Assembly (NCBI GenBank): GCA_036245525.1
Contig: BTPG01000003.1
Coordinates: 211,978,445-212,042,444, forward strand
DNA length: 64,000 nucleotides
Direction of reading: 5' to 3'
Source of the DNA: Semisulcospira habei
Taxonomy: Eukaryota > Mollusca > Gastropoda > Semisulcospiridae
Positions 1 to 64,000 of this stretch are shown here, piece after piece; position 1 is the first letter of the stretch, and each line of letters opens with the position of its first letter. Made by a program: the position numbers and the translations under genes. A model generated the notes under the pieces. The model searched no databases and was not told the DNA's origin. It worked only from the letters and a program-made list of their open reading frames with translations.

Positions 1-2
1 AA

Positions 3-155
3 CGTCAGAGGTCACGTGACGAGTCCGAAGACATCGATGACGAAGAAGACGACGACGACGTCACCATGGCGTCAATGTCCAACTCCATGGCGTCAAGTCA
101 GGACAGGAATGACATGTGGAACCCTTTCGCCTTCAAGTCGGAGAGACGCAGCGAG
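3..155 (+). CDS. Internal exon (5' incomplete) of a large scaffold-like protein
   Basis: Reading from base 3 gives 51 codons with no stop. They form a strongly acidic run (DESEDIDDEEDDDD), then a Ser/Met-rich stretch and WNPFAFKSERRSE. The exon ends at GAG followed by a GT donor (GTTAAT) at 156, in phase 0. The two following exons are also phase 0 and their frames join directly, so they are assigned to one gene. The acceptor lies left of the window. A second open frame here starts at base 16, but it runs straight into the ATTC microsatellite and is rejected. I do not recognise the family. The composition suggests a disordered cytoplasmic segment. Confidence 0.6.
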
Positions 156-165
156 GTTAATATTT

Positions 166-480
166 CTTTCTTTTCATTCATTCATTCATTCATTCATTCA
201 TTCATTCATTTATTCATTCATTCATTCATTCATTCATTCATTCATTCATTCATTCATTCATCCATTCATTCATTCATTCATTCATTCATTTATTCATTCA
301 TTTTTTATTTCTTTGTATAGTTTATGTACTTATTTATTATTCATTGTATTCATTCATTCATTTTAAATTGTATTCATTCATTCATTTTTAAATTTAATTC
401 ATTCATTCATTCGTTCATTTGTTATTTATTTTCATAGTTTATGCATTCATTCATTCATTCATTCAAATGTTTATTCATTC
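166..480. repeat. (ATTC)n tetranucleotide microsatellite in intron 1
   Basis: A long, imperfect run of ATTC units starts just after the donor of the first exon and decays through ATTT variants to about 480. It creates open frames of Ser-Phe-Ile-His repeats, which are not coding. Confidence 0.95.
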
Positions 481-672
481 CATTGTCAATTTCACGTACA
501 CCCCACGACCGCGGTTGCTTACTCATTTTCTTTCTCTAGAAAACTATTTCAACAAAAGCAGATGAAGCTGCTCAGTGCCAGCTGACTCCATATTGTGATT
601 CTGTCATCTTCGTTAGTTCAACACGCAAGCAAACCCTAGCTGCTTCATAAACATGGATTCAAAGTGGTGTCA

Positions 673-738
673 GCAAGAGTGATAGATGCTCACGAACCCA
701 CGCGACTGCGGGGGCTCATGAGGATCTATACCTCTTGC
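673..738. repeat. Family A palindrome (hairpin), left arm degenerate
   Basis: The right arm (GGGGCTCATGAGGATCTATACCTCTTGC) pairs with a left arm that carries several mismatches. It lies inside a longer family-A element whose right end reads GCATTGAACGGGTTAA at 765-780. That terminal TTAA is shared with the next element. Confidence 0.85.
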
Positions 739-776
739 AGCTTGATGGTGTTCAGTTTTTCTCGGCATTGAACGGG

Positions 777-991
777 TTAACTCATTCTACCCCAGCACCG
801 AAATCCCCCAAATGTTGCCGTTGTTCTCTGAAGACTGCATTGCAGCGCAGTACACAGATCGACCATGATAGTTCAAGGGTGATGCCAGAATAGCTTGGCG
901 CCCGTAGGCGCCAAGCTATTCTGGCATCACCCTTGAACTATCATGGTCGATCCTTATCTTGCTGTGGTGTGTCTGGGGTAGAATGAGTTAA
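777..991 (+). mobile_element. Family B (B2 type) TTAA-bounded hairpin MITE
   Basis: The termini are perfect 19-bp inverted repeats (TTAACTCATTCTACCCCAG and its complement), bounded by TTAA, 215 bp in all. The centre, 857-952, is a near-perfect 96-bp palindrome with a tiny loop at GGCGCC...GGCGCC. There is no coding capacity. The TTAA target and TTAAC terminus resemble piggyBac-type elements by inference. The element abuts a family-A element at a shared TTAA. Confidence 0.85.
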
Positions 992-1082
992 AGCTTTTTT
1001 TCCTCTCCCATAAGTTTGTTGCTCTATGCATGTAAAAAGTGTCAATGTCGGTAAAACTGAGGCCGAGTTAGATACACACGGA

Positions 1083-1229
1083 TTAACCCATTTACTTCAC
1101 GGCCGCATTTTCAACATTTTGGAGTTGACTATGCACCAGTTGCGGGAGATGGATCGACCATGACAATTGAATTCAATTGTCATGGTCGATCCATCTCCTG
1201 TTGTAGCGCTTCGGAGCTAAATGGGTTAA
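1083..1229 (+). mobile_element. Family B element with apex-less palindrome
   Basis: TTAACCCATTTA opens and TAAATGGGTTAA closes this 147-bp element. The hairpin at 1144-1200 keeps only the base of the family-B stem (GATCGACCATGA), closed by CAATTGAATTCAATTG. The whole GC-rich top of the usual stem is absent from both arms, and the remaining palindrome is near perfect. Confidence 0.85.
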
Positions 1230-1622
1230 GCAGCTACATGACATATCGATTTCTTAGATCCAATCTCAAATAAACAGACAGACGCAGCACGTCTTTGTTC
1301 TTGACCTAGGTCAGCGTGCCTAGTCAGAGCTCTGTCCAGGGCACAGGCACATGATGATCGTTGCGTAACCGACTACGCAATGAACCCAGTGGGCGAATAT
1401 CCTCGGGCCGACGGCGGCAGTAGTTGGCCCGCGCACGGCTGACTGGGGGTCTTCGGCAAAAGTGAACGCAGACAGGTCCATGCCTCGAGCAAGTTCAACA
1501 TGATATTTGACTTCAATGCGATCTACTTTCAATGCGCGCTTCGCACACTCCTCCGCTTCGTAATCGGATTAGCTGGCGGAGTTGCGTGCATAGCCAAGCT
1601 GCAGGTGATTGGCTGTCGCGTT

Positions 1623-1872
1623 TCAAATTGAAAGAAGTACTTAACGGAGAAAGAAACATTCTTAGAACAGACAGTTCCAACACAATTTATTAAATGCAGT
1701 TGCCACATTCCTTCTTCGATAAATGATGACAAGTAGCGACTGATCTCTATCTTTGTTTGTTTGTCTGTTTTGAGAAATGGTATTTACCCGAAATATGAAT
1801 AAATTGTGTTGTGTTGTAAGTGTCTTTTCTAACCGTGTTTCTTTCTCCGTTGGGTACTTCTTTGCATTTTAC
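1623..1872. mobile_element. Short inverted-repeat element (AACGGAGAAAGAAAC family)
   Basis: The left arm (about 1623-1695: AACGGAGAAAGAAAC, then AGAACAGACAG and ACACAATTTATTAA) recurs as its reverse complement at about 1795-1872. Related copies lie at 23724-24212 and 36093-36209. No reading frame was seen between the arms, which fits a non-autonomous inverted-repeat element. Confidence 0.7.
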
Positions 1873-2287
1873 ACGCTTGGCAGTCACCTTTTTGGTCTGG
1901 ATTTCAAATTGAAAGAGCATTGAAAGAAAATATGACCCGTTCTATTTGGGCTAAAATTCAACTCTTGGAGCGGCGTAAGCATCATTTCAATCCCCGTCTG
2001 CGGGCACCTTTACACCGAAGACGGATTCTGTTCTCGATTACGCAACGATCATCGCGTGCATGTCGGCGAGGTGACGCAATACTCGGCCGTAACCTTTATC
2101 TCTATAACGCTACACGGTAAGCAATACGCCCAGGGGACTAACGTCACCTTGAGGTGGCTGTGTGCGAGCATTCTAACGCTGATGTCGGCTGCATGATCTT
2201 TGTGCAGTAGGCTACCGTACTCATCCAGATTAACGCAACAATTTAACCCCCGCAACTGCTACTAACAATACCTTTCGTACCCGCGTA

Positions 2288-2397
2288 CCTTAACTACTTC
2301 ACTGCTGAGAAAATCTGAACGCTACCCAAATGCAAGAGGCATAGATCCTCATGAGCCCCCGCTGTCGCGGGGGCTCATGAGGATCTATGCCTCTTGC
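2288..2397 (-). mobile_element. Family A hairpin element, minus orientation
   Basis: TTAACTACTTCACTGCTGAGAAAA at the left is the diverged complement of the usual family-A right end. The hairpin itself is 2332-2397: GCAAGAGGCATAGATCCTC pairs perfectly with GAGGATCTATGCCTCTTGC around a GCTGTC apex. It lies in intron 1, 203 bp before the next exon. Confidence 0.85.
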
Positions 2398-2599
2398 ATA
2401 ATCCACGCTCCTTTGACGTCTTGGGATTTTTGAAGTTGAAATTAGAAGGTTTTCAAAAACACAGTCAGCGTCCAATGTTTAACCACTACTATCAATACAG
2501 TTCCAATAAAAAACGCGCAGTTGCGCGTCTTTTCCGCCGAGTGGCATGGTCAGTAGCAGGTAAGGAGTTAAAAGGTTTTATTGTTACTTTCTGAACCAG

Positions 2600-2686
2600 G
2601 ATGAGAGCTCGGACGGTCAAGAAATGATGGACTTCTCCTCCTTTAGTGGACTCCGGCGCTACGACAATATTGAGGACATGAGTCAG
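2600..2686 (+). CDS. Small internal exon of the scaffold-like gene
   Basis: A pyrimidine-rich tract and CAG acceptor (TTTCTGAACCAG) precede 29 phase-0 codons, beginning DESSDGQEMMDFSSFSG and ending YDNIEDMSQ. They are followed by GTGGGT, a good donor. Phase and acidic/Ser-rich composition match both neighbouring exons. It is too short and too little conserved for me to name a family. Confidence 0.65.
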
Positions 2687-3314
2687 GTGGGTGCAGCGGC
2701 CCAGAGCAGCAGCAGTCGGTGGATCGACCGTGAAACGTTAAGGGGGTAGTGTCTGATTAGCTTGGCACTGAGGGAAAACAAAATTCATCCAGCCGGGAAA
2801 TATTCATGAAGAGGACAGATGTGTAGCAGTGAGATATGAAGAGTAGACCCAATGCCACGTCATTTTTTTTTTTTTTTTGACGCAGGGGTTAGTTGTATGT
2901 GTAGGCTTACATCCTGCGCAAGCCACTAAGCGAGGCGCTCTTCTACAAGGGGCCAGCTGCATGAGAGAGCCTAGTCCTGCGCCGGTCACTGAGCAAGGTG
3001 TCCCGCTGTAGAGGAGCAACTTGCTTCCCCAGTAAGCAGAGCGCCTTGGACCCACGACGGCCGCACGTGGGCCCGAAGACTTTTTGTTACTGGGGTTAGC
3101 GGCTGGCGCAGGACTAAGTTCCCTCGTGCAGCTGAACCTAGCCGCATCTGACTTAGTGGCGTGCGCAGGGTGTAAGCGCACTCGCACAGCTGGCCCAATG
3201 TTCCGGTTCTTTTGTAGGTATTCTGATCGTAACAAGAATGGACGTTGTGCTTAACATCAGAATTTGGTCTGGAAAAGGTGCGTACCAAAGACTGCCTGTG
3301 AGATGAGTCACTAA
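2687..3314. other. Intron 2: half family-B arm, poly-T and GC-rich quasi-repeats
   Basis: A degenerate half of family B lies near 2720-2772 (GATCGACCGTGA... GATTAGCTTGGC). A T-run is at 2862-2878. Positions 2880-3200 hold GC-rich, partly self-repeating sequence (units with CCTGCGC, CACTRAGC and CAGCTG) with a GTGCGGCC/GGCCGCAC core. No gene was seen. Confidence 0.5.
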
Positions 3315-3381
3315 GTGTGCCGGTCTGTGATTTCGGACCTTACGGCTTACGCCGTAAGGTCCAAAATCACAGACCGGCACA
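3315..3381. repeat. Family C palindrome
   Basis: GTGTGCCGGTCTGTGATTT pairs with AAATCACAGACCGGCAC, with a CCTTACGGC...GCCGTAAGG apex. The CCGG variant is present in both arms, whereas other copies read CTGG/CCAG. The element ends 96 bp before the acceptor of the large exon. Confidence 0.9.
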
Positions 3382-3477
3382 GGAAAAATGTTGCTTCTCA
3401 CAGGTGAGACAGATAAACGTAATATTATTTGTTCCCTACGGGTGAGACAGGTACACGTCTTATTTTGTTTTCCGCAG

Positions 3478-5241
3478 GTGGGTCAGCTGTACCAGGACGA
3501 GGACGAGCTGATTCACGCTGTGGCCACAGAAGCGGCGGACGCGGCCATAGCAGCGGCGCTGGAGGAGCACAGGCGGATGCTGCGCCAGCATGAGGACGAG
3601 AACGGGAACCCGCCTTCCCCCACAGACGACGCCCCCTTCCCGTCCTGCACCAGCCAGGCCCAGGCGGCCCCCACGTCGTCAGCACTCCCAGTCAGCACGA
3701 ACTCTGGCATGGGCGACAGGTCCAGGGTGACGACCACGACCAGCGGGCGGCTGGAGGGTCAGGAGGAGGACGCCAGGAGCCAGAGACGCGCCCTGGAGGC
3801 GCACATCAGTGACGAGATCAGCAAGATTACGCAGGGGATGCAGGACATCGTGAGGCGGGGTGCCGCCGACATCAAGCCCATCCCGCCGCCCAAACCCCGC
3901 CGCAGACTGCCTGAACCCACGATCGAGATGACCTCTACAGCCGGGGCTGGGATCCTGGCCGCCGCCGCCGTGCCGACGTCTGTCACCTTCAGCAAGACGC
4001 CTGCACAACCAACTACCGCTGCGCCGTCTCTATCTCCGTCTCTACGGAGAGCAAGGACCAGCAAACCTGAAGTCAGAGTGAGAATGACGGACAAAGTGGA
4101 GGAAATACCACCGGTTGTGACCTCAAGTTCACCATCAAAATCTTTGGCCTTGAGTTCTCCTTCAAAAGTCGTGACGTCAACTTCACCTTCAAAAGTCGTG
4201 ACAACAAGTTTTTCCAAAGCTGCTGAAGACAAACCGGTGTGCGAGGGAGCATCAGCGTCTACCTCCTCGCCGTCTGGATCAGTAGGAGAGCCTGATTCTA
4301 GCGGCATCCCTCGACAGGACTCGGCGGAGAAACGCAAAGCTAAGGACCTGAAGGCCAAGCCCAGTCCGCTCCTGATTCAGCACATAGAGGCAGAGGAGCA
4401 GTCCGTGTCGCCGCACTACAAGGTGATGGACTCTCCGCCCACGCCGGAACACAAGCACATCAAGCGAGAGTTCTCGGAGAGCACGTCAGTGTCGCCATCC
4501 TCCTCGCCCGATAACGACCAGTACATGTTCCCTTCCCCCGTCACGCCCCCAGACTCAGACTCCTCCCCTCCCAAGCCCCACTCTCCGTCCTCGGCCGGCA
4601 CGGATCTGGACGAGGAAAGTCTGCAGTACGTTAGCGCTAGAGAGTTGATGGATCAGGACAGTCTGCATTACGTCAATCCCAGAGAGCTGACGTCTGAGGA
4701 GGAGCTTCAGTACGTCAGAAAGCTTAGAGACGAGGAAAATCCCTACGTCAATACGCGAGATCTGAGGCGAGACGAGGACAGTGTACAGTACGTCAACACT
4801 CGAGGCTCGAGGCGAGAAGACAGTACTGGTGGTCAGATCTCGAGTTGTGACGTACGGACGTATGTGAACACTCGAGATCTGACCACCAGCTCCAGTAGCA
4901 GTAATGCAGGGGACGTGGCTACGTTCAGCACCAGCACGTCACTCGCGGCCAGTGCAAGTTTCGATCCGCGCTCAGACCCTGTGTCGAGAACAGTGGATAC
5001 TGTCGGCCAGGACGCCAGGGTTGGAGAAAGAAGGGCCCCACCTCCTGTACCTGTTCGGAGTAAAGTTCCTGTGGTTTCCTCTGATGACACTTCCCGAGCG
5101 AACCTCACCAGCAGCACTACGACTGCTACGATACCGTCAACCGCGAGCACGCCGAAGGTGGAGCGTCAGTCATCAGAAGGAACGGATACAGACGGGTCAG
5201 AGTCGGCCAGCGTGCGGGACAAGATCCGTGCTTTTGAACAG
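3478..5241 (+). CDS. Large exon (588 codons) of the scaffold-like protein
   Basis: The acceptor TTTTGTTTTCCGCAG precedes VGQLYQDEDELIHAVATEAA, and the exon ends DKIRAFEQ before a GTGAGC donor. Visible parts, in order, are: an acidic/Ala-rich probable helix (about residues 1-40); a proline-rich IPPPKPRRRLPEP, an SH3-ligand-like site (about 140); Ser/Thr/Pro-rich repeats with SPSK units (about 215-250); and a block with four Tyr-Val-Asn motifs (YVNP once, YVNT three times, 4667-4876). A second proline-rich site, APPPVPVRSKVP, lies near 5040. pYxN is the known Grb2 SH2-binding motif, so a tyrosine-phosphorylated docking scaffold is inferred, not shown. Codon third positions are GC-rich, unlike the flanks. 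The gene name is not recognised. Confidence 0.75.
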
Positions 5242-5261
5242 GTGAGCAATCAGTGTTGCTG

Positions 5262-5506
5262 TGTGTGTGTGGTGGGGGGGGGGGGGGGGGGGGGGCGAAG
5301 GGTAGACGTATTAGCATATGTGCGTGGGGGAAGGGAAAGGGTAATAAGGGTGAAGAGATCGGAGAGGGAGGTTGGTAGAAGGGGGAGAGGGGGGGGGGGG
5401 AGAGTGGAAGGGAGGTAACTGAAGAAAGAGGGACCCAGTGCGCAAAGGCCATGGGGGGGGGGGGGGGGGGGGGGTGAGAGAGAGGGGGGAAGAGAGAGAG
5501 AGAGAG

Positions 5507-5590
<84 letters not shown>
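5262..5590. repeat. Low-complexity cluster: poly-G, GA and (TG)n
   Basis: G-runs lie at about 5274-5296, 5391-5400 and 5452-5474, followed by (GA)n and a (TG)n run of about 80 bp to 5590. The cluster starts directly behind the exon donor. All open frames through it are repeat artefacts. Confidence 0.95.
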
Positions 5591-5591
<1 letters not shown>

Positions 5592-6086
5592 CAGAGGAGA
5601 GAGAACTGACGTGTGTGACTGTAGGTGAACACGACTGGAACATATTTCAGTACGCGGGAGGGCTGTCCATGTTACAAAGCGTGTGTGTATTCTGTAACGG
5701 TCAAGCTTTTTCTTAAATGCTGGTCTGTGAGTTTAGCCTTTACAGCTTCAAGATCAGCTTCGCAGATCAGCACACCTATCGCTTGATTTGAAAAATCCAA
5801 AAGTTCGTCGATGTTACAAAATGGGCCAACTCGTAATCTGAATAAATTTAAAATGTGTGAATCAATCAGGTTTGTACACAAAAAATCCATGTCCCGCACT
5901 CAAGCCTCTGTGCTAGTACTAGTAGTACTAGAGTACAGTTCTTTCAGCATGGTTTTAATGGCAGCGCGTAAGGCACACAACAGTACAACCTCGAGGAGCT
6001 TATAAATGTTCTTGTTAGCCTCTCAAGTCTTGCGCATAAACCTGCATATCTCCTTATATAGAGGTAAATTGGGCCCATCTCTGACA

Positions 6087-6150
6087 GCAAGAGGCATAGA
6101 TTCTCATGAGCCCCTGCAAAGCAGGGGTCATGATAATCTATGCCTCTTGC
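6087..6150. repeat. Family A palindrome
   Basis: GCAAGAGGCATAGATTCTCATGAGCCCCTGC pairs with GCAGGGGTCATGATAATCTATGCCTCTTGC, with small losses in the right arm. It belongs to the TTCTC/CCTGC subtype. The flanking sequences 5591-6086 and 6151-6798 show no gene or other recognised repeat. Confidence 0.85.
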
Positions 6151-6798
6151 AGATGTAAATCTGATTGTGTCCAGAGTTTGTTCTGCCGTAATTAAGGGCT
6201 CGGAAACGAGTGCGCGCTGCGTACGGAACAGTGAGTTATCGACCTTGGATGGCGAAGAGGCATGTAGAGTTATCGATCGTGACTGAGGTACAGGCGGGAG
6301 GGCACATAAATGGACTAGCGCTGTTATGTTCGTGTTCAAAGCAGTCTAATTGGACACAAAGACTTTTCAGTGCGGCCTGGAACTAAATTTGGCCTTCCGC
6401 ATTGTCCGGCGGGCGGTTTATTTTTATGTTCCGGCATAGGTGGGAGTGGGTGGGAGGATGCAATCAAATTTTCCCTTCCAAAGCCTAACCTGACATGAAG
6501 AGGTGCTAGGCTAAAGAGATGCTAGACGCACCTTTTGATTGGTAAGGCTAGGTACGGTGCGGAAAAAAAGTAAAGGTAAGATGAGGTTAAAAAAAAATAA
6601 AAATAGACGAGACCACTATGCGTACGTCACAGACAGCAAAGAAGGAGGTGTGCAATAAAACTTTAAGTAATACTAAGTAAGCATACATATTTCACTCCTA
6701 GCGTCACATTTGGGAGATCATTCGGCCTTGGGAGCCCAAAAGCTGTGTTGTATTAGCTTTATTTTCATGCTGATAAAGCACTGTTCACGCACAGATCC

Positions 6799-7552
6799 GA
6801 ATACGGAGTAATACAAGAGCAATGTCAGAGCTAAAGGTTAAAATAATAGTTAGTCAGTTAGTTAGTTAGTTAGTCAGTTAAAGAGTTAGTTAGTTAGTTA
6901 TTAGTTATTAGTTAGTTAGTTAGTTAAAGAGTTAGTTAGTTATTAGTTAGTTAGTTAAAGAGTTAGTTAAAGAGTTAGTTAAAGAGTTAGTGAAAGATTT
7001 AGTTAGTTAGTTAAAGTCATCTCACGGCGGGAAGGATAAAAGCCTGGTCAGCCAGACTAAGAGAAAGGTCTTAAAACATGACGTAAATACAGTTTAAACG
7101 TATTCTTAGCTAAAAGATCGCACAGGTCAATCGTGCATGTCTACATCATAAGAACAGTCAGATTTGTATAGACTGCAGAGACTTAAATTGTGTAAAACAA
7201 ATAGATGGTTAAAATAATAATGATAATCATCATCACCATCACCATCACCATCATCATCATAACCATATTAATATAATCATAATATAGTAATAATAAAATA
7301 ATAATAGTAAGAAGAAGAAGAATACTAATATAACAACAACAGCAATATCAGTAACAACAACATCATTAACATCCATAAAATGATATAGATATTTTCCTTC
7401 CTCATTAGCCGTATAGATAAATACCTTCCTCTAATTTGTTACGTCTTACGTCATGCGTCATACGTCATACACACGTTACAAATTAACTAACTAACTAACT
7501 CTTTAACTAACTAACTAACTAACTAATAACTAAATAACTAACTCTTTAACTG

Positions 7553-7593
<41 letters not shown>

Positions 7594-7622
7594 TAACTAA
7601 CTCTTTAACTAACTAACTAAGG

Positions 7623-7656
<34 letters not shown>

Positions 7657-7713
7657 GACTAACTATTATTTTAACCTTTAGCTCTGACATTGCTCTTGTA
7701 TTACTCCGTATTC
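6799..7713. repeat. Large inverted repeat with (TTAG)n/(CTAA)n arms
   Basis: The outer about 60 bp of the left arm (GAATACGGAGTAATACAAGA... GGTTAAAATAATAGTTAGTC) is the exact complement of the right end at 7655-7713. Inside it lie (TTAG)n at about 6851-7012 and (CTAA)n at about 7481-7660. The spacer starts with a SINE-like body (TCTCACGGCGGGAAGG) that recurs in complement near 59280-59335, then CAT and AAT microsatellites. No reading frame was seen. Confidence 0.85.
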
Positions 7714-7759
7714 AAGGCACACGTTCGTCGCGCGCTCAAAATGAACACTACTGGTTTGT

Positions 7760-7937
7760 TTAACTCATTCAGCCCGACGCACCTATTTACCCAAATCTGG
7801 GAGGCGTCATCTAACGACTAAGGACCTTCTTGCAGGAGATAGATCGACCATGATAATTCAAGGGTAGTGCCAGATTAGCTTGGCGCCGACAGGCGCCAAG
7901 CTAATCTGGCACTACCCTCGATTACACTATCCTCGAA

Positions 7938-8014
<77 letters not shown>

Positions 8015-8235
8015 CATGTTAGGAATGCGCCTACATGGTGCGAGCGGATGTTTATTTAAAGAGTGAGTGCGTTCTAATTTTTTCTCCTTTTTAATTTTTA
8101 TTTTTTATTTTTTATGTGCTGTAAAGCGCTCCGAGCTTGCTGTTCGTGGGGAAGGGCGCTATATAAAAACTATGTATTATTATTATTATGGTCGACCCAC
8201 CTCCTGCTGTAGTGCGCCAGCGCTGATTGGGTTAA
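7760..8235 (-). mobile_element. Family B hairpin MITE interrupted by a retroposon
   Basis: TTAACTCATTCAGCCCGACG opens at 7760 and the other end is GATTGGGTTAAG at 8225-8236. The hairpin (about 7844-7938) is nearly complete, but its right base is displaced to 8190-8212 (TATGGTCGACCCACCTCCTG). Between them are (GT)n at 7939-8012 and a body ending AAAGCGCTCC...GGGCGCTATATAAA plus (TTA)n, a typical 3' tail of a SINE or LINE. The base of the hairpin is therefore split by a retroposed insert. Confidence 0.7.
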
Positions 8236-8396
8236 GGCGACGTGGGGTTATGTAGCTCCACCCGTTTGACAGTTCTGCCGTGAGACGTGACAGAACTGTA
8301 TAAACAAACCTGACAGCCATCAACGCGCTGGTAATGCGGCCTTTTGTGGTGCAAAAGTATCAAGTGAACGGTCTTTTTAGTGTCGGCCATTCATCT

Positions 8397-8448
8397 GCAA
8401 GAGGCATAATTATATTCTCATGAGCTGATGAGAGTCTATGCTTCTTGT
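8397..8448. repeat. Family A palindrome lacking its GC-rich apex
   Basis: GCAAGAGGCATA...TTCTCATGAGC pairs loosely with GATGAGAGTCTATGCTTCTTG. The GCCCCTGC...GCAGGGGC top of the stem is missing from both sides. Confidence 0.75.
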
Positions 8449-8611
8449 TGGCTAGATTTGTATCTGTGTTCCTTATTGGAAGGGTGTCGCATGGCTGCCA
8501 CTCTGTAACAATGGTGATGAAATGGGAATGAGTGCAAAAAACGCACAGTGCATTCCTAGGAAATCTCATGTATTCCTATCATCCTGCTGATCTCATTCAG
8601 CCCAGTTTAAT

Positions 8612-9012
8612 GTTTAATAATAATAATAATAGAAATAGAAATATGGAGTAACTATTATGTATTCGTATCATCCTGCTGATGTCATTTTGTCACTGTAATA
8701 ATATAATAATTTAAAAAAAATCATATTAGTATTATCGATATTACTGATCATCGTCATCAATAATAATAATAATAACAATAATAATAAATATAAATATAAA
8801 TGAATAATAAATAAATAATAAACATATAGTATTATCGATATTACTGATCATCATCGGCAATAATAATAATAATATAATAATAATAATAATAATAATAATA
8901 ACGATAATCACGATAATAAAATATTAAATAAATAAATAAATAAATAAAACTAATGTTGATGATTTGATAATCATCATCATCGTCATTATCGAAGAAGAAG
9001 AAGAAAAAAAAA
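8612..9012. repeat. AT-rich microsatellite field
   Basis: AAT, AAAT and CAT runs, with a duplicated segment (TAGTATTATCGATATTACTG at about 8727 and 8827). It ends in a GAA/poly-A run near 9012. No gene. Confidence 0.85.
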
Positions 9013-9432
9013 ACATTGGCTGAAATTAATTAAAACATGACCAGTGTCGAAAAGCAACTCATTTGAAAGGATCTGACGCCGGAGCGCTGTCTCTATTGAA
9101 CGTCAGATTTTCAGTACAAGGGGAGCTACTCTTTCAACGCCAGGCCGTCGGAGGATATGAATTTATTGCAATATTCTTAAGATGCATTTAAACGTATTAA
9201 TATACCAGCTTCCTTCTTGTCATGGACTTCTTTCCTACGTTGATTTTCATTCATTCAGTCGTTCATTAGCTGTTGTTGTTGTTTTTGTTGTTGTTTTTCA
9301 TAATGACCAGAAAATAAAGAAGGTATACATATTAATTGGTGTGTAAAATGCAGCCAGTAATCAAATTTTATTAAAATTTTACTATTAAGTGTAAAACAGT
9401 AACGCTGAAAAGGAGAAACGCAACTGTTAATG

Positions 9433-9500
9433 TGTGTGTCGGTCTTAGATTTTGGACGTTACGGCTGAAGTCGTACCGCACAAAATCACAGACCGACACA
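9433..9500. repeat. Family C palindrome, TCGG variant
   Basis: TGTGTGTCGGTCTTAGATTTTG faces CAAAATCACAGACCGACACA. Both arms share the CGG/CCG change relative to other copies. The apex is imperfect. Confidence 0.8.
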
Positions 9501-9615
9501 TCCAACAATACTATTCAAAACAGAGTTTATTCCCAGATTCTGACTTCATCTGTATGGCATGCACAAAGATTGCATTTTTTTGTGCTGCTCGGTGAATTTG
9601 ATGAATATGGTTATG

Positions 9616-9685
9616 TGTGTGCTGGACTGTGATTTTGTACCTAACGGCTGGAAGCCGTAAGGTCCAAAATCACAGGCCAGCACAC
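9616..9685. repeat. Family C palindrome
   Basis: GTGTGTGCTGGACTGTGATTTTG pairs with CAAAATCACAGGCCAGCACAC around CCTAACGGCTGGAAGCCGTAAGG. The stretch from 9686 to about 10302 shows no gene or recognised repeat. Confidence 0.85.
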
Positions 9686-10302
9686 GTTTGGAGAGGGGCC
9701 ATGCAATCAGCGTTGAGCGGTGCCTGTGCCAGCATTGAGCGATTTCTGTGCACATGCTACTCGCACACGCTACATCCCAATGGGCACTTTTATCGACCGG
9801 CGTCTTTCTAATGGTCTCTTTTATTGATCTCGTTTGCGCTCGTTTCATCTAGGACTCGTGGACGGTAAGGCTATTACAGATTTCTCTGCTTGATGCCGTG
9901 TGCATTTCCTTGATTTCAAGTCTGTATTGATGTTTTCCGTATCAAGGAATAGTTCCTATTTTGGGAGATGACTTCCGGATTTGTTTTGATTTGAAACGCT
10001 TTAACCTGAGTGTCGCCTGTAAATAACGCAGGCACGATCACTTGAGTTTCAACGACTAATCCTTTTCCACTTGAGTTTTTCCTGTGACACGTAAGGCGGT
10101 AATGGAGTCTTGATTTAAATGCTAATCCCCTTCCACTCCAGTTTAAAGTGGAAAAGGCTTAGTGTTTTTAACCAGGATTCAATTGCGGCGTTATATATTT
10201 CTTGTGACGTCTTGGCAAGTAACGCTGCAATGAATTTTTTTATTTAGTTACTGACTTATCTCTTTCGGTATCAATTATGTTTAACTTATTTAAGGAACCC
10301 CG

Positions 10303-10376
10303 CATCAATTGCTGCGAAAGAGTCGTATAGCGTTGCCGGCGGCAACGCTATACGACGCATTCGCAGCTATTGATGT
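10303..10376. repeat. Singleton palindrome with GTCGTATAGCGTTGCC core
   Basis: CATCAATTGCTGCGAAAGAG and GTCGTATAGCGTTGCC are answered by GGCAACGCTATACGAC and CATTCGCAGCTATTGATG, leaving essentially no loop. No other copy was found in this window. A T-run of about 30 bases follows at 10620-10650. Confidence 0.85.
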
Positions 10377-10617
10377 GACGCTCCTTGAATGAGTTATTAT
10401 TCCAGTTTTGATTAAAGTGTTCATTTGCAAGTCTTTTTCGCTCAGTTACTTTCTGTGAAGTATTGTCTGAATGCAACGCTAACGGGATTTCTGTACAGTT
10501 CCACTTTACTTCATATGTGTGTCTTCTGTCTACGGATAGCCCTGCCCTATAAATCCAAAAGACATTAAGTCCAAATTTGTGAAATTTGACATTTTCATTG
10601 TAATACAATCAAAAGTT

Positions 10618-10654
<37 letters not shown>

Positions 10655-11067
10655 AGTGGACTTATCGTCCTTTTCATTCACGGGGTAGGTTTGACTGTGA
10701 TATGATAACTCTTCAGAAACAAAACATTCCAAATGTTGTAATCTTGTTTTCATTTCGATTTGTTTTCTCTGTGAATGTTGGGGCCCAAACTCGGCGTCGA
10801 CCCAACCTCGGCCAGAGTGCCATATACTGGCCATAGTAACGTATACTAACTTTACAGCTTGAATTACTAAAAGTCCTCAGGATCGGTATGATCACGGGTA
10901 TATGAGTCAGTAAATGTCACTTTGGCCGAGTTTGGGTTCCAACAGTGAAAATGAGTTGGAATGATCAGCGTCCAAACTCCGTTCCGTTGTACGTCCTATC
11001 GTTGAAATCTGTGCCGTTCAGGGATTGAGACACTTTTATAGAAATGCGGATAAGATATAAATATACT

Positions 11068-11134
11068 GACGATCAAAAGAAATACGACATTTTTGGAATC
11101 ACCGGAAACACTAAAATGTCGCATTTCTTTTGAT
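11068..11134. repeat. Palindrome with GATCAAAAGAAAT stem
   Basis: GATCAAAAGAAATACGACATTTT pairs with AAAATGTCGCATTTCTTTTGATC (one mismatch) around a roughly 20-nt loop, so it is a longer-looped hairpin than the other families. Confidence 0.85.
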
Positions 11135-11151
11135 CTAGAGTATACAGTCTG

Positions 11152-11272
11152 CCTCGTGAAGGCGAAAGGTAGTCAGTCCATTTTTGAAAATAGCACGAGT
11201 TTCATTGCATTGCAATGAAAATCTCGCTTTAAACAAAAACGCACTTACTCTCTTTTGCCTTCACTGGGCAGC
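11152..11272. mobile_element. Small inverted-repeat element (GTGAAGGCGAAAG family)
   Basis: CTCGTGAAGGCGAAAG at the left mirrors CTTTTGCCTTCACTGGG at the right, with a small inverted TTTCATTGCATTGCAATGAAA core. A diverged second copy lies at 59487-59603. No coding capacity. Confidence 0.7.
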
Positions 11273-11282
11273 AATGTACGTA

Positions 11283-11354
11283 CTGGTGAGCTGGTCTGTG
11301 ATTTGCAGCCTACTGCTGTCAGCCGCATGGTGTAAAATCATAGACCAGTATACA
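11283..11354. repeat. Family C palindrome, degenerate
   Basis: GAGCTGGTCTGTGATTTGC faces GTAAAATCATAGACCAGTATAC. The stem is interrupted near the apex. Confidence 0.7.
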
Positions 11355-11639
11355 CATAGATGTGTTTATATTGTTGCATCTTACAGACATACTGCCACGT
11401 TGTTAAAATATGGTTTTCATCTTTATTTGTCGACTGATTGATGGTTTAATTTTTTGGCATGCTATGAAATGGTTTGAACCATGTTTTTGTACATAATTTT
11501 GGTGGATATGAAGGAATGTTTGTATGTTGTGTCAGAGTTTAGAGACGAGCAATTTTGGAAATGCTCTGTACATATCACTTGTACATATCATTAGATATTT
11601 GAATTGTGTTGTACAGTAGTCTGGTATTTAGAGAGTTAA

Positions 11640-11760
11640 TTAGTTTGCTACTAGTGCCATCTCACGGCGAGATAACGCCTGGACAGCTGCATGAAGAGAG
11701 GCGGGCGGGAGTGTGTGTGTGTGTGTGGGGGTGGGGTCTTAAATCAAATATGATATAAAT
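11640..11760. repeat. SINE-like fragment (CATCTCACGGCG motif)
   Basis: GTGCCATCTCACGGCGAGATAACGCC resembles, on the opposite strand, the SINE-like end at 59280-59372 and the spacer of the inverted repeat at 7017. It is followed by a short (GT)n run and GTCTTAAAT. Confidence 0.5.
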
Positions 11761-11765
11761 AAGTA

Positions 11766-11856
11766 TTAACCCTTTGTCTGTCAGTAGTGATTTTTGTCGC
11801 GATGATTCCTGCAGGAATCATCGCGACAAAACCACTACCGATAGCCAGAGAGTTAA
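11766..11856. mobile_element. Family E TTAA-bounded all-palindrome element
   Basis: TTAACCCTTTGTCTGTCAG opens and CCAGAGAGTTAA closes a 91-bp element. Its whole length folds: TTTTGTCGCGATGATTCC pairs with GGAATCATCGCGACAAAA around TGCA. Other copies are at 35426-35508 and 57832-57926. Confidence 0.9.
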
Positions 11857-12039
11857 AATGTATCGTCAGTAAGAAAATTAAGAACAAACTGTCTGTCTAT
11901 CACGTAAAGGTTGCACGATACTTTACATCACAGTTTCAGGTTTCATGAGGCAGATTAATGGAGAAAATGACTGTAGACCACAGCAGAGGTTGGCGTTATG
12001 AAATCTATCCTATAATTATGGTGACAGTTATGAATAGCT

Positions 12040-12252
12040 TTAACCCATTGTGTCCCAGGTACGAAATACCCACATTTTGGAGTTGTCCTGTAAGGACTGC
12101 ATTACAGTTCGGAGGACGGATCGACCATGATAGTTCAAGGGTGGTGCCAGAATAGCTTGGCGCCTGTAGGCGCCAAGCTATTCTGGCACCACCCTTGAAC
12201 TATCATGCTCTATCCATGTCTTGCTGTGGTGTGTCGGGGCTAAATGAGTTAA
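12040..12252 (+). mobile_element. Family B (B2) hairpin MITE
   Basis: The 213-bp element runs from TTAACCCATTGTG to CTAAATGAGTTAA. The hairpin is 12119-12214. The left arm base reads GACCATG but the right reads CATGCTC, so one arm alone carries a change. In the copy at 45114 the same change is present in both arms. Confidence 0.9.
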
Positions 12253-12651
12253 GTATAGTTCAGGTTTACATCAGAGTTTCAGATTTTACGATACAGATTG
12301 AACTAGAGAATGACTATAGACCACGGCAGAGAATGACTATAGGCCACGGCAAGCGCTGTTTAACTCTGTCGCATCAGGTGAAAGTTATAATACCTTTAAG
12401 TAAGCTGATGTTTATGTGACAGTTTGAGATTTCATGAGGCGGAGTAATCTTAGAGAATGTCAATGGCCCACAACATATATATACAAAAGCCTTAAGAAAT
12501 TTGCAGGGTTTTTTTTTTTTTTTTTTGGTTGTTTTCCCTTTCATATTTGTTGCTGTAAATTCATCTTTATTCTAGAGGTATGGGAGAGGGGTAGGTGGTA
12601 GAGGAGGGGTAGTGAAGGTAGTGGACCTGGGAGTGGAGCGCGAGCGTTTTG

Positions 12652-12828
12652 CAATAACCCACCCAGCCCTGACGCCCTACATCAGGAGATGGGTCGACTG
12701 TCGGCGCCAAGCTAATCTGGCACTACCCTTGAATTATCATGGTCGATCCATCTCCTGCAGCTGGTGAATAGTCCTTAGATGACGCCTCCAAAATTTGCGA
12801 AGTACGGCCGTCGGGCTGAATCGGATAA
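12652..12828 (+). mobile_element. Family B element with most of the left arm deleted
   Basis: Left end AATAACCCACCCAGCCCTGACG and right end CGTCGGGCTGAATCGGATAA are both degenerate. The left arm jumps from GGGTCGACTG straight to TCGGCGCC, while the right arm is complete, leaving a lopsided hairpin. Confidence 0.8.
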
Positions 12829-13090
12829 TACTCTCCAGGCAAAATCTGTATTTCTATGCACGCCATGGTTTAGGGATTTGCAGATGTTTACTGGTTCTTG
12901 CCAACTGAACTGTTTTCCTGGCGGTTTCAGTGGGGGCGGGCTTTGTACAGTATGCATTAATTTTAAAGTCTGGCTCTCCGTGTCTAATTTTAGAGACAGT
13001 CTGCGTGGTGCGAGCGTGCCATTCACTGAGTTCCTTTCTTCCCTTTTGCTATTTTGGGGTTTATATTGATCGGATATCTCCCGGTCAAGC

Positions 13091-13300
13091 TCTCCAAAAT
13101 GACTCTCACGGTAGATCGACCCGATGTCACTTTGGCTGTCGCCAAAGTGACACCGGGTCGATCTACCGTGAGGGTCATTTTGGCGTGTCACATCACTCAC
13201 GCAAAACAGCAACACCAAATTTATTGATCCCATGTCAATCGGTCGCACGTAAAAGTGACTCAGGGTCGATTTCTCATAGGGGTCATTCTGAAGTGTAACA
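13091..13300. repeat. GATCTACCGTGAG palindrome plus degenerate third arm
   Basis: CAAAATGACTCTCACGGTAG, then ATCGACCCGATGTCACTTTGGC, is mirrored at once by GCCAAAGTGACACCGGGTCG and CTACCGTGAGGGTCATTTTG. At 13217-13300 a decayed further arm follows (GTGACTCAGGGTCGATTTCTC, GGGTCATTCTG). It is related to 37545-37660. Confidence 0.8.
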
Positions 13301-13657
13301 CCGGCTACGTTTGTGTGGTTTACAGCTATTGATGTTTCTAATACTTCCGCGGGCTGGCTGGGTGAATTTCCCGGCTTAATTATAACTCTGTCACGACCCG
13401 CAACTAGCCGCGGGGGATGGATCGACTGACTGCCAAAACGCAAGGGCAGATAAGATAACATTTTGACGGCCAAATGTCAGCTGTATGCGATGGATCTACC
13501 ATGGCAGACCAACGGTTTTGCTTTAAGTATATGCTGATTATACACTGTGGTCTTTTGCCTGATGCTGAAAGTTTAATTCAAGGACGAGACAGACAAAGGT
13601 AGATCTGTTTGGCGCCGTGAGAAGCAATTCTCTTGAACTTTCTTGTCGTTTCTCTGG

Positions 13658-13750
13658 GTATATTATATTATATTATATTATATTATATTATATTATATTA
13701 TATTATATTATATTATATTATATTATATTATATTATATTATATTATATTA
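13658..13750. repeat. (TATTA)n pentanucleotide microsatellite
   Basis: A pure 5-bp repeat of about 18 units, ending exactly where the TTAACTCATTC of the next element begins. Confidence 0.95.
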
Positions 13751-13830
13751 ACTCATTCGAGACGTGCTGCATACGGATACGCGGCATAATGCCGCGTATC
13801 CGGATGCGGCACGTCTGGAATATGCTAGTT
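13748..13830 (+). mobile_element. Family G palindrome (GACGTGC...GCACGTC)
   Basis: TTAACTCATTCGAGACGTGC opens the element. CGGATACGCGGCAT pairs with ATGCCGCGTATCCG, and GCACGTCTGGAATATG closes it. Its left TTAA lies inside the TATTA microsatellite. Diverged copies are at 41351 and 44539. Confidence 0.8.
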
Positions 13831-13866
13831 CAGATTCACTTAATGCATGGTCACAACTTTGACTTT

Positions 13867-14225
13867 GTTTTGCAATGTTTCAGGTCTCAGTGATTGTTTT
13901 CATGTCAATTTATCATGATAATTGCATCCGTTATAAAACTTTCTGCAACTATGGATAACAAATCCTACTTGGACAGCTTGTTAAATCAGATTCTCTTACT
14001 CTATGATCACAAATGTCACTTCGTTTTGCAATGTTGCGCGTCACAGTGATTGCTTTCATGTCAAAGATTTTCTGATAATTAAATCCGTTTATAGAACGGT
14101 CTGCAACTTTGGACAACAAGTTCTACTTGGACAGTTCGCCAATGTTTCGGGTCATACAGTGATTTGTTTATGTCATATTTTTCGCTGATAATTAAGGCCG
14201 TTACAGCAAGGTCTACAACTGTATT
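13867..14225. repeat. Three diverged tandem copies of a roughly 120-155-bp unit
   Basis: The markers TTTGCAATGTT, CAGTGATTG.TTTCATGTCA, TGATAATTA.ATCCGTTA, CTGCAACT.TGGA and CTACTTGGACAG recur in the same order at 13867, 14023 and, partly, 14142. No reading frame. Confidence 0.75.
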
Positions 14226-14456
14226 GGTAATTGTTGCGTTACCGTGTCACGACTGGCTCTGTCAATGCGGTAATTGTGGCTCGGTCCTGAGTGAGAACTT
14301 CGTGGCGTAATGTCCCCAAGCTTGCGCCACGCTCGGGCTGAATCAATATTACATAACTCCACAGATTCTCCCGACTCTAATGAGTTTTTCCTGGCATTTG
14401 CCAACACTCACGCTGAGATTCTGTTGCCAATCCACCCCTGGCACTCTGCAAATGTC

Positions 14457-14551
14457 GATCGCCCATGATGGTTCAAGGGTGGTGCCAGAATAGCTTGGCG
14501 CCTGTAGGCGCCAAGCTATTCTGGCACCACCCTTGAACCATCTTGGGCGAT
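14457..14551. repeat. Family B (B2) palindrome with arm-paired substitutions
   Basis: The left arm reads GATCGCCCATGATGGTTC and the right GAACCATCTTGGGCGAT. Relative to the usual GACCATGATAGTTC, two changes appear in both arms as complementary pairs, and one (T/A) is unpaired. Confidence 0.9.
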
Positions 14552-14740
14552 GTGTCTGCTGGACCGTGATGTGTTCTCTAGAGAACAGGCTCCCAAAGTT
14601 GGGGATGGCGACCTTAATGTGCTAATGGGTTTCCAAACACGCAGATTGTACCAATCATCATGCTCCCACCCGGCGTTTGCAAGAGGCTGTCCTTGCAGAT
14701 TCCACGCACACCTGCTGTCCTCAGACTTTAACGGTGTCAG

Positions 14741-14742
14741 TG

Positions 14743-14811
<69 letters not shown>

Positions 14812-14875
14812 GTAATAATAATAATAACAATTATAGGGCGTATCGTAATATAAGCTCTAAGCGGTTTACAGATAA
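14741..14875. repeat. (AAT)n microsatellite with retroposon tail
   Basis: About 28 AAT units precede TATAGGGCGTATCGTAATATAAGCTC, a diverged complement of the GCGCTATATAAA-type retroposon 3' end seen at 8130-8170. The stretch 14876-15604 holds A-rich runs but no supported gene. Confidence 0.7.
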
Positions 14876-15604
14876 AGGGTGATTCTGTAGTAGATGTCAT
14901 GGCGTTTCTCTTTCAAATACTGGTGTAAAAGTTATAGTGGCCCCAGGCCGATCTAGTGGAGATTTATTTTTGCTAGTTACTCCCCTCACGCTGAAGGGAT
15001 CGCGTGTCCTTCTGGCGTGTGGTGGATCAGTCAAACGCACTGTGTTCGCAACAAAAAAACAAAAAAAAAAGAAAGAGAAAAAAAGGAGGCCTTTGGATGA
15101 CAAAGAGAAAAGTTTGAGGTTGTACAAAAAATGTGTTTCCTATTTGTTTCTCCATTTCATATTCATGGAGTTTTATTTTACGTTCATTGTCTGCATTTCT
15201 ATTATATTTCTATTTATATAATACTCCTCAAGCGAAACACGTCAAAGGGTTGTTCAGTTAACGCTGAAGACCGTTGCTCCTTTGGCAATTGATGTCGCTA
15301 GGCGTCACTTTCTGTTGCTGTGGTAATATTCGAGTTTTATGGACACTGTCCAGAGCTGTCCGGAATAATCGACGCCCAGCTTCTTACCTTGTCCATGTGT
15401 AAGAGGCTTGCAGGTCCCCGTGAGCCAGTGTACACTGCACGACTTTATGCGGATCTGTAAGCCTCTTTGGCTGGCAGGAACCGTACGCTTAATTTTTTTC
15501 ACGTCTGCTTTACAACAGTACATGGCACTACAACAGCAACCCACATTTTTTTGCAAGACGAAAAAAAAAAAAACACAAAAAAACTAAACTTTAAAAAAAA
15601 AAAC

Positions 15605-15812
15605 CATTAGCCCCTACGCCCTACAACAAGTAATGGATCGACCATGATAATTCGAGGGCAGTGCCAGATTAGCTTGGCGCCTGATGGCGCCAAGCTAATC
15701 TGGCACAACCCTCGAATTATCATGGTCGATACATCTCCTGCAACTAGCACATAGTCGTTTGGTGACACCTCCCAAATTTGGGAAATGTGGCCGTGGGGTT
15801 AAAGGGGTTAAA
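15605..15812 (+). mobile_element. Family B (B1) hairpin element
   Basis: The left end is decayed (CCATTAGCCCCTACG) and the right end reads GGGGTTAAAGGGGTTAA. The hairpin at 15634-15738 is nearly perfect, with TTCGAGGG/CCCTCGAA in both arms where most copies have TTCAAGGG. Confidence 0.85.
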
Positions 15813-15972
15813 GACTGGTGTTCTTTGATGTTTTGAAGGGCACACAATGTCACCTGTTACGGAAGACCACCATTTAACCCCCATCACACTGAGGCTAAAA
15901 TCTTCCAATGTGTCCACTGCCATATGCAAGCTACATTATAGTACTTACAGATAACGATGTAAACCAATGGCG

Positions 15973-16046
15973 TTAGTTCAAGGGTGGTGCCAGAATAGCT
16001 TGGCGCCTAAAGGCGCCAAGCTATTCTGGCACTACCCTTGAACTAT
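15973..16046. repeat. Family B (B2) palindrome lacking its base
   Basis: TAGTTCAAGGGTGGTGCC pairs with GGCACTACCCTTGAACTA (one mismatch). The GATCGACCATGA base present in other copies is absent on both sides. Confidence 0.85.
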
Positions 16047-16416
16047 TTTAGTCAAACTTATTTCACGCACTGGTGTAATCCGAATGATAAGGGTTAAGTG
16101 GCTAAAGTTACCTAAAGGGCCGTCTTCAGCTATAAGTGATGTCTAACGAAGGGTGGTTGCTCAGCACAGACTATCGTTGTCCGTCCATCGTACACAGTTG
16201 GTGACGAGAAATAACTAAGCTAAACTTTTAAATTTTATGATAAAATGACCTCAAACCTGCAAGTTTGCCATTGGCGTACAAAATGTAGTGTTCCCTCGTT
16301 GATGAGAATCAAGCCCGTGTGCCTGATCTGGAGGTGATTATGCAAATTTCATCCCTTGATTGTATCCAGACCTGACGACCAGAACGGAGCACTTCTGACC
16401 ACGTGCCGACCTTTGG

Positions 16417-19400
16417 GGTTTGGTACAGCGGCGTGCTGCACGCTGGCTATGGATGGCACTGAATACTTCCATTGTGGGCACCCTAGAGGCGTTTGGTACG
16501 TCGGCGTCCTGCACGCTGGCTATGGATGGCACTGAATACTTCCACTGTGGGTACCCTAGAGGCGTTTGGTACGGCGGCGTCCTGCACGCTGGCTATGGAT
16601 GGCACTGAATACTTCCACTGTGGGTACCCTAGAGGCGTTTGGTACAGCGGCGTGCTGCACGCTGGCCATGGATGACACTGAATACCTCCACTGTGGGTAC
16701 CCTAGAGGCGTTTGGTACGGCGGCGTCCTGCACGCTGGCTATGGATGGCACTGAATACTTCCACTGTGGGTACCCTAGAGGCGTTTGGTACGGCGGCGTC
16801 CTGCACGCTGGCTATGGATGGCACTGAATACCTCCACTGTGGGCACCCTAGAGGCGTTTGGTACGGCGGCGTCCTGCACGCTGGCCATGGATGGCACTGA
16901 ATACCTCCACTGTGGGCACCCTAGAGGCGTTTGGTACGGCGGCGTCCTGCACGCTGGCCATGGATGGCACTGAATACCTCCACTGTGGGCACCCTAGAGG
17001 CGTTTGGTACGGCGGCGTCCTGCACGCTGGCTATGGATGGCACTGAATACTTCCACTGTGGGTACCCTAGAGGCGTTTGGTACGGCGGCGTCCTGCACGC
17101 TGGCTATGGATGGCACTGAATACCTCCACAGTGGGCACCCTAGAGGCGTTTGGTACGGCGGCGTCCTGCACGCTGGCTATGGATGACACTGAATACTTCC
17201 ACTGTGGGCACCCTAGAGGCGTTTGGTACCCTATAGGCGTTTGGTACAGCGGTGTCCTGCACGCTGGCTATGGATGGCACTGAATACCTCCACTGTGGGC
17301 ACCCTAGAGGCGTTTGGTACAGCGGGGTCCTGCACGCTGGCCATGGATGGCACTGAATACCTCCACTGTGGGCACCCTAGAGGCGTTTGGTACGTCGGCG
17401 TCCTGCACGCTGGCTATGGATGACACTGAATACTTCCACTGTGGGCACCCTAGAGGCGTTTGGTACGTCGGCGTCCTGCACGCTGGCTATGGATGGCACT
17501 GAATACCTCCACTGTGGGCACCCTAGAGGCGTCTGGTACGTCGGCGTCCTGCACGCTGGCTATGGATGACACTGAATACTTCCACTGTGGGCACCCTAGA
17601 GGCGTTTGGTACGGCGGCGTCCTGCACGCTGGCTATGGATGACACTGAATACCTCCACTGTGGGCACCCTAGAGGCGTTTGGTACGTCGGCGTCCTGCAC
17701 GCTGGCTATGGATGACACTGAATACTTCCACTGTGGGCACCCTAGAGGCGTTTGGTACGTCGGCGTCCTGCACGCTGGCTATGGATGACACTGAATACTT
17801 CCACTGTGGGCACCCTAGAGGCGTTTGGTACGTCGGCGTCCTGCACGCTGGCTATGGATGGCACTGAATACCTCCACTGTGGGCACCCTAGAGGCGTTTG
17901 GTACGTCGGCGTCCTGCACGCTGGCTATGGATGACACTGAATACTTCCACTGTGGGCACCCTAGAGGCGTTTGGTACGTCGGCGTCATGCACGCTGGCCA
18001 TGGATGGCACTGAATACTTCCACTGTGGGCACCCTAGAGGCGTTTGGTACGTCGGCGTCCTGCACGCTGGCTATGGATGACACTGAATACCTCCACTGTT
18101 GGCACCCTAGAGGCGTTTGGTACGTCGGCGTCCTGCACGCTGGCTATGGATGACACTGAATACCTCCACTGTGGGCACCCTAGAGGCGTTTGGTACCCTA
18201 TACGCGTTTGGTACGTCGGCGTCCTGCACGCTGTCTATGGATGGCACTGAATACTTCCACTGTGGGTACCCTAGAGGCGTTTGGTACGGCGGCGTCCTGC
18301 ACGCTGGCTATGGATGGCACTGAATACCTCCACTGTGGGCACCCTAGAGGCGTTTGGTACGGCGGCGTCCTGCACGCTGGCTATGGATGACACTGAATAC
18401 TTCCACTGTGGGCACCCTAGAGGCGTTTGGTACACTATAGGCGTTTGGTACAGCGGCGTCCTGCACGCTGGCTATGGATGGCACTGAATACCTCCACTGT
18501 GGGCACCCTAGAGGCGTTTGGTACGTCGGCGTCCTGCACGCTGGCTATGGATGACACTGAATACTTCCACTGTGGGCACCCTAGAGGCGTTTGGTACGTC
18601 GGCGTCCTGCACGCTGGCTATGGATAACACTGAATACTTCCACTGTGGGCACCCTAGAGGCGTTTGGTACGTCGGCGTCCTGCACGCTGGCTATGGATGA
18701 CACTGAATACCTCCACTGTGGGTACCCTAGAGGCGTTTGGTACGTCGGCGTCCTGCACGCTGGCTATGGATGACACTGAATACCTCCACTGTGGGTACCC
18801 TAGAGGCGTTTGGTACGTCGGCGTCCTGCACGCTGGCTATGGATGACACTGAATACCTCCACTGTGGGCACCCTAGAGGCGTTTGGTACGTCGGCGTCCT
18901 GCACGCTGGCTATGGATGACACTGAATACTTCCACTGTGGGCACCCTAGAGGCGTTTGGTACGTCGGCGTCCTGCACGCTGGCTATGGATGACACTGAAT
19001 ACTTCCACTGTGGGCACCCTAGAGGCGTTTGGTACGTCGGCGTCCTGCACGCTGGCTATGGATGGCACTGAATACCTCCACTGTGGGCACCCTAGAGGCG
19101 TTTGGTACGTCGGCGTCCTGCACGCTGGCTATGGATGATACTGAATACCTCCACTGTGGGCACCCTAGAGGCGTTTGGTACGTCGGCGTCCTGCACGCTG
19201 GCTATGGATGGCACTGAATACCTCCACTGTGGGCACCCTAGAGGCGTTTGGTACGTCGGCGTCCTGCACGCTGGCTATGGATGACACTGAATACTTCCAC
19301 TGTGGGCACCCTAGAGGCGTTTGGTACATCGGCGTCCTGCACGCTGGCTATGGATGGCACTGAATACCTCCACTGTGGGCACCCTAGAGGCGTTTGGTAC

Positions 19401-22400
19401 GTCGGCGTCCTGCACGCTGGCTATGGATGACACTGAATACCTCCACTGTGGGCACCCTAGAGGCGTTTGGTACGTCGGCGTCCTGCACGCTGGCTATGGA
19501 TGGCACTGAATACCTCCACTGTGGGCACCCTAGAGGCGTTTGGTACGTCGGCGTCCTGCACGCTGGCTATGGATGGCACTGAATACCTCTACTGTGGGCA
19601 CCCTAGAGGCGTTTGGTACGTCGGCGTCCTGCACGCTGGCTATGGATGGCACTGAATACCTCCACTGTGGGCACCCTAGAGGCGTTTGGTACGTCGGCGT
19701 CCTGCACGCTGGCTATGGATGGCACTGAATACCTCCACTGTGGGCACCCTAGTGGCGTTTGGTACGGCGGCGTCCTGCACGCTGGCTATGGATGGCACTG
19801 AATACCTCCACTGTGGGCACCCTAGAGGCGTTTGGTACGGCGGCGTCCTGCACGCTGGCTATGGATGACACTGAATACTTCCACTGTGGGCACCCTAGAG
19901 GCGTTTGGTACCCTATAGGCGTTTGGTACAGCGGCGTCCTGCACGCTGGCTATGGATGGCACTGAATACCTCCACTGTGGGCACCCTAGAGGCGTTTGGT
20001 ACAGCGGGGTCCTGCACGCTGGCCATGGATGGCACTGAATTCCTCCACTGTGGGCACCCTAGAGGCGTTTGGTACGTCGGCGTCCTGCACGCTGGCTATG
20101 GATGACACTGAATACTTCCACTGTGGGCACCCTAGAGGCGTTTGGTACGTCGGCGTCCTGCACGCTGGCTATGGATGACACTGAATACTTCCACTGTAGG
20201 CACTCTAGAGGCGTTTGGTACGTCGGCGTCCTGCACGCTGGCTATGGATGGCACTGAATACCTCCACTGTGGGCACCCTAGAGGCGTTTGGTACGTCGGC
20301 GTCCTGCACGCTGGCTATGGATGACACTGAATACTTCCACTGTGGGCACCCTAGAGGCGTTTGGTACGTCGGCGTCATGCACGCTGGCCATGGATGGCAC
20401 TGAATACTTCCACTGTGGGCACCCTAGAGGCGTTTGGTACGTCGGCGTCCTGCACGCTGGCTATGGATGACACTGAATACCTCCACTGTGGGCACCCTAG
20501 AGGCGTTTGGTACGTCGGCGTCCTGCACGCTGGCTATGGATGACACTGAATACCTCCACTGTGGGCACCCTAGAGGCGTTTGGTACCCTATAGGCGTTTG
20601 GTACGTCGGCGTCCTGCACGCTGGCTATGGATGGCACTGAATACTTCCACTGTGGGTACCCTAGAGGCGTTTGGTACGGCGGCGTCCTGCACGCTGGCTA
20701 TGGATGGCACTGAATACCTCCACTGTGGGCACCCTAGAGGCGTTTGGTACGGCGGCGTCCTGCACGCTGGCCATGGATGACACTGAATACTTCCACTGTG
20801 GGCACCCTAGAGGCGTTTGGTACCCTATAGGCGTTTGGTACAGCGGCGTCCTGCACGCTGGCTATGGATGGCACTGAATACCTCCACTGTGGGCACCCTA
20901 GAGGCGTTTGGTACGTCGGCGTCCTGCACGCTGGCTATGGATGACACTGAATACTTCCACTGTGGGCACCCTAGAGGCGTTTGGTACGTCGGCGTCCTGC
21001 ACGCTGGCTATGGATGACACTGAATACTTCCACTGTGGGCACCCTAGAGGCGTTTGGTACGTCGGCGTCCTGCACGCTGGCTATGGATGACACTGAATAC
21101 CTCCACTGTGGGTACCCTAGAGGCGTTTGGTACGTCGGCGTCCTGCACGCTGGCTATGGATGACACTGAATACCTCCACTGTGGGCACCCTAGAGGCGTT
21201 TGGTACGTCGGCGTCCTGCACGCTGGCTATGGATGACACTGAATACTTCCACTGTGGGCACCCTAGAGGCGTTTGGTACGTCGGCGTCCTGCACGCTGGC
21301 TATGGATGACACTGAATACTTCCACTGTGGGCACCCTAGAGGCGTTTGGTACGTCGGCGTCCTGCACGCTGGCTATGGATGGCACTGAATACCTCCACTG
21401 TGGGCACCCTAGAGGCGTTTGGTACGTCGGCGTCCTGCACGCTGGCTATGGATGACACTGAATACCTCCACTGTGGGCACCCTAGAGGCGTTTGGTACGT
21501 CGGCGTCCTGCACGCTGGCTATGGATGGCACTGAATACCTCCACTGTGGGCACCCTAGAGGCGTTTGGTACGTCGGCGTCCTGCACGCTGGCTATGGATG
21601 ACACTGAATACTTCCACTGTGGGCACCCTAGAGGCGTTTGGTACATCGGCGTCCTGCACGCTGGCTATGGATGGCACTGAATACCTCCACTGTGGGCACC
21701 CTAGAGGCGTTTGGTACGTCGGCGTCCTGCACGCTGGCTATGGATGACACTGAATACCTCCACTGTGGGCACCCTAGAGGCGTTTGGTACGTCGGCGTCC
21801 TGCACGCTGGCTATGGATGGCACTGAATACCTCCACTGTGGGCACCCTAGAGGCGTTTGGTACGTCGGCGTCCTGCACGCTGGCTATGGATGGCACTGAA
21901 TACCTCCACTGTGGGCACCCTAGAGGCGTTTGGTACGTCGGCGTCCTGCACGCTGGCTATGGATGGCACTGAATACCTCCACTGTGGGCACCCTAGAGGC
22001 GTTTGGTACGTCGGCGTCCTGCACGCTGGTTATGGATGGCACTGAATACCTCCACTGTGGGCACCCTAGAGGCGTTTGGTACGTCGGCGTCCTGCACGCT
22101 GGCTATGGATGGCACTGAATACCTCCACTGTGGGCACCCTAGAGGCGTTTGGTACGTCGGCGTCCTGCACGCTGGCTATGGATGGCACTGAATACTTCCA
22201 CTGTGGGCACCCTAGAGGCGTTTGGTACGTCGGCGTCCTGCACGCTGGCTATGGATGGCACTGAATACTTCCCACTGTGGGCACCCTAGAGGCGTTTGGT
22301 ACGTCGGCGTCCTGCACGCTGGCTATGGATGGCACTGAATACTTCCACTGTGGGCACCCTAGAGGCGTTTGGTACGTCGGCGTCCTGCACGCTGGCTATG

Positions 22401-22510
22401 GATGGCACTGAATACTTCCCACTGTGGGCACCCTAGAGGCGTTTGGTACGTCGGCGTCCTGCACGCTGGCTATGGATGGCACTGAATACTTCCCACTGTG
22501 GGCACCCTAG
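16417..22510. repeat. 73-bp satellite/minisatellite array, about 82 units
   Basis: The 73-bp unit contains GCGTTTGGTAC, GTCGGCGTCCTGCACGCTGG, CTATGGATG and CACTGAATAC...CCACTGTGGGCACCCTAGAG, and is tightly conserved. Six units (starting 17223, 18190, 18427, 19905, 20580, 20817) carry an 18-bp insertion (CCTATAGGCGTTTGGTAC), making 91 bp. The last units have an extra C (CTTCCCACTG, 74 bp). Most variation is at TACGGC/TACGTC/TACAGC, GATGGC/GATGAC and TTCC/CTCC. Because 73 is not a multiple of 3 and each frame hits TGA, the overlapping 60-68-codon frames are repeat artefacts. The array is GC-richer than its flanks. Confidence 0.98.
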
Positions 22511-22737
22511 AAGTGTAGATGTTCATGCGCCCCAGCCTTTGCGAATTTACAAGATTACCACAATATAACTTGCAGTGATTTAAAAAAAAAAAATTCTCTT
22601 CCAGAGCAAGGAATCTACTGCTTTTTCTTTTGGCCACATTATGTTAGTCACAAAGCAAACACGACAACGTAGTCAACAAGGGAGCACTTCGCGCTTCTCT
22701 TACTGCACTCCTGGTTGTGTACGCTTTTACCCTCTCT

Positions 22738-22806
22738 GTGTGCTGGTCTGTGATTTTCGACCTTACGGCCAACGGCCGTATGGTCCAAAATCACAGATCA
22801 GCACAC
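22738..22806. repeat. Family C palindrome
   Basis: GTGTGCTGGTCTGTGATTTT pairs with AAAATCACAGATCAGCACAC (one mismatch) around CCTTACGGCCAACGGCCGTATGG. Confidence 0.9.
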
Positions 22807-22985
22807 GTCTGAACCCAACTCAGGCTCCCATTGTTATTGTTCTGGTGGGTCTTATTCCGAGTGACGAAATTTCTGTAATCAGCTGTGACGTGTTTCTGTG
22901 TGCGCACGCCAAGATTTTGGCCTTTTGGGGTTAGAAGACACTGGCTGGCCGCGTAGAGACAAGTTCGCGTGCACGTTTATTATTT

Positions 22986-23112
22986 TGTGCGCTGGCCTGT
23001 AATTTGGGACTTTACAGCCTAGAATCTTTTATAGTGTGCTGGTCTGCGATTTTGGATCTTACGGCCTGTGGCCTGTGGCCTGTGGCCGTAAGATCCAAAA
23101 TCGCAGACCCGC
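22986..23112. repeat. Family C palindrome with apex repeat, plus a lone half-arm
   Basis: A single left arm (GTGCGCTGGCCTGTAATTTGGG) at 22988 is followed by a full hairpin at 23034-23112. In the full hairpin both arms read CTGCGATTTTGGATCTTACGGCC or its complement, and the loop holds GGCCTGT repeated three times. Confidence 0.85.
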
Positions 23113-23375
23113 TTAGGTTTGTCTTTGGTATCGGCGTTCTTGGCGTTTAATCGACAGTATAGATCCATTTCCCATGACCGCTGCTAGAAGTTTGTTTCAT
23201 GTTCGGGTTTTGGTTGGATTCAAAGTCTGGCACTTTTGTCTTAAACATAGGCCCAGTCGTGTGTTGTTATGTGGGGTGGGGCCTTGCGTCTCAAAGCCGT
23301 AGGTTTAAAAAATAAAAACAAACAGCCTCTCACATATCTGTACACATTAAACTTCGGATTATTTATTTATTTTAT

Positions 23376-23399
23376 ATTATTATTATTATTATTATTTTA

Positions 23400-23478
<79 letters not shown>
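23376..23478. repeat. (TTA)n microsatellite
   Basis: About 30 TTA units, interrupted once by TTTATA, preceded by TTTATTTATTTTA. Confidence 0.95.
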
Positions 23479-23539
23479 TGTTTAACTTCGGATTAAAACA
23501 AATCGCCAGGGGACCCAATTTTCCTTTTCCGAAGTTTGT

Positions 23540-23723
23540 TATAAGCGAAGTGATGTCGTGCTATGAAAAAGCGTTATTATATCGGACTTTTGTTATGTCC
23601 GACCCTGTTATCAGCGAAGTAGACTGTATATCTGAAGTTTAGAATCCTCACAGGCCTCTGAAAAAAGTGTTATTATATCGGACTTTTGTTATGTCCGACC
23701 CCGTTATGCGCCAAGTAGACAGC
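23540..23723. repeat. Tandem copies of a GTTATTATATCGGACTTTTG unit
   Basis: GTTATTATATCGGACTTTTG, then TTATGTCCGACCC.GTTAT, occurs at about 23571 and 23668. Diverged single copies recur at 25866-25900 and 26650-26712 (TTATCCGACTTGTGTTGTGT). Confidence 0.75.
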
Positions 23724-24212
23724 AGAGGAGAACCCAACGGAGAAAGAAACACGCTTAGAAAAGGCAGTTACAACACAATTTATTAACCCATTCAGCCCCG
23801 ACGCACCACAGCAGGAGATGGGTCGACCATGTTAATTCGAGGGTAGTGCCAGATTAGCTTGGCGCCTGTCGGCGCCCAGCTAATCTGGCACTGCCCTTGA
23901 ATTATCATGGTCGATCCAACTCCTGCAACTGGTGCATAGTTATTAGATGACGCCTCTAGAATTTGGGAAATACGGGCGTCGGGCTGAATGAGTTAATATT
24001 TTGGGTAAAGACACTCTTTTCAAAATAGACAAACAAACAAACATAGAGATCAGAATTCACCTTTCCTCTGCGATAATGAAGATAAGTAGCGACTGATTTC
24101 TACATTTGTTTGTTTGTCTATATTGTCTATTACCCGAAATATTGATATACTGTGTTGTAACTGTCTTTTCTAAGCGCGTTTCTCTTTCCGTTGGGTTCCT
24201 TCTCAGCATTTT
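23724..24212. mobile_element. AACGGAGAAAG inverted-repeat element hosting a family-B MITE
   Basis: The left arm (CCCAACGGAGAAAGAAACAC...ACACAATTTATTAA) is answered at 24140-24212 by its complement. The family-B element at 23783-23996 has inserted at the TTAA of ATTTATTAA, which is uninterrupted in the copy at 1623-1872. Confidence 0.8.
23783..23996 (+). mobile_element. Family B (B1) hairpin MITE, full length
   Basis: The 214-bp element is bounded by TTAA with inverted termini TTAACCCATTCAGCCC and GGGCTGAATGAGTTAA. The hairpin at 23812-23926 has a few mismatches (GGCGCC versus GGCGCCC at the apex). No coding capacity. This copy shows the TTAA target most clearly, because its host repeat is also known. 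Confidence 0.92.
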
Positions 24213-24611
24213 AAACGATTGGCAGTCACCTCTTTGGCCTGGATGGCGAAGTAGACTGTATTATGTTGTCGCATGCAATTTTCTGCTGAAAGATGTGGTC
24301 AGCGAACTTTGCCTGTATCATTCATCAACCAAACAATTACCAGCCACACAACCAGCCAACCAATCAGCCAGCGTGCATATTGAATTAGTCAAGAATGGGA
24401 AGAATCAATGAATCAAAAGCTCCATATTAATCGGCATCAAAGTAAAACAGAGAAAGGGGACAACTCATGCTGACCTACATTAAAACCGGGACAATTCTTT
24501 TTCACCTATATCCATCGCAAGTGGTCGCGATCAGAGTCACTGTTTTACTCCACGTGGTACTTGAACCCTTTTCATTCTGATAAGACCCATTGCTTGTAGT
24601 GATTTTGACTG

Positions 24612-24706
24612 TGACAGTTCAAGGGTGGTGCCAGAATAGCTTGGCGCCAGAGGCGCCAAGCTATTCTGGCACCACCCTTGATCTGAAATGGTGGATCTAT
24701 CTCCTG
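24612..24706. repeat. Family B (B2) palindrome
   Basis: AGTTCAAGGGTGGTGCCAG and its complement surround a GGCGCCAGAGGCGCC apex. The right base is decayed (GATCTGAAATGGTGGATC). No TTAA ends were found. Confidence 0.85.
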
Positions 24707-24945
24707 ATTTGCAATACAGCCTTCATAGGGCAATAAGAAAAATTGGAAATTCAACCTGAGGATGTAATGAGTTGATCTTTGGCCGAACCAATGACCAATG
24801 TACGGATTTCCCAGGGGAGACAAGCAGTCCATCAGGCTTAAGCTTTTCACAGACGGTGGTCACAAGCTGGGTTTCTTTAAAACGCTGCATACCAATACCA
24901 AAGACCGAACCCATCTGGCGAAGAAGCTGCTAGAAATTATTGCCA

Positions 24946-25011
24946 GCAAGAGGCATAGAACAGCATGAGCCCCTGCACATGCGGGGGCTCATGAGGTGCC
25001 ATGCCTCTTGC
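24946..25011. repeat. Family A palindrome
   Basis: GCAAGAGGCATAGAACAGCATGAGCCCC pairs with GGGGCTCATGAGGTGCCATGCCTCTTGC, with mismatches in the middle of the stem. Confidence 0.85.
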
Positions 25012-25544
25012 GGTTGCGTCGTGCTGCCTTTTTCTCGGCAGTCCATCATTCTCAAAGTCCATCATTCTCAAAGTCCTTCGATTGTACGAGATAGTCAGTG
25101 TCTCTTTATTCTTCGACTTTCGCCGGACACTGCTGGAGATGCGCCGGCCCTGCCAGTTCAAGTGTGTTGTCTAGTTAGCTTTACAACTGTGGGAGATGTA
25201 TCAGCCTTGATATATCTGGGGTATTGCTTTAACATGTCTTTACTCATGATTCCTTACATTAACGTTTTGTAGCAATGAAACACCATGCTAAAACTAAAAA
25301 TCGGAAATCAGTTGTTCAATAGACATTGTCTCGAATCTCTTTAACTTTCATCAAGACAACGGATGGAGATGCGTTTCTCCTGATAGCTGAACGGTTGTGC
25401 TGGATTGCCCTTTATCGTTACAATGACCGCAAAAGAACACCGGCACCATTCTAGAACAAATAAACGGTGTGACAGATATTGTATTTTTAGGCAATTATCG
25501 TTGCCAGAGGGACTAAGCCTAAACTAATACAGACAATCCCATTC

Positions 25545-25610
25545 GCAAGAGGTGTAGATTCTCATGAGCCCCTGCAGTTGCAGGGGCTCATGAGAATCTA
25601 TGCCTCTTGC
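25545..25610. repeat. Family A palindrome, TTCTC/CCTGC subtype
   Basis: The left arm TAGATTCTCATGAGCCCCTG and its complement in the right arm share two paired changes relative to the ATCCTC/CCCGC type. The stretch 25011-25544 and most of 25611-26253 hold no recognised gene. A lone half-arm (GCAAGAGGCATGG) is at 26064. Confidence 0.88.
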
Positions 25611-26253
25611 TGGAACGATCAATCATGTGTATCTTTATCACTGCTCCTTTAGCCGAGTAAATCAGCGGGAGCACAGACTGTCTATGATCAAAGGGTGGCG
25701 TGGTCTTTGTGTCCTGACTGATGGCATGTGTTCAAGCATTATGCGCGCTTCTCTGTGATTCTGACCCTTCCAGCCAACGGTCGGAACCGGTGTTATCATG
25801 TATAGGCGGTCACGGTCGATCTATAGACAGTAAAGTTCGTCTGTAACAAATCGCCATTTTCTGGTTGTTATATCCGAAGTTTGTAATAAGCGAAGTAATT
25901 TCTATAGAAAGATGGTTGTGGCCTAACGTGCGTATTGCTTCCGGTGCATGTAGTAACGATTCCGCAAGAAATAGTTCCACAAATTTCTACCCTTTATGCC
26001 GGCCAATTGTTTTAAGGTGTAAAACTTCAAAGTTTTTCCCCCTTTTGGGGCGTTTTGACTAGCAGCAAGAGGCATGGACACGTGGTGTGAAAAAGAGCAA
26101 AATTTGGGTAATTGTAGTCGAGCAAGTGTGTTGACGGGCGCCTTATGTGGGGCATGTGCACAGTTGTATGCAGGCTTGCAGACGGCAGTATTATCATGGG
26201 GTACTCAGTGCATCACAGTGTTGCGGAAAGTTTTACGCTAACAGACAATTTGT

Positions 26254-26467
26254 TTAACCCATTCGACCCTGACGCACTACAGCAGGAGACGGGTCGACCA
26301 TGATAATTCAAGGGTAGTGCCAGATTAGCTTGGCGCCTGTCGGCGCCAAGCTAATCTGGCACTGCCCTTGAATTATCATGGTCGATCCATCTCCTGCAAC
26401 TGGTACATAGTCATTAGACGACTTCTCCAACATTTGGGAAATACGGCCGTCGGGCTGAATGAGCTAA
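26254..26467 (+). mobile_element. Family B (B1) hairpin MITE
   Basis: TTAACCCATTCGACCCTGACG opens it and CGTCGGGCTGAATGAGCTAA closes it, with the terminal TTAA decayed to CTAA. The hairpin at 26282-26398 is almost perfect. Confidence 0.9.
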
Positions 26468-26722
26468 GAATTGTTGGAACTGTTTCTCCTGTCATATGCT
26501 CCGCGTAGAATTTGTGTGTGGGCAGAAAGTTTCTTCCTTCATAGCTTTGTGTTGCAAGAGGCTGACAGAGAAGAGTGTGTGAAAAGGGGGGGGGGATGGG
26601 GGGGGGGGGTAATCTCATATGGGGAGTTGAACCTGTCAGGACTTCTGACAAAGTGTTGCTATTATCCGACTTGTGTTGTGTCCGACCTTGTTATAAGCGG
26701 AGTAGACTGTACCTTGTCCGTA

Positions 26723-27012
26723 CACGATAGTCCAAAATAGCTCAGGCGGTAAGCATCGAAGCGAAAGAGAGCGTCGGGTTGTGGGTTCGAGTCCCCGTCT
26801 CGGTAGATGGGGGGAAAAGAAAAGACGGGCTTGTTTCAATACCGCCATGCCCGTCGAAAGGTTCTGGTAAATCAAAGTGACACAGTTGAAGAGCGTGTGA
26901 ATTGATCATTGATCAGGTCGTACTCCATAGGCAATAGCTGTCCTTGTCCCCCGTAACCCGCCCTCCAGGGCCGTCCGTTATCACGCCGGTACCGTGGACG
27001 TTATACCCCGAG
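26723..27012 (+). mobile_element. tRNA-derived SINE, full length
   Basis: The tRNA-like head has an A-box-like AGCTCAGGCGGTAAG and a B-box GGTTCGAGTCC, spaced as in pol III type 2 promoters. It is followed by a unique body (TAAATCAAAGTGACACAGTT, ATAGGCAATAG, GGGCCGTCCGTTATCAC) and a tail GTGGACGTTATACCCCGAGC-GAACCAACC. Other copies are at 37946-38273 (minus, full), 39312-39473, 43940-44151 and 45636-45815 (partial). No protein is expected. Confidence 0.85.
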
Positions 27013-27290
27013 CGAACCAACCAAGCATCTTGCTGTAGCGTGCCAGGGCTGGGCAGACGGCCGATGCTACTTGCAGTAACGTCAGGCGTGTGGGCTTGTC
27101 CAGTCTCGGCAAATATGAGCGTATTTGTCGCTTTGAAAGGGAGTTTCCGCGCTAGAGACACTCCTGTCTATAATCGAACGCTGTGCCTACATTTGCCGTA
27201 TATGGACCGCTTTCCCCTCCATGGCCACCATTTTCACTTACTTCCATCGAATTGTCCTCAGTCATGCGTGCAATTAGCTGGAGACAAGTC

Positions 27291-27374
27291 CGTCGACCGT
27301 CACAGGTCAAGTGTAGTACCTGATTAGCTTGGCGCCTGAAGGCGCCAAGCACTTGACCTGTGGCGGTCGATCCA
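27291..27374. repeat. Divergent family-B-like palindrome
   Basis: GACCGTCACAGGTCAAGTG is answered by CACTTGACCTGTGGCGGTC, with GCTTGGCGCCTGAAGGCGCCAAGC at the apex. The middle of the left arm (TAGTACCTGATTA) has no partner. Confidence 0.8.
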
Positions 27375-27756
27375 TTTACCGCACTTGGTGCCGTACCGGC
27401 GGGACTGAAAGCTTATTACAAGTTCTCAGTGAGTCATCCATCTGACAGCCTCCCTGTCAGTCTACGGCCAAATCTCTGGGAGTGGCTCAACTGAGGAGGT
27501 CGTACAACGAAAGTCAAATATGCTATACGCACTCAACGATGAATACGAAATAATGCTCCGCTCACTCAGTGGAGAGCATGTTAGGAACAGTAACCATAAT
27601 TTGCTGTGTTCTTCCTGCAATAAATCGTTTCTGAGTGAAGTTGTTTGTGTGTATTCACGAATGCTACTTTGCCTATAAATTTAGCGTACTTTGTGCCTGT
27701 ACTTCCTTGCATACACATGAAATTAAGAAAGCTATTCGTGCGTTCTGTTATTCTCT

Positions 27757-28255
27757 TGGGGGCCCGCCACACATGCCGAGTGTGCCCCGATTTTGAAGCC
27801 GATTCCGATCCGATTGCGATCGGATGACGTCATATATCCGATCCGATCCCAATCGGCTGGGAATCGGGTGTTTGAAACCTGCTGTATTTTTCCGATCCGA
27901 ATCGGCCCCGATTGTAAGCTTCAACTAATCAGAGCGCGTCTCGCAAAGCACGTCGTTTCAGTTTGAAAATGGCGGAAGATCGGCAGTACCACCTTCGTTG
28001 CCGATGTTTCGCCCGCCTCTTCCCGAATATGATGCAGAACTGCTGATAATGCAAGCGCATGATCATCACTGTCAAAACTAGCAGCCATTTCGCTGAACAG
28101 GTACGACCTTGATCTTCGATTCAAACCGGTCGGCTAAAAAAAAAGTCGGGGAATGTGTGGCAGTGCACACGTTTTTGCAGTCCGGTCCGATCACACTCCG
28201 ATTCGAAACTGCTCGAGAATCGGCCTAAAAATCGGCATGTGTGGCGGGGCCTTTA
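27757..28255. mobile_element. MITE with GGCCCCGCCACACATGCCGA termini
   Basis: GGGCCCGCCACACATGCCGA at the left and TCGGCATGTGTGGCGGGGCC at the right form a roughly 20-bp inverted repeat. Sub-terminal CCGATTCCGATCCGAT repeats also lie in both halves. On the minus strand at about 27960-28090 a short frame reads MAASFDSDDHALALSAVLHH, possibly a relic of a transposase N-terminus, which would make this a deletion derivative. The superfamily is uncertain (Harbinger- or hAT-like) and no clear TSD was seen. Confidence 0.7.
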
Positions 28256-28491
28256 GGCACTGAGTGCGCATAGCGTTTAGTACACACTCCGTGCGTTTAG
28301 ACTTGACTGAAATCTCCAATGATCGACCTTGTTGTACAAGAAAACACATACAAACTGGAGGCCGTTCCACACCATGCGCAGGTCTTCATGGAAGTTAATG
28401 CTTCTTAAAATCAACGATTGTACTAGAGGAAAGTTAATGTACAGTGTCGGCAGTATGTAGCGAGGTTTCGCTTGCAACGACTGAATGACTG

Positions 28492-29346
28492 TGTTACGAT
28501 TGTGGTTGTGTTTTCCTGTGAGAGCGTACATGTGTTATTCGTAGGAAACGATATGTTGTTTATTTGAGCTATCACGGTTATGATTTCGTGCCTTTTTAGT
28601 AAGATTTTCTTTTGTTCGTGAGTAGAGCCGTTTTCGTTTTGTTGTGTTTAGTCCGGTGCGTTGTAGAAGGGTCGCACTGTCTAGTGGCCTCGTAAGTGTC
28701 ACGTCGGTTAGGTGACATCGCAACATTTTTCGCTACTTTTTTGTTTTCCTGTGCGCTTGTAGTGAGCAGCTTTTATTTTGTTTGGTGAATGTTCTCGTAC
28801 CTTTTTGAGCTATCATAGATAGGGATACCATACTTTTATGTGTCTTTATTATACGTTAGAATTTAGAGCTGAAGTGAGCAGCCGTGTTTTTGTAGCCTGA
28901 TATATTGTTTCTGGAAAATTCATGTTAATGAGTTTCGGCTGCGCGTTTCTGGTTGTTTGAGTTCATGATTTCCGTAGAAGATTCTAGATTTTGATAGAGT
29001 ATATAAGGAGGGCGCTGGGAAAGCCCGTTAGTACATTGTCTTGCTTTGTCAGTTGTAGAGATACGCAGTTTATGGCGAGAGACGCTGTGTATGGGAAACT
29101 TTGAGTCGTAGTGAGGACATAGCAGAAGAGACTTTGTATTCAGTAGTTTGTGCATTTGAAAGAGCATTACTGTGAGGATATCGCATCGCTGAATTAAATA
29201 TTGTTGGAACTGTTACTCCAGTTTTGTCTACATCCTTAAGCCACGGTTGACGGATTGCAGCTGAATGAGGTCTATTTAAAAGAACTCTACGTGCGTGTGT
29301 GTCTAGTGTGTTTATCATACTTCGACTACAACTCCACCACGTAACA
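28492..29346 (+). repeat. 5' LTR of the Gypsy-type element
   Basis: The 855-bp LTR begins TGTTACGATTG and ends CCACGTAACA. A TATA-like TATATAAGG is at 29000. The minus-strand 63-codon frame present in both LTRs is not supported as a gene. Confidence 0.95.
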
Positions 29347-29348
29347 TT

Positions 29349-29368
29349 TTGGCGACCCCGACGAGACC
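29349..29368 (+). promoter_or_regulatory. Primer-binding site, tRNA-Trp-like
   Basis: TTTGGCGACCCCGACGAGAC starts 2-3 bases after the LTR. It matches the complement of the animal tRNA-Trp 3' end (TGGTGACCCCGACG) except for one base in the first 14. Use of tRNA-Trp as primer is known in the CsRn1 group of Gypsy elements. Confidence 0.75.
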
Positions 29369-29428
29369 TCTTCAGTTGGTTCAGTGGAAAGGGTAGCAGG
29401 AGAAAACAGCCAGCAGTGAAAAGCAGAG

Positions 29429-31474
29429 ATGGCGACATCGGAGATGGAGATATTCCTGAAAATTGGAAAGGAATGTGGACTCGAAGGAGCTCAACTCCTC
29501 GAGTTTGTAAAGGAGAGAGAAGAGAAAGAAGAAAAGAGACGAGAGAGAGAAGAAAAGGAGAGATTGGAGAGAGAAGAGAAAGAAGAGAAGAAACGAGAGA
29601 AAGAAGAAAAGGAGAGACTGGAGAGAGAAGAGAAAGAAGAAAAGAAACGAGAGAAAGAAGAAAAGGAGAGACTGGAGAGAGAAGAGAAAGAAGAAAAGAA
29701 ACGAGAGAAAGAAGAAAATGAGAGACTGGAGAGAGAAGCGAAAGAAGAAAAGAAACGAGAGAAAGAAGAAAAGGAGAGACTGGAAAGAGAAGAAAGAGCC
29801 AAAGAACGTGAAATCAGGAGACTCGAAATCCAAGCAGAAGAAGCAGACAAACAGCGAAGAGAGGCAGAGAAACAACGAGAAGAGGAGAGAGAAGAGGCGG
29901 AGAGGCAGCGTCAACACGAAATTCATCTAAAGCAGATGGAGATTGAGGCACAGAGCCAGAGAACTAATGAAGCAACAGCATTAGCGAGCAGAGAACAAAC
30001 AGCCCGTGCGTCAAAACTTCCACCTTTCATTGAAAATTCAGATACGATGGATGCTTATCTGGAGCGATTCGAGCGCTTCGCAAATAGCAACAATTGGAAA
30101 CAAGAGACTTGGCCTATTAAACTGAGCGCACTTCTAACTGGCAAAGCGCTTGAATTTTACACCCGTTTACCAAGAGAAGAAGCCGAAGATTATACACAGT
30201 TGAAAGCCGCCCTGTTGAGACAGTACGACTTCACTGAAGAAGGTTACAGGCGACGATTTCGGAACTGCAAGCCTGAAGAAGGAGAAACACCCGGCCTATT
30301 CATTGAGAGAATCAGAAGCTACCTGGAGAAATGGATAGAGCTGGCTGGTCTAAATAGAGAGTACCAAGACCTGTGCGACCTCATCATCAAAGAACAAGTT
30401 TTCAGTGCATGTTCTAAGGACCAGGCCGCCCACCTCAGAGAGCAAAAAGACCAGTCACTAAAGGCCCTGGCCGACTTCGCTCAAAGATACCTTGACGCTC
30501 ACAACATGAAGTTCGGGTCCAGTAAGCCACAGCGTGTGTCTGCACCAGCAGAGGAAATCCACAATGTCAGAGACACCCCGAGATACAAGCCAGTGGAGAA
30601 CCTGATATGTTTTCTCTGTGGAAAGAAAGGTCACAAAGCGATACGGTGTCCTTCTAAAGATGTTCCCCGAGGCGACAACATCAGAAGATCCAACCAAGAT
30701 CGTGGGATAGCAGGCAGAAGCAGTACCACGTCTCAACACAGAGCTGCCGCTGTATTAGCTAATGATGTGACGTCATCCAATGACTTTGAATCCAGAGAAA
30801 AACGAGCGACACCAGAACTGATCGAATCTTTCAGAAAGAATGGACGCATCCCAGTAGGAGATGGGACTACATTTTTACCAGTCTCAAACATCGCGCTGCC
30901 TGAGAATGAAGTGCCGAACATGCCGGTGGTGTCAGGATTCGTCGGCGACACACCAGTGAGAGTGTTGAGAGACACTGGTTGCAGCTGCATCATCGTGAGA
31001 GAGGACCTAGTAGCTGAAGACCAGAAGCTACAGGAGTGGACCACCCTCATTTTGGCTGACGGAACTGTAAGGATTATCCCCCTTGCCAAAGTCAGTGTCG
31101 ACACCCCATACTTGACAGGAGAGATGAAGGCGTTGTGCGTGAAGACGCCAGTCTACGACCTCATCATCGGAAACATTGATGGTGCCAGAAATGCAGACGA
31201 TCCAGATCCAGAGTGGAGACCTGAAATATGTTCTGTTACCACGAAAAGTCAAGCAGAGAAGAGTCACCAGACCATCCCTCTAAATGTGGCGGACAACACG
31301 GAAGCAGCAGTGATAAATAAAGACAGGCTGGTGGAGCTACAGGGAGGTCAAGACAAACAAAAATCGGCGGAATCGGTGCGTCTTGCTGATGACGAAAGAC
31401 TAGACGACGAGAACCTATTTGACCTTAATGATCTCCGACATAAAGAGGATGTAGAAGATATCCAGTTCGGTTAG
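29429..31474 (+). CDS. gag-pr: Gag-protease of the Gypsy-type element
   Basis: The 681-residue frame starts 82 bp behind the LTR. Residues about 30-190 are almost purely Glu/Lys/Arg, built from 18-residue (54-bp) repeats. This should form a long charged helix and is unusual in a Gag. A capsid-like region follows (about 200-370), then one zinc knuckle CFLCGKKGHKAIRC (C-X2-C-X4-H-X4-C, about 395) and an aspartic protease with RDTGCS (about 513) and DLIIGN (about 575). Gag packages the RNA in cytoplasmic particles and the protease matures it. The frame ends at TAG (31472-31474), and the RT continues directly in the same frame. The stop is therefore either a readthrough signal or a nonsense mutation. 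Confidence 0.9.
   Translation: MATSEMEIFLKIGKECGLEGAQLLEFVKEREEKEEKRREREEKERLEREEKEEKKREKEEKERLEREEKEEKKREKEEKERLEREEKEEKKREKEENERLEREAKEEKKREKEEKERLEREERAKEREIRRLEIQAEEADKQRREAEKQREEEREEAERQRQHEIHLKQMEIEAQSQRTNEATALASREQTARASKLPPFIENSDTMDAYLERFERFANSNNWKQETWPIKLSALLTGKALEFYTRLPREEAEDYTQLKAALLRQYDFTEEGYRRRFRNCKPEEGETPGLFIERIRSYLEKWIELAGLNREYQDLCDLIIKEQVFSACSKDQAAHLREQKDQSLKALADFAQRYLDAHNMKFGSSKPQRVSAPAEEIHNVRDTPRYKPVENLICFLCGKKGHKAIRCPSKDVPRGDNIRRSNQDRGIAGRSSTTSQHRAAAVLANDVTSSNDFESREKRATPELIESFRKNGRIPVGDGTTFLPVSNIALPENEVPNMPVVSGFVGDTPVRVLRDTGCSCIIVREDLVAEDQKLQEWTTLILADGTVRIIPLAKVSVDTPYLTGEMKALCVKTPVYDLIIGNIDGARNADDPDPEWRPEICSVTTKSQAEKSHQTIPLNVADNTEAAVINKDRLVELQGGQDKQKSAESVRLADDERLDDENLFDLNDLRHKEDVEDIQFG
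29550..29830 (+). repeat. 54-bp minisatellite inside gag
   Basis: Successive GGAGAGACTGG landmarks lie 54 bp apart (29611, 29665, ...), giving about five units of 18 codons. The period is a multiple of three, so copy-number change keeps the frame. Confidence 0.9.
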
Positions 31475-33251
31475 AATCTGACCCAGACTCAACGTGAAGA
31501 ACTGCGCGTCCTGACTCAAGAGTTCGAGCATCGGTTTACACCTGACCCAGGGACAACAGACACCATCCTACACGAGGTAAACCTGACATCAAACGAGCCA
31601 GTTCGCAGCAAACCTTATCGTCTTCCTTATAACACGAGAGAACAATTGAAAAAGGATATCAAGGAAATGCTGAGTCTGAATGTCATCAGAGAGTTCAAGT
31701 CACCCTATGCGTCCCCAGTTGTCATCGTGAAGAAACCAGATGGATCCAACCGAGTGTGTGTGGACTATCGCAGACTCAATAAACTAACACTCTTTGATCC
31801 AGAGCCTATGCCCACAGCAGAAGAACTGTTCCAGAAGGTCAGTGGAGACCGATTTTTCTCCAAAATTGACTTAAGCAAAGGGTATTGGCAAATCAAGGTT
31901 GCATAAAAAGATATCCCCAAGACAGCGTTCGTCACACCCGACGGTCATTGGGAGTTCCTGAAGATGCCTTTTGGTATGGTGAACAGTGGTGCCACATTAA
32001 AGAGAGGACTGAAAAAGATCCTAAAAGATATGCAAAATGTGGTCTTTTACTGGGATGACATTTTGATCCATACCAAAACTTGGGAGGACCACCTCAAAGC
32101 CCTCCGAGAACTGTTCCAAAGACTGTCAGATGCGAATTTCACCATCCGTCCAAGCAAGTGTATTCTTGGGGCTGACAACATAGACTTCATTGGACATAAA
32201 TTGAGCGAAGGTTTAAAGGGGCTACACGACGCCAACGTGCAGAAGATCAGGGATGCCCCGCGACCTACGACCAAGACGCAAGTCTGCTCATTTATGGGCT
32301 TGGCGAACTACTACCGGGAGTTCATACCAAACTTTGCGGCAGTTACAGCACCCCTGACTGATTTGCTGAGGAAAGGACAACCTAACATAGTGAAGTGGGA
32401 AGATGCCCAAGAGCGAGCATTCCAGGCGGTTCGAGACATCCTAACCGAGAAGCCTATTCTACACCTTCCTGACCCGTTGAAAATGTTCTTCCTGAGAACA
32501 GACGCCTCCAACGAAGGAGTAGGTGCTTGATTGATTGATTGTACATTGCTTAACGTCCCGACAGCAACAAGGCTTTCTCAGGACGTGCCTGCACTGCTTG
32601 TGAAAAAAAATAAACAGAACATTGAATGTATGTTGCCAGCCGGTCTAATACATTAAATAAACCTAACACATGGGGCCTAAATAAAGCTAAGACCATTTAG
32701 CAACACACATCCAATATCAAGAGCTACAGGCAGTGCAGACAGTAGGGAGAGTTTTAAAAAGGCAAATACAGGTGAATGGACAAAGGGTAGACAGAAATAC
32801 ATGCCCCAGAATAGAGAGAAAAACCCACCCTGTGGGGCTGACCAGGGTGACCCTGGGAACTAAAAAATACCTAACCCCACCCAAGTCCCCCAGGGCAGAC
32901 CCGGGTGGGGGGTGGGGAGTAGGTGCTGTCTTGATGCAAGAAGATAACGGAAAACTCCACCGAGTGAGCTACGCCAGCAGAAAGTTGACCAGAGCTGAGA
33001 GAAACTACTCGACCATCGAGAAAGAGTGCCTAGCCATCATTTGGGGAGTAAGGCAATTCGAACTGTACCTTCTGGGAGTGCCATTTGTTCTCCAAACAGA
33101 TCATCAGCCCTTGAACTATCTAAACTCTGCAAAGTTTACAAATTCTTGTATTATGAGATGGGCGATGTTTTTGCAGAATTTTGACATTAAACTACAGTCT
33201 ATTAAGGGTTCGCAGAATGTTGGAGCAGATTACCTGAGCAGAGCAGTTTAA
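31475..33251 (+). pseudogene. pol: Reverse transcriptase-RNase H of the Gypsy-type element, broken
   Basis: RT motifs run in order: SPYASPVVIVKKPDGSNRVC, VDYRRLN, FSKIDLSKGYWQI, MPFGMVNSGATL, catalytic FYWDD (about 32050), FIGHKLSEG and FMGLANYYREFIPNF. RNase H follows (LRTDASNEGVGA, then after the insert SYASRKLTRAERNYSTIEKE, LQTDHQPLNYL, ADYLSR). The region begins in frame behind the gag-pr stop. A TAA at 31904-31906 interrupts the same frame, and a SINE at 32528-32915 splits RNase H at GVGA. The frame stops at TAA 33249-33251, where an integrase would normally begin. The YWDD variant keeps both catalytic Asp residues. Confidence 0.9.
32528..32915 (-). mobile_element. SINE inserted in RNase H, 12-bp TSD
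   Basis: The insert is flanked by the direct repeat GGAGTAGGTGCT (32516-32527 and 32916-32927). Read on the minus strand it ends GTCGGGACGTTAAGCAATG-TACAATCAATCA, a SINE-type tail. Its body is unlike the tRNA SINE at 26723. Insert plus one TSD is 400 bp, so it also shifts the frame. Confidence 0.85.
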
Positions 33252-33445
33252 ATGAACATTTCTGTGTCCAGAACATTTGTATGAAACATTTCGATGCTCA
33301 GGACTGTTTACAGGAACTGTGAGACGTTTTTTTTTAATTCGATTTTTGATGTGTAGTTATTTTGTTTAGGGTTTTGTGTAGGTGTACACAGCCACAACCG
33401 TATTTTTGAAATTTGAGAAGAAATTTTTGTGAAATTTCATTCTTA

Positions 33446-33465
33446 AGAGGGGGGGGGGGGGGTAA
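33446..33465 (+). promoter_or_regulatory. Polypurine tract
   Basis: AAGAGGG followed by a G-run and TAA directly precedes the 3' LTR, the expected plus-strand priming site of LTR retroelements. Confidence 0.85.
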
Positions 33466-34324
33466 TGTTACGATTGTGGTTGTGCTTTCCTGTGAGAGCG
33501 TACATGTGTTATTCGTAGGAAACGATATGTTGTTTATTTGAGCTATCACGGTTATGATTTCGTGCCTTTTTAGTAAGATTTTCTTTTGTTCGTGAGTAGA
33601 GCCGTTTTTGTTTTGTTGTGTTTAGTCCGGTGCGTTGTAGAAGGGTCGCACTGTCTAGTGGCCTCGTAAGTGTCACGTCGGTTAGGTGACATCGCAACAT
33701 TTTTCGCTACTTTTTTGTTTTCCTGTGCGCTTGTAGTGAGCAGCTTTTATTTTGTTTGGTGAATGTTCTCGTACCTTTTTGAGCTATCATAGATAGAGAT
33801 ACCATACTTTTATGTGTCTTTATTATACGTTAGAATTTAGAGCTGAAGTGAGCAGCCGTGTTTTTGTAGCCTGATATATTGTTTCTGGAAAATTCATGTT
33901 AATGAGTTTCGGCTGCGCGTTTCGTTCTGGTTGTTTGAGTTCATGATTTCCGTAGAAGATTCTAGATTTTAATAGTGTATATAAGGGGGGCGCTGGGAAA
34001 GCCCGTTAGTACATTGTCTTGCTTTGTCAGTTGTAGAGATACGCAGTTTATGGCGAGAGACGCTGTGTATGAGAAACTTTGAGTCGTAGTGAGGACATAG
34101 CAGAAGAGACTTTGTATTCAGTAGTTTGTGCATTTGAAAGAGCATTACTGTGAGGATATCGCATCGCTGAATTAAATATTGTTGGAACTGTTACTCCAGT
34201 TTTGTCTACATCCTTAAGCCACGGTTGACGGATTGCAGCTGAATGAGGTCTATTTAAAAGAACTCTACGTGCGTGTGTGTCCAGTGTGTTTATCATACTT
34301 CGACTACAACTCCACCACGTAACA
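33466..34324 (+). repeat. 3' LTR of the Gypsy-type element
   Basis: The 859-bp LTR is about 99% identical to the 5' LTR. It has a 4-bp insertion near 33924 and small differences around the TATA region (TAGTGTATATAAGGGG). It is followed by the TSD GACTG. Confidence 0.95.
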
Positions 34325-34385
34325 GACTGCCAATGACGGAGGAGACCGGAGAAATTACGCTTGCGCCATAGTAACATTCCAAATA

Positions 34386-34449
34386 TCTCCAAGAGGCATA
34401 GATCCTCAGGAGCCCGGAGGGCTTATGAGGATCTATGCCTCTTAGAGAT
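34386..34449. repeat. Family A palindrome, TCTCCAAGAGG subtype
   Basis: TCTCCAAGAGGCATAGATCCTC pairs with GAGGATCTATGCCTCTTAGAGA around a short AGGAGCCCGGAGGGCTTAT apex. The extended CTCC base is shared with the copies at 61885 and 62235. Confidence 0.88.
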
Positions 34450-34621
34450 GTTTGGAGTGTTGTCAATTCTTTGGGTAGAAGCTGGTTATCCACCGTGTCT
34501 TAGATCTCATCGTTGTTGGAGTCGTTCGTTTGAAACGTAACCTCAGTATTCCTGGCCTGTGATCCACTCCACACAAGCCAACGAACAACGCAAGTTCTGC
34601 TAGTAATCGGCGTCGTTTGCA

Positions 34622-34682
34622 GACGTGAGGCGGGTTCCTACAGACGTGAGGCGGGTTCCTACAGACGTGAGGCGGGTTCCTA
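34622..34682. repeat. Three tandem copies of a 21-bp unit
   Basis: GACGTGAGGCGGGTTCCTACA is repeated three times without change, ending TAGACTC. Confidence 0.95.
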
Positions 34683-34936
34683 GACTCTTGAAACGCAACG
34701 TATTTCATAATTATACGGTTCATCATTCGATTTCTTCTGCACTTTTCTCCTGTGTAATGGTCACAGATGTATATTTGCCCGCCACCATGCATGACAGCCT
34801 TCGTCATGATCTATATCTGTACCGTCCGTGGGATGGCACGTCCCGAAATTGACTGCGGGACCGTCTCTGGAAATGTAACAAAATGTAGTGCAGAGCACCC
34901 AGGCTCGTCCCAGAGGAGAGGAAACCTGCCCCTTCC

Positions 34937-35005
34937 CATCTGCGAGAGGCATATTCACATGAGCCCCTGCAGTGGCAGGGACTAATGAAAACCTATAGTT
35001 ATTGC
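34937..35005. repeat. Family A palindrome, decayed right arm
   Basis: GCGAGAGGCATATTCACATGAGCCCCTGC faces GCAGGGACTAATGAAAACCTATAG. Nothing else is recognised between 35006 and 35425. Confidence 0.75.
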
Positions 35006-35425
35006 TGTCCAAGACAGGCTCCAGCCGTTCCTTCGACTGGCATTATGGTTCTGGTGAAGCGTGCGACTGGAAAGTGATTATTCCGAAGTAAGAAGGAAAC
35101 TGTTTCATATTCTGAGGGCAGCACGAGAGTTTCTATGGACAGACGAGGAATTGATGCGCTTATGCACAGGCACGAGTCGGGAAACTTGTTTTCATGCTGT
35201 ATATCAATGGACAGTGTCGCTGTTTTCAGTATGCTGTCTGTGTACTGAAGAGATCGACAATTTACATTGACATACATCGTGTAATATTGGAAAACAATTT
35301 TACAGATTTTTTTTGGTTAAAGATGTTTTATAATTATTATTTAAAACTGCGGTCAGAGTAGCCCTGTTCTTGTGGCGACGTGCGTTCCCCGAGGAAGGCA
35401 GCCCAAATTTCCACACGTGGGACAA

Positions 35426-35508
35426 TTATCTCTTTGGCTGTCGGCAGCGGTTTTTAGTCCGACGGGATTCATCGCGACAAAAACCGCTGCCGACATCCAA
35501 AGAGTTCA
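35426..35508. mobile_element. Family E hairpin element
   Basis: TCTCTTTGGCTGTCGGCAGCGGTTTTTAG is answered by CGACAAAAACCGCTGCCGACATCCAAAGAG. GCAGCGG/CCGCTGC is present in both arms, where the other copies have GTAGTGG or GTAGCGG/CCACTAC. The TTAA ends have decayed. Confidence 0.85.
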
Positions 35509-35833
35509 GTTTTGGGGGAAAAACAAAAAAAAAAACAAAAAACAAAAAACGTGTGTCGACCCGTGCCTATGCGCGCACTAGTAATTACATGAACTCTATG
35601 GCAATGTGGCAGTACCTCGCGGGACTCTAAAACGCCGGCATTCAAATACGTGCTGTGTGGGAAGTGCACAAAGGATATTTCCATCTCAGACTATCAGGAC
35701 CGATGCATCTCCTGTTGTGCAAATGGTGTCTCAGCGATGTAGGCTGTGTGTTGAATGTGGCGTTCCGATTGCATTTAGTTTGTGAAAATGTGAAAGGATA
35801 TAATTATAATCCAGGTTTAAAAAAAGGTGACTG

Positions 35834-36060
35834 TTAACCGCTTCGATGCCCATGATCTCGGATTTCGCGTTTGAAACCGCTCACGCTGACCGACATTCGC
35901 GTGAAGACACAGACGTAAATGGAAACAACGACGACGAAATGGGCACATGGAACACACGACTATCAAGAGACATAAATCCTCATGAGCCCCCGCGACTGCG
36001 GGGGCTCATGAGGATTTATGTCTCTTGCAGATGAGTAACGTTCGCCTTGCCCGACACTTG
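35834..36060 (+). mobile_element. Family A-related hairpin element with distinct left half
   Basis: It opens TTAACCGCTTCGATGCCC, with ATTTCGCGTTTGAAACCGC, and carries a hairpin at 35964-36028. Both arms show GACATAAATCC/GGATTTATGTC, two changes paired across the stem. The right flank GATGAGTAACGTTCGCCTTGCC also follows the hairpin at 43085-43173, so these two form a subfamily. Confidence 0.8.
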
Positions 36061-36092
36061 AGAAAATGCACGAAAGAAACTGATCCCCCTAA

Positions 36093-36209
36093 AGAAATAA
36101 ACACGCTTGGAAAGAGCAAGAACTACACAATGTATTTATTTCTGTTGTTAGTGAATACATTGTTTTCTACTTGTCCTTTCTGAGCGTTATTTTTTTGTCT
36201 GCTGGGAAT
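36093..36209. mobile_element. Short AACGGAGAAAG-related inverted-repeat element
   Basis: AAATAAACACGCTTGGAAAG...CACAATGTATT is answered by AATACATTGTTTTCTACTTG-TCCTTTCTGAGCG. It is a compact, diverged relative of the elements at 1623 and 23724. Confidence 0.6.
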
Positions 36210-36831
36210 TTGTTTAAAAGGCTACAAGTTCGTGCACATATTGTTCTTCCTACACCGTGCATGGCCAATGCAGAAAAGCGTCCTGTAGAGTGAGCATGTC
36301 ATAATATAATTGGCATAATTATTGGTCTGGACCGAGGATTCGGTGGAAGGACACGTCTCGCGATTTTGTCAGCTTGACTTGCCCTTTACAGTGCTGCACA
36401 CTAGGACAGAGCGCAATAGCTGCCTATGAGCGCCATCAGCCTTATGTTGGCCAAACGTTTTCCCGATGAGCTGCTGCATATTAATGTGGTTTTCATTTGC
36501 AGATTTTTGCCGCCAGTTGCAGAGCATTTTCCCAACCGGCAACTGTCCTGCATTGACGCAACATTTTTGCGAGGGGCTAAACAATTAATAGCTGAAAGAA
36601 AGCCCTTAGGACCTTGACAGGCAGGTGTTGGCTATTGAAAATGACGTGCAACTCGTCCCTGGGTTATTTGCTGGCGTACTGTAACTTGCATTGTGCATGC
36701 GTGTTGGGCGAATGTAAAATAGAAGGGTTGACATCAAAGGTAAGAAACGGCAACCACAATTTGGAATTGAAAATTGTGCCCACGCGGTGACACCCCTGGG
36801 GCCTCGCGGCGCGCATCGCATCATGATAGCT

Positions 36832-36899
36832 GTGCTGGGCTGTGATTTTGGACCTTACGGCTGGAAGCCGAAAGGTCCAAAATCACAGCCCAGCGCACA
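36832..36899. repeat. Family C palindrome, GGGCTG variant
   Basis: GTGCTGGGCTGTGATTTTGG pairs with CCAAAATCACAGCCCAGC. The GGGCTG/CAGCCC change is in both arms. The apex CTTACGGCTGGAAGCCGAAAG has one mismatch. Confidence 0.9.
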
Positions 36900-36995
36900 G
36901 ATGTTTATGACACCTATTAAGCTGTAGCCGATGTTATTGATAGCTTCCTGTTAGAGGCATCGCTGTTCGCGTACTCTTCTATGAGCATGACGATG

Positions 36996-37118
36996 CTTCA
37001 GTCATGGAGTTCTGACCGGTTCATTGCGAGAAAAACCGAACGCCAACCAACTGCAAGAGACATAGATCCTCCTGAGTCCCCGCAGTTGCGGGGGCTCATG
37101 AGGATCTATGCCTCTTGC
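36996..37118 (-). mobile_element. Family A hairpin element
   Basis: The left end is family-A-like (CATTGCGAGAAAAACCGAACG). The hairpin at 37053-37118 has GAGACATAG on the left against CTATGCCTC on the right, a one-arm change, and CTCCTGAGTCC against GGCTCATGAG. A further half-arm lies at 37252-37276 (GGGCTCATGAGAATCTATG). Confidence 0.8.
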
Positions 37119-37544
37119 TGAAACTACTTTGTGCCCATGTTCCTGTTTGACGTTAAGTTGACACAGATGTGCGTCGTCTGGCTGGGAAGGGGGCTGATAT
37201 AATGTGCACAGTATTAGTAGATTTTGGATTGGATCGTAGTCCGCGCGATCTGCATGGGCTCATGAGAATCTATGTGTTTTTTTGGTGTGTTTTTTTTAGA
37301 CATAATTGATATATAAATAGCGTTATTTTTTCGGCAGTTAATTGTCTTCTGACATCGTGACAACTCGCAAAATGGGGGAAACAAACATGGGGTGTCGATT
37401 TCAGCTGCCAGTTCTTGCGCAGAAAATGGATGACCCGGTTCAACAACTGAAGCCAGAATAACTACCACGCCACATCGACCCGGGTTAGCTTTGGCGTGAT
37501 AAACTGCTACGCTAGATGGAACAGGGGTCAGTTCAGCGTGGGAA

Positions 37545-37660
37545 ACAACTATGCCAGAACGACCAGGGCTCACTTTGGCGTGGCAAACTTGAAAAAAAGT
37601 TTTCCACGCCAACGTGAGCCTGGTCGATCTGGCGTAAGTGTCATTGGGGTTTGTTACACC
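37545..37660. repeat. Palindrome around GACCAGG...CCTGGTC
   Basis: GCCAGAACGACCAGGGCTCAC and TTTGGCGTGG are mirrored by CCACGCCAACGTGAGCCTGG and TCGATCTGGCG around a short A-rich loop. Upstream at 37480-37530 are further partial copies (TTTGGCGTGATAAAC). A C-run at 37663-37680 follows. It is related to 13091-13300. Confidence 0.8.
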
Positions 37661-37765
37661 GTCCCCCCCCCCCCCCCCCCACCCAAGATATTTCAAGGAT
37701 AGTGGCTGATAAGTTAGCGCCTCTTTAACCTGGCACTACCCTCCACTGAGCCACCACAGAAAGCA

Positions 37766-37918
37766 TTAACCTATTTAGCCCCGACGCACGTCAGCAGGAG
37801 ATGGATTGGCACTACCCTCGAATTATCATGGTCGATCCATCGCCCGCAACTGGCACAGAGTGGTTAGTTGACACCACCAAAATCTGAGAAATGCGGCCGC
37901 GGGATTAAAATGAGTTAA
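37766..37918 (+). mobile_element. Family B MITE with left arm and apex deleted
   Basis: The TTAA-bounded element (TTAACCTATTTAGCCCCGACG ... AAATGAGTTAA) retains only the right arm (GGCACTACCCTCGAATTATC). The left arm stops after AGGAGATGGATT. Confidence 0.85.
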
Positions 37919-37945
37919 CACAGGCCCGACAACTGCAGCAGGAGA

Positions 37946-38273
37946 CATGATTGATTGCTTGATTAGTTCCGGGTTTAACGTCCACGGCACGAAGTGATAA
38001 TGGACGGCGCTGACGGGCGGGACATGGGGGGGACAGGGAAATCTATTGCCTATGGAGTGCGACCTGAACACTGATCAATTCAGGCGCACTCCAACTGTGC
38101 CACTTTGATTTACCAGGTGACCTTTCAACGGACATGCTACTGAACAAATCCGTCTTTTCCCCCTGAATTGCGAGTCCAGCTACCGGGGCCGCGACGGGGA
38201 TTCGAACCCACGACCCGGCGATTCCCTTCGCTCTCCTGCTCCGACGCTTAACCGCCTGAGCTATTTCGGACTC
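37946..38273 (-). mobile_element. tRNA-derived SINE, full length, minus strand
   Basis: Read on the minus strand it starts with TCCGAAATAGCTCAGGCGGTTAAG (A-box) and contains GGGTTCGAATCCCCG (B-box). It ends with the body and GTGGACGTTAAACCCGG tail shared with the copy at 26723. It is the best-preserved pol III head in the window. Confidence 0.88.
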
Positions 38274-38588
38274 TAAACATCAGGAGACAGATCGACACGT
38301 GGCAGTTGAAGGATTTCGGCCTGCGCACCTTCTGTCAGTCGGAGACTGAAGTTTGCTTGCTAGGTTTCGCCTGGGTTTAGCACACCGCGTTCAAAGATGA
38401 GAACCAATTTTCTGTTTTGAAAATAGAATTGAACCGCTTGGCTGTATCACACTGTTTACTGCCAATACGTGTGTGGGAGTCAAGCAGAAATTCACTATGG
38501 CTGTTGGACCGTGATAAACATTTCAACTTGCACTCAAGTTCCTGCACGTCAACCTCCAGACTGCCAAAGTCACAAAACAGAACCATCT

Positions 38589-38654
38589 GCAAGAGACATA
38601 GACCCTCATGAGCCCCCGCAGTCGCGGGGGCTCATGAGGGCCTACGCCTCTTGC
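38589..38654. repeat. Family A palindrome
   Basis: GCAAGAGACATAGACCCTC pairs with GAGGGCCTACGCCTCTTGC, with GAGCCCCCGCAGTCGCGGGGGCTC at the apex. The ACCCTC/GAGGG change is in both arms. Confidence 0.9.
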
Positions 38655-39140
38655 TGTCTACATTTATACCTGTGTCCCTCGCGCAGAAAGGGTATCGGGA
38701 TTTTAATTCCTGAAGGTTTCAAAGGCATGTAACCCTTATTTGTTCATGCGCCCACTGGCGCTGTGCACATTACCGGCGGTTGCACACGCAAAGGGGGTTA
38801 ATTTACGTCTACTGGCAGTAAAGGGATTAAAATGGCAGGCCGCGCTGGCGTTCTCGCCCACGCATGTACATTAGACCTATTTATGACCAGGCAATCGTTA
38901 GGAACACGCCAAACTGATATAGCCGCTGAAATTGTGTTGAACTTTTGACCGCTCTTTCACAAGAAAAATAATATGAGAGACAAAATTAGACCGGCAAGCG
39001 GAACAGTGTCAGACGGAGCGTTGGAGATACATTGGTTAGCGGGCTGCTGACAGACATGTGTCCTAGGATCTGATCTTTGGCCTTCTGTCTGGAGCCGAAG
39101 TGCTTTAAAAACAGGAGTAGTAGGGTTAATTCAAGATATT

Positions 39141-39187
39141 GTGTGCTGGCCTGTGATTCTAAAGTCTAGAATCACAGGCCAGCACAC
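39141..39187. repeat. Family C palindrome lacking its apex
   Basis: GTGTGCTGGCCTGTGATTCT and AGAATCACAGGCCAGCACAC form a perfect 20-bp stem with a 7-nt loop. The GGACCTTACGGCC top of the family-C stem is missing from both arms. The stretch 38655-39140 shows nothing recognised. Confidence 0.95.
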
Positions 39188-39311
39188 AGAATTCTCTTTT
39201 GCGTGTTTCTGGTGAAATCTGAACGAGAAGACAGACTGACTTATGATGCACTGCACTCGTGTACTTGAGATGACACTTTTCTGTGGCGGGAATAGTATGT
39301 GCGTTGAAAGG

Positions 39312-39473
39312 ACCTGGGCTAAATCAGTGGCACAGTTGCAGTGCGCCTGAATTGATCAGTGTTCAGGTCGCACTCCAAAGGCAATAGATTTCCCTGTCCC
39401 CATAACCCGCCCGCCTTAGGGCCGTCCATTATCACTTCGGTGTCGTGGACGTTAAACCCCGAACTAACCAACC
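39312..39473 (+). mobile_element. SINE fragment (body and tail)
   Basis: It carries AAATCAGTGGCACAGTTGCAG through GTGGACGTTAAACCCCGAAC-TAACCAACC. The tRNA-like head is missing, as expected of a 5'-truncated copy. Confidence 0.85.
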
Positions 39474-39879
39474 CAAACTGTGGCGGGATACCTGTTGTTG
39501 TACTGACATCCCCCGCCACAGAAAAGCGCCACCTCGATGCATTATATCAGCTTATACTTGTGGTGATTTACATTCTGCGGTAAAGACCTCAAAGACGGCT
39601 GATCAAGAATGACGAACTGGTCTGAACGGCCGCAACTTCCGCTTTGATTGCGCTGAGACAGTGCAACAAGAATAACTTTTAGGAGGACTCTCAAGGACTT
39701 TTTGCGTAGGATGATTTGCTGTTGAGGTATGTCCAAACGTCATGTTCACAGACAAGAAAACAACGGGCCACGGGGGAGGGGCAGTTTATGGAGATTCATA
39801 TCTTATACGCCCATAGCGAAGGCGAGATTTATTGAGGAACTTGACAGTTGGGCCTGGAGTATTTATGGCAGGAGTATTT

Positions 39880-40159
39880 ATGGCAGGTGGTCTTCGCTTG
39901 CTGCGGACCGTGACACCTGGCGCTCCACCATTTACAAGGCAGCTGTCTCCTTTGAGGACTCTCACAGAGCTAGCCTTAAGGACAAGCGGCTCAGGAGAAA
40001 AAACAGAGATGCCGCAGCTCAGAACCCCGGCCATACCTTCCCCTGCAGCCACTGCGGTCGAACCTGCCTGTCTCGGATTGGCCTCCGCAGCCACGAACAA
40101 GCCTGCAGACGTCGTGGGCAACTCCTATAAAATCTTCGTTCGCGAAGTCAAGCCAAGAG
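39880..40159 (+). pseudogene. 5'-truncated LINE 3' end with C-terminal zinc finger, 19-bp TSD
   Basis: The segment is flanked by the direct repeat ATTTATGGCAGGAGTATTT (39861-39879 and 40160-40178). Between them the frame reads SLAADRDTWRSTIYKAAVSF, then SLKDKRLRRKN, and CSHCGRTCLSRIGLRSHEQAC, a C2H2/C2HC finger. This is the C-terminal tail known from several invertebrate non-LTR reverse transcriptases. The frame ends at TAA 40128-40130, followed by about 30 bp of 3' UTR. The upstream part of the same open frame (39729-39879) is host DNA. Confidence 0.8.
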
Positions 40160-40331
40160 ATTTATGGCAGGAGTATTTTACTTGTGTAACGCCGCGAGAG
40201 GAATATGGCTCTAGTCAAAAACAGAGGGGTGCAAAGTCATAACCAAAGAATGAGAATAATGTATTGTTCATATAATGAAAAATTAGCTTTTGCTACACAG
40301 AGAAAACTCTCAGGCAAAAGTGAAAACAATG

Positions 40332-40535
40332 TTAACCCCATAACGGACAATGGACGCAGATTCGAAATCATTTAAATTCAAGATCCCCGGCCCTGAAAAT
40401 GCACATGGATTCAAAGTGGTTCCAGCAAGAGGCACAGATCCTTATGATCCCCCGCGAATGCGAGGGTTCATGAGGATCTATACCTCTTGCAGTTGGGTGG
40501 TGGTCATTTTTTCTCGGCGTGGAATGGCTCGATAA
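40332..40535 (+). mobile_element. Family A hairpin element
   Basis: It opens TTAACCCCATAACGG. The hairpin at 40425-40490 has several mismatches, and the flank GGTGGTCATTTTTTCTCGG is the family-A right side. The left side (CATGGATTCAAAGTGGTTCC) is shared with the copies at 650 and 56365. A C-run lies at 40686-40716. Confidence 0.85.
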
Positions 40536-41218
40536 ACAAAGGAGGTATGGCGCGTCCATACCCTGCTCCTCCCCCTCTCCCCCGTGTTCTTAAGCCACTG
40601 ATGGGCAAAAATAGCCTAGTTGTTGCGATCGTCCACAGCTCGCCCTCCTAGCCTAGCTTTCATGTGATCAGTCCGCACGCACTTAGCGTCCCGCCCCCCC
40701 CCCCCCCCCCCCCCCCTCTCGCACACACACATCTCCGCCGCATCGATCGCGTCATCACAATTATTGTTCACCGGCAGGTAGTGTCTGTGTGCCTGATTAC
40801 CTGTTTCGCCGTAGGAACACAAACGTAGAGTGGACCTATTAAAATCAACCATGAGATGTACACTTAAACTTTCTAGATGTAACTGCGTTATCAAGAACAG
40901 ATCGAAAAGGTGACAACACTTTTTTTTTTGACTGAAAAAACAAGGGCAAAGAAGTAGCGTAAAACAAAACAGACAACACTAATCAGTTAGTGTCTGAAAA
41001 TAACCGAAAAGTTAAGAAACGCGTATCGCAATGTGTAACTGACGGGGGTGAGGCGAGCGCTGCCCATCTGCATGAGACATAAATCCTCAAGAGCACTCGC
41101 GGTCTCGGTTGCTCATGCGGATTTTTTTGTCTCTTGTTACTCCTATGTTGCTGGCTTAGAAAAGTTTTTGGAACTGGTGACTGATGACTAGCCAGGATGC
41201 ACTACAATTGGAAGTAGA

Positions 41219-41271
41219 GCGACCATGATAGTTCAAGGGTGGTGACACCACCCTTGAACTATCATGGTCGC
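41219..41271. repeat. Family B palindrome lacking its apex
   Basis: GCGACCATGATAGTTCAAGG and GGTGACACC form a 53-bp palindrome with no mismatch. The top of the stem (CAGAATAGCTTGGCGCC and its partner) is gone symmetrically. The duplicate copy at 44371 still has the full apex, so the loss happened after the duplication. Confidence 0.95.
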
Positions 41272-41350
41272 AATGTCTTCTGACCGGGGCACGTATCCTT
41301 CAAAGGATAACGCCCCAAATTTTTGGGATTTTGATAAAGGGCTCAATATG

Positions 41351-41443
41351 TTAACTCATTCCAGACGTGCCACGTCCGGATACGCGGGATAAAGCCGTCG
41401 TAAAACCCGCGTGTTGTGATACAGCACAACTCAAACGTGTTAA
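41351..41443 (+). mobile_element. Family G TTAA element
   Basis: TTAACTCATTCCAGACGTGC opens and CAACTCAAACGTGTTAA closes. GATACGCGGGATAAAGCC is only partly paired. The copy at 44539 shares the structure. Confidence 0.8.
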
Positions 41444-42125
41444 CCCTTTATACGTGGGGGCTTTCGTATTGTGAGTTTACGGACAACACTAATCAGTTAT
41501 TGTCTGTCTGAAAATAACCGAAAAGTTAAGAAACGCGCATCGCAAGGTTTAACTGACGGGGGCGAGACGAGCGCTGCCCAGCTGCAAGAGACATAAGTCC
41601 TCATGAGCGCACTCGGTCTCGGTTGCTCAGGCGGATTTTTTTTCAGAGTGTCTTGTTACTCCTATGATCTTCGTGCCAAATTTTGTTCCATTGATATCTG
41701 TGAACGAGACCAACAGGGTTGACTGCCAATGCTTGTAATTTAGAAGAAACTACGAGTAAAGTAAGTAGGGAAAAGCACTGGCGGTCATTTTTCCTAATTT
41801 ACTGGGTGGTTTCTTGATTTATATAATATGTGTTCTTCAGGCGAATGTCGGTCTGTTAGCATTCGTTTCAGACGACGCGCAATTCGTGATTACTGACAGC
41901 GATGATGTTAACACAGTTTGGGATGGAAGTCTTTCAGTTTTTTTTTTTCCTGAAGTAGACAGCCAAACAAAAAGGAGTCAGCTTCTTGTCTTTTTGTGAT
42001 GGTAACGCAACGCAGTGTCTGTTCTTTTCGCAACGCGGCTTTTCTGTGTTTGTTTTTTAAATAATTATTTTGCCAGCGACAAAAAGATTAGATTTTCGTT
42101 ACTTCCGGCAATCTGCAGGCCTGCC

Positions 42126-42232
42126 CCGGTACGCAAAAGGCTATCGGGCCTGAAGGCAGCGCAGTGTGCCCGCGCACTGTCGTGCGCGGGCCCACTGCAG
42201 CCGCCTTCAGGCCCGATAGCCTATTGCGTGCT
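42126..42232. repeat. Long GC-rich singleton palindrome
   Basis: ACGCAAAAGGCTATCGGGCC and TGAAGGC, then GCCCGCGCAC, are mirrored around TGTC by GTGCGCGGGC, GCCTTCA and GGCCCGATAGCCTATTGCGT. There are few mismatches. No other copy was noticed. Confidence 0.9.
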
Positions 42233-42340
42233 TTGGCAGTAGCTCTGAAGAATCGATTTCTCCATTGTGTGACCCCCAGCTGTTTGTGTGTGTGTGTGTG
42301 TTAGAACTGTTAGATCCTATTTGACAGTCGCTCATTCATC

Positions 42341-42411
42341 CCGCGACATACATAGATCCTCATGGGCCCCATGCCTGCTGTAGGGGCTCGTGAGGATCTT
42401 CGTCTATTGCT
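42341..42411. repeat. Family A palindrome, decayed
   Basis: ACATACATAGATCCTCATGGGCCCC faces GGGGCTCGTGAGGATCTTCGTCTATTGC with a long imperfect apex. Confidence 0.8.
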
Positions 42412-42654
42412 GGTGGGGATTTTGGCTCTGTCTGCTCCCTCGGACTGAGGGGTGTATTTGAGGTGGAGATTTCAACTGAGAAATTGTTCGGGTTTAGCGA
42501 GCAGCTGTTACATTACGTAATCTTGCAGTGACTTGTGTCTAGTGCGTCATCTTGATTTCTTTCTGTACAGATATAAGAAAGATATAATATTATATTCGTG
42601 CGCCTGAAAGGTGAGCGGCATTCGCTGTGCTGCATTGCACGCAGATCCATTTAA

Positions 42655-43020
42655 CCCTTACCTATGCCATTATTCACAGATTTTGCGTCCGAAACCACTG
42701 CCATTATTCACGGATTTTGCGTCCGAAACCACTGCCATTATTCACGGATTTTGCGTCCGAAACCACTGCCATTATTCACGGATTTTGCGTCCGAAACCAC
42801 TGCCATTATTCACGGATTTTGCGTCCGAAACCACTGCCATTATTCACGGATTTCGCGTCCGAAACCACTGCCATTAATCACGGATTTTGCGTCCGAAACC
42901 ACTGCCATTAATCACGGATTTCGCGTCCAAAACCACTGCCATTAATCACGGATTTCGCGTCCGAAACCACTGCCATTAATCACGGATTTCGCGTCCGAAA
43001 CTACTGCACACTTACCGACC
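42655..43020. repeat. 34-bp VNTR inside a family-A-related element
   Basis: After TTAACCCTTACCTATG, a 34-bp unit (CATTATTCACGGATTTTGCG plus TCCGAAACCACTGC) recurs about ten times. Later units read CATTAATCACGGATTTCGCG, an orderly left-to-right drift. The single-copy form ATTTCGCGTTTGAAACCGC is seen in the related element at 35834. The hairpin of this element follows at 43085. Confidence 0.9.
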
Positions 43021-43084
43021 GTGATTCGCGAAAAGAACGCCAGTGACATGAGCCCCCAAAATAGGCATACGGAACACAGGACTA

Positions 43085-43173
43085 ACAAGAGTCATAAATC
43101 CTCATGAACCCCCGCGACTGCGGTAAGTTAGTGCGACTGAGGGGGTTCATGATCCTATTTATGTCTCTTTCAG
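43085..43173. repeat. Family A palindrome with expanded apex
   Basis: AACAAGAGTCATAAATCCTCATGAACCCC pairs with GGGGTTCATGATCCTATTTATGTCTCTTTC. The apex contains a duplicated GCGACTG (GCGACTGCGGTAAGTTAGTGCGACTG). GAACCCCC/GGGGGTTC is changed in both arms. Confidence 0.85.
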
Positions 43174-43469
43174 ATGGGTAGCGTTCGCCTTGCCCCGGCA
43201 GAGAAGGGGTTACAAGCCTGCGGGTTTATGTCAGACTGTTGGGGTGTTCGCTGCGTGACTTTGTGCACGGATCGATTGTATGCCTGTGTGTTTCTCACAG
43301 ATGAAGGGTGCTCGCCTACAGATTTCTCCAGGTGTTCAATGCATGCCACGCGCGCGTGCTGTTTTGGTTAGTGATAAACTTGAAAACCGGTCGAGTGAGA
43401 CCCAGTCAATCACAGGATGCAAATAGGACCCGGCTATATTGTCAGGCGGCACCGGTTGTCGTGCCTCTT

Positions 43470-43535
43470 GCAAGAGGTATAGATTCTCATGAGCCCCTGC
43501 GACTGCAGGGGCTCATGAGAATCTATGCCTCTTGC
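43470..43535. repeat. Family A palindrome, TTCTC/CCTGC subtype
   Basis: The left arm is preceded by TGCCTCTTGC, so a third short arm abuts the stem. Left TAGATTCTCATGAGCCCCTG and right arm are fully complementary. 43536-43939 shows nothing recognised. Confidence 0.92.
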
Positions 43536-43939
43536 ACATGAAAAGAACTTGTTGACGGATTACACTGACGTGATCGTGTTTGCGCGTAGTAGAAACGTTT
43601 GTGTATTGTGTGCAAAGTTTCAGAATATTCACCTGGCCTTTTCAGGTATTAGTACATGAGTAGGCCATCTATAGTCATACTGTTGGATGCGTTCTGGTTT
43701 TCACGATAGCTCTATTTTGAAAATGACTGGTCGGATTTCTTTAATGGGAGGCTGACAACTGTGTCACGTGTGCACGGCAATAGAGTGGAAGATTGTTTGA
43801 ACAGCCGTCGCTGATGTGGAAAATAGACCGCTAATAAGTTGTGTGAATCGGCTCCGTTTGGCGTGCGTTTTGCTTGAACTCATTCACCCGCGTCAGCTGC
43901 ACTACAAATAAGATGTACAACGGCAATGATAATTCATCC

Positions 43940-44151
43940 AGGGGAAAAAGAAACGGATTTGTTCAATATCATGTCCGTTGAAAGGTCATGGTAAATCAAA
44001 GTGGCACAGTTGGAGTGCGCCTGAGTTGATCAGTTTTCAGGTCGTACTCCATAGGCAATAGATTTCCCTGTCCCCCATAACCCGCCCGCCAGGGCCGTCC
44101 ATGATCACCTCGGTGCTGTGGACGTTAAACCCAAACTAACCAACCAACCCA
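43940..44151 (+). mobile_element. SINE fragment (5'-truncated)
   Basis: Body from GAAACGGATTTGTTCAATATC through GTGGACGTTAAACCC-AAACTAACCAACC. It matches the copies at 26723 and 37946 and lacks the A/B boxes. Confidence 0.85.
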
Positions 44152-44296
44152 ATGATGATTCTGATGTGGTGTTTGGGTTGAATTGCACGTAATTTTCAAT
44201 GGCCAGGAGCTGCCTTTGACAGTCCTAGCGGCTTTGTTTTGGTTATTTTCAGCCCCACGCAAACGTCATCTTGGCTGAAATGCAAAGGGACTTTGC

Positions 44297-44662
44297 TGGC
44301 TTAGAAATGTTTCTGCAAGTGGCCACTGATGACTGATGACTAGCCAGGATGCGCTACAACTGGAAGTAGAGCGACCATGATAGTTCAAGGATGGCGCCAG
44401 AATAGCTTGGCGCCTTTAGGCGCCAAGCTATTCTGGCACCGCCCTTGAACTATCATGGTCCCTATGTCAGTCTTCTGACCAGGCACGTATTCTTCAAAGG
44501 ATAACACCCAAAATTTGGGGATTTTGATACTCAATATGTTAACTCATTCCAGACGTGCCACGTCCGGATACGCGGGATAAAGCCGCCGTAAAGCCGCGTG
44601 TTCTGATACAGCACAACTCAAATGTGTTAACCTTTTGTACGTGGGGGCTTTCGCTTTGTGAG
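44297..44662. repeat. Duplicate of 41145-41475, with full-length hairpins
   Basis: CTGGCTTAGAAATGTTTCTG through GTGGGGGCTTTCGCTTTGTG parallels 41150-41475. It includes a complete family-B hairpin (44371-44461) and a family-G element (44539-44630). Confidence 0.85.
44371..44461. repeat. Family B (B2) palindrome
   Basis: GCGACCATGATAGTTCAAGG is paired with CCTTGAACTATCATGGTCC-equivalent sequence around the normal GGCGCCTTTAGGCGCC apex, with few mismatches (GGATGGC versus GCACCGCC). Confidence 0.9.
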
Positions 44663-45075
44663 TTTACGTGATAAAAATGCAAATTATTTTTCAGTCAGGA
44701 AAAGGCCCCTACCGAATTCTTACTGACGTCAACGCCAAGCTTTCACTAGCCTGGCGATGACGTCAATCAGAATGCCAAAGGCCCCGTAACCAGAGAACAG
44801 GCGAAATTTCATAATATGTTTTTGCACTCCTGATAGTGCAAAAATCTGTTCGCAATACAAAACGTTGGAGACATTGTTTTGTAAACCGACAAACAATCTC
44901 TTCTACAAATGTAATATTGCAGGCTGTGGCCATTCGAAATAAGCCGTAGAAAGTCCGTTCTGTCAGGAGCCGTGAAGCCGTTGTTTTCGTCAAACAAGCA
45001 CACTTTGAGCCCTGTGTTTTCAACTGTGGTGCGTGTTTGTTTCATTACTACAAGTCAAACCTTATCTGCAAAACT

Positions 45076-45289
45076 TTAACTCATTCAGCCCCGACGCACC
45101 ACAGCAAGACATGGATCGAGCATGATAGTTCAAGGGTGGTGCCAGAATAGCTTGGCGCCCATGGGCGCCAAGCTATTCTGGCACCACCCTTGAACTATCA
45201 TGCTCGATCTGTCTCTAGAATTGTGTTACAGTCCTTCGGAGGGCAACTTACAAATTTGGGGATTTCGGTCTTGAGATACAATGAGTTAA
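45076..45289 (+). mobile_element. Family B (B2) hairpin MITE, paired C-to-G change
   Basis: The 214-bp element is bounded by TTAA. The hairpin at 45114-45209 is perfect: GATCGAGCATGATAGTTC on the left, GAACTATCATGCTCGATC on the right, and a GGCGCCCATGGGCGCC apex. The GACCATG to GAGCATG change is in both arms. Confidence 0.93.
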
Positions 45290-45635
45290 AGTACCATTAC
45301 GCATCAATCTGAAGACACATTTCAGCACCATTTGTGTTTGTTATGCCTGGTCGACACACCTAATGAACTTTAACAGCAGTCAGGACACGCAGCTAAAGCG
45401 CACGCGTAATCGCGTTTATTTATTCTGCTCAGTCAGCCGTTAGCGTGACAATCTATTTTTAGCTGTTTCTCGCACGGATAGCGTTGCATTTCTAGAACGG
45501 AGTGGGTCGTTGTCCGGTTACTTGACATAAAGACGACGTGTGCTGAACTGGATTCTCCTGTGTCTAAATGAACCATAACTAGACCTGTGTGTAGCGTTTT
45601 GTAAACATCTGTAACAGAAGTGTATCTTTGAACAG

Positions 45636-45815
45636 TTGGGTTAGTTCGGGTTTAACGTCCACAGCACCGAGGTGATCATGGACGGCCCTGACGGGCGGGT
45701 TATGGGGAACAGGGAAATCTATTGCCTATGGAGTACGACCTGAACACTGATCAAATCAGGCGCACTCCAACTGTGCCACTTTGATTTACCAGGACCTTTA
45801 AACGGACATGCTATT
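45636..45815 (-). mobile_element. SINE fragment, minus strand
   Basis: TTCGGGTTTAACGTCCACAG through TTGATTTACCAGGACCTTTA is the complement of the shared SINE body and tail. The tRNA head is missing. Confidence 0.85.
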
Positions 45816-45972
45816 TTTTGAACAGTTACGGCGGTAGTAGGCCTTTAAGAGCGCGTTACCTTGCCTGCCAGTGGTCGAGGCTCGTATTTCCAAAGACTTT
45901 GTTAATTGATTTTGTTAATTCAACGCCAAAGAGCACCGGCCGTCCAAGGAACGTGGACACAAACTGGTCTCA

Positions 45973-46038
45973 GCAAGAGGCATAGATCCTCATGAGCCCC
46001 CGCAACTGCGGGGGCTCATGAGGATCTATGTCTCTTGC
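45973..46038. repeat. Family A palindrome
   Basis: Perfect pairing of GATCCTCATGAGCCCCCGCA with its complement. The outer stem has one change on the right arm only (GTCTCTTGC). The flanks (GGACACAAACTGGTCTC; ACCATGTTCAGTTTTTTTT) are family-A element sides. 46039-46977 contains no supported gene. Confidence 0.92.
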
Positions 46039-46977
46039 AGTCGGACCATGTTCAGTTTTTTTTTCAACAGATAAGGGGGTTACAATATGGACAAAATCTT
46101 GCCAGCAGTTCCTCCTTGATTCTAAATGTTAATCTTTAATGAGCAGCCCCGCGCGTTTGCTTTGTGTGCAGTGTAGAGACTTTAACAGTGTATTTCAAGT
46201 AAACTGGAGTGCACGATTTCTATTCAGGCAGTATATCAGGTACATCAGCCCTGCAGGCAGTCTGAAGAAGCATGCAAGTTCTATCTATTTTTGACATTCT
46301 AAACATAGATTGTACTTGCTGTCAGCGCTCATATATTGATGAGCAAAATAAATGCGTAATTTTCGGAAACATCGGAAACACTTTATTGTCTGTGATATAT
46401 CCTCAGTCTTATGACTATGCCGCTTGATGTCGCGAACTGTGCCTTAGCGGACTGTGCTATTCAATCTTGCAGACTGCGCCAGAAGTGGACTGTGTTTTGC
46501 GATTCTGGGAAGTGTGGCCTTTATGAACTGTGCTTTATGGTCGTACCAGCTGTGTCATATACAAACCTGCCCAAACCTGACCTGCCCAGTTGTGCTGCAA
46601 ACTAACACCACATATTGATTTTGCGGTCTCCGTCACGCAAATAAACAGTTTCTTATTGCGATTATTCTTGGCTTAGCCGTACATAAACTGTGCCAAGTGA
46701 TGCGTGTCGTTACGTCACAGGGCCAAGGTGTGATTTAATCTTGCCGAAGACAGATTTTTAACTTAAGTGTAATAACGGAGCAGCAGACGTGTTCCGGTCG
46801 ACTTTGCCATGGATGTACTCGTCGCCATTAAGAATAGGGTATGTATGACTTTTTTTGTTTTCTCCTCTCAATTTTAATCTCCCGCGATGGGAAATGTGGG
46901 TTGCTTTCTCTAGGGAAAATTGCGTCGCCAAGGTCCAGCACAACCCAACCTATCTATTTTTTAATTTTTTTTTTAAC

Positions 46978-47041
46978 CGTTCAGTGTCAAGAAAAAGTGA
47001 ACACCCCCCAACTGCAAGAGGTATAGATCCTCATGAGCCCC
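46978..47041 (-). repeat. Half of a family-A element, cut at the hairpin apex
   Basis: TTAACCGTTCAGTGTCAAG and the left hairpin arm (GCAAGAGGTATAGATCCTC, ATGAGCCCCCGC) are intact. At the very tip of the hairpin, 47041, the sequence switches to the inside of an RTE LINE. No right arm was found beyond the LINE. Confidence 0.85.
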
Positions 47042-50000
47042 CGCTCTGCTGCTTTGCCGTTCTTCAGAAATGCCACTGCTCTTCTGATCTCTTCCCGGCT
47101 GGGTCTGTCACAGCTGATGGGTAGGTCGGTCTCTGCTGGCTGGATGTCTGGGGGGTCGGGTGGGCTGGGTCTGTTCAGTAACTCTTCAAAATACTCGCAC
47201 CATCTGTCGAGTGGGTCTGCTCTGTCTGCAATAGGCTTGCCTTCTTTGTCTTTTACTGGTCTTTCTGTATGGCCATACTTGCCTGACAATCTTCTAGTAA
47301 TGTCGTAGAGCTGTTTCATGTTGCCGCTGCCTGCTGCCTTTTCTGCCTCTGCTGCCAGGCTGTCTGTGTATGCCCTCTTGTCTGCCCTGATACTCCTCTT
47401 CACCTCGCGGTTGACTTCCGAGTATTCCTCCTGTGCCCTTGCTTTGGCTGCTCTCGTGCGACTGTTGTTGACAACTGCTTTCTTCTGCTTCCTCACTTCT
47501 ATCTTCTTCAAGGTCTGTGCCGACAGCCAGTCCTTGTGATGGTGTTTCCTGAACCCTACAGTGTCTTTGCAGGTTGAGTTCAGCGCCTCTCTAACTTCCT
47601 TCCACTGCTGCTCTGTGGTGATCACCTCCTCTTCATTTACTAGCTCCTGTAGCGCTTGAAAACAGACCTAGCCCACCCGACCCCCCCGACATCCAGCCGG
47701 CAGAGACCGACCTACCCATCAGCTGTGACAGACCCAGCCGGGAAGAGATCAGAAGAGCAGTGGCATTTTTGAAGAACGGCAAAGCAGCAGGGCCAGATGG
47801 CATCCCAGCGGAGTCCCTGAAAGCAGACCTAGAGACAACAGTGGAGATGCTGTACCCACTGTTTGGAAAGATCTGGGAAGAGGAGGTGATGCCGGCTGAC
47901 TGGAAGGAGGGATACCTAATCAAGCTTCCCAAGAAAGGCGACCTCAGCAAGTGTTCCAACTACAGAGGAATCACCTTGCTGTCAGTACCAGGAAAGGTCT
48001 TCAACAGGATCATCCTAGAGAGAATGAAGAGCTCCGTTGACCCCCAGCTGAGAGACCAGCAAGCAGGATTCAGGAAGAACCGATCATGTACAGACCAGAT
48101 CGCCACTATCCGCATCATCGTGGAACAGTCTCTGGAGTGGAGCTCCCCGCTGTACGTCAACTTTGTGGATTATGAGAAAGCATTTGACAGCGTGGACCGA
48201 GAGACTCTGTGGAAACTCCTACGACACTACGGTGTACCCACAAAGCTCGTCCGCCTGATCAAGAGAAGCTACGATGGCATGACATGTCGCGTGATCCACG
48301 AAGGGCAGTTCACCAGGGAGCTCCAGGTCGGAACTGGTGTCAGGCAGGGGTGTCTGCTGTCTCCGTTCCTCTTCCTACTGGCCATAGACTGGGTCATGAA
48401 GATGACCACAGAGCACAGACGAAGTGGAATACAGTGGACACTGTGGACACAGCTTGACGACCTCGATTTTGCAGACGACTTGGCATTACTGTCCCACACT
48501 CATCAACAAATGCAGGACAAGACCACAAGGCTTGCTGACATCTCCTCCCAAGTGGGCCTCACCATTCACAAACAGAAAACAAAGACAATGAGGCTGAACA
48601 CCACCAGGGAAGAACCAATCTTGCTTGCTGGCACCCCGTTGGAGGAGGTGGAGTCCTTCACCTATATCGGGAGCATCATAGACAAAAAAGGCGGCACTGA
48701 TGCAGATGTCAGAGCACGAATCGGTAAAGCCAGAGCAGCCTTTCTCCAGTTAAAAAAAGTGTGGAGTTCCAGAGAGCTGTCACAACACACCAAAGTCCGG
48801 ATTTTCAACTCCAATGTAAAAGCAGTTCTCCTATATGGAGCAGAGACTTGGAGATTGACAAAAACCACAGCCAACAGAGTACAGACCTTCATGAACAGTT
48901 ACCTTAGAAGAATTTTGAAAATCCACTGGCCAGAGAAGATCGGCAACATCAGACTCTGGAACAGAACAGAGCAGATAACAGCAGAGAATGAAATTGGGCG
49001 AAGAAGATGGGGATGGATCGGTCACAGCCTGAGAAAGCCAGCTTCCAGTATCACTAGGCAGGCATTGTCATGGAACCCCCAGGGAAAGAGGAAAAGAGGT
49101 AGGCCGAGAAACTCCTGGCGTCGAGACCTCCAAGCAGACATCAAGAGACTGGGAACCACCTGGAGTAGAATCGAAGGAGAAGCACAGGACAGGAGTTGCT
49201 GGAGGTCTCTCGTCGACGGCCTATACCCGGGTAGGGGTGACAGGCGTAAGTAAGTAAGTAAGTAGCGCTTGAAACCGGTTGGATAGCACCAGTTTGAACT
49301 CTTCTCTCACTCCAGTCTCTCTCAGGAGGCCTACATTATAGCGCTGTCTTCTTGTTGTCTCTGTGCGGCTTTTCTTTAACTTGAGCTTTATTCTTACGGT
49401 AAGCAGATGGTGGTCTGAGGCGACATCTGCTCCTCTCCTCACTCGAACATCTTGAAGGGATCTTCTAAATTTCTTGCTAATGCAGATATGGTCTGTTTGG
49501 TTCTCTGTAGTATGGTCAGGTGAGACCCAAGTTGCTTTGTGTATTCTTCTGTGTGGGAAGATGCTGCCTCCAATGACAAGTCTGTTTAGAGCACAAAAGT
49601 CTACGAACCTCTCCCCGTTCTCATCTCCCCTAGTCCCTGTCTCCCCATCACCTCTTCATATCCGGTGTTGTCCTCCCCTATTTTGGCATTAAAATCACCC
49701 ATGATGATGGTGATGTCTCGCTCCGCACATTTGTCCACGGCACTCTGAAGTCGGTCGTAGAACTCTTGTTTCTCTTCATCGTCACTGTCATTAGTGGGCG
49801 CATCACACTGAATGACGTTCAGCTTGATCTTTTTCTTGGTTCTAAAGGCTGCTGTGATAATTCTTGGCCCAAGAGGTTCCCAGCCCATCAGCGCACTCTG
49901 TGCCACTGGTGACAGCATGAATGCTACTCCTTCTGTATGGGGGGCATTCTCCTCTTCATGACCTGAATACAGAATCATCTCCTTACTTAACAGCCTTTTC

Positions 50001-50203
50001 TGGCCAGACTGCGTCCATCGGGCTTCGCTGATACCTAGCAGAAAAAGGTTGTACTTTTGCATTTCCGCTGCTATCTGGGCGGCCTTGCCGCTCTGGTACA
50101 TGCTCTTGACATTCCATGTGCCCATGGTTGTGTCCCTGGATAGAGAGAGGCGGCTGAGTCCTGTGGCTTTCGAAGACTTCCGGCTTTCACCACACGACGT
50201 CAT
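47042..50203 (-). pseudogene. RTE-like LINE copy A, split and 3'-truncated
   Basis: On the minus strand, the endonuclease frame starts at 50203. Its motifs are GTWNVKS, GISEARW and MGDFNAKIG; a frameshift follows near 49612, then SDHHLLTVRIKLKLKKSR, ending at 49275. The frame resumes at 47648 (EVITTEQQWKEVREALNSTC) and runs into the first RT segment (REEIRRAVAFLKNGKAA), where it is cut at 47042. The gap 47649-49274 is a second element plus its target duplication. The rest of the RT and the 3' end of copy A are missing, which is unusual because LINEs normally keep the 3' end. Sequence up to about 50500 may be its 5' UTR. Confidence 0.85.
47662..49261 (+). mobile_element. RTE-like LINE copy B inserted in copy A, 13-bp TSD
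   Basis: The plus-strand RT frame is open from 47661 to the TAA at 49251-49253 (about 530 codons). RT motifs are GPDGIPAE, KGDLSKCSNYRGITLLS, QAGFRKNRSC, VDYEKAFDSV, GVRQGCLLSP and catalytic DFADDLALLSH, then AETWRLTK and RRRWGWIGHSLRK in the thumb/C-terminal region. The element is 5'-truncated, lacks the endonuclease, and ends in (GTAA)n. The direct repeat GTAGCGCTTGAAA flanks it (47649-47661 and 49262-49274). The open frame suggests recent insertion. The clade (RTE) is assigned from the motif style. Confidence 0.9.
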
Positions 50204-50631
50204 AAATCTTCTAGTAGAAGAACCTTCCTCCTCCAGGAAAGAAATTGCTGTTTGTCTTTTCGTCGGCGTTTTTGTAGCTATTTCCTTATTTGCAGGGTGG
50301 GGAAGCTACCCTCACGCCCAACCCCCTTACTAGAAGGACCAGGGGTTTTCTGTCGGGGTCACCTTCCCTTAGACCATGTTGGTTCACGGCACCTTATTTC
50401 ATTCGGTGCACCCCTCTCGCGATGGACCCCCTATTCACCATCCAGGGGACGCGCCTCAACGCCGTATGGTCCCAGCGCGAGGTTTACCTATTGTGTTCGT
50501 TAATTTATTTCCTTGATTTTTTTTATATATGCTGCGTTTGTTTTCCTGTTGTGTTCTGTTTTGTTTACAGGATAGCTTGTAAGGCAGGCATTGTGTTGCC
50601 TAATAGCTTTATCCTGCAACAAAAGATTCAT

Positions 50632-50688
50632 CATTATCATCATCATCATCATCATCATCATCTCTCTGTCTCTGTCTCTGTCTCTCTG

Positions 50689-50781
<93 letters not shown>

Positions 50782-50880
50782 TTGCATTTCATTTCATTTC
50801 ACTTCTATCGTCTTAATTTTCCAAGTATACCTCCCCCCCCCACACACACACACACACTCACACACCACCACCACCACCAC
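50632..50880. repeat. Microsatellite cluster (CAT)n, (CT)n, (CA)n, (CAC)n
   Basis: CAT units to 50662, CT-rich to about 50778, then C-run, CA and CAC runs. The frames through it are artefacts. Confidence 0.95.
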
Positions 50881-51156
50881 TACTGAGTTAACCCGTTCAG
50901 TGTCAGGTGACGCAGAGCGTCTTTCTGTAATCGTCATTAAATCAACACCACAAAGGCTGTTACGTGGTAGTCGTAGTCGTAGTATGATGCAATCACACCA
51001 GACGCACGCAGGTAGGGTTCTTGTAAAACAACTTCACTCAGCTGCAACTCGTCACACGTGGCACAAGGTTGTAGACCACACCGGAGTAAGAGTTCCAACA
51101 ATATTTTATTGCAGCGATGTCACTTCAAACAATGCATCCACAAATGCACCAACACT

Positions 51157-54100
51157 TCTTCTTCTTCTTCTTCTCGAACGCCGTCACACTTGGAGTTTGG
51201 CTCTCAAAATGAAATCTGTGGTCTTCTGTAGCGCCTCCACAGGCCCGTACAGTTTCTCTTGTAGAGTGGCGGGCTTCGGCCATATCTCCTCCCTCAGCGG
51301 CTGGTGGTTCCCACAGTCCTGGAGGATGTGCTCTGCGGTCTGCTCTGCTTCTCCACAAGGGCACAGGGGAGATGGCACGAGGTGGAAGCGTCTGTGCAGG
51401 TGGAAATTGAGTCGGTTGTGCCCGGTCCTCAGACGAAAGATGGTCACCTGCTCTTGTCTGGACAGCTGATGGTAACTGTCTAGGGGCCGTTGTGGTGGTC
51501 TGTACACAGACTTAATGATGGTCTTCATCTCTGTGAAGCTGACTCCATTTTCATCTTGTTCTTTCTTTGCGCCCACTTTTGCCATTCTGTCAGCTTCTTC
51601 ATTGCCGTAGATGCCACAGTGTGAAGGGATCCACTGCAGCACCAGTCTGGTGCACTTGATGTTTTGCAGTGCCTCTTGTAGACGTGGCAGTTTGCTTGCT
51701 GTTGCTGCCTCAAGGACAGACATGGCATCAGTAAGGAAGACAATCTGGGCATCAGGGTCTGCAGTGCCACTAAGGGTGTTAGCTGCGTGGACTAGGGCTT
51801 CCACCTCAGCTCTGTAATTTGTGCAGTGAAGGCCTGTTGGTACTGCCTCTGCCTGCCATTTTCCGTTTGGGTACTGAATGTACACCCCAGCCCCTCCATC
51901 CTGAACTGCATCTGTGGCTGATCCATCGGTGTATGCCCGTATCCATGCTTCCTGGGGATACTTTTCTTCGAGCATGGCCAGTGTCAGGACTTTCTTGCTC
52001 ACAGTGCTGTGCTCATCTCTGGTGGCGATGTAGGGTACCGTGGAAGAGATGGCGATGTTTTCTGGCTTACTTTCCCAAGGTGGAAGGTCGCTAGCAGGAT
52101 TCAGAGCCTCTACCTGCGCAGGTAGATTTGCCTGGTGTTTTCTCTGCAGTGCTCTCGTCTCCTTCACAAAGCTTGATCTTTTCAGTCTCCCTGAGGTTGG
52201 TTGTTTCATCCTAGCGTTCATAGGATGGTCTTTGGAAGACTTGACCTTTGTGGACTGTATCAAGGCTTTGCAATCTCTTCTCATGCGCAGGGGTGGGATG
52301 CCCGTTGTCTCTTCCATCTTTTCAATTGGTGTGGATCTCATTGCGCCGGTGATGATACGCAGTGCCTGGTTCTGAACTCTGTCAATGGTCTGCTGGTGTG
52401 ACTGGGCTGCCGTCAACCATGCATTAGATCCGTACTCAAGGTGTGGTCTCACTGTGCCTTGATATACATTTTTGAGGATCTTTTCATTGGCTCCCCATTG
52501 TGTTCCAGCCAGTTTTCTCATGATGTTCAGCTTTCTTCTAGCTTTCGCTTCTGCATTCCAAATGTGCGGCTTCCACGTCAGCCTCTTGTCAAGGGTGACT
52601 CCCAGGTATGTCTGTTGGTCTTCATACCGCAGCGGGGTGTTGCCCAGTGTTAGGTTGCCAGCCTTTGCCTTGTTGGAGAGAGAGAAGAGTGTGGCTGATG
52701 ATTTTTCTGTGTTGATGGTCACACACCAGTTGTTGGTCCAGTCTGTCAGCCTGTCCAGGGCTAGCTGCATCCTGTATGTAGCAGTTGTTGCATACTCTTC
52801 TGTGCACCAGAGTACCAGGTCGTCTGCGTACAGGGCTGCGTGTACTCCTTTGGTAGCTCTGGCACAAGGTCGTTGATGAAAAGTATGAACAGTGTCGGTG
52901 ACAGGACTCCCCCCTGTGGCACCCCCTGACGCAACAGCACTTTTTGGCCACAGTACCCATCCACTGTCACACGGGCTCTGCGATTATGCAGGTATGACTT
53001 GGTCCACCGGTACATATTCCCTTGGATGCCACTGTGAAGGAGTTTCACAAGGAGACCATCCTTCCACACCTTGTCGAAAGCCTTCTGTATGTCAATGAAG
53101 GCAGCTAATGTCACCTTCTGATCTTGAAAGGCATCTTCTATGACCTGTGCAAGGTGTGTTGTCTGGTCTTCTGTACTCTTGTAGCTTCTGAAGCCAGCTT
53201 GCTCTGGCACGATAATGCTCTCAGAGCCCAGGTACCACTGCAGGCGCTTGTTGATGATGCGCTCCATGGTCTTGCACACACAACTTGTCAGGCTGATGGG
53301 GCGATAACTCAGGGCTTTGGACTTATTCTTTCCTTTCTTCAAAATTGGGATCATCCTGGCTTCCTTCCAGCACTGGGGTACCTGACCTCCTCTCCAGCTG
53401 TGGTTAAAGATGTCCAGTAGCTTCATTAAGGCAGTGTTGCCAAGGTGTTGTAACATCTCGTTTGAGATGCTGTCTGGACCTGGAGATTTTTTCTTCTTCA
53501 GCTGTTTGATGGCCATCTTCAGTTCTGGAAGGGTGATGTCCTTCTTCATTGCATCATGGATGTTCACATCTCTTGTTCTCTCTCTTTCTTCCTGTCTGAT
53601 TTCTTTCGCAAGCATTCGTGGGACAGTGATGTCACTTTCTTTCGCATAGATCTGTGCAAACATGTTTGCAGCTTTCCTACCAGTCAGTGCTTTCCCTTCT
53701 TCTTCCAAGGTGATCTTCTGTTCCCTGGTGCCCTCATCGTTCAACGCCTTGGTCAGTCTCCACAACTTCGTGGTGTCCCTGTCCATGTTTAGTCTTGCAG
53801 TCTTCTCTCTCCAACTTCTTCTTGTGCACTCCAACTTCATCTTCAGATACTGGGCCTTAATGTGTTGTAGCTTGATGTTGTTTTCTTGGCTGGGGTTGGT
53901 TTCAGCGTCTTCTCTGGCCCTAGTGCTTTCTGAAGATCTGCGGTCCAGTATGGGGTGTAGTTTTTCCGGACCCCTCGAGGTATGGATTCCTTGGCTGCCT
54001 TACTGACAATGTCATTAAACTCTCTGACCACATTGTTGATGTTCCTTCCAGACACAGCGAGGTCTTGCATTAGCTCATTTGTTCGGATACTGAACAAGCG

Positions 54101-55675
54101 CCAGTCTGCCTTTCGGTAGTTCCATCTTGGCCGGTGTGGCGAGCTAGCTGCTGTGCATCCTTTTAGGATTAGGAGGATAGGGCGGTGGTCACTTCCTCCT
54201 AGCTGTGGTCCTACTGTTCTGCTGAGGCACTTATGAACATCTTCAGTGCAAAGCGCCAGGTCCGGTGTAGTGGTGGTGTGCCAGCGGCGAGAGTAGAAGG
54301 TAGGTTGGTCCTCAGGGTCATTGGCAAGTATCAGGTGGTTTTCATCTTGCCACTCCTCAATGTCTTCTCCTCTCTTGTCCAGTGTGTCATATCCCCAACT
54401 CTGGGACTGGCTGTTGAAGTCACCAGTGATGAGGAATCCACTGTCCGGGACCTGGATAGTGTCGAGGGACAGCAACTTATCATTAGGGCAGTAGTAGTTG
54501 ACAAGGTCAAGGGTGCTGTCACTGGTGGTTACCTTGACCTGGATGTATTCTGCCTCTTCCATGAATCTCCTGGTTTCGCTGGCATTCAGGTTGTTTCTAA
54601 CTAGGGTCATAACCCCCCCTTTCTTCCTCCCTTGGCGATCACTTCGGAAGACCTGATATCCTCTGACCTTAAAGGGTTTCCCTTCTTACAGGTGTGTCTC
54701 TTGTATACAGCAGATGTTTATGCTGTTTTCATGCAGAAAGTGCTCTAGTTCTGTTTTCTTGTTGGTAACCCCTTCGGCATTCCAGTGCATGATGTTCACA
54801 TTGGCTTTTTCTTTGTCTCTGGTCTTGTTTTTTCGCTGGCCAGTCGCTCTACTTCCCAGTCCCCTGGCTCCTCGAGACAGTCGGGAAGGTCCTCCAGTCG
54901 CTGGGGGTGGGCTCCGAAGAGGCACAGAGCCCGGTACTGCACCTGCCTGGTGAGACTCCACAGGGCGAGCACCATTCCTCTTGAATCCATCTCCAAGTGT
55001 CATATGGCTGTATATGCATGGTACTGTGGTTTATTAGAGTGCGCTGTGCAGCCCAGTACCTCCGTCTTCAGCACTCGGGGTTTCTGTCGGGGTTACCTCA
55101 CCCTTAGCTCCTGGTCAAAAGGCCTTTCCTGGGAGCACAGGATGGTTTAGTTTTGGAGTATCCTTCTCCTAGATGGATTGCCGACCAAGGCTTATGGGTC
55201 CCATCTACTCAGGTTTTTCCTCGGAGTTTTCCTTCTCGAAGGAGATCTGCCAACCAAGGCTATCGAGCATCCCTGCCCGGATTTGTATAGGGTTTACTCC
55301 CCTAGCCTTTGCCTCTCCCAAGGCACCCACAAGGCAGTGGGGCTATTTACCCATAGCTGGGGATCTGGTTCATGGGCATCAGGGCTTGTCCACACATCGA
55401 TGGGCCTGCATGCCGCATGTCTGGGGGCCAGATCTCCTCCGAGTCCTCTGTAGTTCAGCCCGAGTCCGTAAGGTGCTCGGTTACCATGAGTCACCACGAG
55501 GAGGCACTACATGAGGCTTGTTGTTGGAGAGGCTGTGTACTGGCAGGGAGAGACTGACATGTTCTGCTCCCCTTTTCGCAAAACTGCTAGCCAGCGGTGG
55601 GAGCTGAAAGCGAGAGCGACAAGCACAGACGCTACACTACCACACTAGACGCATCACAACAACCATTTGACCCAC
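51157..55675 (-). mobile_element. Full-length RNase H-bearing LINE (I-group-like), 12-bp TSD
   Basis: The 4.5-kb minus-strand element ends 3' in (GAA)n at 51157-51175. It is flanked by the direct repeat TGCACCAACACT (51145-51156 and 55676-55687). It has about 670 bp of 5' leader and one coding region with endonuclease, RT and RNase H. No separate ORF1 was seen. A 5'-truncated sister copy is at 60932-61818. Confidence 0.92.
51184..55003 (-). pseudogene. ORF2 of the RNase H LINE (endonuclease-RT-RNase H), three lesions
   Basis: Reading from 55003: an Arg/Pro-rich leader, then endonuclease motifs NIMHWNAEG, CIQETHL, LITGDFNSQSQSWG and GGSDHRPILL; RT motifs SPGPDSISNEML, LSYRPISLTS, VPEQAGFRSYKS, FIDIQKAFDKV, RQGVPQGGVLSP and catalytic YADD (about 52833); RNase H motifs AYTDGSA, YRAEVEAL, LTDAMSVLEA and PSHCGIYGNEEAD; and a C-terminal CPCGEAEQTAEHILQDC. 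Lesions are an in-frame TAA after QETHL near 54685, a frameshift near 53915 and another near 52858 just before YADD. The protein would nick target DNA and reverse-transcribe its own RNA. As read, it is inactive. Confidence 0.9.
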
Positions 55676-56387
55676 TGCACCAACACTGATACACTGTCTC
55701 CTCTACAATGCATCAATACTTTTGACACACTGCGTCTCTCATACAATGTACACATATACTTGCTTGCTTTGTTCCAGTTTACTGTCCCACTGGCACTAAA
55801 AGTGATCGCGGATTAGCAGTTTTGGCGTAGTTTTCAGCAGTTTTGGCGTAATTTACCTTGTAGTTTTGGCGTAGGTTTTCCCTCCTCCTTTCTCATCGGG
55901 GCTTACACACATACTTCCTAACACGGTCTTATATACTATTACAGATTTCCAGAATAATCCAGCAAAGTCGCACAACACAACCAATCAGAAAAGAAAACGT
56001 AAACAAAACTCATTAATATTCATGAAAAAAATACACTAGACTGAACCAAAAAATCCCACTACTATTTAAGCGTCTTTCATACAATGTTACGAAATGTAGC
56101 CGATACTTTGACGTCATATCTGAAGTCACTAGAAAGATCGCGACCCTGCTCTAACCTTCCAGTCTAATGTAAGCGAAAATACGCGTCACGATAAAAATTG
56201 ATCGAACCCTCCGTGCAAAAGAAAATGAATCCTACTAAACAGGTACGTAATTCTTCTCCAAAATAACTAGAATGAATAGCGGATCTTTTCTATGACTAAC
56301 GCATACATGCCCTTGAAGAATAACTCAACCACAAACGTAACAAAGGCCATAGATGTCCCAGGAACATGGATTCAGAGTGGTGTCAGC

Positions 56388-56929
56388 ATTCATTCATTCA
56401 TTAATTCCGGTTTACTGTCCCTACGACCAACGAGGGTATGGGGGACTAACAGTTTTGGCTTGGTGAATCTGGCTTACTGTCCCTACATACTATTGAGAGC
56501 AAGAGGGACTAGCATGGTTGACTTATGTTAAAAGGGCGGGGGAGGGGGGATGGGGACCGGATAAAGGCTAGCCAAAGTGGTCGGCGGGCAAGGCCGTGCG
56601 ACCAGTGTAAAATCATTCTCTCACTCTTGCCTGGTATAAAAGTCTGTGTTGGTCTCTGGGGGCCAAAGGCCGTCCAAGTCACTCAACAACGGTCCTTTTC
56701 AATCTAAAAAGACTTTATTAAAAAAAAAAAAAACATGTTATAAAACTATATACAACCCGGGGGTTCGGGCCCGGAGGGATAATGTTCTCTAGTTAAAACA
56801 GGTTAAGAGGTTAAAAGTGGTTAAGAGCAGGTAGTTAAAAGTCTGGTTACTTTTTAGTGGTCACCAGCCATATTGGTTTGTTGGTAGTAGCGCTCATCAC
56901 AGTGACGGGCGCGGGGCAGGCAGCGCGTG
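56388..56929 (-). mobile_element. SINE-like retroposon with 11-bp TSD
   Basis: It is flanked by GTGGTGTCAGC (56377-56387 and 56930-56940). On the minus strand it ends in GAATGAATGAAT. It contains a duplicated TTACTGTCCCTAC motif and an A-run at about 56719. It has no match to the tRNA SINE seen elsewhere in the window. Confidence 0.8.
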
Positions 56930-57177
56930 GTGGTGTCAGCAAGAGGCATAGATCCTCATGAGCCCCCGCAATTGCGGGGGCTCATGAGGATCTGTGCCTC
57001 TTGCAGTCGGGTGGTGTTCAATATGTCTCGGCACTGAACGGATTACTCGGTTTTTGCGGATAAATATTTGCATGTTGCAGAAATTATTACGTGCCGAGAT
57101 CCGGCCCTTATGATTTCTGCATCGTCAGTGATGTGATCGCTGTTCCAACTTTGAACCCCGCCTCCCACCCTCGGCAA

Positions 57178-57262
57178 AATCATAGATCTTCATGAGTCCT
57201 CGCAGGCTATGGGGGTCTCTACGGGAGCCCTCTCAGTCTCAGTCATGAGGATCTGTGATCAT
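57178..57262. repeat. Family A palindrome, strongly decayed
   Basis: ATCATAGATCTTCATGAGTCC faces AGTCATGAGGATCTGTGATC, with an unpaired GGGGGTCTCTACGGGAGCCC centre. 57263-57831 shows no gene. Confidence 0.65.
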
Positions 57263-57831
57263 TTCTCATTTTATCCGTTCTTTCTTTCCCCCATTTTACC
57301 TCAGCAAGAAGAATCATTGTTCTTGTAATTGACTTTTCAATTCGAAGATGTCATTGGAATTTCGGTCAAAAGATATTCATGTCGACGCGGAGGCTTTTCC
57401 TTTGTAGGCTCCTATCTGACTTTCCGTTTTGGGTATATCGATTTTCTTTCATCTATTTGCAGAAACTCGGTCAAAAAATCTCTGCCTGCGTTTTCTTTTT
57501 CTTCTTGATCGCCAGCCTTTTGTTCCTTTAAGTTTCCCATTATAATCTAAGAATAAAATCTGAAAATAGATGCTCCCACTCAAAGCGAAAAATGAAAAGA
57601 CGATCTCGTGTTGAAAGCTGAGCAGACGTCAAATGAAGCAGCCTTCAATGAGAGAAAGAGAGATAGTGTCACTCAGAATTTTCGAAGCTGAAGTCGCATC
57701 AGAACGCTACATAACGGCTTATTTTTTGTACTTCCGGTACGTATGTGTGCTGACGTGAGATTTTCGAGCGAGCGCGTATCTGTGTGATGACACAACGTAA
57801 CTCACAATAATAAGTTTACCATAGGTTTCTT

Positions 57832-57926
57832 TTAATCCTTTGGCTGGGCGGTAGCGGTTTTTGTCGGATCATAATTCCTTCAGGAATCATCGCGACAAAA
57901 ACCACTACCGACAGCCAGAGAGTTAA
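57832..57926. mobile_element. Family E TTAA hairpin element
   Basis: TTAATCCTTTGGCTG to CCAGAGAGTTAA, 95 bp. GGTAGCGGTTTTTGTCG and ATTCC pair with GGAATCATCGCGACAAAAACC around a TTCA apex. A small GGATCATA change lies on one arm. Confidence 0.9.
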
Positions 57927-58035
57927 CTTGCATTGGAAGTCAGACGAAACGTAGTTTCTGATCACTGTTGGTAAGTCAGACAAAACCTGAAGTAATCGCA
58001 GTTCAATTGTTGTTCAGTCAACGACATAGGGGGCT

Positions 58036-58757
58036 GACGAAATGCAAATCCGCTGCGCCACCGGGTGCGCGCGGCCACCGCGTAACTAGCTCAAGTCAGA
58101 ATACAAGGGAGGAAACGAACCACACGCGCGAGCTGTGGCTGGACGTATGCCGGACCTCTTTCTCAACATCTAGATTTGAACGTTAAACCCTTTAGTAGAG
58201 TGCCGTGAAAGAGGCCACTCTGCACTGCTGTGCACCCATTGTTTTCTGCCGTGTCAGTCGAAGCGAATTACTAGAAAAGACACTGACAGCTGAGCAGTGT
58301 TTAAACCAGACTCCATTAAAGTAGAGCTTTTCGGGCTGGGTTGAATACATACCTAAAGCGATTGCTGCGTGCAGGTCACAAGTTCATGTCGACAGTAAGA
58401 TGCACTCTTGTTTTAATTTCATTGGATATGCTAATTTACATAAACCAATGAAAAAATTAAAATGAGGCGTATTTCCGGCCACATCTAAAGCCCAACAAAT
58501 GGACGTCTGCTAAAATGATGCTTGACTGAAAGCCTTGCTACTAAACTATCAGTTTTGACCGGAGGACTAGATTTGTGGCAAAATATCTACTGAGTTTGTT
58601 CAATTCGAGGTTTTAGGCAGATGGTTGCTTTGAGGGTTGAAAACAGCTCTGGAATCACAGTCCTTCGCGAGCCTTTCGTTTCCTTTCTTGTATTCTGACT
58701 TAAGCTAGTTACGCGGTGGCCGCGTGCACTGGGTGGCGCAGCGGATTTGTATTTAGT
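58036..58757. repeat. Inverted pair of a roughly 85-bp repeat
   Basis: GCAAATCCGCTGCGCCACC, GTAACTAGCTCAAGTCAGAA and TACAAGGGAGGAAACGAA at 58036-58120 reappear as the reverse complement at 58672-58757. The 550 bp between them show no recognised gene. A C-rich tract follows at 58800-58900. Confidence 0.8.
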
Positions 58758-59219
58758 CAAAGTACCACTCGTCAGGCCCCTATGGTCACCGACTGTAACC
58801 GGTAGGCGGCATCGTCCACCCCCTCCTCCGCCTCCTCCCCCGCCCCCCCCCCCTTTCTGGTCGCTCACCACTCCACTCCGAACCCCCCCCCCCCCTCCGA
58901 CCCCCCTCGGCTCCACATCGGCCACACGTATGTTACGCACTCTTATTTACTTAAACAGGAGGAGCGTCCATGGTGTTATGCCTGCGACGAGCAGTACTCT
59001 GTTCAACACTTTTTGTTGTCTTGTGCTGATCTAATCGACACAAGGTATTTGACGGCAGTCTCCTTAAAGGTTTTGTTCCGGGATGTGCCCACGGACAAGA
59101 TCTTCAGTTTTCTGAGGGAGTGCCATATTTTTAATAAGATTTGAGCGTTTATAGATTATGATGTTTCTATTATTTTGACCTTTTTGAGAGTCTTTCGACG
59201 TTTTCTTTAAAGACTTGTG

Positions 59220-59372
59220 CGACATTTTAGCCTGACATATTTGTAAGGTATATTTACATCATGTCTTAAGACCTTTCTTTTAGTCTGGCTGACCAGATTT
59301 TTACCCTTTCCGCCGTGAGATGGCCTTAGTTGCCTGCTCGGCGTTAAACCACCCAAATAACTAACTAACCCC
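59220..59372 (+). mobile_element. SINE-like 3' end with (CTAA) tail
   Basis: TCTTAAGACCTTTCTTTTAG, TCTGGCTGACCAG, CCGCCGTGAGATGGCC and GCGTTAAACCACCC-AAATAACTAACTAACC form a retroposon tail. The complement forms the inner left part of the inverted repeat at 7012-7090. Confidence 0.75.
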
Positions 59373-59462
59373 TCCGACCCCCAGCCCCATACCTCCTACC
59401 CCCATCCCCTGTCTTGAAACTGAGATTAGGTTTGGTGTAACTTCACACACCTAAAGGTAAAC

Positions 59463-59603
59463 CGAGTTTCATGCGGTTCCGTGTTGTGAAGGCAAAAGAC
59501 AGGAGGTCCAATTCCCTAAAAAGCTAGATGTTCACTGCAATACAATGAAAATCTAGCTGTTCGCGAAAAAAAACGGATTACAGTCTTTGTCCTTCACAGG
59601 GCA
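59463..59603. mobile_element. Small inverted-repeat element (GTGAAGGCAAAAG family)
   Basis: TTGTGAAGGCAAAAGACAGG faces CTTTGTCCTTCACAGGGCAG. The inner CTAGATGTTCACTGCAATAC is a diverged match to the copy at 11152. Confidence 0.65.
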
Positions 59604-59991
59604 GTGCTGATCACCCTCTGCCTGTGAGGTGGGAAGCATCTACTCCCCCCCCCCCCCCCCGCCCGCTTCAGTCCCCCCACTCCCCGTCATTACCCACGCT
59701 GCGCTCCCTGCCCCTCCCAGATTACAGAGCCAGGGCAAATCAGCAACGACTTGATAATTTGAAAGACATTAAAATTTCAGCCGCCCGGTCTCTGTACAGC
59801 ACAAAGCGACTCTCGCCTCTGGGTCGTTCCCGACTTGATTAAAGGATTTATGGGGACAAGGCCAACAAGGGGGAGTGGGTCAGCTACATGGTAAATGTCC
59901 ACGTTTCAATGAATTGAGAAAATCAATAGTGATCCGTTGAAAAAGACGACAAGTCAAGAAGTAAGTGAAGAACTCCGACATTCACACCAAC

Positions 59992-60209
59992 TTAACCCAT
60001 TCAGCCCGACGCACTACAGCAGGAGATGAGTCGACCATGATAATTCAAGGGTAGTGCCAGATTAGCTTGGCGCCCGTCACGTCGGCGACAAGCTAATCTG
60101 GCACTGACCTTGAATTATCATGGTCGATCCATCTCCTGCAACTGGTGCATAGTCATTAGATGACGCCTCCACAATTTGGGAAATAGGGCCGTCGGGCTGG
60201 AGCGTGTAA
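59992..60209 (+). mobile_element. Family B (B1) hairpin MITE
   Basis: TTAACCCATTCAGCCCGACG opens it. The right end is decayed (CGTCGGGCTGGAGCGTGTAA). The hairpin at 60020-60140 has an extended CGTCACGTCGGCGA apex. An A-run of about 29 bases follows at 60220. Confidence 0.88.
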
Positions 60210-60217
60210 TACGGCAC

Positions 60218-60252
<35 letters not shown>

Positions 60253-60931
60253 CTACGAAGAAGAAAACACGCCTAGAAATGCACCGCATTGGACCTGTCT
60301 AATCGTTTTTAAGTCCTTTCTATTTAAAGAAGGGACTTTTAGGACGGGTCGCGGTGGGGCGAATTTAATCGCATGTCCATGATGTCAAAGGTGGGCAGGC
60401 TAAGCCTCTAACAATTAAAGTAACAAGATAAAAATTACCTCATGTCTAGTTACGCTAACTTCGCTGCTGAACGTACATTTGGCGCAAAGCGCCGTATGTA
60501 CGTATGTATGTATGTGTGTGCGTATGTACGTAAACAAGAGAATCTCCGATATTTCTGTACACACAAGCTTGAAACTTGGCGAAATACTTTCTTAAGTGGG
60601 TGGCTAAGACAGCCTCCGAGCATAATTATTGTAATTGAATGTCTCATTGAAGACATAAAACAACCGTTTATAGGAAGTCGGTTGACCCAGATTAGAGTCC
60701 GTAATGTTTGTCATATTTACTTGAACTTTTGCATATAGCTAGTTTGGATAATGACATTGAGTGAGTTCGTTGGGCAGCTTTGTATCCTTTAACTTCTTTA
60801 GTAAAAATTAATTCTTTTCAGAAAAGAATTAAAACACTAAAAAAAAAATTAAAAAAATTAGAGAAAGGCGGTCAGACAGTGCCGCTGACGTAAAAGAAGT
60901 AACTACGTCACCACGCAGACACTGATACTCT

Positions 60932-61818
60932 TCTTCTTCTTCTTCTCGAACGCCGTCACACTTGGAGTTTGACTCTCAAATTGAAATCTGCGGTCTTCTG
61001 TAGCACCTCCACATGCTCGTACAGTTTCTCTTGTAGAGTGGCGGGCTTCTGCCATATCTCCTCCCTCAGCAGCTGGTGCTTCCCACAGTCCTGGAGGATG
61101 TGGTCTGCTCTGCTTTTCCACAAGGGCACAGGGGAGATGGCACGAGGTGAAAGCGTCTGTGCAGGTGGAAATTGAGTCGGTTGTGCCCGGACCTCAGACG
61201 GAAGATGGTCACCTGCTCTTGTCTGGACAGCTGATGGTAACTGTCTAGGGGCCGTTGTGGTGGTCTGTACACAGACTTAATGATGGTCTTCATCTCTGTG
61301 AAGCTGACTCCATTTTCGTCTTGTTCTTTCTCTGCGCCCACTTTTGCCATTCTGTCAGCTTCTTCATTGCCGTAGATGCCACATTGTGAAGGGATCCACT
61401 GCAGCACCAGTCTGGTGCACTTGATGTTTTGCAGTGCCTCTTGTAGACGTGGCAGTTTGCTTGCTGTTGCTGCCTCAAGGACAGACATGGCATCAGTCAG
61501 GAAGACAATCTGGGCATCAGGGTCTGCAGTGCCACTAAGGGTGTTTGCAGCACGGACCAGGGCTTCCACCTCAGCTCTGTAATTTATGCAGTGAAGGCCT
61601 GTTGATACTGCCTCTGCCTGCCATTTTCCGTTTGGGTACTGAATGTACACCCCAGCCCCTCCATTCTGAACTGCATCTGTGCGGGCTGATCCATCGGTGT
61701 ATGCCTGTATCCATGCTTCCTGGGGATACTTTTTTTCGAGCATGGCCAGTGTCAGGGCTTTCTTGCTCACAGTGCTGTGCTCATCTTTGGTGGTGATGTA
61801 GCATACCGTGGAAGAGAT
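60932..61818 (-). pseudogene. 5'-truncated copy of the RNase H LINE, 10-bp TSD
   Basis: The copy holds only the RNase H and C-terminal part of ORF2 (AYTDGSA, YRAEVEAL, LTDAMSVLEA, PSQCGIYGNEEAD). It ends in (GAA)n and is flanked by CTGATACTCT (60922-60931 and 61819-61828). A frameshift lies just after CPCGKAEQT. It has diverged by a few percent from 51157-55675. The preceding stretch 60250-60921 contains no supported gene. Confidence 0.9.
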
Positions 61819-61880
61819 CTGATACTCTATATATGACGTAATTGTCTCTCTCTCGCTCGCTCTTTCTAACACATATGCGC

Positions 61881-62582
61881 GCATCTCCAAGAGGCATAGA
61901 TCCTCATGTACCCGGAAAGCGCATGAACATCTACGCCTCTTGAGGATGTTTGGAGTGCGCGCAACCGCTCATGCACACGCATACACATACATCGACGCGC
62001 TTTCAGAAGAGCATGCAGGTGTACTTAGTATAGCATGTAGCTAGGTAAAGTCAGCCTGATTTCACACAAATTATAGCAAGACTGAAAATCAACTGTATCG
62101 TGAAATTCTAGTTTTGTCACCATTTTCGCAAGTCTTGAAGCAAAAGCGAAACTCATATCACCTTAAATATAGATTACGTAAAAAAATAAACGTCATGACA
62201 AATGACGTTTGACAAACCAATCTCACAATTGCATCTCCAAGAGGCATAGATCCTCAAGTGCCCGGAGCGCGCATGAACATCTATGCCGCTTGAGGATGTT
62301 TGCAACGCGCGCATGCATGCACGCACACGCATGCACACGCATGCACACACATCGACGCGCTTTCAGAAGAGCATGCAGGTGTACTTCGTATAGCATGTAG
62401 CTAGGTAATGTCAACCTGATTTCACGCAAATTATAGCACGACTGAAATTGTAACGTGAAATTCTAGTTTTGTCACCATTTTACCATGTCTTGAAGCGAAC
62501 GCAAATCTCATATCACGTTAAATATAAAATTACGTAAAAACAAAAACAAAAATGCGTCATGACATATGACGTTTGACAAACC
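61881..62582. repeat. Tandem duplication of a 350-bp unit headed by a family-A hairpin
   Basis: GCATCTCCAAGAGGCATAG starts both copies (61881, 62231), and both end GACGTTTGACAAACCAAT. Each starts with a decayed TCTCCAAGAGG-type hairpin. CA-rich spacers (CATGCACACGCAT) differ in length. The first copy lies 53 bp beyond the LINE's right TSD. Confidence 0.9.
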
Positions 62583-62901
62583 AATGACGCGTATGCACTG
62601 CTACTTCTCCCTGACAGACTGGTGTGCTATCCAACAGTAAATCGGTTATGGTAGCAGAAACATACTTTTAAGCATGAAGCACAGGGGAAGTAACTCCAAT
62701 ATTTGTGTGCCCCTGACGGGCTCTCGAGTATGACGCTTGGAGCCCCTCAGGGACATACAACTTGTGGATTTCCTCCCCCTGTGCCGGCAGTGAAGTTGTC
62801 AGAATTCCCTCCGCCTGGGCTGTCTTTGGCACACGGCAAATGTCGCGTCATTCGTCGTTACGAAGTTAATTACACGCTAAGTAATTACCACAGGCTAGTG
62901 G

Positions 62902-63095
62902 TTAACCCATCTAGCTCCGACACACAACAGCAGGAGCTGGATCGACCATGATAATTCAAGGGCAGTGCCAGATTAGCTTGGCGCCTGATGGCGACAAGCT
63001 AATCGGGCACTACCCTTGAATTATCATGGTCGATCCATCTCCTGCAACTGGTGCATAGTCGTGACCCCTGTAAAATTTGGGGTTAAATGGGTTGA
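62902..63095 (+). mobile_element. Family B (B1) hairpin MITE
   Basis: TTAACCCATCTAGCTCCGAC at the left and TTAAATGGGTTGA at the right, with the last TTAA decayed. The hairpin at 62931-63046 has GGCGCC against GGCGAC at the apex and one mismatch in the stem. Confidence 0.9.
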
Positions 63096-63103
63096 TTTGT
63101 TCC

Positions 63104-63237
63104 GCAGCAATAGTGGCTCGCCCGATCAGATCAAGACAGAGTCTGCTGTTTATGCGCTGCGTGAGTGAATAGCAATAGTGGCTCGCCCGATGATCAGATC
63201 AAGACAGAGTCTGCTGTTTGTGCACTGCCTAAGTGAA
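63104..63237. repeat. Tandem duplication of a roughly 66-bp unit
   Basis: AGCAATAGTGGCTCGCCCGAT, GATCAAGACAGAGTCTGCTG and GTGAATGA/GTGAATAG recur at 63104 and 63171 with small differences. Confidence 0.9.
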
Positions 63238-63390
63238 TGATAGGTAGAACAAAACAAGACAAAACAAGACAAGACAGGAAGGGACGAGACCAGACTATAT
63301 CAGATCAGACCCGACGTTTATTCCTGACAGGAAATTTGATTACCGAAAATACAAAATGGACCAGCATGCCACGTTTAATTCTTTTCATTA

Positions 63391-63713
<323 letters not shown>

Positions 63714-63886
63714 AATGAACAATGCACCTTTATTTTATAACGGTAAAAGTATTTGGTAACAGGACCAATTTTCAAACTTGCTGTTACTGCCATTAAGCTA
63801 AGAACTACCATTGAACATTATCACAAACAAAACAACAGTTTCACACGAAAGTAAATAAAAGCTCACAGGCACAAATACTCTCTACA

Positions 63887-63954
<68 letters not shown>

Positions 63955-64000
63955 TCTACTCCACACACACACAGACACACACGCACATACTGTAACACAC

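Follow-up and report, generated by a model that had tools for sequence, protein, structure and literature searches.

The GC42 elements of yeast mitochondria and the double-hairpin elements of Allomyces move as bare hairpins, and the Angel elements of fish are said to be palindromic MITEs in which the similarity between the two arms has been discussed. As outlined for GC42, these hairpins are dispersed and their stems are conserved more than their loops (PMC4478555); the Allomyces elements are likened here to the elements described below as mobile hairpins. Two further systems concern the agreement between the arms of a palindrome. In the correction of quasi-palindromes, as summarized in three reports, one arm serves as the template for the other so that one-sided differences become matched (PMC8604942, PMC8794818, PMC3820800), and for the palindromes of nematomorph mitochondrial genomes, which have perfect arms, template switching has been proposed as the cause of concerted evolution (PMC6649704).

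In the window analyzed here, a stretch of 64,000 nucleotides from the gastropod Semisulcospira habei (assembly GCA_036245525.1, contig BTPG01000003.1), 50 palindromes were detected. To judge from their sequence, those of family B are the central part of non-coding, TTAA-bounded, piggyBac-like MITEs of approximately 214 bp. In alignments of 32 copies of the B2b subfamily, column conservation stops at TTAA on the left and on the right, and in 10 copies of B1t conservation is likewise bounded by TTAA. Among the 13 window elements inspected, six (857, 1145, 12118, 23811, 37806 and 45114) have TTAA at both ends, and the other seven have it at one end or neither. The B element ends are TTAACCCATTC and start with CT or CC; in B2b, the termini are TTAACTCATTCTACCCC ... 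GGGGTAGAATGAGTTAA, with a 5'-pyrimidine start and terminal inverted repeats. Thus, B resembles the piggyBac-like TTAA MITEs in being short and non-coding, with TTAA at both ends and inverted termini with leading pyrimidines, but differs from them in that its center is filled by a near-perfect palindrome of 72 to 116 bp; in the palindrome search of the window, perfect stems reach 48 bp. Kolobok, another TTAA group, was considered as a source and rejected, since its termini follow the rule 5'-RR ... YY-3', as given in PMC9587614, whereas those of B do not begin with 5'-RR. The B arms match the genome approximately 150,000 times per strand, and the copy number of the element is on the order of 100,000.

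The A hairpins, by the same kind of comparison, are apparently located in an element similar to that of B: when 40 genome copies were aligned, the left end resembled that of B, although only the left TTAA was reached. The possibility that A consists of bare mobile hairpins was rejected because these copies align with a decayed flank starting with TTAA, several of the orientations being weak; flank pairs scored above shuffled sequences in only some of the 13 window copies. Unlike GC42 and the Allomyces elements, the B hairpins travel within a TTAA-bounded element, and whereas the nematomorph palindromes are coding and mitochondrial, the B and A hairpins are dispersed nuclear MITE cores. One B pattern and one A pattern had no match in one scan each of bacterial and archaeal and of viral sequence collections, and a literature search with partial coverage yielded no description of this MITE family. 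The elements and palindromes of the window are as follows (strand given where assigned).

777..991, reverse strand: B2 element, TTAA-bounded; palindrome 857-952 (arms matched at 46/46); both arms carry GTGATG, a subfamily marker common to other copies
1083..1229, reverse strand: B1-type element; palindrome 1145-1198, symmetric tip loss, arms 27/27 matched
2330..2399: A palindrome; perfect 33-bp arms
3316..3381: C palindrome; one matched change, one one-sided
7760..7918, reverse strand: B1 element; one arm broken off beside a TG repeat
12040..12252, reverse strand: B2 element; palindrome 12118-12215; the short-side arm alone has the GAGC change
12655..12828, forward strand: B1 element; one arm largely deleted
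14458..14551, forward strand: B2 palindrome; two matched changes (GCCC, GATGG) and one one-sided; flanks decayed
15601..15811, forward strand: B1 element; palindrome 15633-15741
15974..16045: B3-type palindrome; one-sided at position 35, as is the case in several B3 copies
23783..23996, forward strand: B1 element; palindrome 23811-23926
24615..24685, forward strand: B palindrome; TTAA-type flanks decayed
25545..25610: A palindrome; two matched changes, two one-sided
26254..26467, forward strand: B1 element; palindrome 26282-26397
35964..36027: A palindrome; two matched changes, zero one-sided
36834..36894: C palindrome; one matched change, one one-sided
37766..37918, forward strand: B1 element; tip and most of one arm deleted
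38589..38654: A palindrome; one matched change, three one-sided
39140..39188: C palindrome lacking its tip; three matched changes, one one-sided adjoining the loop
41148..41481, forward strand: B2-type element; symmetric tip deletion (palindrome 41219-41271); duplicate of 44293-44668
43469..43536: A palindrome; two matched changes, one one-sided
44293..44668, forward strand: duplicate of 41148..41481; full palindrome 44373-44460, three one-sided changes
45076..45289, forward strand: B2 element; palindrome 45114-45209, 48/48 matched; GAGC in both arms
59992..60209, forward strand: B1 element; palindrome 60019-60139; right end not TTAA
62902..63093, forward strand: B1 element; palindrome 62930-63045; right end TTGA

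A first-pass annotation of this DNA had held that differences between copies mostly occur as complementary pairs in both arms; this observation is real but overstated. The paired changes that it named are present (857, 14458 and 45114 in B; 25545, 35964, 38589 and 43469 in A; 3316, 36834 and 39140 in C), and the B types are indeed separated by matched changes, at arm positions 25, 35 and 44 (56-nt numbering). Nevertheless, across 34 window copies, one-sided changes are commoner than matched ones, with 65 against 27 and four sites where both arms differ. The matched, one-sided and both-different sites number 7, 8 and 0 in B2 (8 copies), 9, 30 and 3 in A (13 copies), 10, 14 and 1 in C (7 copies), and 1, 13 and 0 in B1 (6 copies), the B copy at 1145 being entered in the pooled B run only. 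When arm partners were shuffled, the observed matched count was reached in 0 of 5000 shuffles for B2 and in 2 of 5000 each for A and C; for the six window copies of B1, there was no matched excess (4445 of 5000). Matched changes far above chance, as template switching would give, were also counted in the genome sets described below, but not in these six B1 copies taken alone. In contrast to the quasi-palindrome corrections cited above, copying is deduced here from counts, in which one-sided differences still outnumber the matched ones.

Several changes described as private turned out to be shared, being subfamily markers: of 145 genome copies, 36 have the 857 change in matched form, and GAGC, seen at 45114, also occupies both arms of L019:2234 and L006:1486. 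The copy at 12118, in which GAGC is confined to one arm, is fairly regarded as an intermediate, given that GAGC is also one-sided in L001:1486 and that L018:1283 has GAGC in one arm and a different base in the other.

Arm-to-arm distances bear out the argument that independent mutation would not produce the pairs. Over inner arm positions 23-44 of 86 copies, the arms of one copy differ by 6.6%, compared with 15.1% (S-S), 15.9% (G-G) and 15.5% (S-G) between copies, a closeness as extreme as which was seen in 0 of 5000 shuffles. The expectation that the two arms of a copy are closest relatives therefore holds for the inner arm, but it nearly dissolves inside one subfamily, where the values are 4.8% within copies and 5.4% between them (6 of 5000 shuffles). 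Grouping of arms by side, which the annotation had named as the sign that would refute it, does occur in B2b over the outermost 10 bp of the arm, where the difference is 50% within copies, 25% S-S and 6.7% G-G. Since the effect nearly vanishes inside one subfamily, most of the matching is inherited from founders.

Counts at individual sites are compatible with such inheritance. Among 145 of 162 copies (17 left out), the subfamily markers at positions 25, 35, 36 and 44 are matched in 60, 58, 36 and 60 copies and one-sided in 9, 18, 8 and 7, respectively, whereas the T>C change at position 34 is one-sided in 24 and matched in four, two of which are a tandem duplicate. Within B2b, positions 11-44 of 29 of the 32 copies (three left out for indel shift) carry three matched, 46 one-sided and one both-different change, with 0.19 matched expected by chance; seven of the 46 fall in one apparently shifted arm (L109). 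The frequent markers, as sorted manually from positions 25, 35, 36, 44 and 34, stand at 4:1 matched to one-sided against 3:39 in B2b with the seven changes of L109 excluded (p 0.0009).

This contrast favors a purely hereditary account, in which a symmetric core favors transposition and a rare second hit brings the arms back into agreement, giving a matched version that then multiplies. Shared variants in B2b are also rarer in the core (0.9%) than in the flank (4.3%), and all differences in A amount to 7.6% in the core against 34% in the flank; this points to a role of the core in transposing lineages. In duplicated segments, the cores diverge like their surroundings, as this account would have it: no core protection was found, with 14 of 404 core sites different versus approximately 15.7 expected (a manual sum over five of 11 rows). 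The six rows left out had below 75% identity and compared different insertions; in one of these, the core difference is like the rest (17/115), and in five it is lower (7 to 16% versus 22 to 27%). We consider inheritance from founders alone unlikely, if a serious competitor, because subfamilies with mismatched arms amplify too and because matched changes occur on many loop backgrounds, as detailed below.

Uniform cores could also arise if ectopic gene conversion swapped whole cores between copies, carrying the matched changes along. Besides the uniformity of the A cores relative to their flanks, the rates of single-copy changes speak for this, being lower in the core in B1t (1.0% vs 5.6%, p 3e-7, 10 copies) and B3 (2.8% vs 9.3%, p 3e-5, 8 copies), although some of these may be variants of lineages, given the small number of copies. 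The difference is weak in B2b, of which the most copies were sampled (1.5% vs 2.2%, p 0.076), and it is lacking in the five duplicated-segment rows; moreover, conversion transports matched changes but does not create them, so that we regard it as an improbable explanation. Pooled rates had suggested that the core may be protected in resident copies; for single-copy changes, this signal is weak in B2b and strong in the few copies of B1t and B3, and it is nil in the five rows of duplicates.

Away from the markers, a minority of changes is matched nonetheless. At tip position 46, counted genome-wide, 94,742 copies are unchanged, 1,207 one-sided and 455 matched, where chance predicts 3.8; this one site shows matching approximately 100 times above chance. 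By manual tally, the first 50 of the 455 matched copies fall into 16 loop classes (24 with TTCA/TGAA and 26 in 15 others), and the first 50 of the 160 matched copies at position 47 into 18. Twenty matched-46 copies chosen with loops other than TTCA/TGAA are spread over several different B types. At off-marker sites of 91 of 96 sampled copies, there are 19 matched and 157 one-sided changes, against a chance value of 3.3, six of the 19 being three changes common to L065 and L074; in 77 oriented copies selected more strictly, B3 being excluded, positions 19-43 carry 10 matched and 97 one-sided changes. In the 40 A copies, 21 changes are matched, 51 one-sided and two both-different (chance 1.85). 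In one B set, 12 of 65 copies that were broken, one-armed or duplicate were left out by eye. Matched changes make up about a tenth of those away from the markers and, at position 46, roughly a quarter. With one of the 20 left out, the matched-46 picks carry other matched changes more often than the sample (9 of 19 vs 13 of 91 copies, p 0.003) and are also somewhat richer in one-sided changes (2.16 vs 1.73 per copy), and the ratio of matched to one-sided changes differs only weakly (11:41 vs 19:157, p 0.06). Transversions are among the matched changes elsewhere in the sampled copies. Given these and the many loop classes, founders alone would have to be supplied by many independent, exact double mutations, although many small founder lineages could likewise yield matched changes on many backgrounds.

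The first-pass annotation offered three causes for the pairing, of which two are not supported. Selection on an RNA stem, whereby the hairpin RNA, as a source of siRNA or miRNA, would hold the arms paired, could draw on stems that are perfect over as many as 48 bp. However, the mismatches lack a wobble bias (59 G-U vs 48 A-C in 74 oriented copies, p 0.33), 107 of 198 being transitions and 91 not, and no Rfam family was found at gathering score; this explanation is very improbable, and the matched changes between repeat copies do not by themselves prove an RNA structure. Repeated re-founding by a perfect palindrome, re-made at every transposition, for example via a hairpin intermediate, would fit the many perfect arms in the window, but numerous copies have mismatches in common, at positions 34 and 12 of B1 and at position 35 of B3, where the change is one-sided in several copies, and at outer position 7 of B2b the two sides are unlike each other in all 29 of the 29 copies. 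Mismatched arms are thus passed on from copy to copy. Transposition does not re-make perfect palindromes, and these mismatches argue against re-making as an obligatory step for B; as the cause of the pairing, it is likewise very improbable.

The third cause, arm-to-arm correction, survives in reduced form: matched changes exceed chance on many loop backgrounds, but most of the pattern comes from founders. The data are probably best explained by founder inheritance combined with occasional copying from arm to arm at the level of DNA. The founders of each subfamily were already matched at the marker sites, and subfamilies accordingly differ mostly by matched changes, as the marker counts show; within a subfamily, as counted in B2b, most changes strike one arm only. 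A minority of changes affects both arms, with numerous sites and a variety of loops involved. This minority most likely arises when one arm serves as the DNA template for the other, through template switching or repair templated by the hairpin, and the one-sided, matched and subfamily states of GAGC suggest that the matched version may then be amplified as a new subfamily. Accordingly, the frequent matched changes are inherited markers, and the remainder fit a DNA process. A stronger version we put forward tentatively, with rather more doubt than belief: the roughly 100,000 near-identical hairpins would amount to a naturally replicated experiment, in which copying goes on at resident germ-line copies, affects at each site on the order of between a tenth and a quarter of the copies that carry a mutation, and founds new subfamilies. 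If copying is ongoing, this genome has one hairpin in tens of thousands of copies whose unchanged, one-sided and matched states can be counted site by site, which would provide a direct rate for palindrome template switching in an animal.

An apparent gradient of matching toward the loop (5:91, 6:43 and 8:23) was discarded, since it stems from the unrelated outer arms of B3 and is gone without the B3 copies (inner 7:52, outer 17:103, p 0.82). A test of allele sharing among three or more copies (p 1.0) could not discriminate, since recurrent mutation can bring an allele to that number of copies. Inversion of the loop is an expectation of one form of template switching. In copies oriented by at least 15 bits only, TGTC shows none (14:0) and TATG rarely shows it (29 vs 2 CATA), and both orientations are mixed for TTCA and TGAA (9 vs 4) and for TGAT and ATCA (2 vs 2).

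A palindrome scan of the window recovered 50 near-perfect palindromes, among which 15 were grouped in family B, 13 in family A and 7 in family C. Each palindrome was split into two arms, each arm was compared with the family consensus, and the partners were shuffled 5000 times; a change was scored as matched when present in both arms, one-sided when present in one, and both-different when the two arms were changed differently.

Arm changes in the window copies (matched, one-sided, both-different)
B, type B1, 6 copies: 1, 13, 0
B, type B2, 8 copies: 7, 8, 0 (one of the 7 matched changes lies at the extreme core edge)
A, 13 copies: 9, 30, 3
C, 7 copies: 10, 14, 1

The matched count is far above chance in B2, A and C; in the six B1 copies, it does not exceed chance. 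Thus, of the claim in the first-pass annotation that the arms mostly co-vary, the co-variation holds for B2, A and C but "mostly" does not, given that one-sided changes outnumber the matched ones. In the palindromes at 1145-1198, 41219-41271 and 39140-39188, the tips (the loop-proximal ends of the arms) are absent and the remaining arms showed no mismatch in the scan; such tipless copies would be expected, as a suggestion only, if hairpins were cut or bypassed at the tip. A divergent B relative at 27292-27381, with several matched changes and a deletion in one arm, escaped the gapless scan.

Alignment of the 15 window B copies with their surroundings showed that the palindrome is the central part of a longer element that is bounded by TTAA and has inverted termini, the flanks being short on one side (~28 bp) and long on the other (~70 bp) and decayed in a few copies; TTAA is present at both ends in 6 of the 13 window elements inspected. 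Elsewhere in the genome, column conservation stops at TTAA on both sides in 32 copies of B2b, the largest sampled group, and in 10 copies of B1t, the consensus elements of both these B types being 214 bp long. The B termini begin with pyrimidines, which, according to the relevant excerpt of PMC9587614, is not the case for Kolobok, and because of this difference we consider the B elements, judging by sequence features, to be piggyBac-like. In 40 aligned A copies, a decayed flank likewise starts with TTAACCC, this end alone having been reached. Genome-wide counts, all lower bounds, come from the 1.98-Gb assembly (507 contigs; the window is C3:211978445-212042444): a 31-base segment of the B2 arm, searched with at most 2 mismatches, has at least 150,395 forward and at least 150,173 reverse matches and its reversed control none; exact tips number at least 94,742 for B, with any 4-base loop allowed, and at least 35,310 for A. 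The sampled copies, all from one genome of one individual, comprise 97 B and 40 A copies from the first few megabases of contig C1, chosen for the exact tip, and 20 further B copies chosen for a matched change at position 46 (in a 56-nt arm numbering).

The changes of copies 857 and 45114, the latter previously described as private, both recur in other copies. GTGATG, found in copy 857, marks B2b, and 36 of the 145 copies that were kept, out of 162, for marker allele counts have it matched. GAGC, found in copy 45114, is also matched in two copies elsewhere in the genome (L019:2234 and L006:1486), is one-sided in 12118 and L001:1486, and at L018:1283 is present in one arm, the other arm carrying another base. 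Among the 145 copies, the common allele is matched in 60 copies and one-sided in 9 at position 25, in 58 and 18 at position 35, in 36 and 8 at position 36, and in 60 and 7 at position 44, and T>C at position 34 is one-sided in 24 copies and matched in 4, two of which are a tandem duplicate; among 53 copies, A>G at position 12 is never matched, 9 copies having it in the short-side arm alone and 2 in the long-side arm alone. Subfamilies inherit matched and mismatched states alike; the mismatched states at positions 34 and 12 are inherited, and therefore transposition can copy a mismatch. In 86 copies, the arms differ by 6.6% within a copy vs 15.5% between copies; inside B2b, the values are 4.8% vs 5.4%, a result reached by 6 of 5000 shuffles. 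In B2b, the outermost 10 bp of the arms cluster by side, and at position 7 all 29 copies scored differ between their two sides. At L020:2227-2693, three consecutive B elements have a common matched change at position 15, and one of them is also changed in both arms at position 20, a change that is one-sided in L043.

Matching beyond the founders was scored in several sets. At positions 11-44 of 29 B2b copies, there are 3 matched changes (one of which, at position 15, is also found in other copies), 46 one-sided changes (7 of them in a single, apparently shifted arm) and 1 both-different, with 0.19 matched expected by chance. Non-marker sites in 91 sampled copies yielded 19 matched and 157 one-sided changes (chance, 3.3), 6 of the 19 representing three changes common to L065 and L074; in a more stringent set, made up of 77 oriented copies and excluding B3, positions 19-43 yielded 10 and 97. 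For A (positions 2-17, 40 copies), 21 matched, 51 one-sided and 2 both-different changes were counted (chance, 1.85). Genome-wide, tip position 46 is unchanged in at least 94,742 copies; a change to G affects a single arm in at least 606 + 601 copies and both arms in at least 455, where independent mutation at the one-sided rate would yield 3.8. The first 50 matched copies include 24 with the loop TTCA/TGAA, which look like one founder lineage, and 26 that are spread over 15 further loop classes. At position 47, at least 160 copies are matched, and the first 50 of these span 18 loop classes. The 20 copies matched at 46 that were picked for other loops fall in several B types; 9 of the 19 scorable ones have further matched non-marker changes (11 events of 10 kinds), and four of the 20, which may share an origin, have GAGC in one or both arms. 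An apparent rise of matching towards the loop was lost in the control.

Matched changes of many kinds on many backgrounds, transversions included, are hard to obtain by exact double mutation. In imperfect palindromes, one arm is known to be copied from the other in replication or repair, as described in excerpts of PMC8604942, PMC8794818 and PMC6649704, and the observed matching fits such a process, in which one arm would serve as the template for the other. Selection on an RNA stem should favor G-U intermediates on one strand, but the mismatches in 74 oriented copies include 59 G-U and 48 A-C (p = 0.33), with 91 others, that is, no excess of G-U. In part of B1, loops occur in both orientations relative to the flanks (TTCA 9 vs TGAA 4; TGAT 2 vs ATCA 2), a hint of occasional flips; the loops TGTC (14:0) and TATG (29:2) give no such hint.

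Shared variants in B2b are rarer in the core (0.9%) than in the flanks (4.3%), and single-copy changes show little difference (1.5% vs 2.2%, p = 0.076). Single-copy changes are rarer in the core of B1t (1.0% vs 5.6%) and B3 (2.8% vs 9.3%), although with 10 and 8 copies only, these may be lineage variants. In A, the flanks are 34% from the consensus and the non-tip core 7.6%, and the flanks are nearly star-like (mean pair difference 0.507 vs a star expectation of 0.531). In duplicated segments (five rows), core divergence is like that of the surroundings. On balance, and not conclusively, these values suggest that the core is constrained in the lineages that transpose more than at resident copies. 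PiggyBac transposases, in the excerpt of PMC11707139, bind palindromic sites close to the ends, which for the B core is an analogy only.

No Rfam family reached the gathering score anywhere in the window. The protein from 3388-5418 has its best named matches in the snails Nucella lapillus and Pomacea canaliculata (60% identity over 58-59% of its length), which makes a caenogastropod the probable source of the DNA. A 6.1-kb tandem array at 16418-22511 has a 73-bp unit with higher-order periods of 146 and 219 bp, and smaller arrays lie at 42665-43007 (34-bp unit) and 29512-29793 (54-bp unit), the latter inside an E/K/R-rich open reading frame whose product resembles a gag-type protein of retrotransposons. 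Reverse transcriptase, endonuclease and RNase H domains at 47760-49253 (+) and 51187-54610 (-) are probably pieces of non-LTR retrotransposons, and 52481-54506 is 98% identical to L025:7953-10000.
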